Positions 1 through 64,000 of a stretch of DNA of 64,000 nt are shown piece after piece (position 1 is the first letter of the stretch; the number at the start of each line of letters is the position of its first letter). This stretch comes from a virus, in IMG/VR virus record IMGVR_UViG_3300031952_000002, positions 1-64,000 of that record. One strand, given 5' to 3'. The notes beneath the pieces were generated by a model, which did no database searches, was not told the DNA's origin, and worked only from the letters and a program-made list of their open reading frames with translations. The translations under genes and the position numbers were made by a program.

Positions 1-1576
1 CCCGCACCAACCACACACCTGCGGTTAAGGTTAGAGAGCCCGCATTATAAGTTGTTGCGGTTAAAGCTATTGCAACGTCACTTAAAGTAACTGTAAGCTT
101 CTCCCCAACATACCCAGCGCTAATAGCTGCACCAGTCGTCAAGCCTGGCGCTTGCCCAGCTTTATACAGCCCGCTACTACCGTCTGTGCCCGCGAGACCG
201 AAGCCGACTGGGGAGGATGCTTTAGCTTTGCGTACTCGCCAGCGGTAGGTTTGAATACCTGCATTGTTCCAATCAGTACCAGCAGTACCATATCCACCAG
301 TAGCTGCGGCATATCGACCAAAAGCTACAGTTACGTCTGTACTGTTGACAAAAGCTACATCTAGTCCAACACCAAATGATGTACCGTTTTGGTTTACAAA
401 TGTTAACAAACCATTAGCAAAGTTGGCCGTTTCAATAGGTTGCCAAACACCGCTACTTTTTTGCACCTCTAAAAATAAAACATCATCTGCCTGTATAGGG
501 TATTGAAACCTAACAGCTTTAGTAAAAAATGTTGTTGCCGCACCAGTCGGCATAATACTGCCGTTTGGCCCATATACTGAAGTGGCTATCGTAGCTGCAC
601 CGGTTACTGTAACATCTGAATTTGATACATATTCTTGTTGAGCACCAGCGCCTAAATTTACGGTACCCGACGAAGCCCATTCCGCGATGGGGACCATAAC
701 TTCCACTGTTACTGCCGTGGAAGTGCCTATAGCTGCAGGGAGGGTGTTACTCCAAGCACCCGTTATATTTGGTCCGTACAATTGAATTGCTGTGCTTGTG
801 GCGAGATATGTTGAGCCCACATACACCAAGCCGGTGCTAACATTCGTCCATGCGCAGGTGCCTAGTGTCGGGGTCGCCGATGGCAGTCTAGACGTGTCAA
901 CTGTAAACCCAGTAGGCAGGTTTATTTGTAAGGTGGTTGCTCCCGTTGTGTTAGTTACCGCAACCCTTGCCCGAAGAAGCATGCTACTGCCAATTCTTTG
1001 ATATTGACCTGCTACAGTAGGAGAAGTACCGAAGCCAGACACTGTAAGTATTGAAGAGCAGTTAACCCACTCACTCACCGCCGCGCCCTGTACAGGTATA
1101 CTAGTTCCAACGGTGACGCCACTAAGGTATATCTGCTTGCCTGAGGCAGCAGACTTAAAGCGAATGTTATAGGTAGCGCCTTTAACCAAAGTAACCGAAA
1201 AGTTAAATGGCAAACCAAGGACATTACCAACTAAACTAGGGGCTGGCAAAGTGATCTGGGTAGCTCCTTGCCATAATTCCACGGTCCAGTTACTGGCAGT
1301 TGTGTCATTGGTTTCATAATAAAAACTACACCCAACTAGTTCACCAACGCCATTAGGCACAGTAAAGCTAGTAGCGCCATAGCCGCCACCAGAAGTCACG
1401 TCAATTTTAATACTGGTAGTTCTAATAGGAAAAGCTGGGATAAAAGCCGAAGCCGTATTAGTTGTAACAGTAGCTGATGTACCAGCCCAGCCAGCACTTG
1501 AATCAGATCCAGTAATAAAGTTCAATACGCTTGACGGCGTTTGAGCTAAGGCGTTGATATCAGTAAGTAAAGCCAT
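1..1576 (-). CDS. Tail fibre protein, 3' end outside window
   Basis: The frame is open from an ATG at 1576 through base 1, giving 525 visible codons without the C-terminus. The protein is Thr/Ser/Gly/Ala-rich and apparently all beta, as expected of a trimeric fibre. The last visible residues (about 480-525) contain GAAISAGYVGE followed by SLTLTAGVW. This is the same module that ends the fibre genes at 5350 and 6325 (GAAIASGYIGQ...ITLTPGVW), so the hidden C-terminus is probably the same receptor-facing domain. It lies one base from the upstream gene at 1578. Fibre identity is inferred from composition, paralogy and position; no adhesin target can be read. Confidence 0.75.
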   Translation of the reverse strand, partial: MALLTDINALAQTPSSVLNFITGSDSSAGWAGTSATVTTNTASAFIPAFPIRTTSIKIDVTSGGGYGATSFTVPNGVGELVGCSFYYETNDTTASNWTVELWQGATQITLPAPSLVGNVLGLPFNFSVTLVKGATYNIRFKSAASGKQIYLSGVTVGTSIPVQGAAVSEWVNCSSILTVSGFGTSPTVAGQYQRIGSSMLLRARVAVTNTTGATTLQINLPTGFTVDTSRLPSATPTLGTCAWTNVSTGLVYVGSTYLATSTAIQLYGPNITGAWSNTLPAAIGTSTAVTVEVMVPIAEWASSGTVNLGAGAQQEYVSNSDVTVTGAATIATSVYGPNGSIMPTGAATTFFTKAVRFQYPIQADDVLFLEVQKSSGVWQPIETANFANGLLTFVNQNGTSFGVGLDVAFVNSTDVTVAFGRYAAATGGYGTAGTDWNNAGIQTYRWRVRKAKASSPVGFGLAGTDGSSGLYKAGQAPGLTTGAAISAGYVGEKLTVTLSDVAIALTATTYNAGSLTLTAGVWLVR

Positions 1577-1577
1577 T

Positions 1578-1928
1578 TTATAGCCCCAAGTCTTGTCGAG
1601 TTACTGGTAAGTTCATAACTAGTTTCTTTTCAGTTTGAGACATTTCGTCCCAAGTCTTACTAAGAAGATTAGTCTTTAATAGTGAGGTTGCTTCGGCAAT
1701 TTGTGCAACAGTTACGTAGCTTTGCGCTTCACTAGATTCGGCAGATAATGAATCCCAATAGGATTCAACTGCAGATGCTGTCTCTGATGAAGGCTCTTCT
1801 GAAAACCAAAGCGTCAGTTGATAGTCGGCAGAGTTTCCAACATAAGTTGAAAGTTGAGCCTTTGCCCAAACATCTACTAACTGCAAATTAACGCTGAATA
1901 ATTTCCAAGGAAGTTGAATCGAATACAT
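1578..1928 (-). CDS. Small protein within the fibre operon
   Basis: A 116-residue protein between two large fibre genes, one base from each neighbour, so certainly co-translated. It is acidic in the middle (Glu/Ser-rich, residues 40-80), with Trp residues in the N-terminal third and no signal peptide or membrane segment. A compact gene in this position is often a fibre assembly chaperone or adaptor, but no family motif is recognisable. The functional suggestion rests on context only. Confidence 0.6.
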   Translation of the reverse strand: MYSIQLPWKLFSVNLQLVDVWAKAQLSTYVGNSADYQLTLWFSEEPSSETASAVESYWDSLSAESSEAQSYVTVAQIAEATSLLKTNLLSKTWDEMSQTEKKLVMNLPVTRQDLGL

Positions 1929-1929
1929 A

Positions 1930-4209
1930 TTATAGCTCCTGAACTGTTAAAATTCTTGGCGTGTCTGAAATTGTTCCTGTACCAGATCCAACCGACCAAT
2001 AAACATCAACCTTATGAACTCCAGCACTTACAGGAACAATTGAAGTGAAGGACAATTGCATATCTAGCCCGTTTGTCGCAGACCTATTGTAAGTTCCGTT
2101 ATTAACAACCACTCCATCAACCACAAAAAAGACAGACAGTCTTTGCGGTGTCACACTCACATTCGCAGTTAAAACAGTGAGCATCTGAATAGGATTACCC
2201 GAAGTTTTAATAGTGCAAGACATATCAAGCATGGGTACACCAGGAGATCCAGTAATTGTAGTAGTTTGAGACGAACCAACACCAACTGCCTGAGCCCAAT
2301 TAGTTAAAGTCTTAACCGATGTCGAACTGAATTTTCTGCTATCACCAATCGCGCATGATCCGACAAGTAACGTGTTTTGAATATCACCAGGAAGATTTGA
2401 TTTTGGCGAATGGATTGGACTGATGACATTAAAAGCATCAGCATAGAGAACGTCTGCGGCACCAGTGTTCCATGTTATTCTGAGTTTATGAACACCAAAG
2501 GTGAGATTATTGACCGACCAAAGTCCGCCTGCATAGCCATTAGGATTTGTACCTGCAGCGGTTCCCGACAAAAGGCCAGTCGATGCGTTATACGTTAGTC
2601 CCGACCCTGTATAGGTAAACGTAGACCCAGTAGCTGCGGCTCCATCAATTAAAAACGTATAGTTATAAGCAACGTTGCCTAAAAGCGGCCTATACTCTAT
2701 ACCAGTGCCGACAAACGTTAACTCAACATATGAAGCAGACGTGTTGCTTCGAATATTAAACCCACCAGCAAATCCAGTGTCAAACGCCTGAATCGCCCAT
2801 GTCCCTGAATAAACAGCTTCCCTTATAAGCATTTTCCGCAATACCCCAGGAGAAACCACTGCGGCACTTCCGTAAGTTATATTTGGACTATAGTCGGCCA
2901 TATCATAATAATCAGCCAACTCAACACATCCTGCAGGCAAAGCTGGCTTAGATGGACCGTAAATCGTAAAAGACCTAAATTGAGGCACATTGTTTACAAA
3001 GGCATTTCTTGTAAATCTGTAGGTATGCGTTCCATAAGGAAGACCTGATACAACTTTTACTCTTGTATATGTGGAAGTTCCTAATCCAGTGGACACGTAA
3101 GCATTCGATGTAACTCCATCAATTAAATGAGTACAGGAATCAAGCGTTCCTGGCTCATTGATATCAATATCAAGGCCAGTCCCGACAAAAGTAAGTGTAA
3201 GAAGAGCGCCACTAGCAAAAAGACTTAAAGAGTCTATCCCATTACTTGTATTCATTCGCGAGTTGTTGGCGACCAAAGTAGTCGTCCCATCATCAAGGGT
3301 GAAAGCTGCGTTAATGTTTGAATTTCCTATTAAAGAAAAATCATCACTACGACCTGCTCCAAACTCTCTGATAGAAATTGTCCTGATCACTTCTTCATTT
3401 GTATGAGACGCAGCCGTCAGGTTTCCTTGTGTTACTTCAGTATAGCGAATGTCTTTCGCAATCGTCCCATCAGATTTCTGATAAACCAAAACATGACCGC
3501 CCTTAGATCCTGCGGTGCCATAGACGTTGGTAAATCCTGAAGTTGGAGAAGATGTTGTCAAAGCTGGAGCGTAAAGACGTTTTCCACCAAGATAGGAAGT
3601 GCCAGGAGTTTGTTGAAGAGTGGAGTTGGTGTTAAGAACTTCGTAGCCGAATAACCTAAATGCTGAAGAGGTTAATTTAACTGTGTGTAAACCCAAAGTA
3701 AGACCTGATACAGCGTTTACTACTGCGTTCATACTATAATTTCTTGAATCTAAAACAAAAGAAAATGATGCTGGCATAAAGTTTGCGCCAGCAGCACCAC
3801 CGTCCACAGCCGCAGTCGCAGAGGTATTATTTCTTACTAATAAATTAAGGCCAGTTCCATAAAAAGTTACTTCAAAATAATCAGTTCCACTAGATGATAG
3901 TTGATTGCCAGCAGCTCCTATGCTTGATGCCCAATCACCCACAAACCTCACCTGATCCATCTGATCATTGATCGGCTTGAATACCATCTCCCCGTTCGGC
4001 CCACTCTCGCCTTGGACTTCCATGATCTGCTGCGTCATCACCCGGCTGATGCCAAACCTTGGCAGTAAGTCTTGACTAAAGTCAGTGCACTGCGCCCTTT
4101 TGACCACGGTCGTATTGGGACAGTTTATTTTTGGCAGATAGACAACAGGGTTTAGCTGGGTGGCTAAAGCGCTATCTACGTCTTTATTAAATACTGATAT
4201 CTTTGACAT
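1930..4209 (-). CDS. Tail fibre/adhesin with three repeated beta domains
   Basis: 759 residues. The N-terminal ~100 residues look like an attachment segment. Three domains of related design follow, recognisable by F-x-GTGL/I (about residues 113, 340 and 500). Each is followed by a hydrophobic strand ending in LxxGxH(T/K)xx (LTLGLHTVKL, LPYGTHTYRF, LTFGVHKLRI). This resembles repeated galactose-binding-like beta-sandwich domains of fibres and glycan-binding proteins. A fourth, more divergent copy may lie at the C-terminus (VPVSAGVHKVDVYW). SD AAAGGAG precedes the ATG. Virion adhesin is the best call; the sugar-binding role is inferred. Confidence 0.7.
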   Translation of the reverse strand: MSKISVFNKDVDSALATQLNPVVYLPKINCPNTTVVKRAQCTDFSQDLLPRFGISRVMTQQIMEVQGESGPNGEMVFKPINDQMDQVRFVGDWASSIGAAGNQLSSSGTDYFEVTFYGTGLNLLVRNNTSATAAVDGGAAGANFMPASFSFVLDSRNYSMNAVVNAVSGLTLGLHTVKLTSSAFRLFGYEVLNTNSTLQQTPGTSYLGGKRLYAPALTTSSPTSGFTNVYGTAGSKGGHVLVYQKSDGTIAKDIRYTEVTQGNLTAASHTNEEVIRTISIREFGAGRSDDFSLIGNSNINAAFTLDDGTTTLVANNSRMNTSNGIDSLSLFASGALLTLTFVGTGLDIDINEPGTLDSCTHLIDGVTSNAYVSTGLGTSTYTRVKVVSGLPYGTHTYRFTRNAFVNNVPQFRSFTIYGPSKPALPAGCVELADYYDMADYSPNITYGSAAVVSPGVLRKMLIREAVYSGTWAIQAFDTGFAGGFNIRSNTSASYVELTFVGTGIEYRPLLGNVAYNYTFLIDGAAATGSTFTYTGSGLTYNASTGLLSGTAAGTNPNGYAGGLWSVNNLTFGVHKLRITWNTGAADVLYADAFNVISPIHSPKSNLPGDIQNTLLVGSCAIGDSRKFSSTSVKTLTNWAQAVGVGSSQTTTITGSPGVPMLDMSCTIKTSGNPIQMLTVLTANVSVTPQRLSVFFVVDGVVVNNGTYNRSATNGLDMQLSFTSIVPVSAGVHKVDVYWSVGSGTGTISDTPRILTVQEL

Positions 4210-4243
4210 ATTTTCGTCTCCTTTGGAGATTATAGATTAGAGA

Positions 4244-5323
4244 TTACAATTCTGCGTCTGCCTGAACAGAAGCTGGAGTTGTTGGAGTAAATAGCCAAAT
4301 AGCTCCTCTTCCTGTGGTTCCAGCGTTGGTGGTCAATACGACCATAGTACTAGTGCTACCTATATAAGTAACAGCGATTCCTGTTGGAGTTAAATCTCCG
4401 CCCTGAGTAACTAAAGTGTTACCAATGTTTGTTGCAGTAAATGACGAAGGGATTGCACGCATACTAACTGGATACAAAACGCTGATACGAGCATTAGTGT
4501 TTGTTGCGTCTATTACTCCACTACCAATTGATGAATAAGTGACATCAGAGTTTTTTTGCCAATAATACCTCTGACACATAGCCAGTTCTTGCTGGATAGT
4601 TCTACCAGCTCTTTTAAACGGCAGGTCGTCGTTAACACCAAAAGAGCCTTGGACCAAAGACACTTGGGCTAGCTGGAAAGTAGCGCCAGTGGTACCAGCC
4701 CAGTTGGTGTTTGTCGTTAGACCTAAATAGTTAGTTCCTTGCCAGGTGTTAGCTACAGCTGTTTGCAAAGAAGATCCAATACCCAGACCAAAGTCTATTT
4801 CTAGTCCTATTGTGTTATTTAGTGCCCATACTCCAGCCTGGTCCATAGTCAAGTTTATTACTTTTTGTTCCCATGTATTGGCCGCGTTAATAACGTATGG
4901 GGCTAAGTAGGTGCGGTTGATATTAGCGTTCCTAAAACACACTGAATAGTTACCAGCCACGCTAGACTTAACCCAAAACTGGAATCTAACTGGCATAGTA
5001 TTTATACTTGCAAAATCAAAACCTTCCATACGGTAAAGCAGCATCATCAACTGACCAGCCGATGGAGTTACCCCTGTACCATTTGTTATCCTGATACTGT
5101 TGGTGCTAGAAAACCCGCTCTGAGCTAGTGTAGGAACATCGGCCACTACAGCATAAGTTGCCGCGTTGGCCGTGTCACGGTACATAGCGAACCGATCAGC
5201 CTGGTATTGGAACACACTAGACCCAACGCTAACGCTTGTGCCACGTTGAGCGAAGTCCATATTCCCGTTTATAATCAGGTTGTTAAACCCATTAAGCTGT
5301 TCTATGCGTGGTGCTAAACCCAT
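4244..5323 (-). CDS. Tail fibre-type protein with 'NLIINGNMDFAQRG' domain
   Basis: 359 residues. Residues 14-50 carry NLIINGNMDFAQRGTS followed by ADRFAMYRD. This hallmark occurs in a widespread phage and prophage structural domain, a jelly-roll resembling carbohydrate-binding modules. The later segment ELAMCQRYYW is also typical of that family. It lies in the fibre operon with a 26-bp gap containing an SD-like AAAGGAC. The family is well known from phage tails. Whether it binds host glycans or only builds structure cannot be decided here. Confidence 0.75.
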   Translation of the reverse strand: MGLAPRIEQLNGFNNLIINGNMDFAQRGTSVSVGSSVFQYQADRFAMYRDTANAATYAVVADVPTLAQSGFSSTNSIRITNGTGVTPSAGQLMMLLYRMEGFDFASINTMPVRFQFWVKSSVAGNYSVCFRNANINRTYLAPYVINAANTWEQKVINLTMDQAGVWALNNTIGLEIDFGLGIGSSLQTAVANTWQGTNYLGLTTNTNWAGTTGATFQLAQVSLVQGSFGVNDDLPFKRAGRTIQQELAMCQRYYWQKNSDVTYSSIGSGVIDATNTNARISVLYPVSMRAIPSSFTATNIGNTLVTQGGDLTPTGIAVTYIGSTSTMVVLTTNAGTTGRGAIWLFTPTTPASVQADAEL

Positions 5324-5349
5324 TATATTAGTCCTTTAGTATTAGTCGG

Positions 5350-6297
5350 TTAGGCGATGCGGACGGCGCGAAGTGTTCCAATAACGTTCACAGTTAAACT
5401 TGCGGCTTGTCCGGTCAACCAATATGGCGTACTTGATGGTATGGTAACTACTATTCCAGAAATGCTGCAAGAGCCATTAGACACTGTACTTGTAGTACAT
5501 GCAGCTGAAGTCTCTCCTGTTAACCAGCCTGTATTGGAAGCTGAGGCTGTTGCTATTCCAGCGTCTAACCCAGCGGTAGTACCTCCTGAGACACGAGCAA
5601 CAAAAGACATAAGCCAAACACCAGGTGTAAGAGTTATTGTCGCAATATTCGTGAATCCAGCGACCGGTACCGATGTCGATGTGGATGTGTTTTTAATTTC
5701 TTGCCCAATATACCCACTAGCTATAGCAGCACCATTGGTCTGGCCAAGCATTAACTGGGGCTGAGTCCAGGTATTAGCCACGTTTTTATAAGCGCTATTT
5801 GATTCAAGTGCGGTAACTCTGTTGGTAAAAGTTAGTCTAGTGGTGTCATTAGGCACAGCGTAAAATGACGCAGTAGTAACTCCAGCTACGTTAGCCAAGG
5901 TGCTAGCCATTACGTCTTGCTGGGTTTGCAGAGTTTGGATTTGAGATTGATAAACGCTAGTAGGCTGAGCTACTGTAAAACCATTAGACACTATAGTAAA
6001 GGTTCGGGCACTAAGGGGATCAGCCAAGTTAAGTCTAACTAGGATACTAAAACCGTTACCAGCATCAACTTCTTGGTAGTCTCCATCAGCCGTAGGGGCA
6101 GCCGTAGCATTACCTACGTTTCTAAGGATTAACTGGCCGTCCAGGTACACCAACACCGCACCGATTTGCTGGGTGGGGTATTGGTTGACCGGGAAAGCTA
6201 AGCTAGTACCAAAGTCAGTTTGGCCAGCGGCTAGGGAACCAGTAGCCACTATTTGTGGAGCTACTGTGGCATTGGTGAATGAACTTAAATTACCCAT
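5350..6297 (-). CDS. Tail fibre protein, shared C-terminal module
   Basis: 315 residues. The N-terminal domain (1-110) contains GAVLVYLDGQLILRNVGN, a pattern common in phage fibre N-termini that dock to a baseplate. A Gln-rich heptad-like stretch (QIQTLQTQQDVMASTLANV, about 120-145) suggests a short trimeric coiled coil. The C-terminal third (NGAAIASGYIGQ...ITLTPGVW) is paralogous to the ends of the genes at 1 and 6325. The intergenic leader before it resembles the leader of the next gene, supporting origin by gene duplication. Confidence 0.7.
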   Translation of the reverse strand: MGNLSSFTNATVAPQIVATGSLAAGQTDFGTSLAFPVNQYPTQQIGAVLVYLDGQLILRNVGNATAAPTADGDYQEVDAGNGFSILVRLNLADPLSARTFTIVSNGFTVAQPTSVYQSQIQTLQTQQDVMASTLANVAGVTTASFYAVPNDTTRLTFTNRVTALESNSAYKNVANTWTQPQLMLGQTNGAAIASGYIGQEIKNTSTSTSVPVAGFTNIATITLTPGVWLMSFVARVSGGTTAGLDAGIATASASNTGWLTGETSAACTTSTVSNGSCSISGIVVTIPSSTPYWLTGQAASLTVNVIGTLRAVRIA

Positions 6298-6324
6298 TTA
6301 TATTAGTCCTTTAGGGCTATTAGT

Positions 6325-7638
6325 TTAGGCTATGCGGGTAGCATAAAAATTGGAATAGAAATTAGTGTCATTCAGATAGTTACCGCCGTTAGAGCCAGCT
6401 ACATCCACGTATACAACCTGTATTTGGTAAGTCTTAGATGAAGGTATATTCACAACAGTTGAAGCCGATACACTCCCTATTGTAAAAACCGAAAGAGCGG
6501 TGACGTTTCTAATATATAGTGAACGTTTGGTGTCTGGCATATCTGCTGAATCTGTAGAGTTAAAAATTCTAGCTGCACTATAAACCTGAAAGTTGATAGT
6601 AGAGCCTGTGGTTGGCTGCAAAGATACAGAGTATTTAATTTCCCATACACCTGGCGTCAGGGTTATAGAACCAACACTTGTATAAGAGGCATTTAGTGCA
6701 GTGCTCGCTGCCATAGTCGCAGCTTTAATCTCCCCAACAAACCCACTAGCTATAGCCGCGCCGTTAGTAGAACCAGGTGTACCACTAGCAGGCAACAAAC
6801 CACCAATAACCTGTGGGACATAAGTAGTAACGCTAGCTGCAGCATAAGCTGTGGTGTCTAGTACCCAAGTAGATCCGTTATACGTCAAAATAACCCAACC
6901 ACCAGTAGTATTACACACCAGAGTTTCGTTAATGGCTAGGCCGTCAATTTTTTGGCCTGCAAAAGGTGCTATGGTAAGATTGTTAGTCCCCCAAGTCCTA
7001 GCAGCATCTGATACTTTAATTGATTGACCAGTAACACCACTAGGCAAAGTCAAGGTATAAGCACTAGACGTTGTGTCAGCTAAATAGTGGTAACCATTCT
7101 GAGCGGTAGTGGCTCCAGCAATAGGTTGAATTACCCAAGTACCTGAAGCACCACCAAAACCGTTTGTATCAAATACCCACTTGGTGCCATCCCACATAAA
7201 TTGGACAAAAGCGCCAATAAGATCACATACTAACGTAGCATTAACGGCTTGACCATCAATAGCTTCGCCTGTAGCTGGGATAACTGTAAGGTTATTGATA
7301 CCCCAGGTGCGGTTGTCATCTGACACTCTGATCACAGCGCCAGTAGAGCCAGCTGGTAAAGTAACGTTAAAGGCTGCCGTAGCCGTGTTACACAAATAAT
7401 GGAAACCAGGGGCAGCTGTGGTGCTAGTTGAAATCAAATTAGTAGTCAAACCGCCACCAACAATAGCTTCCACACCAGCTGAAGTCTTACTGTAGAATTT
7501 GTTGTCAGTCTTAGCGTAAAAGGACAAGTTACCTGCACCAGGGGTAAGCATACTAGCTACGGTACTAAATACGTTAGCGCCATCAATAGCTGTTTGGCCA
7601 GTTGTGCCTGCACCTGATTGAGTTATTACTTTAGCCAT
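6325..7638 (-). CDS. Tail fibre protein with tandem beta repeats
   Basis: 437 residues. Two ~95-residue repeats (about 73-160 and 168-258) share GxHYL, TLPxGxTG, (D/A)xRTWGxNNLT, A(I)DG and WDGTKW/YNGSTW. This fibre-shaft module is common in marine and freshwater phages. The C-terminal ~140 residues (NGAAIASGFVGE...SITLTPGVW) form the module shared with the genes at 1 and 5350, and both complete copies end in RIA. The start at 7638 lies just downstream, in transcriptional sense, of the 41-bp repeat array, so the array may control expression of the distal fibre genes. Confidence 0.72.
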   Translation of the reverse strand: MAKVITQSGAGTTGQTAIDGANVFSTVASMLTPGAGNLSFYAKTDNKFYSKTSAGVEAIVGGGLTTNLISTSTTAAPGFHYLCNTATAAFNVTLPAGSTGAVIRVSDDNRTWGINNLTVIPATGEAIDGQAVNATLVCDLIGAFVQFMWDGTKWVFDTNGFGGASGTWVIQPIAGATTAQNGYHYLADTTSSAYTLTLPSGVTGQSIKVSDAARTWGTNNLTIAPFAGQKIDGLAINETLVCNTTGGWVILTYNGSTWVLDTTAYAAASVTTYVPQVIGGLLPASGTPGSTNGAAIASGFVGEIKAATMAASTALNASYTSVGSITLTPGVWEIKYSVSLQPTTGSTINFQVYSAARIFNSTDSADMPDTKRSLYIRNVTALSVFTIGSVSASTVVNIPSSKTYQIQVVYVDVAGSNGGNYLNDTNFYSNFYATRIA

Positions 7639-7665
7639 AATATACCTTATTAGATCTTTTAGGAG

Positions 7666-7814
7666 TTAAAGTACAACATAACATACTTTATTGAGACATT
7701 TATCACTTAAAGTACAACATAACATACTTTATTGAGACATTTATCACTTAAAGGCTGATATAACATACTTTATTGAGACATTTATCACTTAAAGGCTGAT
7801 ATAACATACTTTAT
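7666..7814. repeat. 41-bp tandem repeat array (3.6 units) with dyad motif
   Basis: Units begin at 7666, 7707, 7748 and 7789 with an exact 41-bp period (about four helical turns). Units 1 and 2 carry AAAGTA-N10-TACTTT at 7668-7689 and 7709-7730. In units 3 and 4 the left half is changed to AAAGGCTGAT but the right half TACTTTA is kept. The same dyad with the same spacing occurs in the 33-bp array at 10738. The array fills the 214-bp gap between two minus-strand fibre genes. It looks like an operator or activator array; no protein-coding content is visible. Confidence 0.85.
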
Positions 7815-7852
7815 CCAGGTTAAAGGCTGGTCTATTATCCCTATAGAGTATA

Positions 7853-8581
7853 TTAGAGACTAGCTGTAGCCCAACCAGACAAATTGAATTGGAACTCTAG
7901 GTCTTGTCCTTGATTTGAGGCTACGTAATTCATGTTAACGTTAGCGCCACTAAGTGTTGGGGTTATAGTACAACCAACGTCATTACCTATTTCTTGGAAT
8001 TGGTGTGTATAGCTAAGGTTACTGCCATCGTTTTGTATTATGTAAGTGCCTTGTTTTTCTTGGCTATAGTTAGGCGTTACTTCAGGGTAAGTTTGTCTGC
8101 GTAGAGTATATACAAAATTGGCGTATGGGAGCAGCAAAGCTGGGTATGTGAAAACTGTGCCTGAGGTGTTGTCTAAGATTTTGTAAGCGAACGTAGCTGA
8201 GTCACCCATAGGGAGCCACAAACCATTAGACTTTTGGAACAGCCCAACTAAGCTGGAATTGAAAGTATAGTTTGTCCCAGGAGGAACTTGTATCCACAAA
8301 TCGCCATCTTTGCCATCAACTTGGACCCAGCCGGTTACTGTAGGGATATTATTGAGGTTTGTAGCTATGCCTGGTATGGTGCTTTTGTATTGGACGCCGA
8401 GGTAGGTCACCGGTTGGTTGAAGCTATATGGCGTAGCACTGTTCCAATCAGTAATACCTTGGATACTACCTGACAATGGAGCCCTTTGTCCAACTAAGAA
8501 AGCTGTCTCACCGTAAAACTGATTAAGATTTCCGGCACCTAGGCGTAATTGTGTAATTTTTTGCGTAGCCAATGGGTTCAC
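7853..8581 (-). CDS. Tail fibre-associated protein with CBM5/12-like module
   Basis: 242 residues. Residues about 45-90 form an aromatic module (WNSATPYSFNQPVTYLGVQY...PTVTGW) with the W...Y...V.Y.G..Y......P.....W pattern of chitin-binding CBM5/12-type domains found in phage fibres. The C-terminal half is beta-rich and ends in LEFQFNLSGW, a typical trimeric fibre tip style. It is preceded by the terminator at 8623-8668 and followed by the repeat array, so it may be an independent transcription unit. Fibre role likely; carbohydrate specificity unknown. Confidence 0.65.
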   Translation of the reverse strand: MNPLATQKITQLRLGAGNLNQFYGETAFLVGQRAPLSGSIQGITDWNSATPYSFNQPVTYLGVQYKSTIPGIATNLNNIPTVTGWVQVDGKDGDLWIQVPPGTNYTFNSSLVGLFQKSNGLWLPMGDSATFAYKILDNTSGTVFTYPALLLPYANFVYTLRRQTYPEVTPNYSQEKQGTYIIQNDGSNLSYTHQFQEIGNDVGCTITPTLSGANVNMNYVASNQGQDLEFQFNLSGWATASL

Positions 8582-8622
8582 CTATAGGGGTTTGGTCCAT
8601 TGGAAAGATTAAGTTTTTGGCG

Positions 8623-8668
8623 TGAAAAAGCCCAGAAATTAATGGCTAAAAATGCCAATAATTCTGGG
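8623..8668 (-). terminator. Rho-independent terminator
   Basis: On the minus strand a long hairpin (CCCAGAATTATTGGC, loop ATTTTTA, GCCATTAATTTCTGGG; one small internal mismatch) is followed by CTTTTTC. It ends the operon 10676-8699. Confidence 0.85.
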
Positions 8669-8698
8669 ACTATGTAAGTCCATGTTATGTCTAGTCTA

Positions 8699-9121
8699 TT
8701 AAAGTATAATCTTTATTTTGTCTGGGAATCTTGCCTTTACAAACCTGATAGACTGGAGTCTTTCATGGTTTGTAGCTGGCACATCCATATTTAAATTTCG
8801 CTTGAAACGATTTTCTTGCGCAATCATTTCATAAAAACATGACAAAGCTGCCATATAACGGTTTTTGCTTAATAGTTGACTAACTTGTTCCATGTCACCA
8901 AAACCGCCAAGATCTTCTTTGTTGTTGTCAATTAGGTTAGTACCATATGCGTCTATTTGGTCGTATTCTAACCCTTTTGACCTAAGCACGCTACCTACAG
9001 CACACACAGCACAAACTTCGCTTTGTTGGTTTCTATCAATAAAGGAACCAGAATAAAGTAGTTTTTCTGTCTTAAGGGCTTTAATTATTTCTTCTTTAGT
9101 GATTACAATTGATTTAGTCAT
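8699..9121 (-). CDS. Conserved-type phage hypothetical protein
   Basis: 140 residues, soluble, with a notable CAVCAVGSVLR segment (residues about 37-47) resembling a catalytic or metal-binding Cys pair seen in several phage proteins of unknown function. The ATGA start overlaps the stop of the upstream gene (9114), indicating translational coupling. It is the last gene before the terminator at 8623-8668. No function can be assigned. Confidence 0.6.
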   Translation of the reverse strand: MTKSIVITKEEIIKALKTEKLLYSGSFIDRNQQSEVCAVCAVGSVLRSKGLEYDQIDAYGTNLIDNNKEDLGGFGDMEQVSQLLSKNRYMAALSCFYEMIAQENRFKRNLNMDVPATNHERLQSIRFVKARFPDKIKIIL

Positions 9122-9512
9122 TAGTTTTCCCTTGGTATCCTAGTGTCCAATATTTAATAGCATCTTGGTCAGTATAAGGGCACTCTGGCTGGTCCGATTG
9201 CGCCCCTTCTTGGTAATAATCGTTAACTGTTTTCCAGTCTTTCTTTTGTTGGTCCTTAGTAGCATTACTTAGTACATACAAAACCAACTCTTCGATAAAC
9301 TGGTCAGACATGTGTTCGGTGTCTATGTGTACTTGGCCTTTTGGGCCTATTTCAAAAATAACTTGCCCAAACCCAATACCATTGGCCGCCCAATCAATAC
9401 CAAAAGCATGCTTAGACATCCAAACACTAGCATGAGTCAGGTCGTACTTTTTGTTGTCAGGTGGATTAGCCACCCCAAAAGCTTTGTCTAATAGATCGTT
9501 ATCATTATTCAT
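9114..9512 (-). CDS. Hypothetical protein
   Basis: 132 residues from the ATG at 9512, which overlaps the end of the lipoprotein gene. A longer frame exists but would run deep into that gene. The protein is soluble with an acidic N-terminus and a Trp/His-containing centre (SVWMSKHAFGIDW). No recognisable family. Coupled by overlap to both neighbours. Confidence 0.6.
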   Translation of the reverse strand: MNNDNDLLDKAFGVANPPDNKKYDLTHASVWMSKHAFGIDWAANGIGFGQVIFEIGPKGQVHIDTEHMSDQFIEELVLYVLSNATKDQQKKDWKTVNDYYQEGAQSDQPECPYTDQDAIKYWTLGYQGKTND

Positions 9513-9789
9513 AATATAACCAACCTGGGCTTTTGTATGGTACATAGCAATATTTGTAGTCTTGTATAATAGCACCTTTTGCGGGATATCTCATTTTAGC
9601 GTACACACATGCTTTGTCTTTAAATAGATAGACTGTAACTCCACAATATCCACCTGCATCACATCCACCTATTTCAACTACTTGAGCCATTTGAGGTTCA
9701 TCACATATTTTTTGATCTGATTTTTGGTTAGCAGATTTAAAACATCCAACCAATAAAAAAATACTTAACAGATATATACACTTAAGCAT
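9505..9789 (-). CDS. Small cysteine-rich lipoprotein
   Basis: 94 residues. The N-terminus MLKCIYLLSIFLLVGC is a signal peptide ending in a lipobox (LVGC), so the mature protein should be lipid-anchored in the envelope from Cys16. The mature part holds five further Cys residues in pairs (CDEP, GGCDAGGYCG, ACVY, YCYV), suggesting disulfides. SD AAAGGAT lies 5-6 bases before the ATG. It follows the structured RNA element, which may be its leader. Candidate roles are superinfection exclusion, outer spanin or host-surface modification; none is proven by the sequence. Confidence 0.7.
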   Translation of the reverse strand: MLKCIYLLSIFLLVGCFKSANQKSDQKICDEPQMAQVVEIGGCDAGGYCGVTVYLFKDKACVYAKMRYPAKGAIIQDYKYCYVPYKSPGWLYYE

Positions 9790-9826
9790 ATTTTATCCTT
9801 TTGTTCAATAAAGGTGACCAGTTTTA

Positions 9827-10126
9827 AGTCTTAGTCAGGACTATGTACTTGCCGCACACAAGCGCGTATTACCAATACGCTGGGTCCTGTAGTATTAGGT
9901 CGCGGTAGGACCAGGTTCCACCTTTGACCGTATATTAACAGCCGTTTTAAGGCTATAATATATAAAGTGGCCCGTTTGGTGGAACCATACCGTGCTATCT
10001 TGAGGGGCTTTGACTAGCTACGTTCTGCTTCTCTTTGCTAGGTTTGCGGTAACAACGCTTACCTAAGAGATATAAGGGTGTTTTGTTACTAGGGTTTCAG
10101 CCCTAAACGCACCTCATAGTGGCCCC
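9827..10126 (-). ncRNA. Large structured RNA element (candidate)
   Basis: The 346-bp gap between two minus-strand genes has no supportable ORF but holds many perfect complementary stems, in plus coordinates. They are 9864-9870/9874-9880 (7 bp); 9883-9888/9907-9912 (6 bp); and 9914-9922/9978-9986 (9 bp), which encloses 9931-9937/9956-9962 (7 bp) and 9940-9943/9951-9954 (4 bp). A third domain is closed by 10004-10008/10122-10126 and contains two hairpins: 10030-10035/10065-10070 with 10040-10043/10061-10064 and 10046-10048/10056-10058; and 10077-10080/10110-10113 with 10081-10083/10105-10107 and 10091-10094/10101-10104. Strand is assigned from the operon. It does not match the tmRNA, RNase P or GEMM signatures I know. 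Confidence 0.6.
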
Positions 10127-10135
10127 GATGAACCT

Positions 10136-10381
10136 TTAACCAATTGGAAGCTTTTGACCAGCTTCTTTTTCCATGTTCTTTTTGAGAACATCAAAACGCT
10201 CTTTGCTAAAGTGAGCTATATAGCCAGCGACCGGGAATTCTACCCTAGAATTGTCTTCCAGCATTAAAATCCTCAAACCAGCCAAACCATCACTAGCTTG
10301 ACCAACAAAATCGCCTATAACTTTTTTAAAGACAATAGACTCTTCGCCGTTTACTGGGGTCAGTTTAACTGAATAGATCAT
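10136..10381 (-). CDS. Hypothetical protein
   Basis: 81 residues with a strong SD (AAGGAG, 5-6 bases before ATG). Beta-strand-like N-terminal half, Lys-rich helical C-terminus, no membrane segment or known motif. Second gene of the sigma-28-led operon, downstream of the Fis-type regulator. Confidence 0.55.
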   Translation of the reverse strand: MIYSVKLTPVNGEESIVFKKVIGDFVGQASDGLAGLRILMLEDNSRVEFPVAGYIAHFSKERFDVLKKNMEKEAGQKLPIG

Positions 10382-10469
10382 TGTATCTCCTTGTTACTAT
10401 AGCTTTTTTCATGTTATTAACTTCAAGCTGTTTCAATATTGCCACACTAATATTTTTAGTGCAAGCATT

Positions 10470-10676
10470 TTAATTGTCAATAAGATCTACATCAATATCC
10501 GGCATTTTGTGACTTGTTTGCAAGATCATATAGTTAAGTTCACCGTATTTTTTGAGTTTTCGTTGTAAGGTTCTAAGGCCAATACCTATGTATTTAGCTG
10601 CATGTGTACGATTTCCTTTCATTAGTCGCAATGATTCAAGGATAAAGTCTTTTTCGTTTTGTTCGTATCTGGTCAT
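10470..10676 (-). CDS. Fis-type helix-turn-helix regulator
   Basis: 68 residues. Residues 6-45 (ILESLRLMKGNRTHAAKYIG then IGLRTLQRKLKKYG) are a clear Fis/NtrC-C-terminal HTH_8 helix pair, the module that binds inverted-repeat DNA. The ATG at 10676 is chosen because AAAGGAGC lies 6 bases upstream. A longer frame to 10820 only translates the 33-bp repeats. A sigma-28 type promoter (10708-10734) and the dyad array lie immediately upstream, so autoregulation through the array is plausible. DNA binding is well supported by family; target sites are inferred. Confidence 0.8.
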   Translation of the reverse strand: MTRYEQNEKDFILESLRLMKGNRTHAAKYIGIGLRTLQRKLKKYGELNYMILQTSHKMPDIDVDLIDN

Positions 10677-10707
10677 AAATGCTCCTTTGACGTTAATTAC
10701 ATAAACC

Positions 10708-10734
10708 TTATCGGCTTTTTGGTCAAAAACTTTA
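10708..10734 (-). promoter_or_regulatory. Sigma-28 (FliA/SigD)-type promoter
   Basis: On minus, TAAAGTTT-N11-GCCGATAA matches the consensus at all 16 positions. It lies 31 bases before the Fis-type gene start and directly after the 33-bp repeats. Confidence 0.85.
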
Positions 10735-10737
10735 ATA

Positions 10738-10827
10738 GTACTTTTACGTACCAAAAAAGTATTAAATGTTGTACTTTTACGTACCAAAAAAGTATTAAAT
10801 GTTGTACTTTTACGTACCAAAAAAGTA
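10738..10827. repeat. 33-bp tandem repeats with the shared dyad
   Basis: Units begin at 10738, 10771 and 10804 (third truncated by the terminator). The 33-bp period is close to three helical turns. Two complete dyads AAAGTA-N10-TACTTT span 10756-10777 and 10789-10810 (read on either strand), with half sites at both ends. The array abuts the -35 element of the promoter at 10708-10734, the usual place for upstream activator or repressor sites. The same 22-bp motif occurs in the 41-bp array at 7666. Confidence 0.85.
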
Positions 10828-10852
10828 ACCCCGGTTAAAAAACCAGGGTTAC
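10819..10852 (-). terminator. Rho-independent terminator after the 1523-residue gene
   Basis: On minus, GTAACCC and GGTT pair with AACC and GGGTTAC (one mismatch pair between), followed by six T. It ends transcription from 15449-10878 and insulates the regulator promoter. Confidence 0.85.
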
Positions 10853-10877
10853 AAACAAAGGACTAAAAAATGATAGA

Positions 10878-13800
10878 TCAGGTAGAGGTAGAAATGATCT
10901 GATAGTCTACGCCAACAGCCCACTCAATCGTACTACCCGCCGTCCCAAACACTACAGGTACAATAGTTGTTCCGCCCGATATTTGCAAGGTAGCAGCATA
11001 AACATTACCGTCACCAAAAGTACCAAAGATATTGCTTTGATAGTCTCCGGCAGCTTCTACAAGTAAGGTGCCAGGATTATAAAAGAAAGTACCTTCAAGC
11101 TTAAACGATGCCCCACCTAAAGTACCGTTAGATCTACGGCCAACCAGAGACACGCTGACCCTAGCCGCCTGATTAGCTCCAAGAGTTACACCAGCTCCGT
11201 TGATAGCCCAAGGGGCTGCACCTGAACTAGTATTAGCCCAAGTTTTACGTGACCAGGCGCTGCCCGTATAGTTTGTGTGAGTTTTTAGGTATTCGTAACC
11301 TGTCCATACATCTCTTGGTTTGTTGTCTTCGTTACCAATAACAAAAACCTGGTCGCTATTAGGAGACCTAGGACCAAAAATACCCCCAGGAACTGTGCCA
11401 AGGTTACCGCTACCGTTTATTTCAAGGCTGCCTGTAAGGCTAAGAGCTGCTCCTCCAGTAATGGAATCACCGGCCCTAAAATCCACTGGGGCACCAGGAA
11501 TAGTAACAACAATACGGCCACCATCATAAGCCAGCTGCATAGTAACATTACCTGCTAATTTGCTGACAGCTGATCCATATGCGTTAAGTAAACGGAAACG
11601 AAGCCGAGATTTAGGAGCAAAAGCTCTAAGCAGGGTGATCTTACCTTTTGGTCCACCATAAGTTTCCTCATAGTCTACACTAGCTTGGCGCACCGTGTCA
11701 TTGGTAATAACAAGTAATTCTTCACCGCTAAAAGCTGGCTCAAGACTAGCCTTAAATACGCAAGGGTCTGGAAATTTGATAAAAGAACCTGATTGAATAG
11801 CTGTACGTCTATTTGGCGGCAACACTATAGTAGTGCTAATGGGGATTTCAGGTGATACAAAAGCTGGGTTGCCTGGATTGTTAATGGTCATGCTAGTGGT
11901 GGCACCATTTTGGAACAGCGTAGCTCCAGTAGTGAATGTACCGGCATACACATGAACCAAAACATTAGTGGCACCAAAATTTCCACCAGGCATACTTACT
12001 GGAGTATTTTCAATGGTTTCCGTTACGTTAGCAGTACCATTAAGGACATAAGCGTAGGCGGTTGGATTAACTTGACTACCTGTGTAGATATAAGATCCAG
12101 ACCGGATTGTACCAGCGCCTGTGACTGGAATCAAAACTGGGTACACACTTTCATCATACACTGGGTATGAAATGGCTGTGTTAACCCGAGCTGATTCCCT
12201 GTTCATTTTACGTATACCCAAAGTCAAATTGTCTTGGTTTTGGATAATATAGTTTGTACGCAAATAAGTAATTTGTTGACCTGGCACAACAGCAGTTATT
12301 GGCTCTTTAATAACAGCAGTTAAGCTAGTAAGAGGGTAGTCAATAGTGTATGTATGGAGCACACTAAAACCATCCACAAAAGTCAATTTGTCATTATTTT
12401 GGAAGCCTAATGCTGGTCCAGACAAAAAGGAGATTTCACGGGTTAGGTAGTTAACATTGTTGACGTTTCCGCCAACTGTCAAGACTTCACTGGCACTATA
12501 GTCCCCAGTGGGATCAATAAAGGTATAGTTTGGATTAATAGCAGCTTCAGTGTTAGCACCGGTATAAATCAAAAGGTTGGTTGTACTGTTGTCACTGATG
12601 TTACGAGTTTCACCAACACTAAGCTCTATGCCGCGCACATAAACCTTGCTGTTGCCTGGGCCGCCATCTTGTCGCACACCAATCCAATAAACATCTGTAC
12701 TGGCTGGTACTTCCCAATGAGGCTTAACTGTAACTATTGGGTAATAACCCCTACAATAAACCAAAGCACCCGTAGCTGTTGGTCTTTGTTGTGGTGTTGG
12801 ATTTTGGTTGTTATCTGTAACTAAATTAAATGTATTTGTCAAAATAGGTGTACCTGGAGTACCAGCAATTTTGTACCAATAGTTTTCAGTTTCTTCACTA
12901 AATTTGACGTAGTCACCAGACTGCAACGGAGCACCGGCACCGTCAACTGGTGGAACTGGTCCAATTATTGTGTAACTGTTAAAGGTCTGGTAAGTAGTGT
13001 TGTCACTTACTGGCTGATTTCTGATCAGCTCAACAAACAAAACGTCACCGTTTTCCAAGTAAGCCGTACCAGTAATACCACCCGTATTAAACCTGTTAGC
13101 CAAAGAAGTGCCTGTGGCCGTAGCTGTAGCAGGAATAGTAAAGGTTTTTTCGCCAATAATACCCTTAATCAAAATGTCGCTATCCCATGCAACTGGGCCT
13201 GGGTATGGGTTGTTAGGGAACCGAGCATAAGTCTGATCTGAGCCTGGGTTAATATAACTGCTAGGTGGAGGTACAATAAGGGTAGAGTCAGGTGAAAAAG
13301 TTCTTGTGATTTTAAATATAGTTGGGCTAACATATACCAAAGAAACATCAACATATGTACGTATATACGTACTAATGCTAGGTTCACCATAAATAGTAAA
13401 ATTGATTGGACCTGGGGTTGTAACATAGCCATGTGGGGTAGCTGTAGTTACCGTTATTTCGTAATTAGGTGAACCAGAGTTCACCATTGACACTACTTTG
13501 GACGGGTTAGCTACAGCACTGATCGCTACGATACCATCAACCTGGATTGGGCCATTACCTGCTGGCAGAGCTGGCAGAGTGTCTGGACCTAACACATAAG
13601 AAAAGTTGGCATCATCATAACAAGTAAATATCACATCTGCTAAATTATAGCCGTCAACCGCACAACCGCTTAGTGTGGCTGTAAAGCTATATTCATCATA
13701 ACGAACTAAAGCACCAACACCAACGGTAGCTGTACCTGTTGGTGTAGCGGGTGCAGTATATGTGATTGTAGTGTCTGGATTAACAGTAATACCAATAAAT

Positions 13801-15449
13801 CTACCATTAGGGGCATTAGTGGCGCTTACCAGGCCACTAACAACAATATCGTCACCAGTAATAAATGGGTGTGGACCAATATTAACAGTAATCGAAGCAC
13901 CAGAATAAGACCAGCTGGCCGGTATGAAGTGCGGCATATAAGGATGACTGGGACCTGTGTCTTTTGTAATATAATCTGTGCCGATTATGCTTGGTACACC
14001 TGTTGGTATGAAATTGTTGCTAAACTGGAATACCGTAGAGCTGGTTACATTTTTAACTAAAAACACGCCATTAGGGAGGTTTTCAATAAGGCCGGTGGCT
14101 GAAAGGCCGGTGGTATAAACATAGTCGGCTGGCTGAAGTCCGTGTGGTGCCGAAGTGGTAATAGTAATTAAATTACCAACATAAGACCAAGTAGCCACTG
14201 CTACCGGAACACCGCTACCTAGCGGTTTACGGGCCATGACTGCATTACGGGTAGTTGTAGCAGTTACAACAGTATCATCCAATTGGAATTGAGCTAGATT
14301 TGGTCGCCACAAACGTCTATTAAAGAGGGTTTCATCAAAAACGAAACTACCTTTAGCCATAGAGTTGATAACTAATTGGTACTGGTTAAATGATTGCAAT
14401 ATAGCCGTGTTGCCGGAAGTAACGCCGTAAACGTAACTATCCCCAGGAAGGATAGTTGGATCTGTTTGAACCGATTCATAAGCACCACTGGTAACTGCAT
14501 CGGTTTCGAGGATCAAGTTATAGCTAAGGTTACCGCTACCGGTCATAACTGATCCAGCAGCATCCCACCATACATCTAGTGTATTGGGAGTATTATTTGT
14601 AGCTGTAGTGGTGTACCAATAGTTAGACGCAGTCATTTCTTTGATGCGGGTCATAACCGCATCCATCCAGTCCTTTAAGGTGTTGATACCATTGTCACCG
14701 TATCGGAACGCTAATGGGTCATCGCCAGGAATAGCTGTAGTTGGGTTACTGTTGATGCTTGGGTGAGGGTTAGTCCACTCTCTACGTGGGTTGGTCGGAT
14801 ATTCGGCGTTATCTAATCCACCAAAATTATAGGAATAATATGGATTTGGTACAGTTCCGCCAGTTCCAAGTCGAAACAGTTTGTTTTGGCAAGGTGTGAT
14901 ATATTCTACTGATCCGGTGGTTGATACCCCAACAATGTACAAAGGAAGGTTAGTACTAAATCCAGAAGTATTAATAATATAACGATATTCAAGGATTGCT
15001 CCTATGGGTATTACTCGATTGAATTGAGCTTTCTGAGATTCAGACCAACCGGATGTTTCGTCAGCTGACGAAGGGTCAGTTACCCGAACCAGCTCAAGTG
15101 ACACATAATTAGGTACACCATTTTGGAACGCACCATTAACTTTAGTATTAGAGCTATTAAGGGTATCGGCTGCGGTACCTGCAGGTACAACCAAAATGGT
15201 ACCAGATTGGCTTGCCGTAGAATGAAGGATACAGCTACCAGATACTTCAATTTGAAGGCTATTGGCGTTAATTGCGGCATTAGGAATAGTTATTTCAAAC
15301 CCAGTACACACATATGGCGTTTCAAGTCCAGTAATGACATTACGCAAAACTGAGTCAAAATCGTAGCTTACGCCAGACTCAATAGACCTAAGATGTGGTA
15401 AGTCAATGCGTATGCCAGAGTAACCGGATAGTCGGCGCTTAACAGCCAT
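10878..15449 (-). CDS. Very large baseplate/tail structural protein
   Basis: 1523 residues. The N-terminal ~330 residues appear to be one conserved structural unit (LPHLRSIESGVSYDFDSVLR; later DDPLAFRYGDNGINTLKDWM). The rest is a string of beta domains. Repeats of a PHG module (strand, PHG/PHP, G/D-x-V strand, NG(V/R)F) occur at about residues 435, 525 and 671. The same module is present in the baseplate proteins at 21809 and 26936. It ends at a strong terminator and starts divergently from the plus-strand block. Likely a baseplate wedge or fibre-network component; exact position in the virion unknown. Confidence 0.65.
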   Translation of the reverse strand: MAVKRRLSGYSGIRIDLPHLRSIESGVSYDFDSVLRNVITGLETPYVCTGFEITIPNAAINANSLQIEVSGSCILHSTASQSGTILVVPAGTAADTLNSSNTKVNGAFQNGVPNYVSLELVRVTDPSSADETSGWSESQKAQFNRVIPIGAILEYRYIINTSGFSTNLPLYIVGVSTTGSVEYITPCQNKLFRLGTGGTVPNPYYSYNFGGLDNAEYPTNPRREWTNPHPSINSNPTTAIPGDDPLAFRYGDNGINTLKDWMDAVMTRIKEMTASNYWYTTTATNNTPNTLDVWWDAAGSVMTGSGNLSYNLILETDAVTSGAYESVQTDPTILPGDSYVYGVTSGNTAILQSFNQYQLVINSMAKGSFVFDETLFNRRLWRPNLAQFQLDDTVVTATTTRNAVMARKPLGSGVPVAVATWSYVGNLITITTSAPHGLQPADYVYTTGLSATGLIENLPNGVFLVKNVTSSTVFQFSNNFIPTGVPSIIGTDYITKDTGPSHPYMPHFIPASWSYSGASITVNIGPHPFITGDDIVVSGLVSATNAPNGRFIGITVNPDTTITYTAPATPTGTATVGVGALVRYDEYSFTATLSGCAVDGYNLADVIFTCYDDANFSYVLGPDTLPALPAGNGPIQVDGIVAISAVANPSKVVSMVNSGSPNYEITVTTATPHGYVTTPGPINFTIYGEPSISTYIRTYVDVSLVYVSPTIFKITRTFSPDSTLIVPPPSSYINPGSDQTYARFPNNPYPGPVAWDSDILIKGIIGEKTFTIPATATATGTSLANRFNTGGITGTAYLENGDVLFVELIRNQPVSDNTTYQTFNSYTIIGPVPPVDGAGAPLQSGDYVKFSEETENYWYKIAGTPGTPILTNTFNLVTDNNQNPTPQQRPTATGALVYCRGYYPIVTVKPHWEVPASTDVYWIGVRQDGGPGNSKVYVRGIELSVGETRNISDNSTTNLLIYTGANTEAAINPNYTFIDPTGDYSASEVLTVGGNVNNVNYLTREISFLSGPALGFQNNDKLTFVDGFSVLHTYTIDYPLTSLTAVIKEPITAVVPGQQITYLRTNYIIQNQDNLTLGIRKMNRESARVNTAISYPVYDESVYPVLIPVTGAGTIRSGSYIYTGSQVNPTAYAYVLNGTANVTETIENTPVSMPGGNFGATNVLVHVYAGTFTTGATLFQNGATTSMTINNPGNPAFVSPEIPISTTIVLPPNRRTAIQSGSFIKFPDPCVFKASLEPAFSGEELLVITNDTVRQASVDYEETYGGPKGKITLLRAFAPKSRLRFRLLNAYGSAVSKLAGNVTMQLAYDGGRIVVTIPGAPVDFRAGDSITGGAALSLTGSLEINGSGNLGTVPGGIFGPRSPNSDQVFVIGNEDNKPRDVWTGYEYLKTHTNYTGSAWSRKTWANTSSGAAPWAINGAGVTLGANQAARVSVSLVGRRSNGTLGGASFKLEGTFFYNPGTLLVEAAGDYQSNIFGTFGDGNVYAATLQISGGTTIVPVVFGTAGSTIEWAVGVDYQIISTST

Positions 15450-15548
15450 GGGTAGACCTTTATTTGGAGTTGACTTGGTAGGTAGGATATGGGAGCCTAC
15501 ACAAAGATTAAGTTAACGGGTTATAACCCACAAGTCAAGAGGTTTTTT

Positions 15549-15974
15549 ATGTCATATATGACCAAATTTCTCAAGGATATTGAGAAGTTCAATGAAATGT
15601 ATCGTTTGCCAAACAACACCAAACCAACAAATCTTGGTCCAGAAAGAGCCTATAATTTCAAGAAGATCCTTTGGGAGGAAGTTGAAGAAGGTGAACAACT
15701 AATTATGCATCTAGAAGACCAAGGCTTCGATCTGGACACCCAGGCCGAATTGGCTGACTGGCTAGGTGACATTATCGTTTATTGTGCCAGCGAAGCCCGT
15801 AGGTGGGGCATTCCAATGGACAAAACCTTGAAAATTATTATGGAAAGTAACTTTAGTAAGCTTGACTCGGCTGGTCAGCCAGTGTATGATGATAGAGGCA
15901 AGGTCTTAAAGGGACCTGACTATTTTAAACCCGAGGCTAAGCTAAGCAAAATGCTTAAGCGGCGTAACAAATGA
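15549..15974 (+). CDS. MazG-like nucleotide pyrophosphohydrolase
   Basis: 141 residues. An all-alpha MazG-like NTP pyrophosphatase is suggested by FNEMY near the N-terminus, the metal-binding EEVEEGE (E-E-x-x-E) and the second acidic helix ELADWLGDIIVY (E-x-x-D). The C-terminal NFSKL...GKVLKGPDYFKPE is typical of the phage-encoded subfamily. It hydrolyses NTP or dNTP to NMP and pyrophosphate, which may cleanse pools or lower alarmones. I prefer the ATG at 15549 (AAGAGG six bases upstream) over the in-frame ATG at 15489, which has a weaker site. First gene of the plus block; pairs functionally with ThyX and the RNR. Confidence 0.8.
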   Translation: MSYMTKFLKDIEKFNEMYRLPNNTKPTNLGPERAYNFKKILWEEVEEGEQLIMHLEDQGFDLDTQAELADWLGDIIVYCASEARRWGIPMDKTLKIIMESNFSKLDSAGQPVYDDRGKVLKGPDYFKPEAKLSKMLKRRNK

Positions 15975-15981
15975 GGTGTTT

Positions 15982-16839
15982 ATGTTAAGGTTTTTGTTGA
16001 TGTTTGTGCTTTTTGTGTCTGGTATAGCACAAGCTGAAAAGATTGAGCTAAAAGCTACCAATACTGTTGGTTTTAATGATGTAGTTGAAGAAAAGAGTAT
16101 TACCCTACTTTTAGCTCAAATTAATGAACTTGACTCTAAGTTACCAGAAGGTGAGCCAATTTATTTGGTTATAAATACTCCTGGAGGTGAAATTGTTTGG
16201 GGTTTAGAGTTTATCGAATTCATTAAAAACCAAAAACGGCCTATCCATACAATTACTTTGTTTTCAGCTAGTATGGGTTTCCATATTGTGCAATCTTTGA
16301 ATAAAAGGTATGTGGTTGAATCGGGTATTTTGATGTCTCATCGGGCCAGTGGAGGGTTTCAAGGTCAATTTCCAGGTGAAGCCGATAGTCGAATGAGGCA
16401 CTGGCTTAATCGAACTAAACGTATGGACAAAGAAGCGGCCAAAAGAGCTGGTAAAAGCGACCAGGAATATCGAGAATTGGTCCAAAACGAATACTGGTGT
16501 GAAGGTCAGGGATGTGTTGATGATGGATTTGCTGATGAAACAGCAAAAGTTAGTTGTGATCAAAGCCTTAGCGGATATAAAAGTCAAACAACCAAACAAA
16601 TAGTTTCGGGCCATTTGATTGTATTTAAAGCTTTTTATTCTGCTTGCCCAATTAAAACGGGCTTAGTTGATTGGGACATAACAGTAGATGGACAAAGTAT
16701 AACAAACCCCAAAGTTAATGACGCTGGGACACCAAAGCTAGTCTTTAGTGCCATGGAAACTGTTGCTATCAATAAGTTTATTGAAGAACAAACAGACAAC
16801 CTTAAACGCCGTTTTGAAAACATTAAAGGTCAAAAGTGA
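15982..16839 (+). CDS. Exported ClpP-fold serine protease
   Basis: 285 residues. A signal peptide (residues 1-18, ending SGIAQA) precedes a ClpP/crotonase-fold domain. INTPGGEIVWG resembles the ClpP oxyanion region, SASMG holds the likely nucleophile Ser97, MSHRASGG holds His120, and Asp180/181/185 supplies candidate acids. SppA and NfeD-like ClpP relatives are envelope proteases, whereas most phage ClpP-like proteins are cytoplasmic prohead proteases. The signal peptide and distance from head genes argue against a capsid role. GAGG precedes the ATG at 15982; a GTG at 15976 is possible. C-terminal ~100 residues contain Cys pairs and are unassigned. Confidence 0.75.
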   Translation: MLRFLLMFVLFVSGIAQAEKIELKATNTVGFNDVVEEKSITLLLAQINELDSKLPEGEPIYLVINTPGGEIVWGLEFIEFIKNQKRPIHTITLFSASMGFHIVQSLNKRYVVESGILMSHRASGGFQGQFPGEADSRMRHWLNRTKRMDKEAAKRAGKSDQEYRELVQNEYWCEGQGCVDDGFADETAKVSCDQSLSGYKSQTTKQIVSGHLIVFKAFYSACPIKTGLVDWDITVDGQSITNPKVNDAGTPKLVFSAMETVAINKFIEEQTDNLKRRFENIKGQK

Positions 16840-17306
16840 GTTTTTTTAATCTAAAATTCTTTATAGTTGAACCTCAAAAACAAATAAGAATCCAAGAGAT
16901 ATTGTTTGATCTTGGGTACAAATATAAAGAAGATTTTGACACTATCAGACTGGGTGACAAAGAGTTATATCTTATAACCTTTGATGATGGTTCTATGGTG
17001 TCTAGTGATGACTTAGAAGATGATTATGATCTTACATATAGTCACCACAAAGAGCTTGATCTAAGGTCCCTGATTGTCATGGAAGGACAACACAAAGGAC
17101 TAGGTCAAGCACCTAAAAATGTTACCAATATGGCTATTAATCAAGCACTAAAAGATGCCAAACATTTGTGGCTTTTATTGGATTGTTTAATGGACAATTA
17201 CAAACAGGTTCATCAAACAATTGACTACCACCAGGCTGTTGCACTTCAAATGTATTTATGTAATATGGAAACAATAATACAAAAAACAATAGACCGGACA
17301 GATTAA
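16836..17306 (+). CDS. Hypothetical cytoplasmic protein
   Basis: 156 residues, GTG start overlapping the protease stop (GTGA). Acidic (DDGSMVSSDDLEDDYD), mixed alpha/beta, no signal or membrane segment. No family recognised. Overlaps the next gene by one base, so part of the same translational chain. Confidence 0.6.
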   Translation: MSFFNLKFFIVEPQKQIRIQEILFDLGYKYKEDFDTIRLGDKELYLITFDDGSMVSSDDLEDDYDLTYSHHKELDLRSLIVMEGQHKGLGQAPKNVTNMAINQALKDAKHLWLLLDCLMDNYKQVHQTIDYHQAVALQMYLCNMETIIQKTIDRTD

Positions 17307-17602
17307 TGCATAATGTTGTATGTTTATTATCTTTTTTGTTGTGGTCTTGCGTTACGGATGCAAAAAACACCAAAGATATCAAATGGAAATATGATATAGG
17401 TCAATGTGTTAGATTCGATCCCGCCAAATTCAAAAACTCTGATGGTACTCCTATTCTAATAGTAAACAGAACAAACAAAACTAAGCTTTATTCGGCACAA
17501 ATAGAACACCCCTTAGTGCCAGGAATAACAAGCTTTACAGCTTTAAAGATTCCTTTTGAACAGGACACGATTACTACACCATGTAAAAAAGGTACAAAAT
17601 GA
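17306..17602 (+). CDS. Small exported protein
   Basis: 98 residues with a hydrophobic N-terminus (residues 1-19, WSCVTDA|K) that reads as a signal peptide. Cleavage after Ala19 is likely; a lipobox is doubtful. The mature domain of ~80 residues is basic and beta-rich with two Cys. It overlaps both neighbours, so is translationally coupled to the ClpP-like protease operon, suggesting a shared envelope function. No family recognised. Confidence 0.55.
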   Translation: MHNVVCLLSFLLWSCVTDAKNTKDIKWKYDIGQCVRFDPAKFKNSDGTPILIVNRTNKTKLYSAQIEHPLVPGITSFTALKIPFEQDTITTPCKKGTK

Positions 17603-17856
17603 AAACTTTTTGGTCTAAGTTAAGGAAAATTCTATTCTTTTATTGGATTTTTTGCTATTTAGTGGCTTTAAGTGGTAACAGTTATATGTTTGGCATTAAT
17701 CGCCAACAATGGGACTTAACCGCTTTTAGCTTTATTTGTGTCCAATCTTTAATCCCAAGCATAACTAATATGCTATTTGTTCCTTTGGTTGTTGTTCATG
17801 GACTTACAACTGAACATGCAAGTAAGCCACACCCAGATGAAGGTTTATCTGCATAA
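17599..17856 (+). CDS. Small membrane protein
   Basis: 85 residues, two predicted membrane segments (about 12-28 and 44-68) with a basic N-terminus. SD AAAGG upstream; ATGA overlaps the previous stop. Last gene before the plus-strand terminator at 17873. Could act with the exported proteins before it; holin-like function cannot be excluded. Confidence 0.55.
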   Translation: MKTFWSKLRKILFFYWIFCYLVALSGNSYMFGINRQQWDLTAFSFICVQSLIPSITNMLFVPLVVVHGLTTEHASKPHPDEGLSA

Positions 17857-17872
17857 AACATTGTTTCAAATT

Positions 17873-17909
17873 AAACCCAGCACTTTTTAGTTGCTGGGTT
17901 TTTCTTTTT
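17873..17909 (+). terminator. Rho-independent terminator
   Basis: AAACCCAGCA pairs perfectly with TGCTGGGTTT across a 9-base loop, followed by a T-rich tract. Closes the 15549-17856 operon and immediately precedes a new sigma-28 type promoter. Confidence 0.9.
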
Positions 17910-17913
17910 GCGT

Positions 17914-17940
17914 TAAAGTTTTTCCAGTTTCAACCGATAA
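17914..17940 (+). promoter_or_regulatory. Sigma-28 (FliA/SigD)-type promoter
   Basis: TAAAGTTT-N11-ACCGATAA, 15 of 16 consensus bases with canonical spacing. It lies 30 bases before the ATG at 17971 and is expected to drive the 17971-21306 gene chain. Confidence 0.85.
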
Positions 17941-17970
17941 CGTTTAGGTAAGCAGCAATAAGGGGGATAT

Positions 17971-18210
17971 ATGAGTTTTGAAAGAATGATTAGGGAACTA
18001 GAAATGCAGCGCGAATTTGGCGATGCATGCCTGACAGATCCGGACCAGATCGTTGCTGCGCTTATGGCTGGACGGGCTATGAGGAGCTATATAAAATTGG
18101 GTACTACCGTTAATGGGATGACATTACTTGGACATATTCCTACTGAAATGGCTCATGAAATTGTCTATACTTTGGAAGCTTGGGACAAATCTGTAAAGGA
18201 ACAAAAATGA
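17971..18210 (+). CDS. Hypothetical protein, first gene of sigma-28 operon
   Basis: 79 residues, helical and charged, no membrane segment. Strong SD (AAGGGGGAT). Overlaps the next gene start by four bases. No family recognised. Confidence 0.6.
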   Translation: MSFERMIRELEMQREFGDACLTDPDQIVAALMAGRAMRSYIKLGTTVNGMTLLGHIPTEMAHEIVYTLEAWDKSVKEQK

Positions 18211-18584
18211 AGTTTTTATTGATTTTATTGGTTTTTTTTGCACTAGAAGCTCAGGCTAAAGTAACTGAACTTACTTTAGACCTTAAACGTATGCCATTTA
18301 ACCTTGACTATTTATTTCCAGACCAAACTGATTGGGACTATGAAACACGTCTAAACTTTAGCGGTGAAATTGGCATTTTTTTTATGGACAACAAGGTTAC
18401 CGGTCGTACATATGACAACCGATACCACTACGTGTCTTGGGGTTTTGATATGGGTTTTCGCGTCACCGATTGGTTAGATGTGGTTCATACTCATCTTAGC
18501 CAGCACGCTATAGATATTTACCGTGAAAAGTTTCCAGTTACTGATAGTTATGGTGCTAGACTTAACTTCTTAGACAAAAAGTGA
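18207..18584 (+). CDS. Exported protein
   Basis: 125 residues from the ATG at 18207 (AAAGGAAC upstream), which overlaps the preceding stop. Signal peptide residues 1-17 (FFALEAQA|K). The mature part is rich in aromatic beta strands (YHYVSWGFDMGFRVTDWLDV) and ends in GARLNFL, reminiscent of a short outer-membrane or periplasmic beta structure. A small surface-modifying protein is possible. Function not recognised. Confidence 0.6.
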   Translation: MKFLLILLVFFALEAQAKVTELTLDLKRMPFNLDYLFPDQTDWDYETRLNFSGEIGIFFMDNKVTGRTYDNRYHYVSWGFDMGFRVTDWLDVVHTHLSQHAIDIYREKFPVTDSYGARLNFLDKK

Positions 18585-18591
18585 GACAAAA

Positions 18592-18780
18592 ATGATTAAA
18601 AAGTTGCGCAATCGTTTTCCTGATGCCACGTTTGAAGTAGCTTTTACAAATGAACTGGTAGTTACCTACAAAAACGCAAGTCTTATTGTTGACAAAACAT
18701 GGGGACTTAACGAAAGTATCAAAGAAATCAACGACTTTATACGTGACATTAACATAGAACTGGAGCAAAAACATGGCTAA
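18592..18780 (+). CDS. Hypothetical small protein
   Basis: 62 residues, alpha/beta, soluble, no known motif. It overlaps the next gene by eight bases; the SD of the next gene lies inside it. Confidence 0.5.
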   Translation: MIKKLRNRFPDATFEVAFTNELVVTYKNASLIVDKTWGLNESIKEINDFIRDINIELEQKHG

Positions 18781-19471
18781 GAAACCTAGCAAACCTTTAC
18801 CTAAACTAAAGAAAAAACCAATAAAATCAAAAACTAAGAAAAAAAAGCCAACGGTAAAAGCCAAGAAAAAAGCTTTAAGTGATTTTATTGACAACATGGA
18901 AAAATTTGATATTGGTTTTGATCTTGACGAAGATGTTTGGACATTTGAACCCACTTTAAAGGCAACAAACAACACTCAAACAGTTAATTATAAACCAGTT
19001 TCCGGAGAAACTTTATTGAAGTGTGAAAACGTAACAATCACACCAAGCTTAAACTCTGATATAATGTCTGCTGCTTTGTCTATTCCATATAGTTATAAGA
19101 TTGTTATGACCGAAGTTCCTGAAAACCTTAACGATAAATCCGACAACAAAGACAAATGGACAAAAAATGCTCCTAACCATGAATGTTTAATAATACACGA
19201 TGAAATCATTTTAGATCTTAAATACTATACCGACGGCAATGACAGGAAAATTGTCGGAGATATAGTACCAGCTAATGGATATAACCCAGGCCAGATATCC
19301 TTGGAATCAGTTAACAAAGGAGAATCTAAGCTGGTGTACACAAATCATGACCGTGTTGTGTCTATGCCAATTTGCGATGGTTATGATTTGTACCTTTTAA
19401 TGAAATATTGGTTTGAAACCGCTGAAACCGACCACTTAGCTGAAACTGTTATTTACCAAAGGACCAAATAA
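18773..19471 (+). CDS. Hypothetical protein with lysine-rich tail
   Basis: 232 residues. Residues 1-35 are almost half Lys/Pro (KPLPKLKKKPIKSKTKKKKP), like histone-H1-type or nucleic-acid-binding tails. The remaining ~195 residues form an acidic globular domain without recognised family. SD GGAG. The tail suggests binding to DNA, RNA or an acidic surface; this is inference from charge only. Confidence 0.6.
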   Translation: MAKKPSKPLPKLKKKPIKSKTKKKKPTVKAKKKALSDFIDNMEKFDIGFDLDEDVWTFEPTLKATNNTQTVNYKPVSGETLLKCENVTITPSLNSDIMSAALSIPYSYKIVMTEVPENLNDKSDNKDKWTKNAPNHECLIIHDEIILDLKYYTDGNDRKIVGDIVPANGYNPGQISLESVNKGESKLVYTNHDRVVSMPICDGYDLYLLMKYWFETAETDHLAETVIYQRTK

Positions 19472-19806
19472 TGGACCAAGGTAAAAAAATACACTACACC
19501 AAAACAGGCAGATACGCTCCTATTAACAAAGCTTTTGACAAGCCCGTTCTTAGAAAATTCTGTAAAACTCATGGTCATACACCCTGGATAATAGGGTGGT
19601 ATAGGCACCCCGGTGTGTGTATGTTTTATGTGGCAAATACCGGAATGTGTGGGTGCAGCGAAATTGGACACATAATGTCTGGCATCCCAGAAGACTATCC
19701 AATAAAATACCCAGAAAAGCCTTGTCATAATGGGATACAAATGATGTATTATTGCGTGAAGTGTATTAAGGCTGGTGGATATGGCCCAATAGGAGCTGAT
19801 GAATGA
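19471..19806 (+). CDS. Cysteine/histidine-rich protein
   Basis: 111 residues with 8 Cys and several His (CKTHGH, GMCGC, CHNG, CVKC), consistent with one or two zinc sites. Strong SD AAAGGACC; overlaps both neighbours by 1-4 bases. No named zinc-ribbon family identified. Confidence 0.6.
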   Translation: MDQGKKIHYTKTGRYAPINKAFDKPVLRKFCKTHGHTPWIIGWYRHPGVCMFYVANTGMCGCSEIGHIMSGIPEDYPIKYPEKPCHNGIQMMYYCVKCIKAGGYGPIGADE

Positions 19807-20666
19807 TCAAAGCACAAATCGTATTAGACAGTATTGGTCACCATGGTATCCGTTTGACCACTATGGCTCTGGAATACCCACGCTACATCCACGCTGAATT
19901 AATGACACACAGGCAGTTTAGCAGAAATGCCAGTAGTTCTAGGGCTATACCTGTATCAAAGATGATTGAAAAAGCTAAAAGCGAAATGGTTATACCTGAT
20001 TATTGGGGTAAAAACCAAAAAGGAATGCAAGCTAGTGAACAGTTAGACCACGGTCTCAGGATTGAGGCCACTAGGGTGTGGGTAGCTCAAGCGGAATCGG
20101 CTATTAAGGCTGCTGCAGACTTGTCTAACCTTGGCGTACACAAACAAATTGCTAATAGGGTCTTAGAGCCTTTTACGACTATCACGGTGCTAGTTACTGG
20201 TACTAAGGATGCCTATAGTAACTTTTTTGCTTTGCGGAACCACAAAGATGCTCAGCCAGAAATCAAAGGTTTAGCTGAAGTGATGTTGAATGCATACAAG
20301 GCCAGTATACCTGGTATACTTAGTGTAGGCGATTGGCACATGCCTTATATTACCTTGGAAGACACCCAATCTTTGGTTGACCTGGACTACGGTTCTTTGC
20401 TAGAGATATTGCTTAAGGTGTCCGCTGCTCGGTGCGCTCGGGTTAGCTACTTGACACATGACAAAAAAAGTCCAGATATGGTACAGGACTTAGATCTTTA
20501 CGCTAAGTTGGTTGGAGGTAAGCCGATCCACGCAAGTCCCCTAGAACACCAAGCTGAATTGATGTCTAGTGCTAGTTATCAGTCAGCTAACTTTAAGGGA
20601 TGGAAACAATACCGGCAAACCATGCCTAACCAATACATTACCGACTATTTTGAGCAAGCTGAATGA
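19803..20666 (+). CDS. thyX: Flavin-dependent thymidylate synthase
   Basis: 287 residues. The ThyX signature is present as THRQFSRNASSSR (residues 35-47; canonical RHR-x7-S), with the first Arg replaced by Thr, as in other phage ThyX-like proteins. RCARVSY (near 213) and HASPLEHQA (near 250) match the conserved substrate-binding C-terminal motifs. The enzyme methylates dUMP to dTMP using methylenetetrahydrofolate, FAD and NADPH. SD AGGAG; overlaps both flanking genes. It fits phage DNA precursor supply together with the RNR and MazG-like enzymes in this window. Confidence 0.88.
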   Translation: MIKAQIVLDSIGHHGIRLTTMALEYPRYIHAELMTHRQFSRNASSSRAIPVSKMIEKAKSEMVIPDYWGKNQKGMQASEQLDHGLRIEATRVWVAQAESAIKAAADLSNLGVHKQIANRVLEPFTTITVLVTGTKDAYSNFFALRNHKDAQPEIKGLAEVMLNAYKASIPGILSVGDWHMPYITLEDTQSLVDLDYGSLLEILLKVSAARCARVSYLTHDKKSPDMVQDLDLYAKLVGGKPIHASPLEHQAELMSSASYQSANFKGWKQYRQTMPNQYITDYFEQAE

Positions 20667-20866
20667 CTAAACGTTATTTGTTAACTTTCTTGGATTTTTG
20701 TATATTTGCTTTATTTTTTGGTGGATTGTGGTATGTTCAAGTTGAAACAATTGACTGGTTTTATGATCTAGATTATGGGTTATATTTGATTGTGTTTTTA
20801 CAATTTATGGCTATTTTTTTTGTGTCTTGTAGTTTAGCAAAATACATTGAATGGAGAGAAAAATGA
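20663..20866 (+). CDS. Small two-span membrane protein
   Basis: 67 residues with hydrophobic segments about 7-26 and 38-58 and charged ends. ATGA overlap with thyX. Function unknown; may interact with the membrane protein encoded next. Confidence 0.55.
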   Translation: MTKRYLLTFLDFCIFALFFGGLWYVQVETIDWFYDLDYGLYLIVFLQFMAIFFVSCSLAKYIEWREK

Positions 20867-21306
20867 AAAAAACTCTTTTTTTTATAACATCTTGTTTTTT
20901 ATGGTCTTATTGTATACTTTTAGTTTTTTTATTAAAAGTGCAAATAACTGAAAAAGCAGAAACAATACAATATTCAACCCTTTTGTTTGGTGGAATAGTT
21001 TTACATTGTTTATGCTTGACTACTATTGAGCTAATTAAGAATCCAAAAAAGTACTATCGCAGACTGTTTAGTCAACGTGTAAACATTTACCGTATGAGTG
21101 CTTTGTTTTTTGGATGTCATTTAGGTGGAACAAAAGATGATCTTATGGTGGAGATTTTTCTAGGTAAGCGTAGTGTAATTATTGATTTATCTTTGCCTAG
21201 TCATCGAAATTGGGTAGATAAAAAGGACGAAGAAATCGATGAATATCTGATAAAAGAATTTATCAATGAGACTAAAGTTTCTGACCAAAATGCCGATAAG
21301 GTTTAA
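20863..21306 (+). CDS. Membrane-anchored hypothetical protein
   Basis: 147 residues from the ATG at 20863 (GGAG eight bases upstream). Two hydrophobic segments (about 4-24 and 37-57) are followed by a soluble, basic then acidic domain. The final codons contain a complete sigma-28 type promoter (21273-21299). This is the last plus-strand gene before a 22-kb minus-strand structural block. Confidence 0.6.
   Translation: MKKTLFFITSCFLWSYCILLVFLLKVQITEKAETIQYSTLLFGGIVLHCLCLTTIELIKNPKKYYRRLFSQRVNIYRMSALFFGCHLGGTKDDLMVEIFLGKRSVIIDLSLPSHRNWVDKKDEEIDEYLIKEFINETKVSDQNADKV
21273..21299 (+). promoter_or_regulatory. Sigma-28 (FliA/SigD)-type promoter facing opposing genes
   Basis: TAAAGTTT-N11-GCCGATAA, a full consensus match inside the 3' end of the preceding gene. 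Downstream on plus there is no gene until 43.3 kb, so transcription would be antisense to the minus-strand gene at 21342 or yield a short RNA. Confidence 0.75.
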
Positions 21307-21341
21307 GTAACTGCCAGTAGCCTACCATAATGGCCTGCCAA

Positions 21342-21809
21342 TTACCCGCCGTAAGATACCCACATACCTGTGAAACTCACACTGGCCTGTAGCGTTTGCC
21401 TAGCCTGGAACGCTACCTGCCAGCTCGTCACTTTGCAAAACTCTATACTAAGTAACAATTCACCTGTTTGGCGGTCATAAAAACGGAAATGACAATACCG
21501 GCTTGGGGCTTGCTGAGGATAGCTGTTGGTTTCAGATTGACTATCTACCGTTGGAGCCACTAAACCCATACGGATAGGGTCAGTGCCTTTGAGCATAAAT
21601 AGGTTCATAGAGCCTTGGACCATACTCTGACCAGCTGCCAGGGCAATCTCTTGGGGGAATACCGAGTCAACGCCCATGATGTTTTGGGCACCAAGCGACT
21701 GGCTGAAGTTCAGGCCGCTGGCGTAGCCAATGGTTCTTTCAACTGCTTCACCAGATTCGTAAGCTATGGCCAACCTGACGCTAGCGCCAGTATATAACAT
21801 AGTTTGCAT
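21342..21809 (-). CDS. Tail tube-like protein (paralogue of main tube)
   Basis: 155 residues. YTGASVRLAI...RTIGYASGLNFSQ...IALAAGQSMVQGSMNLFMLKG aligns by eye with the tail tube at 56550 (FTGARAKVTI...GLFSNASWSIRQ...VQLTLTGYRVI), indicating the same tube fold. Located in the baseplate region, it is more likely a tube initiator or hub-proximal ring than the bulk tube. Its TAATG start overlaps the stop of the large upstream gene. Confidence 0.65.
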   Translation of the reverse strand: MQTMLYTGASVRLAIAYESGEAVERTIGYASGLNFSQSLGAQNIMGVDSVFPQEIALAAGQSMVQGSMNLFMLKGTDPIRMGLVAPTVDSQSETNSYPQQAPSRYCHFRFYDRQTGELLLSIEFCKVTSWQVAFQARQTLQASVSFTGMWVSYGG

Positions 21810-24493
21810 TAAATTTGTGCCTCAAAAAACGTGTCTGCCCCGTAAATATATACAGCTTCACTGGTAGGCGGATCTAAAACCGAGTCACTGCCTCCCTGAT
21901 TTCCCCAACCTTGATCTCCTGGATAAATAATCTTGATTTCCATTTTGATACCAAGGGCCGTAATAGCTGAAATAACTTCCTGAGCATATATGCGCCCTTG
22001 AGCGGTGCCGGTCACGAATAATGGAAAATCTTTACCGTCTTCACTAGGAGTGTAGGCATCAGCCGAACTTAGCTGGGTGATGTCTGATCCGGCTTGGTGG
22101 TTTTTGGTGTATTGATTGCTTGGGTCCAGAAGCACGATAGACCTGGCTCCATCTACCACACCAATAGCATAGCCTTGGCTGGCCGACAATATCGCTGGAG
22201 TGCCAGATTGACATACAAAAATGGTTGGCGATGGAGTGCTAACCACTTGGTAAGTTCCATCCATTGCGGTAAGGGTACCGCTAATAATGACTTGACTGTT
22301 CACTAGCAATCCGTGCGGCCCAATGGTATTAACCGTGATCAAAAAACCGTTTTGGCTGATAGACAAAATAGGCACACTGGGCGGACTGTTGAGCGGCTGG
22401 ACAGCTATGTACCTAAACGGACCCTCTTCATTGTCCTGGTCAAGGTTTAGCATAAACAAACCAGACTCATTAGGTAATGTGCCGTTTATTTGGATATTAG
22501 TTAGTGTTGCACCGGCTAGTATTGGCTCTCTGGTGTAAGCGTAATGGGTAGTAAGAGTGTAATTGTCTTGGGCATCTGTGGCATAAGGTCCTGGCCATTG
22601 GTCTGCTGGATTTTGGCTATCTGTATCGATAATATTTACCGTAATAGAACAAGTGTCGTCTGTGACTCTGGTGCCAAATGGGTCAATATATGATTTAATT
22701 AAATGAGGCTCTGTACACACAACAGTAGTGGTAAATTGTTCTCTATGGACCGAGTTTATAGCTATTGACCGAACTGGGGTACTAAAGGTTGCTGTACCTC
22801 CTATAGCGGTCATATCATAGCCATTTTGCCTGAAACTAAAAGCATAGTCACTAATAACTACAATCTTTTGGTTCCATTCAGCAGTAGTTAAGTCGTTATA
22901 TACCCACTGACCTTGCTGGAGTGTGGTGATCGTAAATGGTGTGCCGCCTTCGTTAGCGTCTGGGGTACGTGGGCCAGCAACAAGGTCTGTAGCTGTTACC
23001 GTGTCTGATGCTATAGTAGTAGACCACCAACCGGCTGAGTTAATCACGGCCTGAACTGCACTAGCCACAACGTTAGCCGGGCTACCAGACACTATTTCAA
23101 TTTGACTGTATTGGTTAGCTATAAGTAACATAGCTGCTGGAGGGGTCATGGTTGTGTTGTCTACATCTACCCAAAACCCGTAATAACCGTATTCATATGG
23201 GATAAAGAAAAAAGTGTCTTGAAGTGATCCGCCAACATCAGCTACGCACAAAACTTCAGTTACTTCATGACCTAATGCCGTATTAAAACCAGGCGAAGAG
23301 TTACCGGCACTTACGTCAAAAGTAAGGCTAGATTGACCAACGTGCATATATGCACCGCCGGGCAGTTCCCTAGAGATAATGCTGGTAGTAGCTGGCAAAT
23401 AGATTTTTAGGTAGTCGCCAGGTTCATAAGCTAAAGCGTATCGAGTTTTGTTGTTTGGTACGTTTTTCTTAGGAAGCATAAACATAACGTCAAAATTGGT
23501 AGCTTGGATCAAGGTATAGCTATAATAAGTTGGAGGGGCATTAGGTGGTGGGCTGGCTCCAGCCTGGACCGCGCTAAGTCCACCAGTTTCTTCTACAACA
23601 ATTTCAAAGTAACCTGCATCAAGGTTAGGTGCATTTGTTGCAGGTAAAACGTTAACTATGTCATAGGTACCTGAAAAGCCGTTTTGTTCCCACATTGCAC
23701 CATACATCATAACCTTGTCGCCAGGTTTAACTGACTCCAAAGCTGGTTTAGTATTACCAGACCATCTAAAGCGCAACACGCTACCAGATGGACGGGTTAC
23801 CTGCCAAGCGGTATCGGGCATAGCTAGTGATGTCGGTCTTATTTGAGGGAATTGTAAATGGGTTTGAGCTTTACCGCCAAGTATGGTGACAGTAGAATAA
23901 GGACCTTTAGCTCCACCAAAAACTCTAACATATTCTTTTTTGTTGACCAAGTCATAGTCTACATCAGCGTAACCATTTAGGTTTAAGCTATTAATATAAC
24001 GGGTTATAACGTCAGCCACTTCTGAAGCAGTAGCCGCAGCAATACTAGCAAAATCACTAGAATAAAAAACCACACTACGAGTAATGCCATCTTCTAAACT
24101 AAACAACAGGTCGTCGCCATCTTCCAGATTAAAAGGGCCAAATAGTGTGGAAGTTGTAAAAGCTCTAACAGCTGCCGGGCCATAAAAGATTTCTAATACA
24201 GATTGGATAACCTCAACAATTTGCTTTTGAGCTGTGATCTTAATACCAAGGCGACGAAAAGCTAGATCACTCATACCAAGTTCTGGTGGACGGGTTATAC
24301 CTTTTTCGCTTAAGCGTTTGTCTAAGTATGGGCCAATAGCAGTTGATATGGTTAACTGGTCAGTTACCGATATACTAAGATTTTCTTGTTTTTGGGCTTC
24401 ATCGGCCAAAGCGGACACTAAAGCATCTGAATTAGTCCCAGTGATAAAGGGGGCTATATAGCGTCTGATGTCTATTTCTTTGTTTACACTCAC
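21809..24493 (-). CDS. Large baseplate component (wedge-like)
   Basis: 894 residues. The N-terminal ~120 residues are helical (DEAQKQENLSISVTDQLTIS, ITRPPELGMSDLAFRRLGIK), typical of baseplate proteins that dock to the hub or J-like protein. The remainder is beta-rich. A PHG module (GPHGLLVNSQVIISG, about residue 726) is shared with the genes at 10878 and 26936. Translationally coupled to the tube-like gene. A wedge role is inferred from context and shared modules. Confidence 0.65.
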   Translation of the reverse strand: MSVNKEIDIRRYIAPFITGTNSDALVSALADEAQKQENLSISVTDQLTISTAIGPYLDKRLSEKGITRPPELGMSDLAFRRLGIKITAQKQIVEVIQSVLEIFYGPAAVRAFTTSTLFGPFNLEDGDDLLFSLEDGITRSVVFYSSDFASIAAATASEVADVITRYINSLNLNGYADVDYDLVNKKEYVRVFGGAKGPYSTVTILGGKAQTHLQFPQIRPTSLAMPDTAWQVTRPSGSVLRFRWSGNTKPALESVKPGDKVMMYGAMWEQNGFSGTYDIVNVLPATNAPNLDAGYFEIVVEETGGLSAVQAGASPPPNAPPTYYSYTLIQATNFDVMFMLPKKNVPNNKTRYALAYEPGDYLKIYLPATTSIISRELPGGAYMHVGQSSLTFDVSAGNSSPGFNTALGHEVTEVLCVADVGGSLQDTFFFIPYEYGYYGFWVDVDNTTMTPPAAMLLIANQYSQIEIVSGSPANVVASAVQAVINSAGWWSTTIASDTVTATDLVAGPRTPDANEGGTPFTITTLQQGQWVYNDLTTAEWNQKIVVISDYAFSFRQNGYDMTAIGGTATFSTPVRSIAINSVHREQFTTTVVCTEPHLIKSYIDPFGTRVTDDTCSITVNIIDTDSQNPADQWPGPYATDAQDNYTLTTHYAYTREPILAGATLTNIQINGTLPNESGLFMLNLDQDNEEGPFRYIAVQPLNSPPSVPILSISQNGFLITVNTIGPHGLLVNSQVIISGTLTAMDGTYQVVSTPSPTIFVCQSGTPAILSASQGYAIGVVDGARSIVLLDPSNQYTKNHQAGSDITQLSSADAYTPSEDGKDFPLFVTGTAQGRIYAQEVISAITALGIKMEIKIIYPGDQGWGNQGGSDSVLDPPTSEAVYIYGADTFFEAQI

Positions 24494-24502
24494 GAAATTA
24501 CC

Positions 24503-24655
24503 TTAGTGTTTTGAATTTGAAACACACTTAACGCATTTTTCAAAAAGATACATTGTATTATGAGATACAAATTGATTAGAAAAAGATTGTGTCCATTGTG
24601 CCCCGCAACACCTACAGCCGCACTTTATGTCAACAGGGAAAATGGCCTGGATCAT
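24503..24655 (-). CDS. Small zinc-ribbon protein
   Basis: About 50 residues if started at the ATG at 24655. CGCRCCG...CVKC supplies two Cys pairs for one zinc. The frame can be extended upstream to 24772 with TTG, but that region is better explained by the overlapping gene at 24678. Weak AGG upstream. Start uncertain. Confidence 0.45.
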   Translation of the reverse strand: MIQAIFPVDIKCGCRCCGAQWTQSFSNQFVSHNTMYLFEKCVKCVSNSKH

Positions 24656-24677
24656 TGTGCCAATACCTATGTTTCTG

Positions 24678-24833
24678 TCAGTCAGTATTGTCTGTTGTTT
24701 TGGTGGGTTGAGTATTGTCAGTAGTTTTTTTAACATTATAGCAATACCCGCAAGAACATTTAAGCCAGCCAAGATTAGCTAACCTGGTTTCTGGGTGGTA
24801 GATCATCCACGTGGAGCACTTAGGACATATCAC
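24678..24833 (-). CDS. Small zinc-ribbon protein (51 aa)
   Basis: GTG start at 24833 overlapping the stop of the upstream gene (GTGA). The protein begins MICPKCSTWMIYHPETR and continues with KCSCGYC, giving CPxC and CxCxxC knuckles for a zinc ribbon; the tail is Thr/Asp/Asn-rich. It is too short for default gene calling, but motif and coupling support it. Role unknown; small ribbons often bind nucleic acid or RNA polymerase. Confidence 0.6.
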   Translation of the reverse strand: MICPKCSTWMIYHPETRLANLGWLKCSCGYCYNVKKTTDNTQPTKTTDNTD

Positions 24834-25102
24834 TTGAGGTCATCGTTTCTAACTACCCTCAGTCCTTTTGGTTTTTTTGTGTCTGGTGGTTGAATTTTAT
24901 CTAAGCGAGCATTTAAGGCCAACATTCCACCTGAAATAATTGTATCCCAAGTACGCACCATGTCAACCTCTTTATTATAAACAGCTTCTACTCTGGCGTG
25001 GATCTCTTGAAATGATCTTAGCCCCTCTTGACTTAGCTTGAGGTTTACACTATATCCACTTGTTGGCTGTTTGTCTTTTTTCTTGAACCAATTCCAAAAC
25101 AT
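24830..25102 (-). CDS. Hypothetical protein
   Basis: 90 residues from the ATG at 25102, chosen because GGAGG stands a few bases upstream. The longer frame to 25159 would translate a terminator hairpin. The Trp/Lys-rich N-terminus (MFWNWFKKKDK) may lie on a membrane; the rest is helical. No known family. Confidence 0.6.
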   Translation of the reverse strand: MFWNWFKKKDKQPTSGYSVNLKLSQEGLRSFQEIHARVEAVYNKEVDMVRTWDTIISGGMLALNARLDKIQPPDTKKPKGLRVVRNDDLK

Positions 25103-25117
25103 ACGGTCCCTCCAAAG

Positions 25118-25147
25118 AAAAAGCCTCCCTAAGAAGATTAGGGAGGC
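25118..25147 (-). terminator. Rho-independent terminator
   Basis: On minus, GCCTCCCTAA pairs perfectly with TTAGGGAGGC across a 5-base loop, followed by TTTTTC. It lies after the gene at 25177. Confidence 0.9.
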
Positions 25148-25176
25148 AAAAGTAAGCACACGTCTGGGGGTATGTA

Positions 25177-25392
25177 TCAGTCTTTTCTTAAAGGTAAGTT
25201 CGTGATTCTTTTAGTAATTTTGTCAGAATCTCTTATTTCTTCAAACTGTTTAGTTTGCCCACAATAAGTACACTTGAAGTAGGTGAAATGAAAGAGGTAT
25301 TCCTCTTCCCAGTGGTGGGTGCACCAACTGGACTTTTCTTCACTGTAGTCACCTTCACTACCAAAACCTAAAGAACCTGTACCCCACCACAT
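25177..25392 (-). CDS. Small protein with CxxC and HH motifs
   Basis: 71 residues from the ATG at 25392 (GAGG six bases upstream); a TTG at 25404 is less likely. CTHHWEEEY and KCTYCGQTK could form a zinc site. Aromatic N-terminus (MWWGTGSLGFG). Follows the transglycosylase and ends before a terminator. Confidence 0.55.
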   Translation of the reverse strand: MWWGTGSLGFGSEGDYSEEKSSWCTHHWEEEYLFHFTYFKCTYCGQTKQFEEIRDSDKITKRITNLPLRKD

Positions 25393-25400
25393 ATTAGACC

Positions 25401-26114
25401 TCAATTGCTTGATTTTGCTTGAGTTGTCTCTTCTTTAATTTTTTCCAGCTTGGCAATCCGGTGTTCTTCCTGCATGTCAAACATGCTACGGACATAAGCA
25501 TCAGTTTCTTGAGCACCAACTCCACTATTATTTTTCATAGCCTTGAGGGTAGAGCCATTACTGCCACCGTTATAAGCCGCAGATGCTTTTGCTAAATTCC
25601 CATTATAAGTGGCCGCTAGGCCCTTAAAGTGGGTATACCCCAAAAGGATATTGATTTCTGAGTCAAAAAGATCGTCAGAAGTCAATTTACCCATTTTAAG
25701 ATTGTCAGCTTCAGCTTGAGCAGTGGCTGGCATCATTTGAGCGATACCTTTAGCTCCAGCAGTGGAAGTTAAATTAGTTCGGTATTGGCTTTCCTGGCAC
25801 ATCAAAAAGATAAAAGCTTCTTGTGTGCGGCGGTCTCCACCAATACTACCAAGAATACGGTCAATCTGGCGTGACAACATAGCTTTTTTAACTTCACTGA
25901 GTCCATTGTTTTTGCTGCCGGTACATTTTGGTGTGTTCATCATCCATATAGTCACTTCTGCCAAGGTTTCTTCTGGGAGTTTTTCCTCTATAACAACTGT
26001 GGGTGCAACAACAACACTTTTTTTGTTTATGTCATAGCTATAAATGGCAAACGCTAATAACAGCGGCGATAAAGCCATGGCAGCTTTAAAAAGATTTTTA
26101 GTAGAAAGAAACAT
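25401..26114 (-). CDS. Membrane-anchored lytic transglycosylase (SLT domain)
   Basis: 237 residues from the ATG at 26114 (AGGAG upstream). An N-terminal signal-anchor (about 9-27) precedes a soluble SLT/goose-lysozyme-like domain. The catalytic Glu108 is in CQESQYR, GAKGIAQMMPATA gives the substrate-groove motif, and AAYNGG (about 172) is the third signature. It cleaves peptidoglycan MurNAc-GlcNAc bonds with 1,6-anhydro formation. Not tied to a virion protein, so either a lysis enzyme or a wall-remodelling enzyme expressed from the sigma-28 type promoter at 26492. Confidence 0.85.
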   Translation of the reverse strand: MFLSTKNLFKAAMALSPLLLAFAIYSYDINKKSVVVAPTVVIEEKLPEETLAEVTIWMMNTPKCTGSKNNGLSEVKKAMLSRQIDRILGSIGGDRRTQEAFIFLMCQESQYRTNLTSTAGAKGIAQMMPATAQAEADNLKMGKLTSDDLFDSEINILLGYTHFKGLAATYNGNLAKASAAYNGGSNGSTLKAMKNNSGVGAQETDAYVRSMFDMQEEHRIAKLEKIKEETTQAKSSN

Positions 26115-26177
26115 AACGGTATCTCCTAAATTGTTTCTAAAGCGACTATGCCCCAAAATGGGTCCAAAGTCAATGTT

Positions 26178-26354
26178 TCAGCTCAGAAGCTTGTCCATAC
26201 AAACGTAACCTATTGCAAGTATTGCCCCAACTACACTAGATCCAATCAGCTCATAAAAGTAATAAAACCGACCTTTTTTAGTTACAAACAAAAAACGTAC
26301 CCAATATACCAAGAACACTAGACTAGTAAACATTCCCCAGGCTGCTATAAACAT
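26178..26354 (-). CDS. Small two-span membrane protein (58 aa)
   Basis: ATG at 26354 with GGAG 8-9 bases upstream, stop TGA at 26178. Two hydrophobic segments (about 2-24 and 37-52) separated by a basic linker VTKKGR. Immediately upstream of the transglycosylase in a sigma-28-led unit. A holin or partner of the anchored enzyme is possible from size, topology and position only. Confidence 0.55.
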   Translation of the reverse strand: MFIAAWGMFTSLVFLVYWVRFLFVTKKGRFYYFYELIGSSVVGAILAIGYVCMDKLLS

Positions 26355-26440
26355 TATTTCTTACTCCAATCTTTAACTTTACCAGACAACATTAGGCCAA
26401 TAATTGGCCAGCACAACATAACCGACAACGAAAAAGCCAA
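26354..26440 (-). CDS. Possible short membrane peptide, start unclear
   Basis: A strong SD (AAGGAG) lies shortly after the sigma-28 type promoter, and the frame after it encodes a hydrophobic peptide (LAFSLSVMLCWPIIGLMLSG) ending in a TAA that overlaps the next ATG. No ATG/GTG/TTG lies at normal distance from the SD. The first usable start is TTG at 26440. Low-confidence gene. Confidence 0.3.
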   Translation of the reverse strand: MAFSLSVMLCWPIIGLMLSGKVKDWSKK

Positions 26441-26491
26441 TAAAACTGTTTCTAGTGTCTTTTTGGTCTCCTTGCGTTACTTACTTAAACC

Positions 26492-26518
26492 TTATCGGCT
26501 TTTTTTGCCAAAACTTTA
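26492..26518 (-). promoter_or_regulatory. Sigma-28 (FliA/SigD)-type promoter
   Basis: On minus, TAAAGTTT-N11-GCCGATAA, full match. It follows a terminator within three bases and drives the 26354-25177 unit with the transglycosylase. Confidence 0.85.
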
Positions 26519-26520
26519 GT

Positions 26521-26551
26521 AAAAAAATAACCCAAGCAAAGGCATGGGTTA
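26521..26551 (-). terminator. Rho-independent terminator
   Basis: On minus, AACCCA-T-GC / GC-T-TGGGTT hairpin followed by seven T. It closes the long baseplate operon ending with the gene at 26576. Confidence 0.8.
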
Positions 26552-26575
26552 CCGTAAAAGAAAAATTCTATAAAC

Positions 26576-26926
26576 CTAAGCCTTAAAACCATCCGCGAGG
26601 GCTTGCTCTAAGTCTTTTTGAGTAAAGGACATTTCATGGCGGTCAATGCCTTTAGCCATATAAAACTTGCGTAATCCGTGCCTTATATAACCAGATGTTG
26701 TATCATCCAATATTTTGTTTGCATAAACCAGCAAATTAGGGTTGTGCCGAAGCATTTCAGTCATAAAAAAGTCTGGGTAAGCCAGTGGCTTAGGACCATC
26801 ATCCAAAGACAAAAGATCCATTTCAAGTTTGTGATCTTCCATAAGCTTTTCAGTCATTTCAGATACTTGTTGATCTGTAGCTACAACAGCTTTGTCTTTT
26901 TTTTTGCGAGACTTTTTGTCTGCCAT
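26576..26926 (-). CDS. Hypothetical protein at end of baseplate operon
   Basis: 116 residues from the ATG at 26926 (AAGGAG upstream). Lys-rich N-terminus (KKSRKKKDK) followed by a helical acidic domain. Lies ten bases after the J-like gene. No family recognised; small baseplate assembly factor possible from position. Confidence 0.55.
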   Translation of the reverse strand: MADKKSRKKKDKAVVATDQQVSEMTEKLMEDHKLEMDLLSLDDGPKPLAYPDFFMTEMLRHNPNLLVYANKILDDTTSGYIRHGLRKFYMAKGIDRHEMSFTQKDLEQALADGFKA

Positions 26927-26935
26927 ATACACTCC

Positions 26936-29900
26936 TTAGCTTAACACACTTACGGTTATATCATTGGTTGGGTCCAAAACCAAGGCCTTTTCGTTATTGG
27001 CCACAGCAATCCGGTCTGCACTAGAGGTATAGGTTGGGAAAGTAATTACCACGGAAGTTACACCTTGGACTTTACTGACCGATTCAATAACCTTACTCAA
27101 AGGCACAGACTCACCAACACCAAGGCTGTTCACAAACCCAGCCGCAGCAGCTTTGATGTTTTCCCTTACACTACTAAAAGGGATACCAGTTTTGAGACGT
27201 ACTGCAAGGCTGAGATTAACACGTCTGATCAAAGGGGGACTGATGTCAATACTAGTACCAGCCGCTCTTACGCCAGGGTATTGGCTTGGGTTGGTTGGGT
27301 CACCGTAAATGACTTTATTGACAGCTTTAACCAGACCTTCGTAGTTTTTGTATGCATCAATACCAAAAGCTGCCTGGGTGTCGTAGCCGAGTTTACCGAT
27401 AGCTTCCACGTAAGCCCCGTTACTGCTAGTAAAGCGGCTAGTAAGGTTTGGCGTATCAAACACCAAAGACTGGGTAGTCGAGCTGCTAGGTCCAGCAGCC
27501 AAGATCTTTTTGTAAGCTTTAGTGGTGGACAATTGTTCCAAATTAACTTGCGGGTAAAAGTCCGCCAAAGTAACGGTTGGATTTGTTGCACTAAACGGCG
27601 TCAGATAAATTTGAGTGGGGCTTGGGAAAGAATAGCTTGGGTTATAAGCTTCATCTTGAACCGTATACCGACCAATGTTAAGAGTACCAAGGATTGGGCC
27701 AGACAAAACTAATGTGTCGCCAGGCATCACACTGTCGTAGCTGTAGCTGTTGATGTTGCTGGCATCACCTAAGGTTACAATTTGTTCAATAAAGTTCGTA
27801 CCATCTAGGTAAATGGTATCTTGCCCAAAGACACGTACAACTTGATGGATACCAGTGTTGCCGCCATTCCATTCCTGGATTTCCCATACTAATACCCATG
27901 GGCTACCAAGGTCATCTGGATAGTCACCTTGACTTGGAGCAATACCACCCAAACGATAAGCTTTAGATTTAAACGTAACAGTTTGACCTACCAAGTAAGT
28001 GTCGGCAAAATCCCACACTGTGTCTGGAATAGGCTTAACCGGAGATACAAGACTAGATCCACTAAGAGCAGTGAAGTTAAAGCCGCTATAGAAAACTCGG
28101 TCTCCAGCAACATAAGTGGAGGTGCCAGCCCATGCCAAGGCTGGTACGTTCTTAAGGCGTACCCAGTCACCTTCCTGGACACCAGCTGTACCGAAGTTTA
28201 CAGCTTGGCCACTAAGTCTGATCAAAGCAGTGAAGTTGCCTTGTTTTTGGAGCTGGAACACGGTCGTTTCGTCGCTAGTAATAGCTCGAGCAGTTTGGAA
28301 AGTACCTGCCCCGCCAACCAGCTGGAGGTTAGTTACAGCTTGTATACGTAACTGGGTAGATCCATTGAAGCCTAGTTGTTTGTTCTGGAGAACAGTTTGA
28401 CCAAGCTTTACCCAAGCTCCTTTGTCAAAACCGTGTCTTAGGTCATATGGAACATTAACCACACCAATCCTGTTTTCCAGCTCACTGCCGCTACCAACCA
28501 GGGCAACTATCTTTTGGTTAGCTGTTCCACCGGCCACTTGAATACTGCCAACACTACCAAATGTGTTGGTCATGATTTGCAAGTTTTGGTCGTAGTCAGC
28601 AAAAGACACTTCAGTCACATTACTGATACCGCTAACTACTAATTTGTTGTAAAAGCTTTGGAGCTGAGTGTTGTTGTAGGCCACAAGTTTAAAGGTTTCG
28701 CCAATAGTTGGCAAAATATTATAGGCATATTGGAGTACGAACTGTGGGTTAGGGCCAATGGCAGCCAGATCAGTCTGATCTACGTAGTTTTCGCCATCAC
28801 CTAAAGCTAAGTAAGCGCTATAGCCGGTAAAGGTACCAGCCACTACACTAGTAGAACTTGTGATAGCAGTTACAGCTGTTTGTGTTGTGATTTGCCAAGT
28901 GCTTACGGTGAGCTGCTTGGTGGCCATAACTTCGTAAGTACCGTTATATGCACCAAGGCCGCTAAAGGTAATTTCGCTGCCAGCTGGAACATTAGCATTT
29001 ACGATCCAATAAACTTTTTGGCTACCAGCTACAGTTTTACGGCTTGTCACTGTACCACTTAAAAATCCACCAGACAGTTGAGTATCGAGGGTACTGGTAG
29101 CAACTAAGTCGCTACCTAAAAAGCCGCTAGTTACCGAGGCACTCAAAATGCTGCTATAACTTTGGGCCAGTGCATCAATAATTTCCTGGCTAGTAGACTG
29201 AGCTTCTACGAAGTTAAGCAAAGCTCCACTAGATCCAACAGCCCGAGCCAAAGATCCTTGGCTTACCAAGCCAACGCTACTGCCTGGAGTAACAATAGCA
29301 CTTTGGGTACCAGTGGTAAGCTCATAGAAAAAGGTGAAACTTGATGGGGCAGTCACAGCCCATTGCAAAGGATAAAGATTTGGTGCGTCACCGACAGTGG
29401 TAGCAATAAGGGCTACATAGTTGTTGCCACTATAACTTACAATATCTGCAGGTGCATAACTGATAGAGTTGTTCCAAGCACTAACCGTAGCATTAACCAC
29501 GGTGTTGACTGTATAGGTATTATTGAAACTTTGGGTTGTAACTACCCACTGCAAAGGATAAAGATTTGGTACGTCACCAATAGTGGTAGCGATCAAGGCA
29601 CGATAATTGTTGCCGCTATAACTAACGATACTCCCAGCTGTATAGCTGACAGAGTTGTTCCAAACGTCTAGTGTGCTACCAAGGATAGACACCGGTTGAC
29701 CTATTGCCAGTCCATGAGAAGGTAAAGTTGTAACCGTAACCAAACTGCCAGATCTAACCACAGATACGTTGCTAACGCTGGTGCCAGTGCCGTAAGTTTG
29801 GAAGTCAAACCAGCCGCCAACTACGCTAGGGAAAGTACCGTTGCGCAAATAAGTAAACTGAGTAGGAGTTGGGACAGACTGGACCGTAGCCAAGCCGTTA

Positions 29901-32900
29901 TAGTTAGAGTCGGAAAAGTCACTAATTACAACAATATTACCAGCTACCAGACCATGAGGTGCGGTAGTAGTGGCTGTTACTACGTTATTGGTCAGAGCTG
30001 CAGATGACACTGTCCCACCAGGGACGCTGGTAGGTAAACTAACGCTAAACTGGTTAGCGTTGATAACGGTTGGGTAATAAGAGCCATTGATAGGCTGGGT
30101 AATACCAGAACTAATGGCTGTGTTCCACAAGCCAATACGTTGGCCCTGGACAATGTTGTGTGGGCTAGCTGTAGTTACAACTAAAGTTCTATGAATGTTA
30201 TATGATTGACCAAAGGCGATGTTGTCACTAACTACGCTGCCACTTGGCACAACCAAAGTAAAGCTAGTAGCTGTAACGTTTTGCAGTTTAGCTTGAAAGC
30301 CTTTGTTGCCACTAAGGAAATCTAGTGCTGCATCCAGAATTGCTACGTCACCAGTTTGCACAAAAGAAGTCAAAAGATTGGGTGCGGTACCTACTCGGTA
30401 GGTATAGACGATCTGGTCCGCTGCTCCAGGTAATGCGGTTACTTGAGTGGTCCAGCTAGTTGTACCATCAATAGTGGTGGTTCTGGCAGTGGTGACTGGC
30501 AAATACACAGCAATGTCGGTCATAGAGCTGGTTTTATAGGCCAAATTCAAAGATGTGGCGGTTACGCTAGATGGGTAAAAGATACCAACTCTTTGGCTGT
30601 TACCACTTGGACCGTAGTCTGTGGCCGATACCGTCAAACTGTATATTGAGTCAGTCAATACAGTCTTAGCTTGACGCCAGATTTTCCAGCTATTAAAAGA
30701 ATAGTCATAAAACGAAGCTGGATCGTCTAGTGTGAGTGAGCTTTCTGCATCATCAGCTGAAAAACTGATCAAAGTAGGGGTAGCATCAGCGTTAACTGTG
30801 ATACCGCGAGCTACAGGCAAAGTGTAAGTCTTGGTTACTTCGTCTCCGTCAACCACCACTACGCTGGTATCTGTATCAGATAAAGAGTAGCTATTTTGGT
30901 AGAAATAGCGGTCACCGGTTTGTACTGGAGATTTACCATTAGCCATATAGGTAGGAGGATTAAGTGTAACCAAGTTGGTGGTAGAATCATAGTCACCAAC
31001 AGATGCATGAGTATATTCACTGGTGTCAATAACTGTGGAATTTAAAGGACTTAGCCACATGCTAAGATTTCCACCGAGATCGGTGAAATCTGCTTGGGTA
31101 AAGTTGATACCGTTAGTTACAACAGGCAACGTACCCCAAGTAAATGATGGCATGCTGTATTGGGTATATGAGTTGGCGATAAAGCCCCGTTGGCTTGGGA
31201 TGTTTTGCACGATACTTGGGGGAATAATACCCAAGGCTTTGCCTGGACTGTCGGCTGCCACAAAAGCCAGTTCACCTTCAGGGCCAGCGGTCTGTGTGTT
31301 GAGCCTAACTGTACTGCCAATAACCTGAGCCGTCACACCAGACAAACCCGCATTAATTTCTGCTGCAAACTGACTAAGAGTTCCAACACTAAAGCTGAGT
31401 TTCTGCAATGGAGCTAAAGATCTGACAATAACAAAACGATCTGTTGGGATAGTGGTTGGTCCACCAGATCCCGGTAGTCCAAAACCTGTAGCATTGACGG
31501 TGATACGACCAACTTGAGCTGTTTCTACTCGCCAGTACCCACGGAAGTTATATAAAGCTGGGTAGTTTAATTGATCAGCAGCTTCGGTCCAAGCCAAAAA
31601 CCAATCGCCTGGCAACACATCGCCAAAAGCTGTTGGATCTCCAGCTGGGGTTTTAGCGTTAATAGTTAGAGTTCCACTAGTTACAGACCAGTCTATTCTA
31701 GTAGTTCCATCAATGCCGCTAGACAAAATAGCAGCCGATCCATCAACTACTAGCCAATAATTCCCAGGAGCACCGGGTCCATCTGGGATACTATTAGTAG
31801 ACACATGGGCTCTCGATTGAGCGCTACCGGCAAACATGCTCTGACCAGCCGTAAGAGGATCGGTTAGTCCTATTTGGCCAGTTTGACGGTTAAGAGTATA
31901 GTCTGACTGGCGACCTTGGGCATACAAGCCAGCGCCAATAGTAAACATTTTGTCTTTAGCGGTTCCACCTAAGATAGATATAATAGCCTGGGAAGTGGCC
32001 CCTCTTGCACTAGAAAAGCTAAGAGTTTCGCCAACCACACTGACTACTACGCCAGTCATTAAATAATTCAAGGCTTCAGCCCATACCGTAATACTAGTAA
32101 AAGAGCTAACTGTAGCAGTTATATCAAACTGTTGAAACACAGCTTGAGTTAAAGTTACAGAGATTTCTGGGGTACCATCAACCTGATAAATCAGGGTGTC
32201 ACCTTCGCTAAGGCTACTGGACCAAGAACTTTTAACTCTGGAATACAAAGTGGCGCTAGACCCGTCTTCATACAAAAGTGTATCGTTTTTATATAGCAAA
32301 AGGGTGTATTGGATATCTGTTGGGAAACTCATAACGGTATTTGCGTTAAGGGTTCCGGTGTCAACTACACGCATTTCGTTTTTGGTATTATCTTTTGGGA
32401 AAATGACGATACGGGTGCCGTTGTCGGCGGTATTGGCCGAAAAGTTGATGTTTGGGTCACCGTTAATGCTTGAGATAACTTCGTAGGAAGTTGCCTTACC
32501 AGGGACTCGGAAGTCTCCTGCAGCAAAGTAATGGGTGGTTGACTCACCTTCGATATCTACCGTAAGGCTGTAATTTTCATACAAATTAAAGGGAGCTTGA
32601 GCTAGTGTAAAAAGTCTTACACTAGCAACTGGGTACTGGCGTAACTGGAGTTCTTGTTCTCCACCTAAAGCTTCACTGAGAACAGTTTCGATACCTGTTT
32701 GGCCATATATAGGCTGGTAGCCAGTACCGTCATCGATAACTAAAGTGGAGCTATTGTTGCTGTATCTTACTACTGCACTAGACTGAACCGTGTTTTGGTC
32801 ATCTGGGGACGTAACACCTAAGGCCGCGTACTTAATAGCAGCTTCGGTACCTTTGGACTTAATTTGTTCAGCTATTTTGATCTTAGACCTGATTGTGTCA

Positions 32901-33721
32901 TCGTCGTCTGGTGGGAAACCGTTGGTTACTGCATTTGGATTAAACGCAATAGACTGAAATGACAAGCCAGAAGTTTCACGGATAGCTCCCCTTGGCACGT
33001 TACCTTTGGTGCCAAGTTCCACACATGACACCGGAACATCCAAAGCAGTTACGTCACCGTCTGGAATACTGACAGTAGCGGTAGTCTTAAAGGACACGCT
33101 TGTTACGCTGCTTGAACCTGGTGTATTGACCAAACTACCGCTTGGTATAGTTCTTTTGCCGCCTTGGCTCAAAATAACGGTTTCACCAATGTTGTGGAAT
33201 TTGGTAGTAGGAGAACTGGGGCTAAGGGTAATTAGCCAATAGGCTCCACCAGATTGCTGGCTTACCGAAGTATAAGCTAGTGGGCCTTCAACGTTTGGAG
33301 TACCACGACCAATATAGATGCTGCCAGTAGCAGCAAACTTACTAGCATCATTGACATAAATGCTAAGACTACCAGCAACTGGGGCTGGCTGGCCAGCATA
33401 AACGCTAGAAGAAATCTTGGTAAAAGAAATATCTGTGATATCAACGCGAGTAGAGGCAAAAGTGCCAGAGCTGATAGTAATATCGGCGTCAGCCGCTAGG
33501 CGCTGTAAAGACTCACCTGTTGCTCTGTCTACAGACAAAGCATCAATCATGGCAATAACGTCAGCCGCAGCTTTAAAGTTTTGCTGGGCTACCGCACTAA
33601 AGAACTGGAGGATAACCGATCCACGGCTAAAGTCATTAACGTCAGGCACCCTGGCCAGAAAGCTGGTGATCAGTTCACCGAGTATTTGTTCTTTAGACCT
33701 TAGAACTGGTAAATCTGCCAT
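26936..33721 (-). CDS. Giant baseplate J-like protein
   Basis: 2261 residues. The N-terminus (about 1-300) has the baseplate J layout: helical VPDVNDFSRGSVILQFF, RATGESLQRLAADADI, then GTKGNVPRGAI. The C-terminus (about 2150-2261) returns to the J fold with SLAVRLKTGIPFSSVRENIK and VPLSKVIESVSKVQGVTSVV. Classical J/gp47 proteins are about 300-450 residues, so ~1700 residues are inserted. The insert contains PHG modules near 1187, 1255 and 1336, two tandem CBM5/12-like repeats near 1352 and 1414 (62-residue period) and related modules near 1865-1900. Central wedge and surface-exposed adhesion roles may be fused. Confidence 0.85.
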   Translation of the reverse strand: MADLPVLRSKEQILGELITSFLARVPDVNDFSRGSVILQFFSAVAQQNFKAAADVIAMIDALSVDRATGESLQRLAADADITISSGTFASTRVDITDISFTKISSSVYAGQPAPVAGSLSIYVNDASKFAATGSIYIGRGTPNVEGPLAYTSVSQQSGGAYWLITLSPSSPTTKFHNIGETVILSQGGKRTIPSGSLVNTPGSSSVTSVSFKTTATVSIPDGDVTALDVPVSCVELGTKGNVPRGAIRETSGLSFQSIAFNPNAVTNGFPPDDDDTIRSKIKIAEQIKSKGTEAAIKYAALGVTSPDDQNTVQSSAVVRYSNNSSTLVIDDGTGYQPIYGQTGIETVLSEALGGEQELQLRQYPVASVRLFTLAQAPFNLYENYSLTVDIEGESTTHYFAAGDFRVPGKATSYEVISSINGDPNINFSANTADNGTRIVIFPKDNTKNEMRVVDTGTLNANTVMSFPTDIQYTLLLYKNDTLLYEDGSSATLYSRVKSSWSSSLSEGDTLIYQVDGTPEISVTLTQAVFQQFDITATVSSFTSITVWAEALNYLMTGVVVSVVGETLSFSSARGATSQAIISILGGTAKDKMFTIGAGLYAQGRQSDYTLNRQTGQIGLTDPLTAGQSMFAGSAQSRAHVSTNSIPDGPGAPGNYWLVVDGSAAILSSGIDGTTRIDWSVTSGTLTINAKTPAGDPTAFGDVLPGDWFLAWTEAADQLNYPALYNFRGYWRVETAQVGRITVNATGFGLPGSGGPTTIPTDRFVIVRSLAPLQKLSFSVGTLSQFAAEINAGLSGVTAQVIGSTVRLNTQTAGPEGELAFVAADSPGKALGIIPPSIVQNIPSQRGFIANSYTQYSMPSFTWGTLPVVTNGINFTQADFTDLGGNLSMWLSPLNSTVIDTSEYTHASVGDYDSTTNLVTLNPPTYMANGKSPVQTGDRYFYQNSYSLSDTDTSVVVVDGDEVTKTYTLPVARGITVNADATPTLISFSADDAESSLTLDDPASFYDYSFNSWKIWRQAKTVLTDSIYSLTVSATDYGPSGNSQRVGIFYPSSVTATSLNLAYKTSSMTDIAVYLPVTTARTTTIDGTTSWTTQVTALPGAADQIVYTYRVGTAPNLLTSFVQTGDVAILDAALDFLSGNKGFQAKLQNVTATSFTLVVPSGSVVSDNIAFGQSYNIHRTLVVTTASPHNIVQGQRIGLWNTAISSGITQPINGSYYPTVINANQFSVSLPTSVPGGTVSSAALTNNVVTATTTAPHGLVAGNIVVISDFSDSNYNGLATVQSVPTPTQFTYLRNGTFPSVVGGWFDFQTYGTGTSVSNVSVVRSGSLVTVTTLPSHGLAIGQPVSILGSTLDVWNNSVSYTAGSIVSYSGNNYRALIATTIGDVPNLYPLQWVVTTQSFNNTYTVNTVVNATVSAWNNSISYAPADIVSYSGNNYVALIATTVGDAPNLYPLQWAVTAPSSFTFFYELTTGTQSAIVTPGSSVGLVSQGSLARAVGSSGALLNFVEAQSTSQEIIDALAQSYSSILSASVTSGFLGSDLVATSTLDTQLSGGFLSGTVTSRKTVAGSQKVYWIVNANVPAGSEITFSGLGAYNGTYEVMATKQLTVSTWQITTQTAVTAITSSTSVVAGTFTGYSAYLALGDGENYVDQTDLAAIGPNPQFVLQYAYNILPTIGETFKLVAYNNTQLQSFYNKLVVSGISNVTEVSFADYDQNLQIMTNTFGSVGSIQVAGGTANQKIVALVGSGSELENRIGVVNVPYDLRHGFDKGAWVKLGQTVLQNKQLGFNGSTQLRIQAVTNLQLVGGAGTFQTARAITSDETTVFQLQKQGNFTALIRLSGQAVNFGTAGVQEGDWVRLKNVPALAWAGTSTYVAGDRVFYSGFNFTALSGSSLVSPVKPIPDTVWDFADTYLVGQTVTFKSKAYRLGGIAPSQGDYPDDLGSPWVLVWEIQEWNGGNTGIHQVVRVFGQDTIYLDGTNFIEQIVTLGDASNINSYSYDSVMPGDTLVLSGPILGTLNIGRYTVQDEAYNPSYSFPSPTQIYLTPFSATNPTVTLADFYPQVNLEQLSTTKAYKKILAAGPSSSTTQSLVFDTPNLTSRFTSSNGAYVEAIGKLGYDTQAAFGIDAYKNYEGLVKAVNKVIYGDPTNPSQYPGVRAAGTSIDISPPLIRRVNLSLAVRLKTGIPFSSVRENIKAAAAGFVNSLGVGESVPLSKVIESVSKVQGVTSVVITFPTYTSSADRIAVANNEKALVLDPTNDITVSVLS
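29355..29664. repeat. Tandem duplication encoding CBM5/12-like modules
   Basis: Two ~125-bp segments 186 bp apart in the J-like gene encode WNNS(V/I)SY...IVSYSGNNY.ALIATT.GD.PNLYPLQW. Nucleotide identity is high, indicating recent internal duplication. Confidence 0.75.
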
Positions 33722-33733
33722 TTTATGGACCTT

Positions 33734-34330
33734 TTACTGGAATTTAGCGATTAGTAGACCGGGTGTTGGTGGGGATACCCCGAAAGGAACTATACCAGGG
33801 ACGCCAACCAGCAGTCCAGCTGAAAATCCCTGTGCAATACCCTTGATAAAATAAGTACCGTATTGACTTGACGCTAATTGCTGCTGACTTTCGGCAGGAA
33901 GATTGGCTAAGATAAGATTAGCAATTATCTCACCAGGCACGTTTTGTGGTGGACCAGCTTGCCCACCATAAGTAGAAACTGAAATAATATCAGTAAATTG
34001 CGCAAAATGGGCACAACTGCTTTGATAAATTGCATCTAACATGTAGTCCAACGCTTCACCTTTACCGCCAAAATAGCCGACCAGAGCCGTAATCGCCGCC
34101 TGTTTACACAAACTCGGTTCTACCGTCAAACCTAGGCCGTTACCTGCCACAATAGGGCTTGGTATTAAAGACACGGCTACGGCCTGTTGCAGAGCGCCAA
34201 TGACTCCCTTGGATATAGCTTGACATAAAACCTGTTGAAATGGCTGAGGAACAGCCCCTGGACTCATTTTTTGCATATTAGCGCGAAAAAGATTAAGCAT
34301 ATTAGTAGCTAACACACTATCTGACATCAT
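33734..34330 (-). CDS. Baseplate-region structural protein, unknown
   Basis: 198 residues, Ala/Gly/Gln-rich, mostly hydrophobic-helical (AITALVGYFGGKGEALDYML) without a clear signal peptide. ATGATG start overlaps the stop of the LysM-like hub gene. Virion association is inferred from its place between two baseplate genes. Confidence 0.55.
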   Translation of the reverse strand: MMSDSVLATNMLNLFRANMQKMSPGAVPQPFQQVLCQAISKGVIGALQQAVAVSLIPSPIVAGNGLGLTVEPSLCKQAAITALVGYFGGKGEALDYMLDAIYQSSCAHFAQFTDIISVSTYGGQAGPPQNVPGEIIANLILANLPAESQQQLASSQYGTYFIKGIAQGFSAGLLVGVPGIVPFGVSPPTPGLLIAKFQ

Positions 34331-36981
34331 CTGGTTGGCACCGTGGTTTTTATTGGCATAAGGGTACCGGTACTTGCAATACCAAGTAACAGTTCAATGT
34401 TTACGCTACCACCTTTTGTTAAAACTCGTCCAGCCTTTAGTCCGCTAAAGCGGTTATCTTGGGCAAAAAGAACAGCTAGATCATTAAGGGCCGTGCCCGG
34501 ATTAAAGGTGGCTACACTAGATCCAACTTGAACTGGATTACCAAAAAAAGGATCATCGAGTAGGTCACCTTTGTGAGTATAAAGCTTAATAAATGCTGCC
34601 TGAGTAAGGTTGGAGTAAGACCGAGCTACCGCTACGTCACTTCCTACTAATTGAATGTCTGCTGTACCTTGGCTGGTATCAAAATTAAGAGCAAAGTCAG
34701 ACAAAGCCAAATAGGTGATATTTTGCAAATCTTTTTCGCTTGGGTTAATGCTCATGTTGCTAGGCACTTCGGCTGCATTTTGGCTTGGTATAGCAATCAT
34801 CATAAAGCTATTTACAGTGTTGGGCTTATAAGCGTGGAGCTTGGCTTGATCGGCTGCCGTAAATCTAGACAAATCCGCGTCACCGTTTACAGTTATCAAA
34901 GTCTGTATACTAGAAATTATCTTAATGGCGTCTATTCGCCTTGGTTCTGGTCTTTGGGTTATACTTTGGATCAGAATAGGTTGACCGATATACAAACCTT
35001 CTGGACTGGTTATCAAAAAGCTGTTACCAGACCCAGTAGACCTAAAGGGCACAAAAAAACCAACTTCGTCTACGTATGGTTCTTTAAGGCCATTAATCGC
35101 TGCAATTTCAATCCATCTGTTCACATCACCTAAATAAGTTTGCGACAAACTTTCTAAGCTAGCTCCAAGAGGGAATGGTACATAGAACTTACTATTACTT
35201 TCAACAAAATCAATACCTTGGGTTCTGGCATAAGTGCCGTACCACCTAGAATAGTCTTCGTCTGTGGTGTTCTTTTGCGAGCGCATCAAAACAATCATCT
35301 GGTCCAAAGCTAGACTCATGTCATTCATTACACTAAGTATTTCTATGTCTTCCGTGGTAAGAGCCTTAGTGTAAGTTGGACTGGCTAGGCCAAAGATCTG
35401 GTCATAAACCGGGCTGTTACCGCCAATACGCTGGGACAACAAAGCGGTAAACGAATCTAAAGCTAGCTTAATAATTTGTATATCTTCTGAAGTAAGCAAA
35501 GCAGCATTTTGTTCTTCTTGGGCTATCAATTCCTGGGTGGCTGAGTTTAATTGTAAAGTGTTGATAGTGGCAACACTAAGGATTTCGTCATATTCAGCCG
35601 GGTTGGCAAACATATCACCAAAAGGATCTACTTCTAGTCCACCAGTTAAAGATGTTTGTTGTCCAGGAGAGTTTGGTCCTGACCTGGTGTTGTCTTGTTG
35701 ATTAGCTGAAGTATCAAACGGTGATGTAGTGGCCTTACCATCACGTTGAGGTTCGCCGCCATATACGTGAGCATTTATGCTTTTAATTTTTTGACGTATT
35801 TGTTCAGCTGTGCGGCTTTGCGACTGGTCATGAGACAAATTGGCAAAAGTTTCTTTAATTTGAGCTTCAGCGCTTCGAATAATAACGTCACTATAGTCAG
35901 TGATAGTTTTAGGGATATTAGCTACAGTCTTGGCTAAAATTCTGGTTTTTTTAAGAGGTTGCAAAACTGCTGTATTTAAGTCAGCCTGAAAACCTTGCAA
36001 CACACTAAGACCTTTGTTAATGGTAGCAATACCTTGGTCTAGTGTGCGGTTGATTTGAGCAAAAGGATTGATCGATTTTTCATTATGACCCGACTTAAAA
36101 GTTTCCGGCTTAGGCACTTCGCCTGTGTTAGGTGGCAATTCTGGCCACCTTTGCCAAGCAACTAAAGAAATAGAATAAAGATATTCTAGTGTTCCCGCTC
36201 CTTTACGTACAGACATGTTACTAAGTGAACAGTTGTAATACATCTTGTCTTTGTGCATCAAAAACATCAAAACCAGGTTCTTGTTGCCAGCTTTTTTAAG
36301 TTCAAGGTAAAGATCCATAAAACGCATTAAATTGTGCGCAATTATATATCCAGTTTGTCCGCCATTAGACCAAGAAGCGTGCGTATCTAAAACCGGGCTA
36401 TTTAAAGGAAGGCTTTCACCCATAAATGCACTAGCAATATTACCAACAGCCTGTAGTGTCTGTTTTGCTGAACTTACAGTACTCTGGGCTGCTTTTATAG
36501 TATTTTGAAAAAGATAGTCTAATGGACCTTTTTTATTGCCACCTGAGTTTGTCTGATTGCTGTTTGAAACGGCGGTAGGGTACACACCGGTAGACCCATT
36601 GATAGATATTTGACGTAATGGTGCTCCATTGTGCTCTTCTACGATACCCTTCATAGTCACAGTGGTATTAATAGCAGCGGGAACACTAATGTTTATAGAT
36701 TGAGGAGGTAAAGGCAAAACAAAAGACATGACTTTTGTTTTGTTTTTTATATCGTATATAACAAACTCATAGTTGAACTTGCTAAATGAATTGGCAGCAT
36801 CCAGCGATTGATACTGAAACAATAAAGAGTCTTGAGATAGTTTATATTGCTTTATTATCGAAGCAGAATCAGTTAGATATAGACCGGACCCATCTGACAA
36901 GGTATCTTGTCCGGTACCTACTCCTATCAGTTTTGCGCCTTGGTCTAATAAGCCGTCCCTAGCATCGTCTAAAAGTGTCAT
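34327..36981 (-). CDS. Baseplate/tail hub protein with LysM-like domain
   Basis: 884 residues. Residues about 85-125 (LPLPPQSINISVP...MKGIVEEHNG) resemble the N-terminal unit of XkdP-like tail proteins. Residues about 600-640 (GASLESLSQTYLGDVNRWIE then IAAINGL) form a LysM-like motif, which in phage tails usually binds hub parts rather than free peptidoglycan. The C-terminal ~90 residues (IKLYTHKGDLLDDPFFGNPV) recall the gp25/DUF2634-type wedge domain, so the protein may fuse hub and wedge-initiator elements. The middle is helical, with Gln-rich linkers. Confidence 0.65.
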   Translation of the reverse strand: MTLLDDARDGLLDQGAKLIGVGTGQDTLSDGSGLYLTDSASIIKQYKLSQDSLLFQYQSLDAANSFSKFNYEFVIYDIKNKTKVMSFVLPLPPQSINISVPAAINTTVTMKGIVEEHNGAPLRQISINGSTGVYPTAVSNSNQTNSGGNKKGPLDYLFQNTIKAAQSTVSSAKQTLQAVGNIASAFMGESLPLNSPVLDTHASWSNGGQTGYIIAHNLMRFMDLYLELKKAGNKNLVLMFLMHKDKMYYNCSLSNMSVRKGAGTLEYLYSISLVAWQRWPELPPNTGEVPKPETFKSGHNEKSINPFAQINRTLDQGIATINKGLSVLQGFQADLNTAVLQPLKKTRILAKTVANIPKTITDYSDVIIRSAEAQIKETFANLSHDQSQSRTAEQIRQKIKSINAHVYGGEPQRDGKATTSPFDTSANQQDNTRSGPNSPGQQTSLTGGLEVDPFGDMFANPAEYDEILSVATINTLQLNSATQELIAQEEQNAALLTSEDIQIIKLALDSFTALLSQRIGGNSPVYDQIFGLASPTYTKALTTEDIEILSVMNDMSLALDQMIVLMRSQKNTTDEDYSRWYGTYARTQGIDFVESNSKFYVPFPLGASLESLSQTYLGDVNRWIEIAAINGLKEPYVDEVGFFVPFRSTGSGNSFLITSPEGLYIGQPILIQSITQRPEPRRIDAIKIISSIQTLITVNGDADLSRFTAADQAKLHAYKPNTVNSFMMIAIPSQNAAEVPSNMSINPSEKDLQNITYLALSDFALNFDTSQGTADIQLVGSDVAVARSYSNLTQAAFIKLYTHKGDLLDDPFFGNPVQVGSSVATFNPGTALNDLAVLFAQDNRFSGLKAGRVLTKGGSVNIELLLGIASTGTLMPIKTTVPTR

Positions 36982-36982
36982 A

Positions 36983-37789
36983 TTAACTTCCTGCCTTTAC
37001 TTTTGTGCTGCCGATAAAAGGAGCCCCGGTTACATAGCAGGCTGGTTGGGTCATAGTGGTAAGGACCATTCCCTCTTCACCAGCTAAACTGATTTGTAGT
37101 GCGTCTATTTTGACTGATTGACTGGCTTTTATTTCAGCTGTAAGTACGTCAGCTTTAAGCTTTTTAGCTTTTACGTTGGCATTGCTGCATGTCAAATTGA
37201 CATCACCGGCCACCTTAAGGGTAGCATCACCGGCTATAGTGATTGAGTTGTCACCTCTAACTGTGATCTTTAAATCACCACATTTAATAGTTACAGCATC
37301 GTTTGCGTTGTCAATTTTGATTTCATTTAAGCCGGTTACTTTGTCAGCTGTAAGAGTGATATCGTCTGGGGTAAGCAAAATCTCTGAAGCTACTGGCCCT
37401 GTTTCACCGTCTAGTGTGCGAATAGCGTAAGTACCGTCTGGCGTAATTTCTGTTTCGGTTTGACGCAAGTGCTGCAAAAAGCTAGGGCCATCCGTAACCT
37501 TTGGTTTTATTTCTGCCTTCCTAGATCCACCAACTATAACCCCAATGTTTGGCAAACCATTGATAAACATAACCAAAGCTCGATAGTTTTTATCTAAAAC
37601 GTGATCAGCATAATCTATTGGACTACCAAACCATCCATCCATAACGGTGCATCGGTAGGTTTGTTGGGCTCCACCGTCAAGGGTTATATGGACATCATAT
37701 TCGTATTGGTACTTGGTGATACTTTCCTTGTCTTTAGGAGATATAACCTTTATCACTGTTCCGCAATACAGGCCGTTTAATTTATACAT
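36983..37789 (-). CDS. Baseplate central spike protein (gpV/gp5-like)
   Basis: 268 residues from the ATG at 37789. The N-terminal ~110 residues suit an OB-fold (CTVMDGWFGSP). The remainder is a run of short alternating strands (DNSITIAGDATLKVAGDVNL) typical of the trimeric beta-helix needle of contractile tails. No HxH iron-tip motif is obvious near the C-terminus; the end VTGAPFIGSTKV may instead mount a separate tip. Coupled by overlap to the hub gene at 37789. Confidence 0.75.
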   Translation of the reverse strand: MYKLNGLYCGTVIKVISPKDKESITKYQYEYDVHITLDGGAQQTYRCTVMDGWFGSPIDYADHVLDKNYRALVMFINGLPNIGVIVGGSRKAEIKPKVTDGPSFLQHLRQTETEITPDGTYAIRTLDGETGPVASEILLTPDDITLTADKVTGLNEIKIDNANDAVTIKCGDLKITVRGDNSITIAGDATLKVAGDVNLTCSNANVKAKKLKADVLTAEIKASQSVKIDALQISLAGEEGMVLTTMTQPACYVTGAPFIGSTKVKAGS

Positions 37790-39939
37790 CAAAATTTACC
37801 TTTTATGTATGAAGTAGCCTGGGTTCTTATGTCTGTTGGACTTATCGCTTGTCCAGTTATTCGTTTTTGGACTTCAGTTAAACCTGGTCCTGGAGTATTT
37901 GTGGCGTATATACCAACAGTGTCTAAGCTAACATAATGAGGTGAGTTTTGCACATTGCTTAAACTAGAGGCAATTACACCATGGCTAAGTCCGTATGTGG
38001 TACGAAACTGTTTAGTACCATTTTTACCTAAAGTCGCTGAATGATTAATTGATTCAATATGAAAAAGAAGCCCTCTAACTTCTAAATTGTCTCCCTCAGC
38101 TACAGGTAAACTACACCCTATGGTTGTTAGTTCTCCTTTAGCTTTTAGGTGACCATTAAATTTCCAATCAGCCTGCATTTTTGCCCATATTGGAGAAAAA
38201 GTGAAAGTTAGGGAGTTATCTGGACTCATATCAAAAGGAGTGGACATAACGAAAGCTCTGGTACCATGTCTTTGTATATCAAGTTCATCAACTACGTAAT
38301 TTCCAAGTCTTAACTGTGAGGCCGTTTTAGTATCCTGGTTAAGGGCTTGATCTCCAACAAAAGTCAAACTACCTGTTGTTCCTGTGATTTGGACAAAGTT
38401 TATTCTTTCCGCTTCATCCGTGTGCCAAGTGAAATCAGTTATTAAAGCTTCATCTACAATCCATCTAGGGAGATTGCCATAATAGGTTCTAAGATCAGCT
38501 ACAGCTCCTGAAGGGGAGTTTTGGCTACTAAAAGCTTTAGCTCCACCTATTTTAGAAGCTGCAGCACTTGCCGCAGCAGCAGCCTTACCAGCAGCTCCTG
38601 GCAAATTATCAAAAAAGCTAGATGAAGAGTCTGCTTTAGTTTGATCATAGCTAAATATGTTTGGATTGGTTTCAGATTGATCTTGGTCTACTTGAATGTT
38701 CATTTTATTAGTTTCGGTAATTTTTTTCCAATTACCAGTACTAAATGGAACCTCTCTAACTATAAGTTGAGGTCTTATTTGACCTTTGTGATCCAACTTT
38801 AAAGATGTATACATTTCATTTGACACCGGGTTCAAATAATCGCTCAATGTTTCCCAGACAGACTTATTGTTCCATTCTGGGGATATAAATGGGGTATAAC
38901 CCTTACACCTAGATGAAGTTAAATGAAAAAAATTAGACTGAGCTTTTGGATCATTTAGTCCACCAACAGCCTGGTCGTTTATAGCAGGTGCAAATTTTTT
39001 AAACCATGTTGGTCCACTAGATTGACTATACGTCTGAAGTCCTAGATATATTTGATATATATCCCATATTTTACCAGGATCTATACTTAAAATCTGAAAA
39101 ACATGTTTAGTTGGTAAAATAACCTTAGACACCGTTCCTCTAATACCTGTCACCTTGTCAGCATCAGCTGGACTTGAAACCCCAAGACAAGTTAAAAAGA
39201 GTAGTCCTATAACTATATCTGGAGTTTTCTTTTGTGTGTCCGGTTCAAGTAGTATCTTATAGACATTACTAGCCAAAGTGGCTATATTTGAGTCAACAAT
39301 AGAGCCAAGAAGACTTAAAAAGTTTGTTTGTTGTTGCGCTATCTGGGAAACTGGTGAAGATCCTGTTTTTTGGACTTCCAGTGATTTGATGGACAAATCA
39401 GGAGGAAATAAATAATACAAAGATGAAGCCATTTCAAGAAAAGCTTGAGCTTGTATTGAACAGCTAACTGTCCTTACTCCGCCTGACATATTGTCAGACA
39501 TGCTGGTGCTAGTTACTCGACCCATAAACTTGAAACCGGATCGATAACTATTCAGTTTACCTTTGGGACTATAACCCGGATCTGATCTTACTTTACCTAA
39601 TTCTATGGCAACCGTTTTAGCGTCTTCTTGGTTGTCATTAATCCAAATAAAACACCAATCACCATTATTGATCAAAACTGGGTAATTTACGTTTGTTATT
39701 TTGAGGTTTATGTTGGCCATTTTACCAAAAGAGCTTTTGGAATTGGATATATTAACCGCTATTGCATCATTTTCTACAATAACCAAAGGTTCTGGTTCAT
39801 TAACGCTTACATTTGATGGGGCATAAGCGCTGATAGGGTCTTTGTAACGACTAAAAGCTACAGTCCAGGTTGGAGTATAGCTGGAATATTGGCCAGTTAC
39901 GTTGGGCGACAAAAATGTATATGGACAGCTTCTTTGCAT
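37789..39939 (-). CDS. Baseplate hub protein (gpD/gp27/gp44-like)
   Basis: 716 residues. The region VAVNISNSKSSFGKMANINL with GDWCFIWINDN and GFKFMGRVTST matches the layout of tail hub proteins that form the ring linking tube and spike. The C-terminal ~150 residues (DNLEVRGLLFHIESINHSATLG) give a second beta domain. It lies between tape measure and spike, the conserved order in contractile-tail phages. Longer than typical hubs (~350-400 aa), with a helical Ala-rich insert near residues 440-480. Confidence 0.75.
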   Translation of the reverse strand: MQRSCPYTFLSPNVTGQYSSYTPTWTVAFSRYKDPISAYAPSNVSVNEPEPLVIVENDAIAVNISNSKSSFGKMANINLKITNVNYPVLINNGDWCFIWINDNQEDAKTVAIELGKVRSDPGYSPKGKLNSYRSGFKFMGRVTSTSMSDNMSGGVRTVSCSIQAQAFLEMASSLYYLFPPDLSIKSLEVQKTGSSPVSQIAQQQTNFLSLLGSIVDSNIATLASNVYKILLEPDTQKKTPDIVIGLLFLTCLGVSSPADADKVTGIRGTVSKVILPTKHVFQILSIDPGKIWDIYQIYLGLQTYSQSSGPTWFKKFAPAINDQAVGGLNDPKAQSNFFHLTSSRCKGYTPFISPEWNNKSVWETLSDYLNPVSNEMYTSLKLDHKGQIRPQLIVREVPFSTGNWKKITETNKMNIQVDQDQSETNPNIFSYDQTKADSSSSFFDNLPGAAGKAAAAASAAASKIGGAKAFSSQNSPSGAVADLRTYYGNLPRWIVDEALITDFTWHTDEAERINFVQITGTTGSLTFVGDQALNQDTKTASQLRLGNYVVDELDIQRHGTRAFVMSTPFDMSPDNSLTFTFSPIWAKMQADWKFNGHLKAKGELTTIGCSLPVAEGDNLEVRGLLFHIESINHSATLGKNGTKQFRTTYGLSHGVIASSLSNVQNSPHYVSLDTVGIYATNTPGPGLTEVQKRITGQAISPTDIRTQATSYIKGKF

Positions 39940-39954
39940 TAAACTCTCTTACCG

Positions 39955-42348
39955 TTAATTGCCAGAATTCATTTTAAGCCATTTTTCTTGATTTTGTTTT
40001 CTTGATCCAGCTCCAGTAACTGGTCCTGCAGGCATTGGCTGTGTGTCTTGTCCAACAGCTTTCCTAAATTCTTCTAAAGTGTTTTGGGTAAACTTAGCAA
40101 ATGCTTCACCAAGAATTTCCCCAACCTGTTTACCAGAACTGCTAGCTTCTTTTGAAAAAGCATCAATAAGGGCGCTTTCCTGAGTTTTAGCTTCAGTTTC
40201 TTGTAACCTTGCTTGAGATGTTCCACCTATAGATACATTGCCGGATTTCATTTCAACAAAGTTGCCGGGTGACTCCATAGTGCCACCAATGTTTGACAGC
40301 ATTTCGGGAGTAGTACCCATACCTATTTTGCCAGTAGCGTCACCGGTAGCAGAATATGCTCCTCTAGTAGGCATACCATACTTTTTCAATATTTCGTCTG
40401 TTTTTTGTCCTTGAGGGGTATTAAGACCTAAAACATTTGACCTAGCTTGAGCCGCTTGAGTTCCAACACCCTGTATTTTAGCTTTAATTTCATCTATTGA
40501 ATCAGAAGTATTGGTAGTTTCTTTAATTACTTTAGCAGCTGCATCTATTCTACCAGCCGCAATTTGTTTTTGCAATAAATCTGCCGTCATTGGATCTAGA
40601 TTATAGCCATATAAAACCTTCATCATCCCAGCACCCAATAGGGTCTGAGGATTAGCTATTGCATTTTGCATCATTGAGTTGGCATTAGCTGCTACAGCCA
40701 TTTTGTCTGAGGGGTTCATGTTCATCCCTTGCATAGACTGCAAAGCGCCCATAAACCTGCCACCAACCTCCTGTTCACTAACCGCTCCGCCAAATTGTCC
40801 TTGTATACCTGCCATGATATTGGTGAATTGTTCTCTTTGGCCTAAACTACCCCTTAAGTCAAGGCCAGATCTTTGTCCTTGGCCCAAGAATTGCTCTAGC
40901 TTTCCTCTTTGCGTATCCTTGTCAGACATTGATATTCGACGAAAAAACTCTTCGTTAGCTTGGTTACCTATACCTGTTTCCAGGCCACTTCTTAGCAAAA
41001 CTGCTCCACCTCTAGCTAGAGATCCCCTGTCAATACCCATACGGCTAGCCATAGCTAGTCCTGAACCAGCTTCATCTAGTCCAATACCCTGCCTTAGTAA
41101 CAGATCTTCTATTCCTCTGGCGTATCCGTGACCTTTTTCTATGTCCATTCGGCGCATAGTTGGGTTCATAATACTTCTAAGAGCGGCATTAGACGTGGCA
41201 TTAAAGGCATCTATTTCTGATTCAGAAGCTTTTGTTGCTTTTTCTTTTAGATAGGTTTGATTTTTCTTGTGAGCTTGTTCTTCGGTAAGCATACCAAGAT
41301 TTGACCCAATATTATTAAGTGTTACACCAATAACATTTGACAAACCTTCACCTAGACCCTTACCGGAACCCCAAGCACGACCTACATCACCAAATCCAGC
41401 CGAATCGCCCATTTTATCAAATATATTTTTGTCATCTAAGGCACCGAATCTACCCATACCCCTAGATTGCATGTAATATTGACCCATATTACCTTGCATA
41501 GCATCACTGTACATACTTTTATTTGATCTATAGTAGCTCTGCTCAGCTAGTTCATCTGCCGATCCAACGTAGTCTGCAGCTCTTTTTACGCCGTACCCAA
41601 CTGCACCAGCCATACTTACATATCTCATTAATGCCATCATAGCTGCAGGGCTAGCTCCGGCACCCATCATGCTACCCAATATTCCGGTAGCTGGTCCTTG
41701 AGGTCCCTGTGGGCCACCTGGGCCACCAAGAGCTGCTGCAGGGTCGCCATGTATGGCATTAGCTACGGTTGTGCCGATAGGCTGGTGCATCATTTGCACC
41801 ATTCTAGCTTGACCATAAAGATATTGATTTCTGGTCATCTCCTGTTGGCTAGCATTCATAAACCCTCTAGCGTCACCTAACTGGCTACGCAAATTTGGGT
41901 TACTAGGGTCACTAGCTAAAGATGTTTCTAGGTCTTTAATTTGGCTTTTAAATTCACCAATATTTAGGGCACTTGCGGCTAAACTTTTCTTTAGATTGTC
42001 TACTTGGAGACCAAGTACCGAAAAGATGCCACCTTTTTGTTCTGCAGCGGAAGCATTAAGCTCACTACGGAACTTGGAAAAAGTGGACATAAAAGAATGA
42101 AGTCCACCTTGAGTTTGGTTTAGTTGCTGGAGGGCTCCGGTAACATCTTTGATAGTCTTAGCTTGTTCTTTAAAGTAATTTAGGCTTTCGTCTTGGCGAC
42201 CAGCGCCCTGAGGCTTAGTGATACCTTGCTGAGCTTTTGCCAGTCTTTCGGCAGCGGCAGCGTTTTCATTGAGCAATTTTTGTTGTTGCTCTAAGGCTTT
42301 GCTTATTTGTTCAAAACCGCTCGTGTTTGCTTCAAACGAGATTTTCAT
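39955..42348 (-). CDS. Tail tape-measure protein
   Basis: 797 residues. Long helical Gln/Ala/Lys-rich N-terminus (ALEQQQKLLNENAAAAERLA), central Gly/Ala hydrophobic segment (about 200-260, ASPAAMMALMRYVSMAGAVG), then helical Gly/Met-rich repeats. It lies directly downstream of two small chaperone-like genes, the typical setting. At the usual ~0.15 nm per residue it would specify a tail of roughly 120 nm. No peptidase or transglycosylase motif is visible. Confidence 0.8.
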   Translation of the reverse strand: MKISFEANTSGFEQISKALEQQQKLLNENAAAAERLAKAQQGITKPQGAGRQDESLNYFKEQAKTIKDVTGALQQLNQTQGGLHSFMSTFSKFRSELNASAAEQKGGIFSVLGLQVDNLKKSLAASALNIGEFKSQIKDLETSLASDPSNPNLRSQLGDARGFMNASQQEMTRNQYLYGQARMVQMMHQPIGTTVANAIHGDPAAALGGPGGPQGPQGPATGILGSMMGAGASPAAMMALMRYVSMAGAVGYGVKRAADYVGSADELAEQSYYRSNKSMYSDAMQGNMGQYYMQSRGMGRFGALDDKNIFDKMGDSAGFGDVGRAWGSGKGLGEGLSNVIGVTLNNIGSNLGMLTEEQAHKKNQTYLKEKATKASESEIDAFNATSNAALRSIMNPTMRRMDIEKGHGYARGIEDLLLRQGIGLDEAGSGLAMASRMGIDRGSLARGGAVLLRSGLETGIGNQANEEFFRRISMSDKDTQRGKLEQFLGQGQRSGLDLRGSLGQREQFTNIMAGIQGQFGGAVSEQEVGGRFMGALQSMQGMNMNPSDKMAVAANANSMMQNAIANPQTLLGAGMMKVLYGYNLDPMTADLLQKQIAAGRIDAAAKVIKETTNTSDSIDEIKAKIQGVGTQAAQARSNVLGLNTPQGQKTDEILKKYGMPTRGAYSATGDATGKIGMGTTPEMLSNIGGTMESPGNFVEMKSGNVSIGGTSQARLQETEAKTQESALIDAFSKEASSSGKQVGEILGEAFAKFTQNTLEEFRKAVGQDTQPMPAGPVTGAGSRKQNQEKWLKMNSGN

Positions 42349-42370
42349 CTAACTTACCGATTTTATTAGG

Positions 42371-42838
42371 TTATTCACCAGACAAACTAAACTCTACTTC
42401 ATCATCAAGATTAGGTGGAATTGCTTCAAACTCTTGTTTTGATTCGACTTTTTTGGCTTTTTCCTTGGCTTCTTTTTCCTCTTTAAGGATCTGTTGCCGC
42501 AACTCTTCCGCGTAGGTATCGTCTTCATTGTCTCTTTGGTCTACATGATCCTTAACTTTATCGTCCATTAAGCACAATATATTTTCACGGACCTTTAGCC
42601 AGTCTTCCCTCTTAGCGGCACTGTCTGGGTCTTGACCTTTGTCATATAAGGTCTTTAAAGTGTGTTCAAAGTAGTGGCGAATGACGTAGTCTTCAGGCAG
42701 ATTCATTTCTACGTCATACAAAGGAGTAAAAAAAGTAGTGGAATACCACCTACATATACGGCGGTATTCATGTTCCCAGTCCATACTTTCTGTGGCAGCT
42801 AGTGCCAAGATTTGCATAGCTGCTAGGTCTAGAGTCAT
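42371..42838 (-). CDS. Probable tail assembly chaperone
   Basis: 155 residues, helical, with a strongly charged C-terminal third (EEEKEAKEKAKKVESK-like composition). It follows the gene at 42835 with a four-base ATGA overlap and precedes the tape measure. This pair-before-tape-measure arrangement is that of the G/GT-type chaperones. The family is inferred from position, size and composition. Confidence 0.6.
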   Translation of the reverse strand: MTLDLAAMQILALAATESMDWEHEYRRICRWYSTTFFTPLYDVEMNLPEDYVIRHYFEHTLKTLYDKGQDPDSAAKREDWLKVRENILCLMDDKVKDHVDQRDNEDDTYAEELRQQILKEEKEAKEKAKKVESKQEFEAIPPNLDDEVEFSLSGE

Positions 42839-43215
42839 TTGGCTAGTGTCTCTAAAGCTTTTTTAGCTTGTTCACGCAGTTTAGTGTTTTGTTCTTCGAT
42901 TTTGGTGAGGATCTCATTATATAGCATATACAAAAGGTTATCGTCACCTTCAGGCAGGTCTAGCCCGTTGCTACTATCAGACCAAAACTTAGGAGCTTTT
43001 TCGATACGCACAGCCAATTGTCCAATAATAAAGGCATCGGTTTGCAGCTTAGGGGCTGGCTCGTTATTAAGTGGACTTGGTCCAAGGACCTCCCGGCGAA
43101 TGGCATCTGCCCGGAATTGCTCTTTTTTAGTTAGTTGCAGCTTGACGGTAAAGTCGCCCATATATGGGGTACCGGTTGCTTCGCCTGTAGTATTGATAGA
43201 TATAACTTCTTGCAT
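42835..43215 (-). CDS. Probable tail assembly chaperone, first of pair
   Basis: 126 residues. N-terminal beta half (MGDFTVKLQLTKKEQFRADA) and helical C-terminus. Near its 3' end an A6 run (GCT AAA AAA GCT) occurs, and the -1 frame is open from there into the next gene. A frameshift fusion is conceivable, though the run is not a canonical X-XXY-YYZ site. First gene of the tape-measure operon; divergent from the plus gene at 43268. Confidence 0.6.
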   Translation of the reverse strand: MQEVISINTTGEATGTPYMGDFTVKLQLTKKEQFRADAIRREVLGPSPLNNEPAPKLQTDAFIIGQLAVRIEKAPKFWSDSSNGLDLPEGDDNLLYMLYNEILTKIEEQNTKLREQAKKALETLAK

Positions 43216-43267
43216 AACGTCTCCCGATTTGGTAAGGTTAGATTAACTTTTTGGGTGAGGTTTGTCA

Positions 43268-43657
43268 ATGAAACAAATACTGCTAACTGAACATGACAGT
43301 TTTGTCATTAAAGGCAATAAAATCCATTTGATAGTTACCGAAGAAAACGGACTTCAGCTTGATAAAATGGGTATTCCAAGCTATTTAGCGGAACCATCAA
43401 TTAAATATATCAATGGAGAAGATGCTATAAATGACATTAAATGGACTATATCTGACAATTTAGCGGAAAAAGGTTTTGTGCTGTTGAACACTAGCACAGA
43501 AGGGTTATATTTGAAAATGATTTACTATAACCTAGCTAACGGCATAGCTAGGTTAAAAAATGGCGAGACTTTGTTAGTGGGTGAGATTATTGAGCCGATC
43601 CGTTTGATTGGGGTTCAGCCACATCACGCTGAGGCGTATCGGAAGCTTGGACGCTAG
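43268..43657 (+). CDS. Hypothetical protein
   Basis: 129 residues from the ATG at 43268 (GAGG upstream). Soluble alpha/beta with no recognised motif. Its 3' end overlaps the convergent holin-like gene by 71 bp, which is unusual and means both strands are coding there. No sigma-28 motif in the short divergent gap. Confidence 0.6.
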   Translation: MKQILLTEHDSFVIKGNKIHLIVTEENGLQLDKMGIPSYLAEPSIKYINGEDAINDIKWTISDNLAEKGFVLLNTSTEGLYLKMIYYNLANGIARLKNGETLLVGEIIEPIRLIGVQPHHAEAYRKLGR

Positions 43658-43982
43658 GTTCACTTGAATCAAGTTCAATACTTTTGTTATCTAGATCAAT
43701 CTTAGCTTTGTCTAGACTGCGGAACATGTACAAAATAGTCGCTATAGCCCAACACATAGCAGTAGTAATGGTAGCCGTCAGCTGATTGTCATGTTGGTGC
43801 AAAGACCACAAACTAGCTAGAGTGGCCAAAAAGAACCCATAAGCAAAAGTGGTAGTTACGCTAGGGCGGCCAGCTTTTGGGTCAAATATCATAGGCGCTT
43901 TAATATCATGGAGCAAAGTCAGCATGTCAAACAGTTTAGACTGGACAGAAGTTAATAGGGACACTAAAACCTTAGGTAACAT
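43587..43982 (-). CDS. Holin-like membrane protein
   Basis: 131 residues. Two membrane segments (about 43-62, TTTFAYGFFLATLASLWSLH, and 68-90, TATITTAMCWAIATILYMF) follow an amphipathic N-terminus. The C-terminus is acidic and Ser/Gln-rich. Topology and position beside a wall peptidase suit a class II holin or membrane regulator. Sequence alone cannot distinguish these. Confidence 0.55.
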   Translation of the reverse strand: MLPKVLVSLLTSVQSKLFDMLTLLHDIKAPMIFDPKAGRPSVTTTFAYGFFLATLASLWSLHQHDNQLTATITTAMCWAIATILYMFRSLDKAKIDLDNKSIELDSSEPSVQASDTPQRDVAEPQSNGSAQ

Positions 43983-44004
43983 TTCTTACTCCGAAGCTAC
44001 GTAT

Positions 44005-44142
44005 GTGTCAAAAGTCCCTGGAGGGGTTTTGTATAGGGTGGATTGGTTTGTTATTGATATTGCCGGACAATATCTTGATAGCGGCAAAACAGTGACATTT
44101 GCACCAAAATCTACAAGTAAAATTAGGGAGTTTCAGGTATGA
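44005..44142 (+). CDS. Small protein, GTG start
   Basis: About 45 residues from the GTG at 44005, beginning MSKVPGGVLYRVDWF. A longer frame back to 43849 would be antisense to the holin-like gene and is discarded. It overlaps the next gene by ATGA. Start uncertain; VPGGV.YR recurs in small phage proteins of unknown role. Confidence 0.45.
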   Translation: MSKVPGGVLYRVDWFVIDIAGQYLDSGKTVTFAPKSTSKIREFQV

Positions 44143-44327
44143 CCAAGGATAACTTAATCAAATTGGGCAGTTATAAAAAAGAAGTCCATGAAAAAGAAGA
44201 GATCTTACGTTGGCAAAAAGAACAAAAAACAGCCCAACGTTGGAGATTTGCTGGTGTTTGTATAATGTTTGTCAGCGCTATTGGTGTTACCGTGTCTTTA
44301 AGTCTGTTATTTTCTAAATTGTTCTAA
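44139..44327 (+). CDS. Small single-span membrane protein
   Basis: 62 residues. Charged helical N-terminus (HEKEEILRWQKEQKTAQRWR) followed by a single membrane span (about 37-58). An N-in single-span protein of this size beside lysis genes could be an inner-membrane spanin-like or antiholin-like protein. Its stop overlaps the start of the sigma-28 type promoter at 44325. Confidence 0.55.
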   Translation: MTKDNLIKLGSYKKEVHEKEEILRWQKEQKTAQRWRFAGVCIMFVSAIGVTVSLSLLFSKLF

Positions 44328-44351
44328 AGTTTTTCCAAAAATAGCCGATAA
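44325..44351 (+). promoter_or_regulatory. Sigma-28 (FliA/SigD)-type promoter
   Basis: TAAAGTTT-N11-GCCGATAA, full match, starting within the stop region of the preceding gene. It heads the lipoprotein metallopeptidase gene 202 bases downstream. Confidence 0.85.
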
Positions 44352-44553
44352 GAGTTTTAGAAGCGGTTGAAATATACGCGACACAAGATTTGGTAGCCAT
44401 ATGCGATAAAAGTATTGAAATATACAAGAAAGAATACTCAGAGAAGTAAGCCCGTTGGTCTTAAATCAATAGGTGTTGCTGCCTTATTCAGCATTAACCC
44501 CGGCCCGAATCCGCCTTAACCAAATGAGGCTTGCAATTAGCAAAGGAGATAAT
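44352..44553 (+). other. Long leader of the metallopeptidase gene
   Basis: About 200 bases without a confident gene. The frame ending at TAA near 44449 (VLEAVEIYATQDLVAICDKS and on) is open but has no start codon, so it may be a gene remnant. The rest has no clear hairpin terminator. The SD AAAGGAG lies just before 44554. Confidence 0.4.
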
Positions 44554-45252
44554 ATGCTAAAGTTTTTACCGGTTTTTTTGTTTTTGGTTGGATGTCTTGG
44601 CACTAATAAAATAATTAACAATTATTCCACCTACCCTGCGTATTATAGTCAATATGATTCAGATTTCCGTAATATTGTTATGGATTTTGAAGTTGATGCA
44701 GCTATGCAAAACTCACCAGCAGATATAAAAAATATCAAATTAATCAAAATGGTAGAGGGTGAAATAGTTGGTAATGATCCAAACAATCCATTACCTATAA
44801 ACGTTATCGCTATTTGCCAAAGACAAAATAACAACACCAATAACTATATACATGTAGAAATTAGCTGGTGGTATGATGCTTCAGATTATCAGAGAAAACA
44901 GGTTTTGTATCATGAACTCGGGCACTGTAGCACGCTAAGTCTAGGTCACAATGATACCAAATTTAAATGGTCTTGCGGTATTGGGTATAGCATTATGAAA
45001 TCTAGTGCTGTTCCTGGCATTATAATGGAAAAATGTTGGCCAAGTATGGTGCAAGAGCTTTTTGACCCTCAATACAAGGCCATAACCGACAACAATGATT
45101 GTAAAAATGATGTATGTAGTGTAAAAAAACAAGAAGAACTGAGTCCAGGAGAATTGTTGTGGTGGGCTGTGGTTACTTATGGCTATGGGATCTTTATTAT
45201 TGTAACTTTGATGTGGATTTTGGCGATGTTATTTGAAAAGGGAGACCGCTAA
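44554..45252 (+). CDS. Lipoprotein zinc metallopeptidase
   Basis: 232 residues from the ATG at 44554 (AAAGGAG). Signal peptide ending in a lipobox LVGC (Cys14), then a ~170-residue periplasmic or surface domain with HELGHCSTLSLGH (His120, Glu121, His124, His132), a metzincin-like HExxH plus third His with two extra residues in between. Three further Cys (CKNDVC region) could form disulfides. A hydrophobic segment near the C-terminus (about 201-226) adds a membrane anchor. It likely cleaves envelope or wall peptides. Head gene of a sigma-28 type promoter; overlaps the convergent gene at 45229 by 24 bp. Confidence 0.7.
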   Translation: MLKFLPVFLFLVGCLGTNKIINNYSTYPAYYSQYDSDFRNIVMDFEVDAAMQNSPADIKNIKLIKMVEGEIVGNDPNNPLPINVIAICQRQNNNTNNYIHVEISWWYDASDYQRKQVLYHELGHCSTLSLGHNDTKFKWSCGIGYSIMKSSAVPGIIMEKCWPSMVQELFDPQYKAITDNNDCKNDVCSVKKQEELSPGELLWWAVVTYGYGIFIIVTLMWILAMLFEKGDR

Positions 45253-45585
45253 TTTAATGGCTGCTCCAAGGGCTCCAGGAGCCACTGTACCGATAGCTAC
45301 GGTAAGTATAACTAATGTGGCCCTGTGAACCCAAACCTCTTTGGTCCAGCGTTTTGATTGTTCTGCCACTGGTTTAAGTTTTTCGTCTATTGAACGAAAA
45401 AATGCTGTATCTTCTTGAACATGTTGATCTAAACGAAGCTGTACTTGGGGGAATTGTGTGTCAAATTTGGTACTTAGCTCAGCTTGACCTATTTCTACGC
45501 CACGAAGGCGGTCGTCTATTTTTTCCATTTTGGTGTCAACTTTATTAATAGCCGCCATCAAAGTGTCAAACTTTTGTTCATCCAT
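45229..45585 (-). CDS. Coiled-coil membrane protein, XhlA/holin-like
   Basis: 118 residues from the ATG at 45585 (AGGGGG upstream). Residues 1-75 are a helical coiled coil (INKVDTKMEKIDDRLRGVEI), followed by a C-terminal membrane span (about 90-117, TLVILTVAIGTVAPGALGAA). This is the XhlA-type layout seen in phage lysis cassettes. Adjacent to the NlpC/P60-like peptidase. Assignment is by architecture. Confidence 0.6.
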   Translation of the reverse strand: MDEQKFDTLMAAINKVDTKMEKIDDRLRGVEIGQAELSTKFDTQFPQVQLRLDQHVQEDTAFFRSIDEKLKPVAEQSKRWTKEVWVHRATLVILTVAIGTVAPGALGAAIKLAVSLFK

Positions 45586-45610
45586 GATTAGTCCCCCTAC
45601 CAACTAAAAA

Positions 45611-46132
45611 TTAGGTTTTGGCTATGTAACCAGCTTTTTGAATATTGTTTTCTACCCATGAAGGTCCGCCCTGTTCAGCATAAGATAAATCGATATTTGG
45701 TAACAATCTACTTACCTTAAGTACGTTTGCACAAAACTCGCTGCAAACCATAGTATCAGGTCCATCTCTAAGCGGGTTTTTTATGTTTTTACCTAAAAAT
45801 CCCGCAAACTTAACCAAAGCCATACCCAACAACTGTTTGTAGCCATATGGATTACCAGACACATTATTGATAAAGATTAAAACATTTTTGATGTCTTTAT
45901 GGTCAAAAACATCAAAACAATATTCTTTGATTATGATATTTTTATGAATATTGACAAAGTTGTCTTTAGTTAGTGTATGGATGTTCCATTCAGCGGCCTG
46001 CAGAACAATATCTTGACCAGTTAAAGGGTGGATGTAACTAATATAGCAATGAGAATAAGGCCTTTGTTCGGCCCAACGCAAAAGTTTTGAAAAAAGTAAA
46101 TTTCTTTTGCTAAACCCAACCTTTAGTTGCAT
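45611..46132 (-). CDS. Permuted NlpC/P60-like cysteine peptidase
   Basis: 173 residues from the ATG at 46132. The ATG at 46138 sits only one base from the SD AAGGA and is less likely. Permuted papain-fold order: His28 in RPYSHCYISY, then VLQAAEW, then Cys130 in MVCSEFCANVL. This is the YiiX/YebB-like branch of NlpC/P60. Expected activity is cleavage of peptide or acyl amide bonds, possibly wall peptides as an endolysin. No signal peptide, so export would need a holin. It follows the fibre operon and precedes a holin-like gene. Confidence 0.7.
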   Translation of the reverse strand: MQLKVGFSKRNLLFSKLLRWAEQRPYSHCYISYIHPLTGQDIVLQAAEWNIHTLTKDNFVNIHKNIIIKEYCFDVFDHKDIKNVLIFINNVSGNPYGYKQLLGMALVKFAGFLGKNIKNPLRDGPDTMVCSEFCANVLKVSRLLPNIDLSYAEQGGPSWVENNIQKAGYIAKT

Positions 46133-46134
46133 GT

Positions 46135-46641
46135 TCATGTCCTTGGCATTCCAAGATAGTCTTGGATTCGGTTTCTAAAAAAGGCTAATTTAGCTTCTGT
46201 GATAAGAGTACCATCCGGAACAACTTTTGTTAATTCGTCTAAAGCTACATAAAGAGATCCGGTCGAAATAGCAGCCTGAACGCCAGCTGTAGCTACAACA
46301 ATAGATTTAATTTGTTCAATATTGTATCCAGACAAAGTATTTTGAGCACCGTAGTCTGCAATAAGATCTCTACCAAAGTTCATGGCATTGATAATTTTAT
46401 TTTTAACAGTGTTGATCATTATAGTAGAGGTTTGCGCAGTTTGATATGCAGTATACCATGCATGATAAGTATCGCGATGAGTCGCAACATACGCAGAATA
46501 TTCTGCTTGCGTCATAGTAAGCCAACCTGACGCAGCGTTTTCGCCATCAGCCAGCGCTTTAACCTCACACGGCCACACGCCCGGAATATTATCGGGATTT
46601 TGGGACGGAGATAATTCAGAATAAAGAAGAACTGCTAACAT
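46135..46641 (-). CDS. Fibre-operon protein of unknown role
   Basis: 168 residues. Trp/Pro-rich N-terminal 40 residues, then a helical region with MTQAEYSAYVATHRDTY. It lies directly after the fibre gene at 46652, in the place of a fibre assembly protein, comparable in position to the 116-residue gene at 1578. Its stop overlaps the peptidase gene start region. Confidence 0.55.
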   Translation of the reverse strand: MLAVLLYSELSPSQNPDNIPGVWPCEVKALADGENAASGWLTMTQAEYSAYVATHRDTYHAWYTAYQTAQTSTIMINTVKNKIINAMNFGRDLIADYGAQNTLSGYNIEQIKSIVVATAGVQAAISTGSLYVALDELTKVVPDGTLITEAKLAFFRNRIQDYLGMPRT

Positions 46642-46651
46642 ATTAATTTCC

Positions 46652-48148
46652 TTATCTTTCTTGTATCCACATACACCAGTCTAGGTTTACTAAACTTGAA
46701 GTGGTTGAGTTGCCGCCAATTTTGTTCACCTTAGCAACCGGTCTCATTACAGCGGCAGCTAATGGGATGTTTGTCGTAGAACTACCAATCAGCACATATC
46801 CAGAACCAGAGTCTACATAAAAATCTACGTTTGTTCTTGTGGCGTTTACTTCAGCTCTAACTTTATACCAAGCGTTAATTGCTATAGCTATTGTTGAGTT
46901 AACGGTTGTAGAGGTTGATGCGTTTCTTGTAATACCTTGCCATTGACCGGCGTTGATTCCAGATGAATAAACAAAATAAACACCGTTAATAGGATCACCA
47001 ATAGTTACGGTGTCTTGAATACCAAGCCGAACTTCGTAAGTAATAGCGCCAGTGGATAATACCGGAACTCTGACTCTCCACTCTATTGTGGTGGGGCCAG
47101 TCCCAAGAGAAATTTTATTTATGTTGTTAAATGCAGATATTGCTGCAGTACCCGTGTTGATATTGTTTGTACCTGTGGCAACTGTTATGATACCAATCGG
47201 ATCACCAGAAGCGGCGGCGGCATTAATGGTAGTAGCGCCACCTGCGTTGACTGTAGATGCCCAATCAAAAGGGTTGCCGCCAGCTCCGATAGTTGCCCAA
47301 TTAAAATCATCGAAATTGTATTTAGGAAAGCTTAAGTCGCGCCACGCGCCGCCGCGATAAAAATCAAAACCAACACCATTAAACCTGATGTTTCCATTGG
47401 TTGTGTCGGTAGAGTTACCAGGACGAATAGCATCAGTGGTAGAAATTTGTCCAGATACTTGCAGTTTAGTTGAACCATCATCAATTGTGGTACCAATTAA
47501 AACACGGCCAGAGGCGTGAATTCTTAATCTTTCTGATTCTGCCAAAGAACCGATAGGAGTCGTATAAAGTGCAATATGAGTTCCCATTGCACTATTAGTA
47601 AAGGTTTCTGCAGCAATAAAAGCGATTGAACCAGTTTGATTTGCATTAAATTGCGATGTTCCATATCCAATTGCATCGAACTCAGCAAATACTTGACCGG
47701 AAGTAATGGCGGTTGGGGAACCAACTGTACCGTTGGCTTTTCTTACGGTAATAACTGAAGCATTAGCTCCATAGCCGTCTACAAAAGCGCCATTATCCCC
47801 GGCAGTAGTATTAGCTACCACACTTAATGGCCTTAATGGTGTGTTTGTGCCAATACCAAGTCGGCTGTTAGTTTGGTCCCAAAATAGGTTGGTATTATTT
47901 TGGCTTATTGCTCCGGTAGAATTACTAAAAAGCACAGAGCCAGTAGTAAAAGCGCTAGATTGACTTGCAGTTAAAGACCAGGCAGTGTCGGCTGCTCCAA
48001 CCTTAAGATAAGAAAAACCAACACTACCACTATTAAAGAAAGCTCTAGAGCCAATAGGGGCAGATGTTCCTGCTGCAGCGCCAGGATCTGCATCTACTTC
48101 TAGTAGCAGTATCTGGTTAAGAGTAACTTGCCCAGTTATTAAAGCCAT
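46652..48148 (-). CDS. Tail fibre protein
   Basis: 498 residues. The N-terminal domain (EVDADPGAAAG...APIGSRAFF...YLKVGAADTAWSL) is paralogous to the N-terminus of the gene at 48176, suggesting both attach to the same baseplate site. A shaft motif FWDQTNSRLGIGTNTPL follows, and the C-terminal ~180 residues form a laminin-G-like jelly-roll candidate (beta-rich, IEWRVRVP...WYKVRAEVN). Receptor-binding role probable. Confidence 0.75.
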   Translation of the reverse strand: MALITGQVTLNQILLLEVDADPGAAAGTSAPIGSRAFFNSGSVGFSYLKVGAADTAWSLTASQSSAFTTGSVLFSNSTGAISQNNTNLFWDQTNSRLGIGTNTPLRPLSVVANTTAGDNGAFVDGYGANASVITVRKANGTVGSPTAITSGQVFAEFDAIGYGTSQFNANQTGSIAFIAAETFTNSAMGTHIALYTTPIGSLAESERLRIHASGRVLIGTTIDDGSTKLQVSGQISTTDAIRPGNSTDTTNGNIRFNGVGFDFYRGGAWRDLSFPKYNFDDFNWATIGAGGNPFDWASTVNAGGATTINAAAASGDPIGIITVATGTNNINTGTAAISAFNNINKISLGTGPTTIEWRVRVPVLSTGAITYEVRLGIQDTVTIGDPINGVYFVYSSGINAGQWQGITRNASTSTTVNSTIAIAINAWYKVRAEVNATRTNVDFYVDSGSGYVLIGSSTTNIPLAAAVMRPVAKVNKIGGNSTTSSLVNLDWCMWIQER

Positions 48149-48175
48149 GTAGAGCTTCCTTTAGTGTATCAATTA

Positions 48176-50203
48176 TTAACCATTAAGAACTTTAACGTGA
48201 GCAAACCAGGAATAGTTGTTTGAGGCTGCTCCAGTGGCTCGTATTCTAAAAGTTGTTCCAGAAACATCAATAATACAATTAGTTGCATTATTAGCCTCAG
48301 AAGTAAAGTCCGACTGGAGATTAAAAAGACTAACTGTACCTCCAATATTACTTACACGAGCGGTTCTAACATAACTAGATGCGTCACCAGTAGTGCCGCC
48401 AGTACCGCCAGTTCTGCGACCAATTACGCGAGCTTCAACCACAAGAGTTGTGTCGGTTGGAACTGTGTAGGTATATACAGAAGTTACGGTAGCATCGGTT
48501 GTATTAACAGTACCTTGTGCTTCAAAGTAGTTAATACCAGTTACTGCAACTTGTTTGTATATAGATCCGGTACCTAGCAAAACATTACCCTGAACATGCA
48601 ATGTTTCTGTTGGAGCATTGATGCCAACACCTAAGCGCTTATTGGTATTGTCCCAGAAAAAGTTGGTGTTGTCTTGAGCTGGTAGGCCAGTAGTAGCTGC
48701 ACCAAAATAAACGGAACCTGCTGTAATTGCACCATTTTCTATGATAGTACCAGCACTTGAAATCATTACTCGGTTGTTATTAAGAGCAGTAGAAGAATTG
48801 GTACCTCCATTTGCAATCGGGAGTATACCTGTTACTTCAGATGTCAGCGAGACGTTACTGGTAGATAAAACACCAGAAGTGGCCTTTACTACGCCTGTGC
48901 CAGTAAACCAAGTAGAGGCACCTGTACCGCCAGACAACAAAGCTTGACCAGCAGTACCAACTGCTGACAGAGCAAGACCGGTCGCAGTAGAATAAACATT
49001 AGCACCAGCCGCTGCGGTTAAGGAAGCGTTTGTACCGCCGCGCGTCATGGCTAGTTGCGCTTCAGAAGACATTACACCAGTACCATCATTAATTAAAACG
49101 TGGTTGGCTGATCCAGAAGCAAGCTTTGATCGAGCGATGTTGGCAGCAGCTGCAACTTCAGTGTTAGTAATACCACCAGTAGCAACTTGGAGACCTGAAG
49201 CGCCTTTAGACAGAGTAGTCCCGGCTAAAAGGTGATCCAATTGATTACCTGTAAAAGTAAGGCCAGAGTTAGTGGCCAAAGATACAGCAAATTGAGTACC
49301 AGTAAGAGACAAGCCGTTACCAGCGGTATAAGTACCTGCACCAGCAAATTGAACAAAAACAATATTAGAAGTACCAACAGTAATTGGCGCTGGTGTGGTT
49401 TGAACCCAAGCTGTGTCACCGTTTACAGCTCCTTCGTCAACAAAAACTGCAGCCCCAATAAACTCAGCCGCCAAATCCATGTCAACCGCTCTGGTCCATG
49501 CACCAGCCGCAGCAACATAAACACCATTATTCGATTGTGTTGTTTGGTTTTTAACCAAAACTCGATCACCAGAAATAACGGTAATCGTATCAATGGTTAA
49601 CAAACCAGACAAAACAGCTAAGTTGGCTGTAGTAGCAACACGAGCCGCTAATTTCCAAGCTAAACCTTGAGCAACTGCATCAACATATGCTTTGGTTGCT
49701 GCATCTTGAGCTGCCGTTGGGTCTGCCATGCTAGTAATTTTTTGGGAACCCATATTAACAGCAGAACTAAAGGTTTTAGATCCTCCAATAGTTTGAGTGC
49801 CTTGGCTAAGAATAAAGTCGGCAGAGGTTACAGCGTCTCCTGGGTTAGGAATATTATAAGTTATACCAGCAGAGCGAGTTGGTTGAGAGGCGACACTGAC
49901 GTTAATGTTTTGAGTATTTTGAACATAAACATCATCAACGTTGTTTCCTGAAGCTGGATACAAAGCTAAAGATCCGGCAACACCAGAACTAACCGTACCA
50001 GATGAAGCCGTAGTGGACACAAGTTCCCAAGCCGTGTTACCTGCTCCAGTCTTAACGTAGATTTGTCCAACTGGTGTACCGGAATTATTAATGGTACCAA
50101 AAGAACCTATAACAGCAGCAAATCCACCACCTGTACGAGGATCAGAATCTAGAGACAGTATCGCTACCTCTCCAAGAGTTAAAAGATCAACTAAAACAGC
50201 CAT
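48176..50203 (-). CDS. Long tail fibre protein
   Basis: 675 residues. N-terminal attachment domain (SLDSDPRTGGG...YVKTGAGNTAWELV) shared with the gene at 46652. The shaft contains KITSMADPTAAQDAATKAYVD, the common phage fibre repeat, and FFWDNTNKRLGVGINAPTE. The C-terminal ~110 residues (VVEARVIGRRTGG...SWFAHVKVLNG) form a tip domain shared with the gene at 50214. Confidence 0.8.
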   Translation of the reverse strand: MAVLVDLLTLGEVAILSLDSDPRTGGGFAAVIGSFGTINNSGTPVGQIYVKTGAGNTAWELVSTTASSGTVSSGVAGSLALYPASGNNVDDVYVQNTQNINVSVASQPTRSAGITYNIPNPGDAVTSADFILSQGTQTIGGSKTFSSAVNMGSQKITSMADPTAAQDAATKAYVDAVAQGLAWKLAARVATTANLAVLSGLLTIDTITVISGDRVLVKNQTTQSNNGVYVAAAGAWTRAVDMDLAAEFIGAAVFVDEGAVNGDTAWVQTTPAPITVGTSNIVFVQFAGAGTYTAGNGLSLTGTQFAVSLATNSGLTFTGNQLDHLLAGTTLSKGASGLQVATGGITNTEVAAAANIARSKLASGSANHVLINDGTGVMSSEAQLAMTRGGTNASLTAAAGANVYSTATGLALSAVGTAGQALLSGGTGASTWFTGTGVVKATSGVLSTSNVSLTSEVTGILPIANGGTNSSTALNNNRVMISSAGTIIENGAITAGSVYFGAATTGLPAQDNTNFFWDNTNKRLGVGINAPTETLHVQGNVLLGTGSIYKQVAVTGINYFEAQGTVNTTDATVTSVYTYTVPTDTTLVVEARVIGRRTGGTGGTTGDASSYVRTARVSNIGGTVSLFNLQSDFTSEANNATNCIIDVSGTTFRIRATGAASNNYSWFAHVKVLNG

Positions 50204-50213
50204 TTAATACCTC

Positions 50214-51170
50214 TTAAAAAATTGATTGTAATCTGATAGATCCCGACCATCGATAATTATCTGAAGTTGGGGACTTAACATTAAAAGTTATAGAGCTTGT
50301 GCCTAGAGTATACGACACATTAAAACCATTACTAGATTTAACCGTAAAATCTGACTGCCAACCTGAACCTTGTAATTGAGCACTAGAGGACTGGCAATAA
50401 ACAACCATAGACCTTTTAAAACACGCCCTATCTGTTCCGTCAGTTTTTCTAGCAATAACCTCAAACTCTACACTATTAACAGATGGATCTGGAATATTTA
50501 TAGTATAGCAAGTTTGAAAAGTATTGGCATTGGTTTCAACATAAAATGTATCCTGTTGTAATCCCGTAGCATTAGCCGAAACGTGACTTTTTTGTTCAAA
50601 TTGCATTCCAGGACTAGAAGTACCTAAACCAAATCTTTGATTTGTAGTAAATCTAGCGGCTTCAATTGAGTTTGTTTTTAATACAAGCCCTTGAAAATCA
50701 TTGGTACCTAAAAAATTAGGTCCAGCTGTTGTTCCGTAATTGCCGCTTACGTCCCAATTAGCTGGATCTCCAGCTATAGCCAAATCAACACTAGCTACAA
50801 CATATAAAATACCATCAGTAGCGCTTTGCCGAAGAACAACAGCAATAATTGGACCACCAATAACACTAGTTAAATTGCCAGAAGAACTGCAATACAAAGA
50901 GGTTCCAACAATCCAAGAAGAGGTGTTTAGCGATCTCATTAATCCAATACAGGTAACAGTACCTTTGGTTCCGGCTAAAATATCTGATTGAGCTATACCA
51001 AAACTAGCGTAAACATTAGAATTTCCCAATTTAACTGTTGGGAATTGTATACCAAACCCGTCAATACGTACCACTTGACCTTTAGTAATAGTTAAAGCTT
51101 CCGAGTTTTCAACTTGTTGACTACTTGGAGCATGTAAGTCTGTATAATCTAACTGTCTATGGTAACTCAA
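50214..51170 (-). CDS. Tail fibre protein with shared C-terminal domain
   Basis: 318 residues. The N-terminal ~150 residues form a compact beta domain (LTITKGQVVRIDG...VASVDLAIAGDPANW) seen at the base of other phage fibres. FGLGTSSPGMQFEQ forms a short shaft. The C-terminal ~115 residues (VEFEVIARKTDG...YRWSGSIRLQ) match the tip of the fibre at 48176. Lies between the attachment proteins and the long fibre. Confidence 0.75.
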   Translation of the reverse strand: MSYHRQLDYTDLHAPSSQQVENSEALTITKGQVVRIDGFGIQFPTVKLGNSNVYASFGIAQSDILAGTKGTVTCIGLMRSLNTSSWIVGTSLYCSSSGNLTSVIGGPIIAVVLRQSATDGILYVVASVDLAIAGDPANWDVSGNYGTTAGPNFLGTNDFQGLVLKTNSIEAARFTTNQRFGLGTSSPGMQFEQKSHVSANATGLQQDTFYVETNANTFQTCYTINIPDPSVNSVEFEVIARKTDGTDRACFKRSMVVYCQSSSAQLQGSGWQSDFTVKSSNGFNVSYTLGTSSITFNVKSPTSDNYRWSGSIRLQSIF

Positions 51171-51185
51171 TGAAATTGCTCCTAT

Positions 51186-51821
51186 TTATATAACTACTAC
51201 GTTACCATTATTATCAATAACTATAGCTGGATCTTCTTTAATGTAGGTACTGGAATATAGATCATATTGCACTCTTATAGATCCAGCTGGAGTATATTCA
51301 TGGGTAATTATATCATTATAATTTACTAGGTTATCTTGAGTGTGAAAATGGTCCACCCTGTTATATATTATACCCCCCAGTTCTGGTCTAGGTGGGGTAG
51401 TGATATTGGCGTTAAACATACTTCCACCAGTGCTGCTTTGGCGAGCAACAGATGGATCGTTTATGACCACAAACATTCTGCCGTCTAAGGTCGCGGTTCC
51501 TACATAGTCCTGTATTAAAAATCCTACGTCCCCTGGAACAACCGTTATAGTATTGGTCAAGTTGTCATAGTTAGATACCTTAAATAGTTTACCTGTATTG
51601 GGTCCACCAGAGGTCACCCTAAAGTAACATCCATTTTTAAGCCAATTTGGTATCATAGCAGGACTAGAAAAAGTGATAGTCTGGTTAGCAGCACTAAAAG
51701 CCATAGTGCCAGATGATATCTCACAATAGTCATCAACGCCAGTTAGCTTTTTAGATCTACCACCCCAAATAACATTTAAACCTATTAATTTTTTAATAAA
51801 CTGTGGCCATGTTTCTAGCAT
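51186..51821 (-). CDS. Fibre attachment/baseplate connector protein
   Basis: 211 residues, beta-rich. It contains NRVDHFHTQDNLVNYND, a His-rich turn of the type found in connector loops. Overlaps the upstream gene by seven bases. No sure family; virion role inferred from the operon. Confidence 0.55.
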   Translation of the reverse strand: MLETWPQFIKKLIGLNVIWGGRSKKLTGVDDYCEISSGTMAFSAANQTITFSSPAMIPNWLKNGCYFRVTSGGPNTGKLFKVSNYDNLTNTITVVPGDVGFLIQDYVGTATLDGRMFVVINDPSVARQSSTGGSMFNANITTPPRPELGGIIYNRVDHFHTQDNLVNYNDIITHEYTPAGSIRVQYDLYSSTYIKEDPAIVIDNNGNVVVI

Positions 51822-53137
51822 GGGTTGGTATCTCCGGTATATATATCTGCCCCGTCAACATCACTATATGCAGTAGAGACTCTGGTTACCTCTAGAGCAC
51901 AGCCGTAACTGAAATTAGTGCTTTTAATTTTATCCCCAAGAGATCCGTTTAAATTGGCAATTACATCTACAGTAGCAACAGGTCCAGGCACAACAGAAAT
52001 AAAAGCAAACCTACTGTCTAAATAACCAACACCGCTACCAGCAACAAAAGTATCACCAATTACTATACTGTTATAAATACTGAACTTCAAGTCTATAGTT
52101 TCATTGGCCGTTAGTCCAGTAAAGGTAACCTTTTTCTGGCTGATGTTATAGCTAGTGACAGTTAAAGTAAGCCCAACATTTAAGCCGTTGATTACTTTAA
52201 TTTTCCTGCCTATCACTTTTAGCCACTCTGGTACCGTCTTGAAAACCATGGTACCAAGGCCGCTATTTATCACCACTTGGTCCGAAGACTGGTTAAAGGT
52301 GCCGTAGTCCCCAGATACTATCTGGTGTATGATACCGTCATTTGCACCGGTTCCCGCTGCCTGGAAATACTTAGCTTTTTTGGCCGTAAGGTATTCTGGA
52401 GCTAGAGCATTAAAGTAGATGGTATTTGTAGTAAAGATCACGTCACCCGATTGAGTTAAATAGGTGTTTTCGTAATCATTAAAGCCAGTTATCGTATAGG
52501 TAGTTTCGTTTACTGGACTACCATCTCCCGCAGTTTCATAATAATACAAAGAGCTTGGGTTAGAGGCCATAAACGGCAAAGGGGTAGTAAAAATGGCTAT
52601 ACCAGCTGGAACATCACACAAGCGCATACTACCCAAATAACCCTTAGATTGGTCTCTAACAAATTCCCTTATTTCCCTAAGGTTATATTGGCAATCATAG
52701 ACAAATCTTGCCTCAGGGTAGTCGGTGTCTAGGCTGCCTTCTTGGGTGGTAAGGTAATTACCGTGTTGGCTAACCAGTGCGGACCTGACAGCCAATATAG
52801 GCTCTTCTGCTAAGGTCATCTTGCCGGGTTCTGTGCCTACCGGGTAAACCCTGGCTTGTTCTGGAGCATCTAACATACCGCCAGTAAACTGAGCTAGATT
52901 CAATGAACTTAGGTCTTGATTGTTTTCGAGCTTGACCGTTATAAATCTAGCGTCCCAGACCCTAGCTATGACCAGCTCGGTACTAAAAAGACCATTTTTA
53001 CGCAAAATTAACTTTTGACCAACAAACAAACCGGTAGTAGTATACACTTCTATGGTGTTACCATTTACTGTTATATTCTCGATGGTTATACGGGGCCAAG
53101 TTTGGGCCGTCAACCCTGAGCCTATTTGCTTGTCCAC
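51815..53137 (-). CDS. Tail/baseplate structural protein
   Basis: 440 residues, beta-rich with a helical segment near 145-165 (YNLREIREFVRDQSKGYLGS). First gene of the fibre operon and divergent from the sigma-28-led plus cluster. Likely connects fibres to the baseplate. No named family recognised. Confidence 0.6.
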   Translation of the reverse strand: MDKQIGSGLTAQTWPRITIENITVNGNTIEVYTTTGLFVGQKLILRKNGLFSTELVIARVWDARFITVKLENNQDLSSLNLAQFTGGMLDAPEQARVYPVGTEPGKMTLAEEPILAVRSALVSQHGNYLTTQEGSLDTDYPEARFVYDCQYNLREIREFVRDQSKGYLGSMRLCDVPAGIAIFTTPLPFMASNPSSLYYYETAGDGSPVNETTYTITGFNDYENTYLTQSGDVIFTTNTIYFNALAPEYLTAKKAKYFQAAGTGANDGIIHQIVSGDYGTFNQSSDQVVINSGLGTMVFKTVPEWLKVIGRKIKVINGLNVGLTLTVTSYNISQKKVTFTGLTANETIDLKFSIYNSIVIGDTFVAGSGVGYLDSRFAFISVVPGPVATVDVIANLNGSLGDKIKSTNFSYGCALEVTRVSTAYSDVDGADIYTGDTNPC

Positions 53138-53163
53138 TTACGCCCCTTTTTGACCACCGGCAC

Positions 53164-53191
53164 TAAAGTTTTCATACAATTGTGCCGATAT
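53164..53191 (+). promoter_or_regulatory. Sigma-28-type promoter, 12-base spacer
   Basis: TAAAGTTT-N12-GCCGATAT. It has both boxes but one extra spacer base and the terminal T typical of Bacillus SigD sites. It lies 38 bases before the TTG start at 53230. Confidence 0.7.
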
Positions 53192-53229
53192 AAGATTAAG
53201 ATTCGGTTAAATTACTTAGGAGGTAAAAA

Positions 53230-53460
53230 TTGTCAACAAAAACGGTAGCTAACTCGATACTTCAAGATTTACAGACTATTATAGAAAGGACTCAAAACGA
53301 ACTACAAGACAAAGTTGGTATATTCCCAGGAACTATGGTAGCAATAGCTCAATCTAGGGTCAATTCGTTTTTGATAGAATGCGGGTTAAACAAAGTTTAT
53401 ATTATAGTAGATTGCAACTCAAACGGCAAATTAACACTAGAAACCTTGGAGGGAACATGA
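53230..53460 (+). CDS. Small hypothetical protein, TTG start
   Basis: 76 residues. A perfect SD (AGGAGG, 5-6 bases away) selects the TTG at 53230. Alpha/beta, soluble, unknown. First gene of a four-gene sigma-28-led chain; its TGA overlaps the next ATG. Confidence 0.6.
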   Translation: MSTKTVANSILQDLQTIIERTQNELQDKVGIFPGTMVAIAQSRVNSFLIECGLNKVYIIVDCNSNGKLTLETLEGT

Positions 53461-53810
53461 GCGACAGAGAAAAAATTGACAGTTTGGTTGATTTGTTTAT
53501 GGATGAAATGGATAGACTTGGTGTCATTTGCATAATTGGCGGAATTGAAACAAAGACAGACACTTTGATCAATATGTCTAATTCATCATCAATAGCAGAT
53601 TTACTTGAGGTAATATGCTATACTAATGCTGTTGCGTCTGGTGTTATAGCTGAAGCTACATCTTTATTGCCTGAGATAATTGCAGCTGATTTATATGATG
53701 TCACGCTAGATATGATACAGGAAATGAAAGATGGTCAATTAAATGCCCCAATAAAAGAGTTTGGAGCTAAACTTGCAGTAGTAAAAAAGAAAAACGACGA
53801 CCTTAACTAA
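53457..53810 (+). CDS. Hypothetical helical protein
   Basis: 117 residues from the ATG at 53457 (GGAGGGAAC upstream), overlapping the previous stop. Almost fully helical, with acidic N-terminus and Ala-rich core. Upstream extension to 53379 would translate the previous gene out of frame. No family recognised. Confidence 0.6.
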   Translation: MSDREKIDSLVDLFMDEMDRLGVICIIGGIETKTDTLINMSNSSSIADLLEVICYTNAVASGVIAEATSLLPEIIAADLYDVTLDMIQEMKDGQLNAPIKEFGAKLAVVKKKNDDLN

Positions 53811-53821
53811 TTGGAGTAATA

Positions 53822-54046
53822 ATGTCTAATATTATACCGTTCCCAAAGAAAAACGATCATGGACGTACACCTCTACATGTTAGTCGTATTGATGGCAAAC
53901 TTAAAGGTAGTCCTTATTTACATAAAGATGAAGATCAAGATTTTGGCGCTAGAATGGAAAGAATTAAAGCCAGTCTAAAAAGAATTAATGACCTTATGGA
54001 TGAGCTAAAAAATGCTTCTAAACCAAGACATGATTCTAACGATTAA
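53822..54046 (+). CDS. Small hypothetical protein
   Basis: 74 residues, SD TTGGAGTAAT. Basic, polar N-terminus (IIPFPKKNDHGR) and a C-terminal charged helix (MERIKASLKRINDLMDELKN). Overlaps the regulator gene. Function unknown. Confidence 0.55.
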   Translation: MSNIIPFPKKNDHGRTPLHVSRIDGKLKGSPYLHKDEDQDFGARMERIKASLKRINDLMDELKNASKPRHDSND

Positions 54047-54356
54047 CATTTTGGCTATTTTGTCAGAAAAGCCAATCCCTATGGTGCAAATAGCCAAAGA
54101 GGTTGGTACAACGTATCACTACGTACACAAAATAACCAAAAAACTCAACAAAAAGAAATGGATAGCTTCTAGGTCTGGGCCTCATGGAGGGATTGTGTGT
54201 GTGCCTAGATTTTTGAATCTAAGAGATATTATTGAACTATGGGAAAGTCCCCATTCTTTGGCTAGGGCTGCCGCTAAAAACAAAGGGGCAGCTATAGCTT
54301 ATGAAGAATGGCTTATAGCTGCCGAACAGGTCAGAGTTAGGACGTTTGGCGGATGA
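54012..54356 (+). CDS. Rrf2-like winged-helix regulator
   Basis: 114 residues. ILTINILAILSEKPIPMVQIAKEVG, YHYVHKITKKL, RSGPHGGIVCVP and LNLRDIIELWE follow the Rrf2/BadM pattern (recognition helix, GP.GG wing, C-terminal dimer helix). The three Cys that hold an Fe-S cluster in IscR are absent; only one Cys lies in the wing, so it should act without a cluster. Start may be 54012 or 54030. Last gene of a sigma-28-led chain, so a candidate regulator of the phage programme. Confidence 0.7.
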   Translation: MLLNQDMILTINILAILSEKPIPMVQIAKEVGTTYHYVHKITKKLNKKKWIASRSGPHGGIVCVPRFLNLRDIIELWESPHSLARAAAKNKGAAIAYEEWLIAAEQVRVRTFGG

Positions 54357-54360
54357 TTAT

Positions 54361-54855
54361 CTAGTCATTATTTGAATCTGATAGAACCTTTGCCCTAAAG
54401 GTTCCTGTCATTTTATACCATTCTTTATACAAAAAAGCATTAGATTTACCGTAGTTACATCTACTGCAGCAAACTACGCAACTCTTATTGGTATAACCTC
54501 CATCATTTTCTTTTCTGTCTAAAAAGTATTTACCAGAATTAAAAGATTTCCATTCAATTAAATCATAACAATAGTGACATCTTTTTATCTCAACAAACAT
54601 CAAGAAATCATTAAAAGTAATATCTATTGGTAAATTTTTCTTTTTGGCGGTATTTACCAATGATTTATACGACTTATTAAATGGTTCCATTCTTTGAGAA
54701 CAAACAGTACATTTATCGGTCACCCTTTTAAAATGTCTTACTCTTAAGACATTGTCGCAGTCGGCGCACTTGAAAATATAAACATGATGTCCAGATGGTT
54801 GAAGCTCTTTTCCAATAGCCAAATCCTTATTAAACTTAAACACCGCAGACACCAC
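54361..54855 (-). CDS. HNH endonuclease
   Basis: 164 residues, GTG start inside the 3' end of the RNR gene. An N-terminal zinc knuckle pair (CADC, CTVC) is followed by an HNH-type core: CHYC, YFLDRKENDGGYTNKSCVVCC, CNYGKSNA. These cysteines and the D-R/N...N elements match phage free-standing homing nucleases. A nuclease hitch-hiking beside a nucleotide-metabolism gene is a common mobile-intron-like arrangement. The RNR C-terminus is intact, so no disruption. Confidence 0.8.
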   Translation of the reverse strand: MVSAVFKFNKDLAIGKELQPSGHHVYIFKCADCDNVLRVRHFKRVTDKCTVCSQRMEPFNKSYKSLVNTAKKKNLPIDITFNDFLMFVEIKRCHYCYDLIEWKSFNSGKYFLDRKENDGGYTNKSCVVCCSRCNYGKSNAFLYKEWYKMTGTFRAKVLSDSNND

Positions 54856-56458
54856 CTACACATTCCATTTCTTTTTCCTCATAAACAACACCCTCAAAAC
54901 TCATAGCAACATCAAGAGGAATTCTAGTCAATGGCTGTCCACCTCTCGATGCGTCTGGGTAACAAGTAAACCCTCTTAATCTTTTGGCATACTTCAAAAG
55001 AGTTGAGCTGTAGTCTTCCAGCGTTTCTTCTGAATTTTCTTCCGTTCCCCATTGAGGTAAATTACATGTAGAGCTAATAGACATATCTACATAATTTTGC
55101 ACATCTGCTTGAAATTTAACGCGATCTTTAAATGATATGTCATAAGCATCTTGAATTTGATCTAGCTTGACACCAGAAGCCAAAAGACGCTTAACCGCTC
55201 CATCAACCACATACTCAAAGTGCCACTCCTTGTCTTTTAGATACCGGCGCTTATAAGCTTTGCAAAACAAAGGCTCTATGCCTGTTGTAGTTTCAGCAAT
55301 AATACCAATAGTACCAGTTGGGGCAATAGCTCTAATACCTTTTGGCATAGCCACACCTAAAGACTTAGACCATATATAAGACGAGCTATTTGATTCTTGT
55401 TCATAAAGGTTAAGCCATTTATGGAGTTCTGGGGTTACTTCATATTTGTAACCCCTTTGCATTAACCATTCGTGCATTCCACCTAAACCTAAACCTATCC
55501 TGTTGTTTTTATTGCCAACTTCTTTAATTTTATCTGTTGGAACCTGAGAATAGATACCCCCACACAACAAAAAAGCTGTGGCTATATGGCAAATACGCGC
55601 AAACTCTTCTTTTGATGAACACCTGTTCATCCAAACGGTACCTAGATTACACTTGTCAGAATCATCTGAACTGGTTACTTCAGTGCAAGCGTTTCTCAAT
55701 GATTCCGAGTCTTTACAGAAATTAAAACTCATGCCAGGTTCGGCAGAGGAAAAAGCTTGCTTGCAATTATCGTCCCACACTTTTTTAGCTTTAGTGTGAT
55801 CTGGATGTAGCGGATTTTCAATTGCAACAAAGAAAGAGGTATCATAAATTACTGATATGTTTGTTCCTTCCATTGACATAGCAAAATTGAAATCTTTATC
55901 TTTAAGTTCTCTCAAGTTTTGTGGCCAATCCTTAAGATGAATAAACTTATGAATATCGGCATGGTCCCACTGCAGTCCTGCCCAAATAGCCGATCTTCTT
56001 TGCCCACCCTGCATTATATATCTACCAGCTTCATTTACCATGTGCATTAAAGCTAGGGGACCGGTAGAAGTTCCACCGGTTTTTCTAATAATAGCCCCCT
56101 CTGGACGCAGCAAAGAATAGTCAAAACCTATACCTCCACCTGACATTAAAGCTGAGGTGGTTTTATACATTGCATCTGCCCATCCTTCACGGCTATCTTC
56201 AGCTCTAAAAAGAAAGCAGTTATTGACCTGATGAAACTCTCTCCCTGATGCGTACAAGTACCTTCCACCAGGGATAAACTTGCGATCTAGCATAGCTTGA
56301 AGGATTTCTTGTTTAAGTTCTTGTGGCAAAAGTTGATTGGTAACTGAATCAACAACCCGTTGACAGGTATCTTTCCATGTCTCCTGGCCGTTCATTGAGT
56401 ATTTTTGAAGGTAGATATTGCTAGCAAAAGAAGAAGAAAACGGTGCAAAATTAGACAT
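54836..56458 (-). CDS. nrdJ: Class II (B12-dependent) ribonucleotide reductase
   Basis: 540 residues from the ATG at 56458 (AAAGGAG). Substrate-site Cys81 in NNCFLF pairs with Cys270 in DKCNLG. The radical site NACTE holds Asn256, Cys258 and Glu260. PTGTIGIIAETTTGIEP is the phosphate-binding motif. Two C-terminal Cys (CVGGVC, 533 and 538) would be the re-reducing pair. No ATP cone is visible, and the protein is shorter than most cellular NrdJ. It converts NTPs or NDPs to deoxy forms without oxygen, using adenosylcobalamin. Insertion between tail genes with its own upstream terminator suggests acquisition as an auxiliary gene. Confidence 0.85.
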   Translation of the reverse strand: MSNFAPFSSSFASNIYLQKYSMNGQETWKDTCQRVVDSVTNQLLPQELKQEILQAMLDRKFIPGGRYLYASGREFHQVNNCFLFRAEDSREGWADAMYKTTSALMSGGGIGFDYSLLRPEGAIIRKTGGTSTGPLALMHMVNEAGRYIMQGGQRRSAIWAGLQWDHADIHKFIHLKDWPQNLRELKDKDFNFAMSMEGTNISVIYDTSFFVAIENPLHPDHTKAKKVWDDNCKQAFSSAEPGMSFNFCKDSESLRNACTEVTSSDDSDKCNLGTVWMNRCSSKEEFARICHIATAFLLCGGIYSQVPTDKIKEVGNKNNRIGLGLGGMHEWLMQRGYKYEVTPELHKWLNLYEQESNSSSYIWSKSLGVAMPKGIRAIAPTGTIGIIAETTTGIEPLFCKAYKRRYLKDKEWHFEYVVDGAVKRLLASGVKLDQIQDAYDISFKDRVKFQADVQNYVDMSISSTCNLPQWGTEENSEETLEDYSSTLLKYAKRLRGFTCYPDASRGGQPLTRIPLDVAMSFEGVVYEEKEMECVGGVCGV

Positions 56459-56485
56459 ATATACTCCTTTAGTGATTTTTTGGGA

Positions 56486-56530
56486 TAAAAAAACCACAAG
56501 CTTACTGATTGTAGCCAAGTAAGTTTGTGG
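56486..56530 (-). terminator. Rho-independent terminator after tube gene
   Basis: On minus, CCACAAACTTACT pairs with AGTAAGCTTGTGG (one mismatch), followed by seven or more T. It separates sheath-tube transcription from nrdJ. Confidence 0.88.
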
Positions 56531-56549
56531 GGTCAATGTGATAAATTAT

Positions 56550-57023
56550 TTAGCCTGGGGTAGAACCGTCAGTCAGATTGACTGCTCCGGTGTCTTCGTC
56601 AGACTTCACAGATTCATCCCAAGCGATAGTACCGATGATGTCAACCCGGATGTCGCTAACGCCGCGTGAAGCAGCTCCAGACGACCAACCAGTGACTCGG
56701 CAACCGTTTGCTTGGAAGATGGACTTCTTAAGTTGACGATCTTCGATAGACACCGAAAAATCCTCTTCGGTCAACAGCTGGTACAAGTGGCTAGCACCTG
56801 CAACAGCGTATGGACCTGCATCGATAACTCGGTATCCAGTCAAGGTAAGCTGAACAGCTTCTTGAGTGGTAGGTGTGATTTCTGCTGGGTTATAGCGACC
56901 AAGGATAAACTGTGGCACTTTTTCTTGACGGATAGACCAGCTAGCGTTAGAAAAAAGGCCCACAACCTTACCGTTAATGGTAACTTTAGCTCTGGCACCT
57001 GTAAAAATTTTAGACTGAGCCAT
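56550..57023 (-). CDS. Tail tube protein
   Basis: 157 residues. MAQSKIFTGARAKVTINGKVVG...SWSIRQEKVPQFILGRYNPAEITPT has the compact beta-barrel layout of contractile-tail tube proteins. It lies ten bases after the sheath gene with a terminator behind it, as expected for the most abundant tail transcript. A second, related tube-like gene is at 21342. Confidence 0.82.
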   Translation of the reverse strand: MAQSKIFTGARAKVTINGKVVGLFSNASWSIRQEKVPQFILGRYNPAEITPTTQEAVQLTLTGYRVIDAGPYAVAGASHLYQLLTEEDFSVSIEDRQLKKSIFQANGCRVTGWSSGAASRGVSDIRVDIIGTIAWDESVKSDEDTGAVNLTDGSTPG

Positions 57024-57033
57024 ATTTTATCCC

Positions 57034-59778
57034 TTATTGTACTGCTTCTTGGGTTACTTCGCTGATCGACAATGTGATTGGCACAAAGTAGATCAATCCT
57101 GCTAACTTAGCTTCAACCGTTACAGTCATTACACCGCCAACCAATCTAACAGAAGCATTCTTGTATCCAAGAGGTGCATCATTAGAAGTAGCGATCCACT
57201 TGAGTCGGTAAAAGTTATACATTTGACCTTGAAGGAAGGACAAGGCAGCTGCAGCCGAAACTTCAGCAACTGATTGACCAACCACAACTTTGTCAAAAGC
57301 ATCGATCAAGCTGAGGGTCATCAAGTCAGCCAAGTAGACGGCCTGAATGCTGTTGAACACAAAGTTAGAGTCAAGCGTGTAGGTAGTTTGGTCGCTAACG
57401 AACCGGAACCCGCCAGTGTTCACAGATTCCAAAGGAAGGAGACCGGCCTTAAGGGCGGTTTCCTTTTGGCTATAGCTGCGAGCATTGTAACTTCCATCAG
57501 CATGGAACAAACCAGCGATATTAGCGAATTTTTTGACAATACCACGGTAACCAGCAGCTGCTTGCATACCTGATGCGATTACGGCAGCCATCCAAGGCTG
57601 GTAAGACACGATCAGACCGCTAGCGCTGAGGTTTCTAACGTCTTGGAAAGACAAAGAACAACGGAAAGAAGTTAAATCACCTGCAGCTTCTTGTTGTTCA
57701 GTAAAGGTGCCAACTCGTGACAAAAATGCTTGGCGATTAGCTCTAGACTTAACAGCGCTGCTAGAAATTACGTTAGACTTACAGGCTGCATTAATGGCAT
57801 CGATTGTATAAGTAGAGCTAGACGAAGTTTCGCCAGTAGCGATATCGGTCGTAGCATCAGCCGAGAACAAAGGAACCAGGAAGTTCAAAGTAAGGTCTTT
57901 GGTTGCCTCAACTGCTGAGATTACGTCAGCGCCAGTTGTGCCACCCCGAAGTCCGCCGCTAAGGAAGTTAAAAGGTACCAAAACTTCTGGCAAACCAGCT
58001 GTTGCTGCCATAACAGTAGACACCAAAGTAGACGAAGCCATTTCAGCTGCCCAGTCAAAAGCATCATACTTGATGCGAGCTGCTTCGTATCCAGTGATAC
58101 TAGAAGCACCAAAGGTAGCTTTGTCCAAAGACCTGGGTGATACAAAGTTGAATTTGCTAGAACCAATGCTAGCCGACCAACCATTTTGAGCATTAATTGA
58201 AGCAACCAAATCAGCTAGTGTCAAGATTGTGTCAAAACTGAAAGTCAAAACACCGTTTGTGTCAGTAAGAGTCATGGCAGATGAAGAAACTTGAACTGTA
58301 GCTGTAGCACTTGTACTACCAATACGAACAATAATATCTCCACCAGCTTCAATGGTGTTTGTATTGGAACCTTGGGTTAAGGTCATGCGGTTGATATATT
58401 CTGCACTAGAAGTGTAGAAAGTATCACCAGCATCGCTAGCTGCACCAGCCGAAGTTCTCAAAAAGGCGTCATAGTCACCAAAGGTTTCCATGGACTTACC
58501 GGTACCATCGATAGTCGATTTCAGGACCGTAAAGCCAGCAACCACGGCACTAGCCGAACCACTGGTACCAGCACTGCCGTAGCTCATGCGGAAACAGGTG
58601 ATAGAAGTAGAGGTAGAACCAGTTACGCTATAGAAACCAGGCTGAATACCAGCAAAAGCTGCAGTAACTTTAAGGATGTCGCCAACACTAGGTTTGCCAA
58701 CAAAAGCAACGCTAGACGTAATAGATACATTAGTACCGTCATTAATAACAGTCCAGTTAGCAGTTCCAGTAGACACAGTGCGAGCTTGGCCGGTTATATT
58801 ATAGATACTGACCTGTTCCCACAAAACCAAGTCTTTTTCGCCAGAGTCAATTACACCGCTACCGGCTTCGATTGGTCCAGCAACGTTAATTGGTTTAAGG
58901 GTCATAGAGGCGTTAGAGGCTGTATTGGTTACGCTAAGAACAACATAGCTACCAATATTACCGTTACTTGCACCTTTAACGCAAGAAGAAACAACCGCGC
59001 CAAAAGAACCGGCAGCAGGGATAATTACTGTAGACCCAAGAGCAGGTACAGCGGCAAATGTTTGGCCAGTAGCCAAGGTAATTTTCAGGTTAGTGGATTG
59101 GACACTAGCGGTAAGAGCGATACCTGCCTTACCAGACAAAGAAGCTATAGCTGCTCCACCGGAAACCATAATTCCATTAGAAACGCTACCAACGGCAGCA
59201 GCAAAAGCTGCTACGTCATCGCCAGCAGACAAGGTAAATGCATGGTTAGATGAACCGTTGATGTTGATAGAGCATCCAGTTGTGCTACCGGTATACAAAG
59301 GTGTATAAGCTTTAAGTAGAATAGTTGGAACAATTTCAGATTGAGCGACTTCGGACTTATAACGAACAAGGTTACCGGAATCTCCACCACGTACTGCTGC
59401 CAAAAGAGCATAGTCGGCAATACCAGATCTAGTCAGGATTGCGGAAGCTTTAGTAGATGCATTGGTTTTGATAATACGGATAGAAGCTGGTGCTCCGGCT
59501 ACTTGTGGGTCCGACGAAGGAGCCACAATAGACCGGTAAGCATCGACAATACGGCCTGAACCGTACTTTTGCAAAACTGCGTCAAATTGGTCTGGTCCAA
59601 AGATATTGGCATTTAGGTCAGTTTCCTGACTAAAGCCAGGACCTTCGGCTGCTTCGCCGACAAGAGCGACAACGCCAGAGGTTGGAATACCGGTTTGGCC
59701 AGAAATGACCTTTTGGGTCACATACGTTCCTGGTACTGTTAGTACAAGTCCGTCTGCGGTGATTGTTTGTTGCGCCAT
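57034..59778 (-). CDS. Tail sheath protein
   Basis: 914 residues. The N-terminus (TITADGLVLTVPGTYVTQKV, SGVVALVGEAAEGP) is the exposed sheath domain start. The C-terminus (YNFYRLKWIATSNDAPLGYK, VMTVTVEAKLAGLIYFVPIT) is the conserved contractile domain that interlocks subunits. Longer than T4 gp18 (659 aa), with extra beta domains in the middle (about 130-620). First of the sheath-tube pair. Confidence 0.88.
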   Translation of the reverse strand: MAQQTITADGLVLTVPGTYVTQKVISGQTGIPTSGVVALVGEAAEGPGFSQETDLNANIFGPDQFDAVLQKYGSGRIVDAYRSIVAPSSDPQVAGAPASIRIIKTNASTKASAILTRSGIADYALLAAVRGGDSGNLVRYKSEVAQSEIVPTILLKAYTPLYTGSTTGCSININGSSNHAFTLSAGDDVAAFAAAVGSVSNGIMVSGGAAIASLSGKAGIALTASVQSTNLKITLATGQTFAAVPALGSTVIIPAAGSFGAVVSSCVKGASNGNIGSYVVLSVTNTASNASMTLKPINVAGPIEAGSGVIDSGEKDLVLWEQVSIYNITGQARTVSTGTANWTVINDGTNVSITSSVAFVGKPSVGDILKVTAAFAGIQPGFYSVTGSTSTSITCFRMSYGSAGTSGSASAVVAGFTVLKSTIDGTGKSMETFGDYDAFLRTSAGAASDAGDTFYTSSAEYINRMTLTQGSNTNTIEAGGDIIVRIGSTSATATVQVSSSAMTLTDTNGVLTFSFDTILTLADLVASINAQNGWSASIGSSKFNFVSPRSLDKATFGASSITGYEAARIKYDAFDWAAEMASSTLVSTVMAATAGLPEVLVPFNFLSGGLRGGTTGADVISAVEATKDLTLNFLVPLFSADATTDIATGETSSSSTYTIDAINAACKSNVISSSAVKSRANRQAFLSRVGTFTEQQEAAGDLTSFRCSLSFQDVRNLSASGLIVSYQPWMAAVIASGMQAAAGYRGIVKKFANIAGLFHADGSYNARSYSQKETALKAGLLPLESVNTGGFRFVSDQTTYTLDSNFVFNSIQAVYLADLMTLSLIDAFDKVVVGQSVAEVSAAAALSFLQGQMYNFYRLKWIATSNDAPLGYKNASVRLVGGVMTVTVEAKLAGLIYFVPITLSISEVTQEAVQ

Positions 59779-59799
59779 TTTATTAATAATCTCCCGTGC

Positions 59800-60021
59800 T
59801 TAGCTTTTTATTCCAAAATCACTCAAACCGTCATCAAAAGAGCCAGATTCGATAAATCCTCTGGCTGTAAAGTGCTTATATAGAACTTCTTTCATGTACG
59901 GTTCAAATTTATACTTACGCTGAGACATTGCCCACCAGGTATCAAAACTCATAGCAGCCATAATGGGGCTAGGCAGTTGACTTGGCATATATTCGATGTC
60001 TGGTTTTTTCTTTTTAGCCAT
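59800..60021 (-). CDS. Small phage protein
   Basis: 73 residues from the ATG at 60021 (AAGGAG eight to nine bases upstream); an in-frame extension overlaps the previous gene. Basic start (KKKKPDIEYMPSQ), aromatic middle (FDTWWAMSQRKYKF). Lies just upstream of the sheath gene in the same operon. Unknown function. Confidence 0.6.
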   Translation of the reverse strand: MAKKKKPDIEYMPSQLPSPIMAAMSFDTWWAMSQRKYKFEPYMKEVLYKHFTARGFIESGSFDDGLSDFGIKS

Positions 60022-60052
60022 TTCCAGCTCCTTAAAAAAATTAGGCTCAGTC

Positions 60053-61462
60053 TTATTTCTTCTTTGCTTTAGATGCCTTAGCATCTAAAGCAGCTTTCTT
60101 TTCTTTAGCTCTTACGAAGTTATGTTTGTCGTCTTCAGCAAACTCTTTAGAATCTTCTTGTTCGCTTGAAACAGATTTATCTGGATTCACAGGGTTAGCC
60201 CAAGAATTATCCGAACCCTTTTTTTTGTAATATTTAGGTTCCCACTCTTCTTTAACTAATGATTTAACCATATCCTTAGACCAGAAAGTACCCTTAGAGT
60301 TTTCCTGTTGTCCACCTGAACCGTTTTGGCAATCTTTTGGAGCTTCTACAGTTTTAGGTGGGCAATTTGTCAAGTTTTTAGCTAACTTGATTAACAAAAG
60401 CTTAGAAGGATTAGAAATAAGCTTTAAGTCTTTGTTCTTTTTGTCTTTTAATGGCATTGCCATGATTTGCAAAGTCTTTTGCAGACTTTCTGCATATCCG
60501 GTACCCATTTCACCAGCTGCCTTGCTTAAAAGGAGCAGTTCATTTTTCATGAACTCTGGGAAACTGACAGCAAATTGGTCCCATTTAGCAAACTTAGGGA
60601 TAAACGGGCTAAAAATTTCTTTTTTAATAATTTGACGATCTTTTGCCGCAGTAAGATCTTTATCAATCTTTATTGCATGCATGTCTTGAGAATGTGCTTT
60701 TATTCTTGCAGTTCGCAGATCCCAAGGTCTCCCCTTTACTTCACCTCCACGGCTTTTAGCACGGTCTTTTGACTGATTTTTTTCCTCTGTTAAATCTGCA
60801 TCCGATTCATTAACGCTACCCTTGTTCATCATTCCCTCAACTGAAGACTCATTAGAAGGTATCATAGAAGCATCTGCTTTTACAATAGCTTTTTTAGAGG
60901 CTTGCTGCCGAGACTGAATAGTATCTAGGGCAGTAGTTGGACCTTTAGGGGCGGTTGGTGCTGGAGCTGGAGCAGCTCCTTTACCATACAGTTTAGCCTT
61001 AAGGGCTTTAGTGTTGGCAGCTTGAGCGATAGGATGATTCATGTCTTTATAGTTCAAAACAGGCGCATTGGCTTCATTTGAAGCAGGTTTGGCGTTCATT
61101 TGCTGATAATTCAGAGTATTTCCAGTAGGTTCCGGTTTTTTAGGAGCTGGATTAAGTAAAGACAAGTCAGACTGTGGTTTATTGGTAGCCATGGTTGCTA
61201 CTGCGGCTTGACCGGCTGGACTGGCTACGGCAGGCTTAGCTTTATGGGTAAGTGCATCCATAGCACTTTGAGCGGCTGGATTAAGACTAGCTTTAGCCAT
61301 AGTAGGCTTAGGGGTAGCCATAGCTGCCGGAGCTTTTGGGGCAGCCGGAGCTTTTATTGCTGGAGCTGCTGCAGGCTTTGGAGCCGACATTTTAGGGGCA
61401 GCTGGGGCAGACGGTGCCGCTGGAGCTGTCGCTTTAGGCATACTTGGTTCTGCGGGTTTCAC
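60053..61462 (-). CDS. Ala/Pro/Lys-rich virion-associated protein
   Basis: 469 residues, GTG start with GGAG seven bases upstream. Residues 1-200 are low-complexity Ala/Pro/Lys (APKAPAAMATPKPTM type) and probably disordered. The central region is charged; about 285-370 is a helical domain (FAKWDQFAVSFPEFMKNELL). The Lys-rich C-terminus could bind DNA. Lies between the polyvalent-type protein and sheath genes. Co-packaged or scaffold-like roles are possible, not proven. Confidence 0.55.
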   Translation of the reverse strand: MKPAEPSMPKATAPAAPSAPAAPKMSAPKPAAAPAIKAPAAPKAPAAMATPKPTMAKASLNPAAQSAMDALTHKAKPAVASPAGQAAVATMATNKPQSDLSLLNPAPKKPEPTGNTLNYQQMNAKPASNEANAPVLNYKDMNHPIAQAANTKALKAKLYGKGAAPAPAPTAPKGPTTALDTIQSRQQASKKAIVKADASMIPSNESSVEGMMNKGSVNESDADLTEEKNQSKDRAKSRGGEVKGRPWDLRTARIKAHSQDMHAIKIDKDLTAAKDRQIIKKEIFSPFIPKFAKWDQFAVSFPEFMKNELLLLSKAAGEMGTGYAESLQKTLQIMAMPLKDKKNKDLKLISNPSKLLLIKLAKNLTNCPPKTVEAPKDCQNGSGGQQENSKGTFWSKDMVKSLVKEEWEPKYYKKKGSDNSWANPVNPDKSVSSEQEDSKEFAEDDKHNFVRAKEKKAALDAKASKAKKK

Positions 61463-61509
61463 GTAAAACTCCTAGAGATAGAAAACCATGGATAAGATTA
61501 AGTTAAAAC

Positions 61510-64000
61510 TTAGATCTTTGTGGACTTACCAGACGGAAGCATTTTGACCGCCGATAAATCGCTAGTATGTTGATTTTTAACGGGTATTTTGTCGTATAGC
61601 ATAACTGAGTTAGCGAAAGTAGGGGACTCATGTCCGCTAGCTTTCCAGCCTTTATACCCCATAGACTTCAGTTCATTGTGGACCAGGTCTGGGTGACTAA
61701 GCGCGTGTTCGCTTGGTCCGTAGTGCTCTTTGTGCTTGTCTTTTACCTTGGCAAACACTTTGTCTGGGTCTTTGGACAAATCGTAGATGTCTTTGTCTTT
61801 GACTTGTATATGGTACCTGGACAAGTTGTTGAACATTTGTTCAGCGTCTTCTCCATTAGATCCGTAAGTATGCAAATAGTTTGCAGGTTTAAAACCTGGC
61901 ATATTATGGTTAAGGTATTCCCGGCTTTGCTGGATACGGGCCTTTTCTTTGCCTGCCTGACCGGTAAACTGGAAAGATGGGTCTAGGGACTGAAGGTCTG
62001 GATGCCTACTAAAATGGACTAGATCTAGCACCTTAAAATTATCTTCAGCTTTGGATATTTTGTCCCAAACACCCATTGCTGCGGGGGTTTGAAGCGAGGA
62101 ACCTAAAACCTCTTTACCGGAAACTTTTTGGGCATGTTGATACATTGCAGTTGCCAGCCCTTTTCTTTGATGTTCAGGGAAAACATTAGTCATACCAGGC
62201 ATAAGTTTATTTTCATGGAGTTCGTGAGGAACAATTATGGTATGGCCAACTATCTGACCTTGTGGACTTTTTGCATAAACGTGAAGTTCATCGTGCTCTT
62301 CCTTGTCAGACAAATCTTCATCTTGATTTGCCTTCCATTCATGAAAAACATGATAACCTTCTTTTCGCCAATCACCATTTTGGCCTTTTTCTAAGTCTTC
62401 AGCTTTAGATATAGCTTCAGACACCTTGCGATTGTGTTTTGTGTTTGACATCACAGCCAAAACAGCTTCAGTCAGGTTTTGGCCCATACCTGCCGTAAGG
62501 TTAATAGAATACTTTGTTTCCAATTTGGTCATAAAGTCGTAAAGTTCAGATTTTTCGGTAGGCGGCAGTGTAAATATAAAATCGCTACCAGCAAACCCCA
62601 GGAAATCTCCTGCGTGCTCTTCTATAAAAGACTCTATGTCTATTTTGATGTGTTGCAGCTTTTTGATTTTGTCGGTTAGCTCTTTTGTGCTGTTAGATTC
62701 CAGGGAGTCAACTATGAAATCATATATGTCCTGGAAAGACAAACACACGGTAACCGGTTTGTATTTTTTGTCTTTTGGGTGACTTTTTTCTAGGGACTTA
62801 AAAAGCTCTTCGCTTGGCTTAGGCCAGCCAAGGTTTACCATAGTTTCTATGGCTATTTGCCTTTGTTCGGATTTACCAAAAGGACGATTTTTTTGACCCC
62901 ATAAAGCATAAGCATCCTCTGATTGTTGACCATCAGTACCTCTAATCTTCTTACCAGTTAACTTTTCTGCCATTACATATGCCGATGTTGCTAACCCTTT
63001 ACGTTGATGTGTATCTTCGGTATCACTATTAACAATACCCAGATGTTTTCCAGTATGATCGTGTTCGAAAATATAAAGCCCTGCCAACTTACCGCTTGGA
63101 TGATAGGCATGAATAATTACGCCATATTTATTAACTTTAGGGGTAAGTTTATAGCCTTCTTTTTGCCAATCACCATTTTGACCTTTTTCTAGGTCTTCGG
63201 ATTTGTTAACAATACCTTTACGCTTAGCCATTTCTCCAGCCCATTTGCTGACGTTTCTGTCTGGATCTCTAAGGCCCATCTGAACCGTGGTTTCATCTGC
63301 ACCAGGATGAGACAATAAAAGCTTTTTTATTCCCCACTTAGGATGGTTCATCATAAAGTTAAGTTCAGCAGGTTTATAGTTTTTATGTTTAGCCATATAA
63401 GGGGCTGCTGCAGCACCATGAGTATGAGGGGCACCAAAGTCACTGTTAACTATGTCGGTAGTTGGGAACTTGGTGTTGTCTCTAGGCACATTTTTGTGGG
63501 GGCTTACAATAAATTCGTCTTCGTGTCCGTGACCGGCTGGATCTGTGTCAGGGTGACCTAACTCATAGCTGAACCAAACGTTCTTTAAAGGAACGTGCTG
63601 GTGATGTTCATGTTGACCAAATTGTCCTTGAGTTTTGTCGGCTATGGAATACAAAGCATGGTCATCTCCCCTTTGGCTTGGGGTTATGTTCATGTTCCTA
63701 GCCAGACGCAAATGGGGGGTACCATTAAGTTGGTCTACGGCCTTAGGGGCATTTTGGGTAATAGTGTCATGCAAGCTACGCTGGTGAGCTAGTAGCTGCG
63801 GAACAATATGAGGGTTTTGGGCTAGACCGGCGCTAAGGCTATCTGTAGTTATGTGACCAATCTTTTTCGCGGCATTGCCTTGTTGGTGATGACTCAAAAA
63901 CGCCTGGTCCATCATTTTTTGTTGGTCTGGCTTAGATGCCGAATAAGCGTCAGCATTTTCAGATCTGTGGATAGCGTACTTTAGCAAAAGAGATGAAGGT
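61510..64000 (-). CDS. Polyvalent-type protein with GNAT-like domains, 5' end outside window
   Basis: Open past base 64000; a TTG at 63987 starts a shorter 825-residue version, used for numbering here. His-rich N-terminal region. GNAT-like domain 1 (about 274-365) and 2 (about 539-645) each follow EDLEKGQNGDW(Q/R)KEGY and contain HQRKGLAT, the acetyl-CoA pyrophosphate loop. Between them (about 410-525) lies a possible palm/GGDEF-like fold with degenerate GSDF and NLTAGMG. The C-terminal ~150 residues (LVHFSRHPDLQSLDPSFQFTG...IYDLSKDPDKV...ELKSMGYKGW) match a domain recurring in phage and plasmid polyvalent proteins. Such proteins are often injected with DNA. Catalysis is unproven. Confidence 0.65.
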   Translation of the reverse strand, partial: PSSLLLKYAIHRSENADAYSASKPDQQKMMDQAFLSHHQQGNAAKKIGHITTDSLSAGLAQNPHIVPQLLAHQRSLHDTITQNAPKAVDQLNGTPHLRLARNMNITPSQRGDDHALYSIADKTQGQFGQHEHHQHVPLKNVWFSYELGHPDTDPAGHGHEDEFIVSPHKNVPRDNTKFPTTDIVNSDFGAPHTHGAAAAPYMAKHKNYKPAELNFMMNHPKWGIKKLLLSHPGADETTVQMGLRDPDRNVSKWAGEMAKRKGIVNKSEDLEKGQNGDWQKEGYKLTPKVNKYGVIIHAYHPSGKLAGLYIFEHDHTGKHLGIVNSDTEDTHQRKGLATSAYVMAEKLTGKKIRGTDGQQSEDAYALWGQKNRPFGKSEQRQIAIETMVNLGWPKPSEELFKSLEKSHPKDKKYKPVTVCLSFQDIYDFIVDSLESNSTKELTDKIKKLQHIKIDIESFIEEHAGDFLGFAGSDFIFTLPPTEKSELYDFMTKLETKYSINLTAGMGQNLTEAVLAVMSNTKHNRKVSEAISKAEDLEKGQNGDWRKEGYHVFHEWKANQDEDLSDKEEHDELHVYAKSPQGQIVGHTIIVPHELHENKLMPGMTNVFPEHQRKGLATAMYQHAQKVSGKEVLGSSLQTPAAMGVWDKISKAEDNFKVLDLVHFSRHPDLQSLDPSFQFTGQAGKEKARIQQSREYLNHNMPGFKPANYLHTYGSNGEDAEQMFNNLSRYHIQVKDKDIYDLSKDPDKVFAKVKDKHKEHYGPSEHALSHPDLVHNELKSMGYKGWKASGHESPTFANSVMLYDKIPVKNQHTSDLSAVKMLPSGKSTKI

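Follow-up and report, generated by a model that had tools for sequence, protein, structure and literature searches.

Sigma-28-type sites ahead of accessory genes in an environmental myovirus related to Myxococcus phage Mx1

Introduction

Phages are usually viewed as beginning on the housekeeping sigma factor of the host and then turning to factors of their own. In T4-type late transcription, a small phage sigma without full region 4 (gp55) acts on a -10-only element. The phage described here resembles T4 (gp55) and phages phiEco32 and 7-11 in that its sigma also lacks full region 4 and probably reads a -10 element only. However, it is an RpoD-like protein of 331 aa and is separate from the sigma-28 sites that are the subject of this study.

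The closest described counterparts of those sites are the bacterial sigma-28 (FliA/SigD) class 3 flagellar promoters. They have both boxes, the 11-nt spacer and the interval to a purine start in common with the phage sites, but the genes behind the latter are phage accessory, regulatory and DNA-metabolism genes rather than flagellar ones. Of 140 attack-phase promoters mapped in Bdellovibrio, 92 are FliA-type (TTAAG-N16-CCGATA), and FliA has been proposed as the attack-phase master regulator (PMC3627812). The attack-phase promoters of Bdellovibrio bacteriovorus are similar to the present case in that FliA serves as a global switch for non-flagellar genes; however, they are chromosomal with mapped starts, and the phage -35 box, TAAAGTTT, is stricter (PMC3627812). 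Prophage flagellin systems with TldR also link a temperate-phage system to the flagellar regulon, and a FliA-dependent promoter has been noted in related csrA-tldR loci (PMC13418256). Those systems concern flagellin expression in lysogens, whereas here a lytic-type phage's own accessory programme is concerned (PMC13418256). In the open-access literature we found no account of sigma-28 driving the programme of a lytic phage; the promoter type is old, and its use as a phage programme appears to be undescribed in the open literature.

Results

The virus record is a linear contig of 136,843 bases, and the window, the whole stretch of DNA presented here, is its first 64,000 bases. Myovirus genes are present (portal, sheath, baseplate wedge, terminase, GroEL and ribonucleotide reductase), and among named phages the closest is Myxococcus phage Mx1, with 46.5% identity in the portal and 36.8% in the sheath. 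Thirty four ORFs are common to Mx1 and the record, at a mean identity of 34%, including portal, sheath, capsid, GroEL, polymerase, helicase and sigma. Judged by an Mx1-like core of portal, sheath, capsid, terminase, GroEL and a helicase-sigma pair, the record is a myovirus related to Mx1. However, Mx1 is without sigma-28 sites, and nearly all cassettes behind the sites of this phage are absent from it. Forty-seven ORFs are common to the record and G051, an IMG/VR contig of 159,805 bases, and fragments of this phage, or of one nearly identical to it, occur in IMG/VR sample 3300031746. The GroEL-like chaperonin is encoded at record 111240-113000 and the large subunit of ribonucleotide reductase at window 54836-56458; a 2OG-Fe(II) oxygenase is encoded at record 130029-130733.

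Six sites in the window had been claimed in the first-pass annotation, which set a whole-record scan against shuffled sequence as a check. Sites were defined by the -35 box TAAAGTTT, a spacer of 11 or 12 nt and the -10 box GCCGATAA, with at most one mismatch over the 16 bases. The whole 136,843-base record contains 11 such sites against 0.017 expected, the mean of 60 second-order Markov resamplings in which the largest count was 1; the motif is therefore not equally frequent in resampled sequence. All six window sites were recovered at the coordinates and on the strands claimed, as were the full 16/16 match of four of them and the spacing (N11 in five, N12 at 53164). The exact pattern occurs at four sites in the window against 0.00 expected in shuffles. 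No site in the record has exactly two mismatches, and the next-best matches, with three, are background-like. Over the record the spacer is 11 nt in 9/11 sites and 12 nt in 2/11, and a purine lies 8 nt beyond the -10 box in 11/11, a signature in the sequence only. Because both boxes, the spacing and the purine start signature at the expected distance are present, the sites are very likely sigma-28-class promoters. The sites and the genes behind them in the window, followed by the five sites outside it, are as follows.

10708..10734 (-): sigma-28-type promoter, 16/16, N11; predicted start ~10700
10470..10676 (-): 68-aa Fis-type HTH_8 DNA-binding protein (Pfam PF02954, E 1.9e-11)
10738..10852 (-): terminator-like stem (10825-10852) and 33-bp tandem repeat (10738-10827)
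17914..17940 (+): sigma-28-type promoter, 15/16 (ACCGATAA), N11; predicted start ~17948
17971..21306 (+): small-gene operon and ThyX behind 17914
19803-20666 (+): ThyX (Thy1 PF02511, E 4e-15)
21273..21299 (+): sigma-28-type promoter, 16/16, N11; overlaps the 3' end of ORF 20863-21306
26492..26518 (-): sigma-28-type promoter, 16/16, N11, behind a terminator-like stem; predicted start ~26484
24503..26354 (-): cassette behind 26492, with a small membrane protein, SLT lytic transglycosylase and small proteins
25401-26114 (-): SLT lytic transglycosylase (SLT PF01464, E 1.5e-17)
44325..44351 (+): sigma-28-type promoter, 16/16, N11; predicted start ~44359
44554..45252 (+): putative lipoprotein with HExxH motif, ~200 nt behind the 44325 promoter
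53164..53191 (+): sigma-28-type promoter, 15/16, N12, final T
53230..54356 (+): four-gene cassette behind 53164
54012-54356 (+): Rrf2-like HTH protein, last gene of that cassette (Rrf2 PF02082, E 1.6e-11)
Outside the window: sigma-28-type sites at 75062 (+), 110955 (-), 127217 (-), 128751 (+) and 136334 (-)

The sites are placed as promoters would be. Eight of the 11 touch no called gene, another two reach three bases into a gene end and the one at 21273 sits in the last codons of an ORF, so that 10/11 are intergenic or at an edge, in a record whose intergenic DNA amounts to 4.9% by simple gene calls. A ribosome site and start codon follow within 60 nt at 8/11 sites of the record. Terminator-like stems stand upstream of 10708, 17914, 26492 and 110955, the last outside the window; several sites had been described as standing directly behind a terminator, and in the window such stems were found at those three. 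The accompanying claim that five window sites stand immediately upstream of genes held for 10708, 17914 and 53164, each followed within 60 nt by a ribosome site and start, and is slightly weaker for 26492 and 44325, which head cassettes where the first clear start is 137 and ~200 nt away. Overlapping sigma-70 promoters are no more frequent at the record's sites than in shuffled sequence, and no Rfam RNA was found in the first 123.8 kb of the record.

A closer inspection of the window reveals the kinds of genes involved. The gene for the Fis-type protein is the first behind the 10708 promoter, its start 31 nt downstream and behind AAAGGAG. The 33-bp repeat directly upstream of that site is intergenic and has 2.7 identical copies; a second intergenic tandem repeat, of 41 bp and 4.4 copies, lies at window 7636-7814. 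The 17914 site, whose -10 box opens with A instead of G as its single mismatch, is directly behind its terminator-like stem. At 26492 AAGGAG is present with no canonical start close by. A Pfam search with the HExxH lipoprotein gave no match. The reverse strand of the 53164 site carries a candidate late element, CTTAATCTTAT, considered below. No gene was found behind the 21273 site, which is directed antisense into a tail-gene operon on the other strand (21342-24493); this stretch (window 21273-21500) may give an antisense or non-coding RNA, or the site may be an orphan left by gene loss. Outside the window the sites head a dCMP deaminase gene, several small membrane proteins and a small-protein gene that precedes an SbcC/SMC-like recombination gene. 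None of the 11 heads structural genes. Nearly all genes behind the sites are absent from Mx1 and G051, the exceptions kept in relatives being ThyX (46% to Mx1) and the 110955 operon.

The same pattern is found in other environmental phages. Its exact form occurs in at least 117 IMG/VR stretches, a number of contigs carrying several sites, against 31 stretches for the reversed pattern, never two on one. At up to two mismatches, 161 sites were counted in 50 IMG/VR records and the reversed pattern gave 4, a comparison in which 48/50 records had been chosen by the exact pattern, about 49 of the 161 sites are the selecting matches themselves and a few records are near-duplicates. Nineteen of the 50 carry four or more sites, and by protein comparison the arrays span about ten unrelated lineages among the matches listed. 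Small genes stand behind the sites in 20 stretches examined. Of 105 sites pooled from 16 phage records, this phage included, 95 are followed within 90 nt by a ribosome site and start, compared with 565 of 1,900 random places (30%). Of the pooled sites 87% have A or G at position +8 and none has C there, and 63% carry T at +7, which amounts to a signature of transcription starts where they would be expected. The repeated bases downstream of the sites differ by phage, being GGTTTAnGTAA here, as if each phage had copied its own promoter. A FliA/WhiG gene was found in 0/19 array-bearing records; weak Sigma70_r4 matches occur in 5/19, one of them above cut-off.

Two further arrangements were observed among these phages. 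Sigma-70 elements overlap the sites beyond shuffled expectation in G015, G022, G030, G041 and G043. In L144 and L145 (both G022), L151 (G030) and L149 (G043), TTGACA falls between the two sigma-28 boxes and a -10-like hexamer follows it after 16-18 nt, an arrangement with the appearance of overlapping sigma-70/sigma-28 promoters. The densest array, L137 (G021) 458-5037, has eleven sigma-28-type sites on a single strand in 4.6 kb, apparently one for each small gene.

The record encodes a sigma factor of its own, and a short repeated element was also found.

Record 115710-116705 (L008:11910-12905): sigma-70-family protein, 331 aa, the only sigma in the record
Window 53190, 61492; record 68827, 79437, 91302, 93973, 126909, 136077 (-): CTTAATCTTAT or close variants

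This sigma could be imagined to have a sigma-28-like specificity and to read the promoters itself, which would make the phage independent of the flagellar programme; we regard this as improbable. The gene adjoins the helicase gene, as in Mx1. A two-sequence profile of the protein aligns to RpoD over E. coli residues 375-565 only: it stops after region 4.1 and the helix-turn-helix that reads the -35 box is missing. In Mx1, L169 and L170 the homologues stop at this point too, making four family members in all. FliA-type sigmas are more distant from the protein than RpoD is. A single-sequence fold reached pLDDT 43 and was set aside. No FliA/WhiG family member (TIGR02479) was found in the record, a possibly incomplete contig whose missing sequence could hold a sigma-28 gene, and the record gave no match to Sigma70_r4 (PF04545) and no FlgM anti-sigma. 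A phage-encoded sigma-28, one of two options raised in the first-pass annotation together with a homologue search, is thus unlikely, there being no FliA family match and the only sigma lacking a -35-reading domain; the search disfavours it and suits a host sigma-28 better. Moreover, the sites are missing from relatives that carry this sigma: at up to three mismatches none occurs in Mx1, G055 or G056, of which G055 and G056 are short. G051 has none at up to two mismatches, in a contig that ends before the expected sigma position. By this comparison the sites are particular to this lineage. Since they do not follow the phage sigma across relatives, a host sigma-28 is indicated.

Short repeats in the record are leads to later transcription. 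TAATCTTAT, found before the structural genes, has 8 exact copies in the record against ~2 expected, 6 of them with a ribosome site and start, and is not enriched in Mx1 or G051; it is a weak candidate for a late element, a lead only. Copies of CTTAATCTTAT lie 16-71 nt upstream of mostly structural genes, and may be promoters at which the phage's own sigma starts late transcription.

Discussion

Taken together, the lack of a phage FliA, the truncated sigma and the siteless relatives make a host sigma-28 the most likely reader. Our explanation, which we hold with considerable confidence, is that the flagellar sigma factor of the host (sigma-28, FliA) uses the sites as promoters, which would couple accessory genes to the swimming state. 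The geneless 21273 site and the two Bdellovibrio phages without an array, described below, weigh against it. Within it, recognition of the sites by the host sigma-28 is likely, and gating of the accessory and DNA-metabolism genes by motility is plausible. A host FliA is assumed here, and recognition, timing and the late promoter are all read from sequence. Upon entry of phage DNA into a motile cell, host RNA polymerase with FliA would initiate ~8 nt beyond GCCGATAA. Short leaders would be made before the small accessory genes, the two HTH regulators, ThyX, dCMP deaminase, the recombination operon and the lytic transglycosylase, so that these genes would become tied to the host's swimming state. 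Transcription of the structural genes would probably follow later, through the phage RpoD-like sigma on a -10-only element such as TAATCTTAT.

Two other readings are less probable still than a phage sigma. The sites could act as decoys: host FliA would be titrated away, or drawn to the DNA with nothing productive transcribed, and motility would thereby be shut down during infection. The near-perfect consensus would be expected to bind FliA tightly and the 21273 orphan has no gene behind it; however, a ribosome site and start at promoter distance in 8/11 and the conserved start-site signature argue against this, and eleven sites per genome would be few for a decoy before replication, which leaves it very unlikely. 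Use of the sites by another host sigma of related specificity, or by a phage or host DNA-binding protein, has a similarly slim chance, for although the phage-specific downstream bases could belong to a larger recognition site, both boxes and the spacing are the sigma-28 consensus, the motif is not palindromic, the start signature is at the expected distance and the downstream bases vary between phages, as expected if each copies its own promoter cassette.

The myxobacterial host of Mx1 has no flagella. Two scans of 84,980 genomes in search of the host, one by portal alignment and one with the HExxH lipoprotein, gave no relative. The isolated Bdellovibrio phages phi1422 and phi1402, used as positive controls, have no such array, which speaks against a Bdellovibrio-like host. 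A predatory host had been put forward with the original sites; it is attractive but unproven, the attraction coming from kinship to Mx1, which infects Myxococcus, and from the FliA-type attack-phase promoters of Bdellovibrio (PMC3627812). FliA polymerase would be abundant for a phage entering an attack-phase Bdellovibrio cell, in keeping with that earlier suggestion. The wider proposal of a phage programme keyed to the host's flagellar sigma stands in so far as sigma-28-class promoters are present far beyond chance and in promoter-like placement; recognition by host FliA we infer. We suggest only tentatively, and would not be surprised to be wrong, that a polyphyletic class of environmental phages places part of the infection programme under the flagellar sigma factor of the host, which would gate productive expression by the swimming state, and that the host here is a Bdellovibrio-like predator with a FliA-driven attack phase.

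Set against the usual view of phage transcription, the consensus found at eleven promoters in this phage, and in the arrays of about ten unrelated lineages, belongs to an alternative host sigma that is linked to motility. If the explanation is true, the motile state of the cell would decide which viral genes get made. Behaviour would then be linked to infection, and the pattern would flag phages of motile hosts in metagenomes. These data suggest that some viruses turn genes on via the transcription factor of the host's swimming state.
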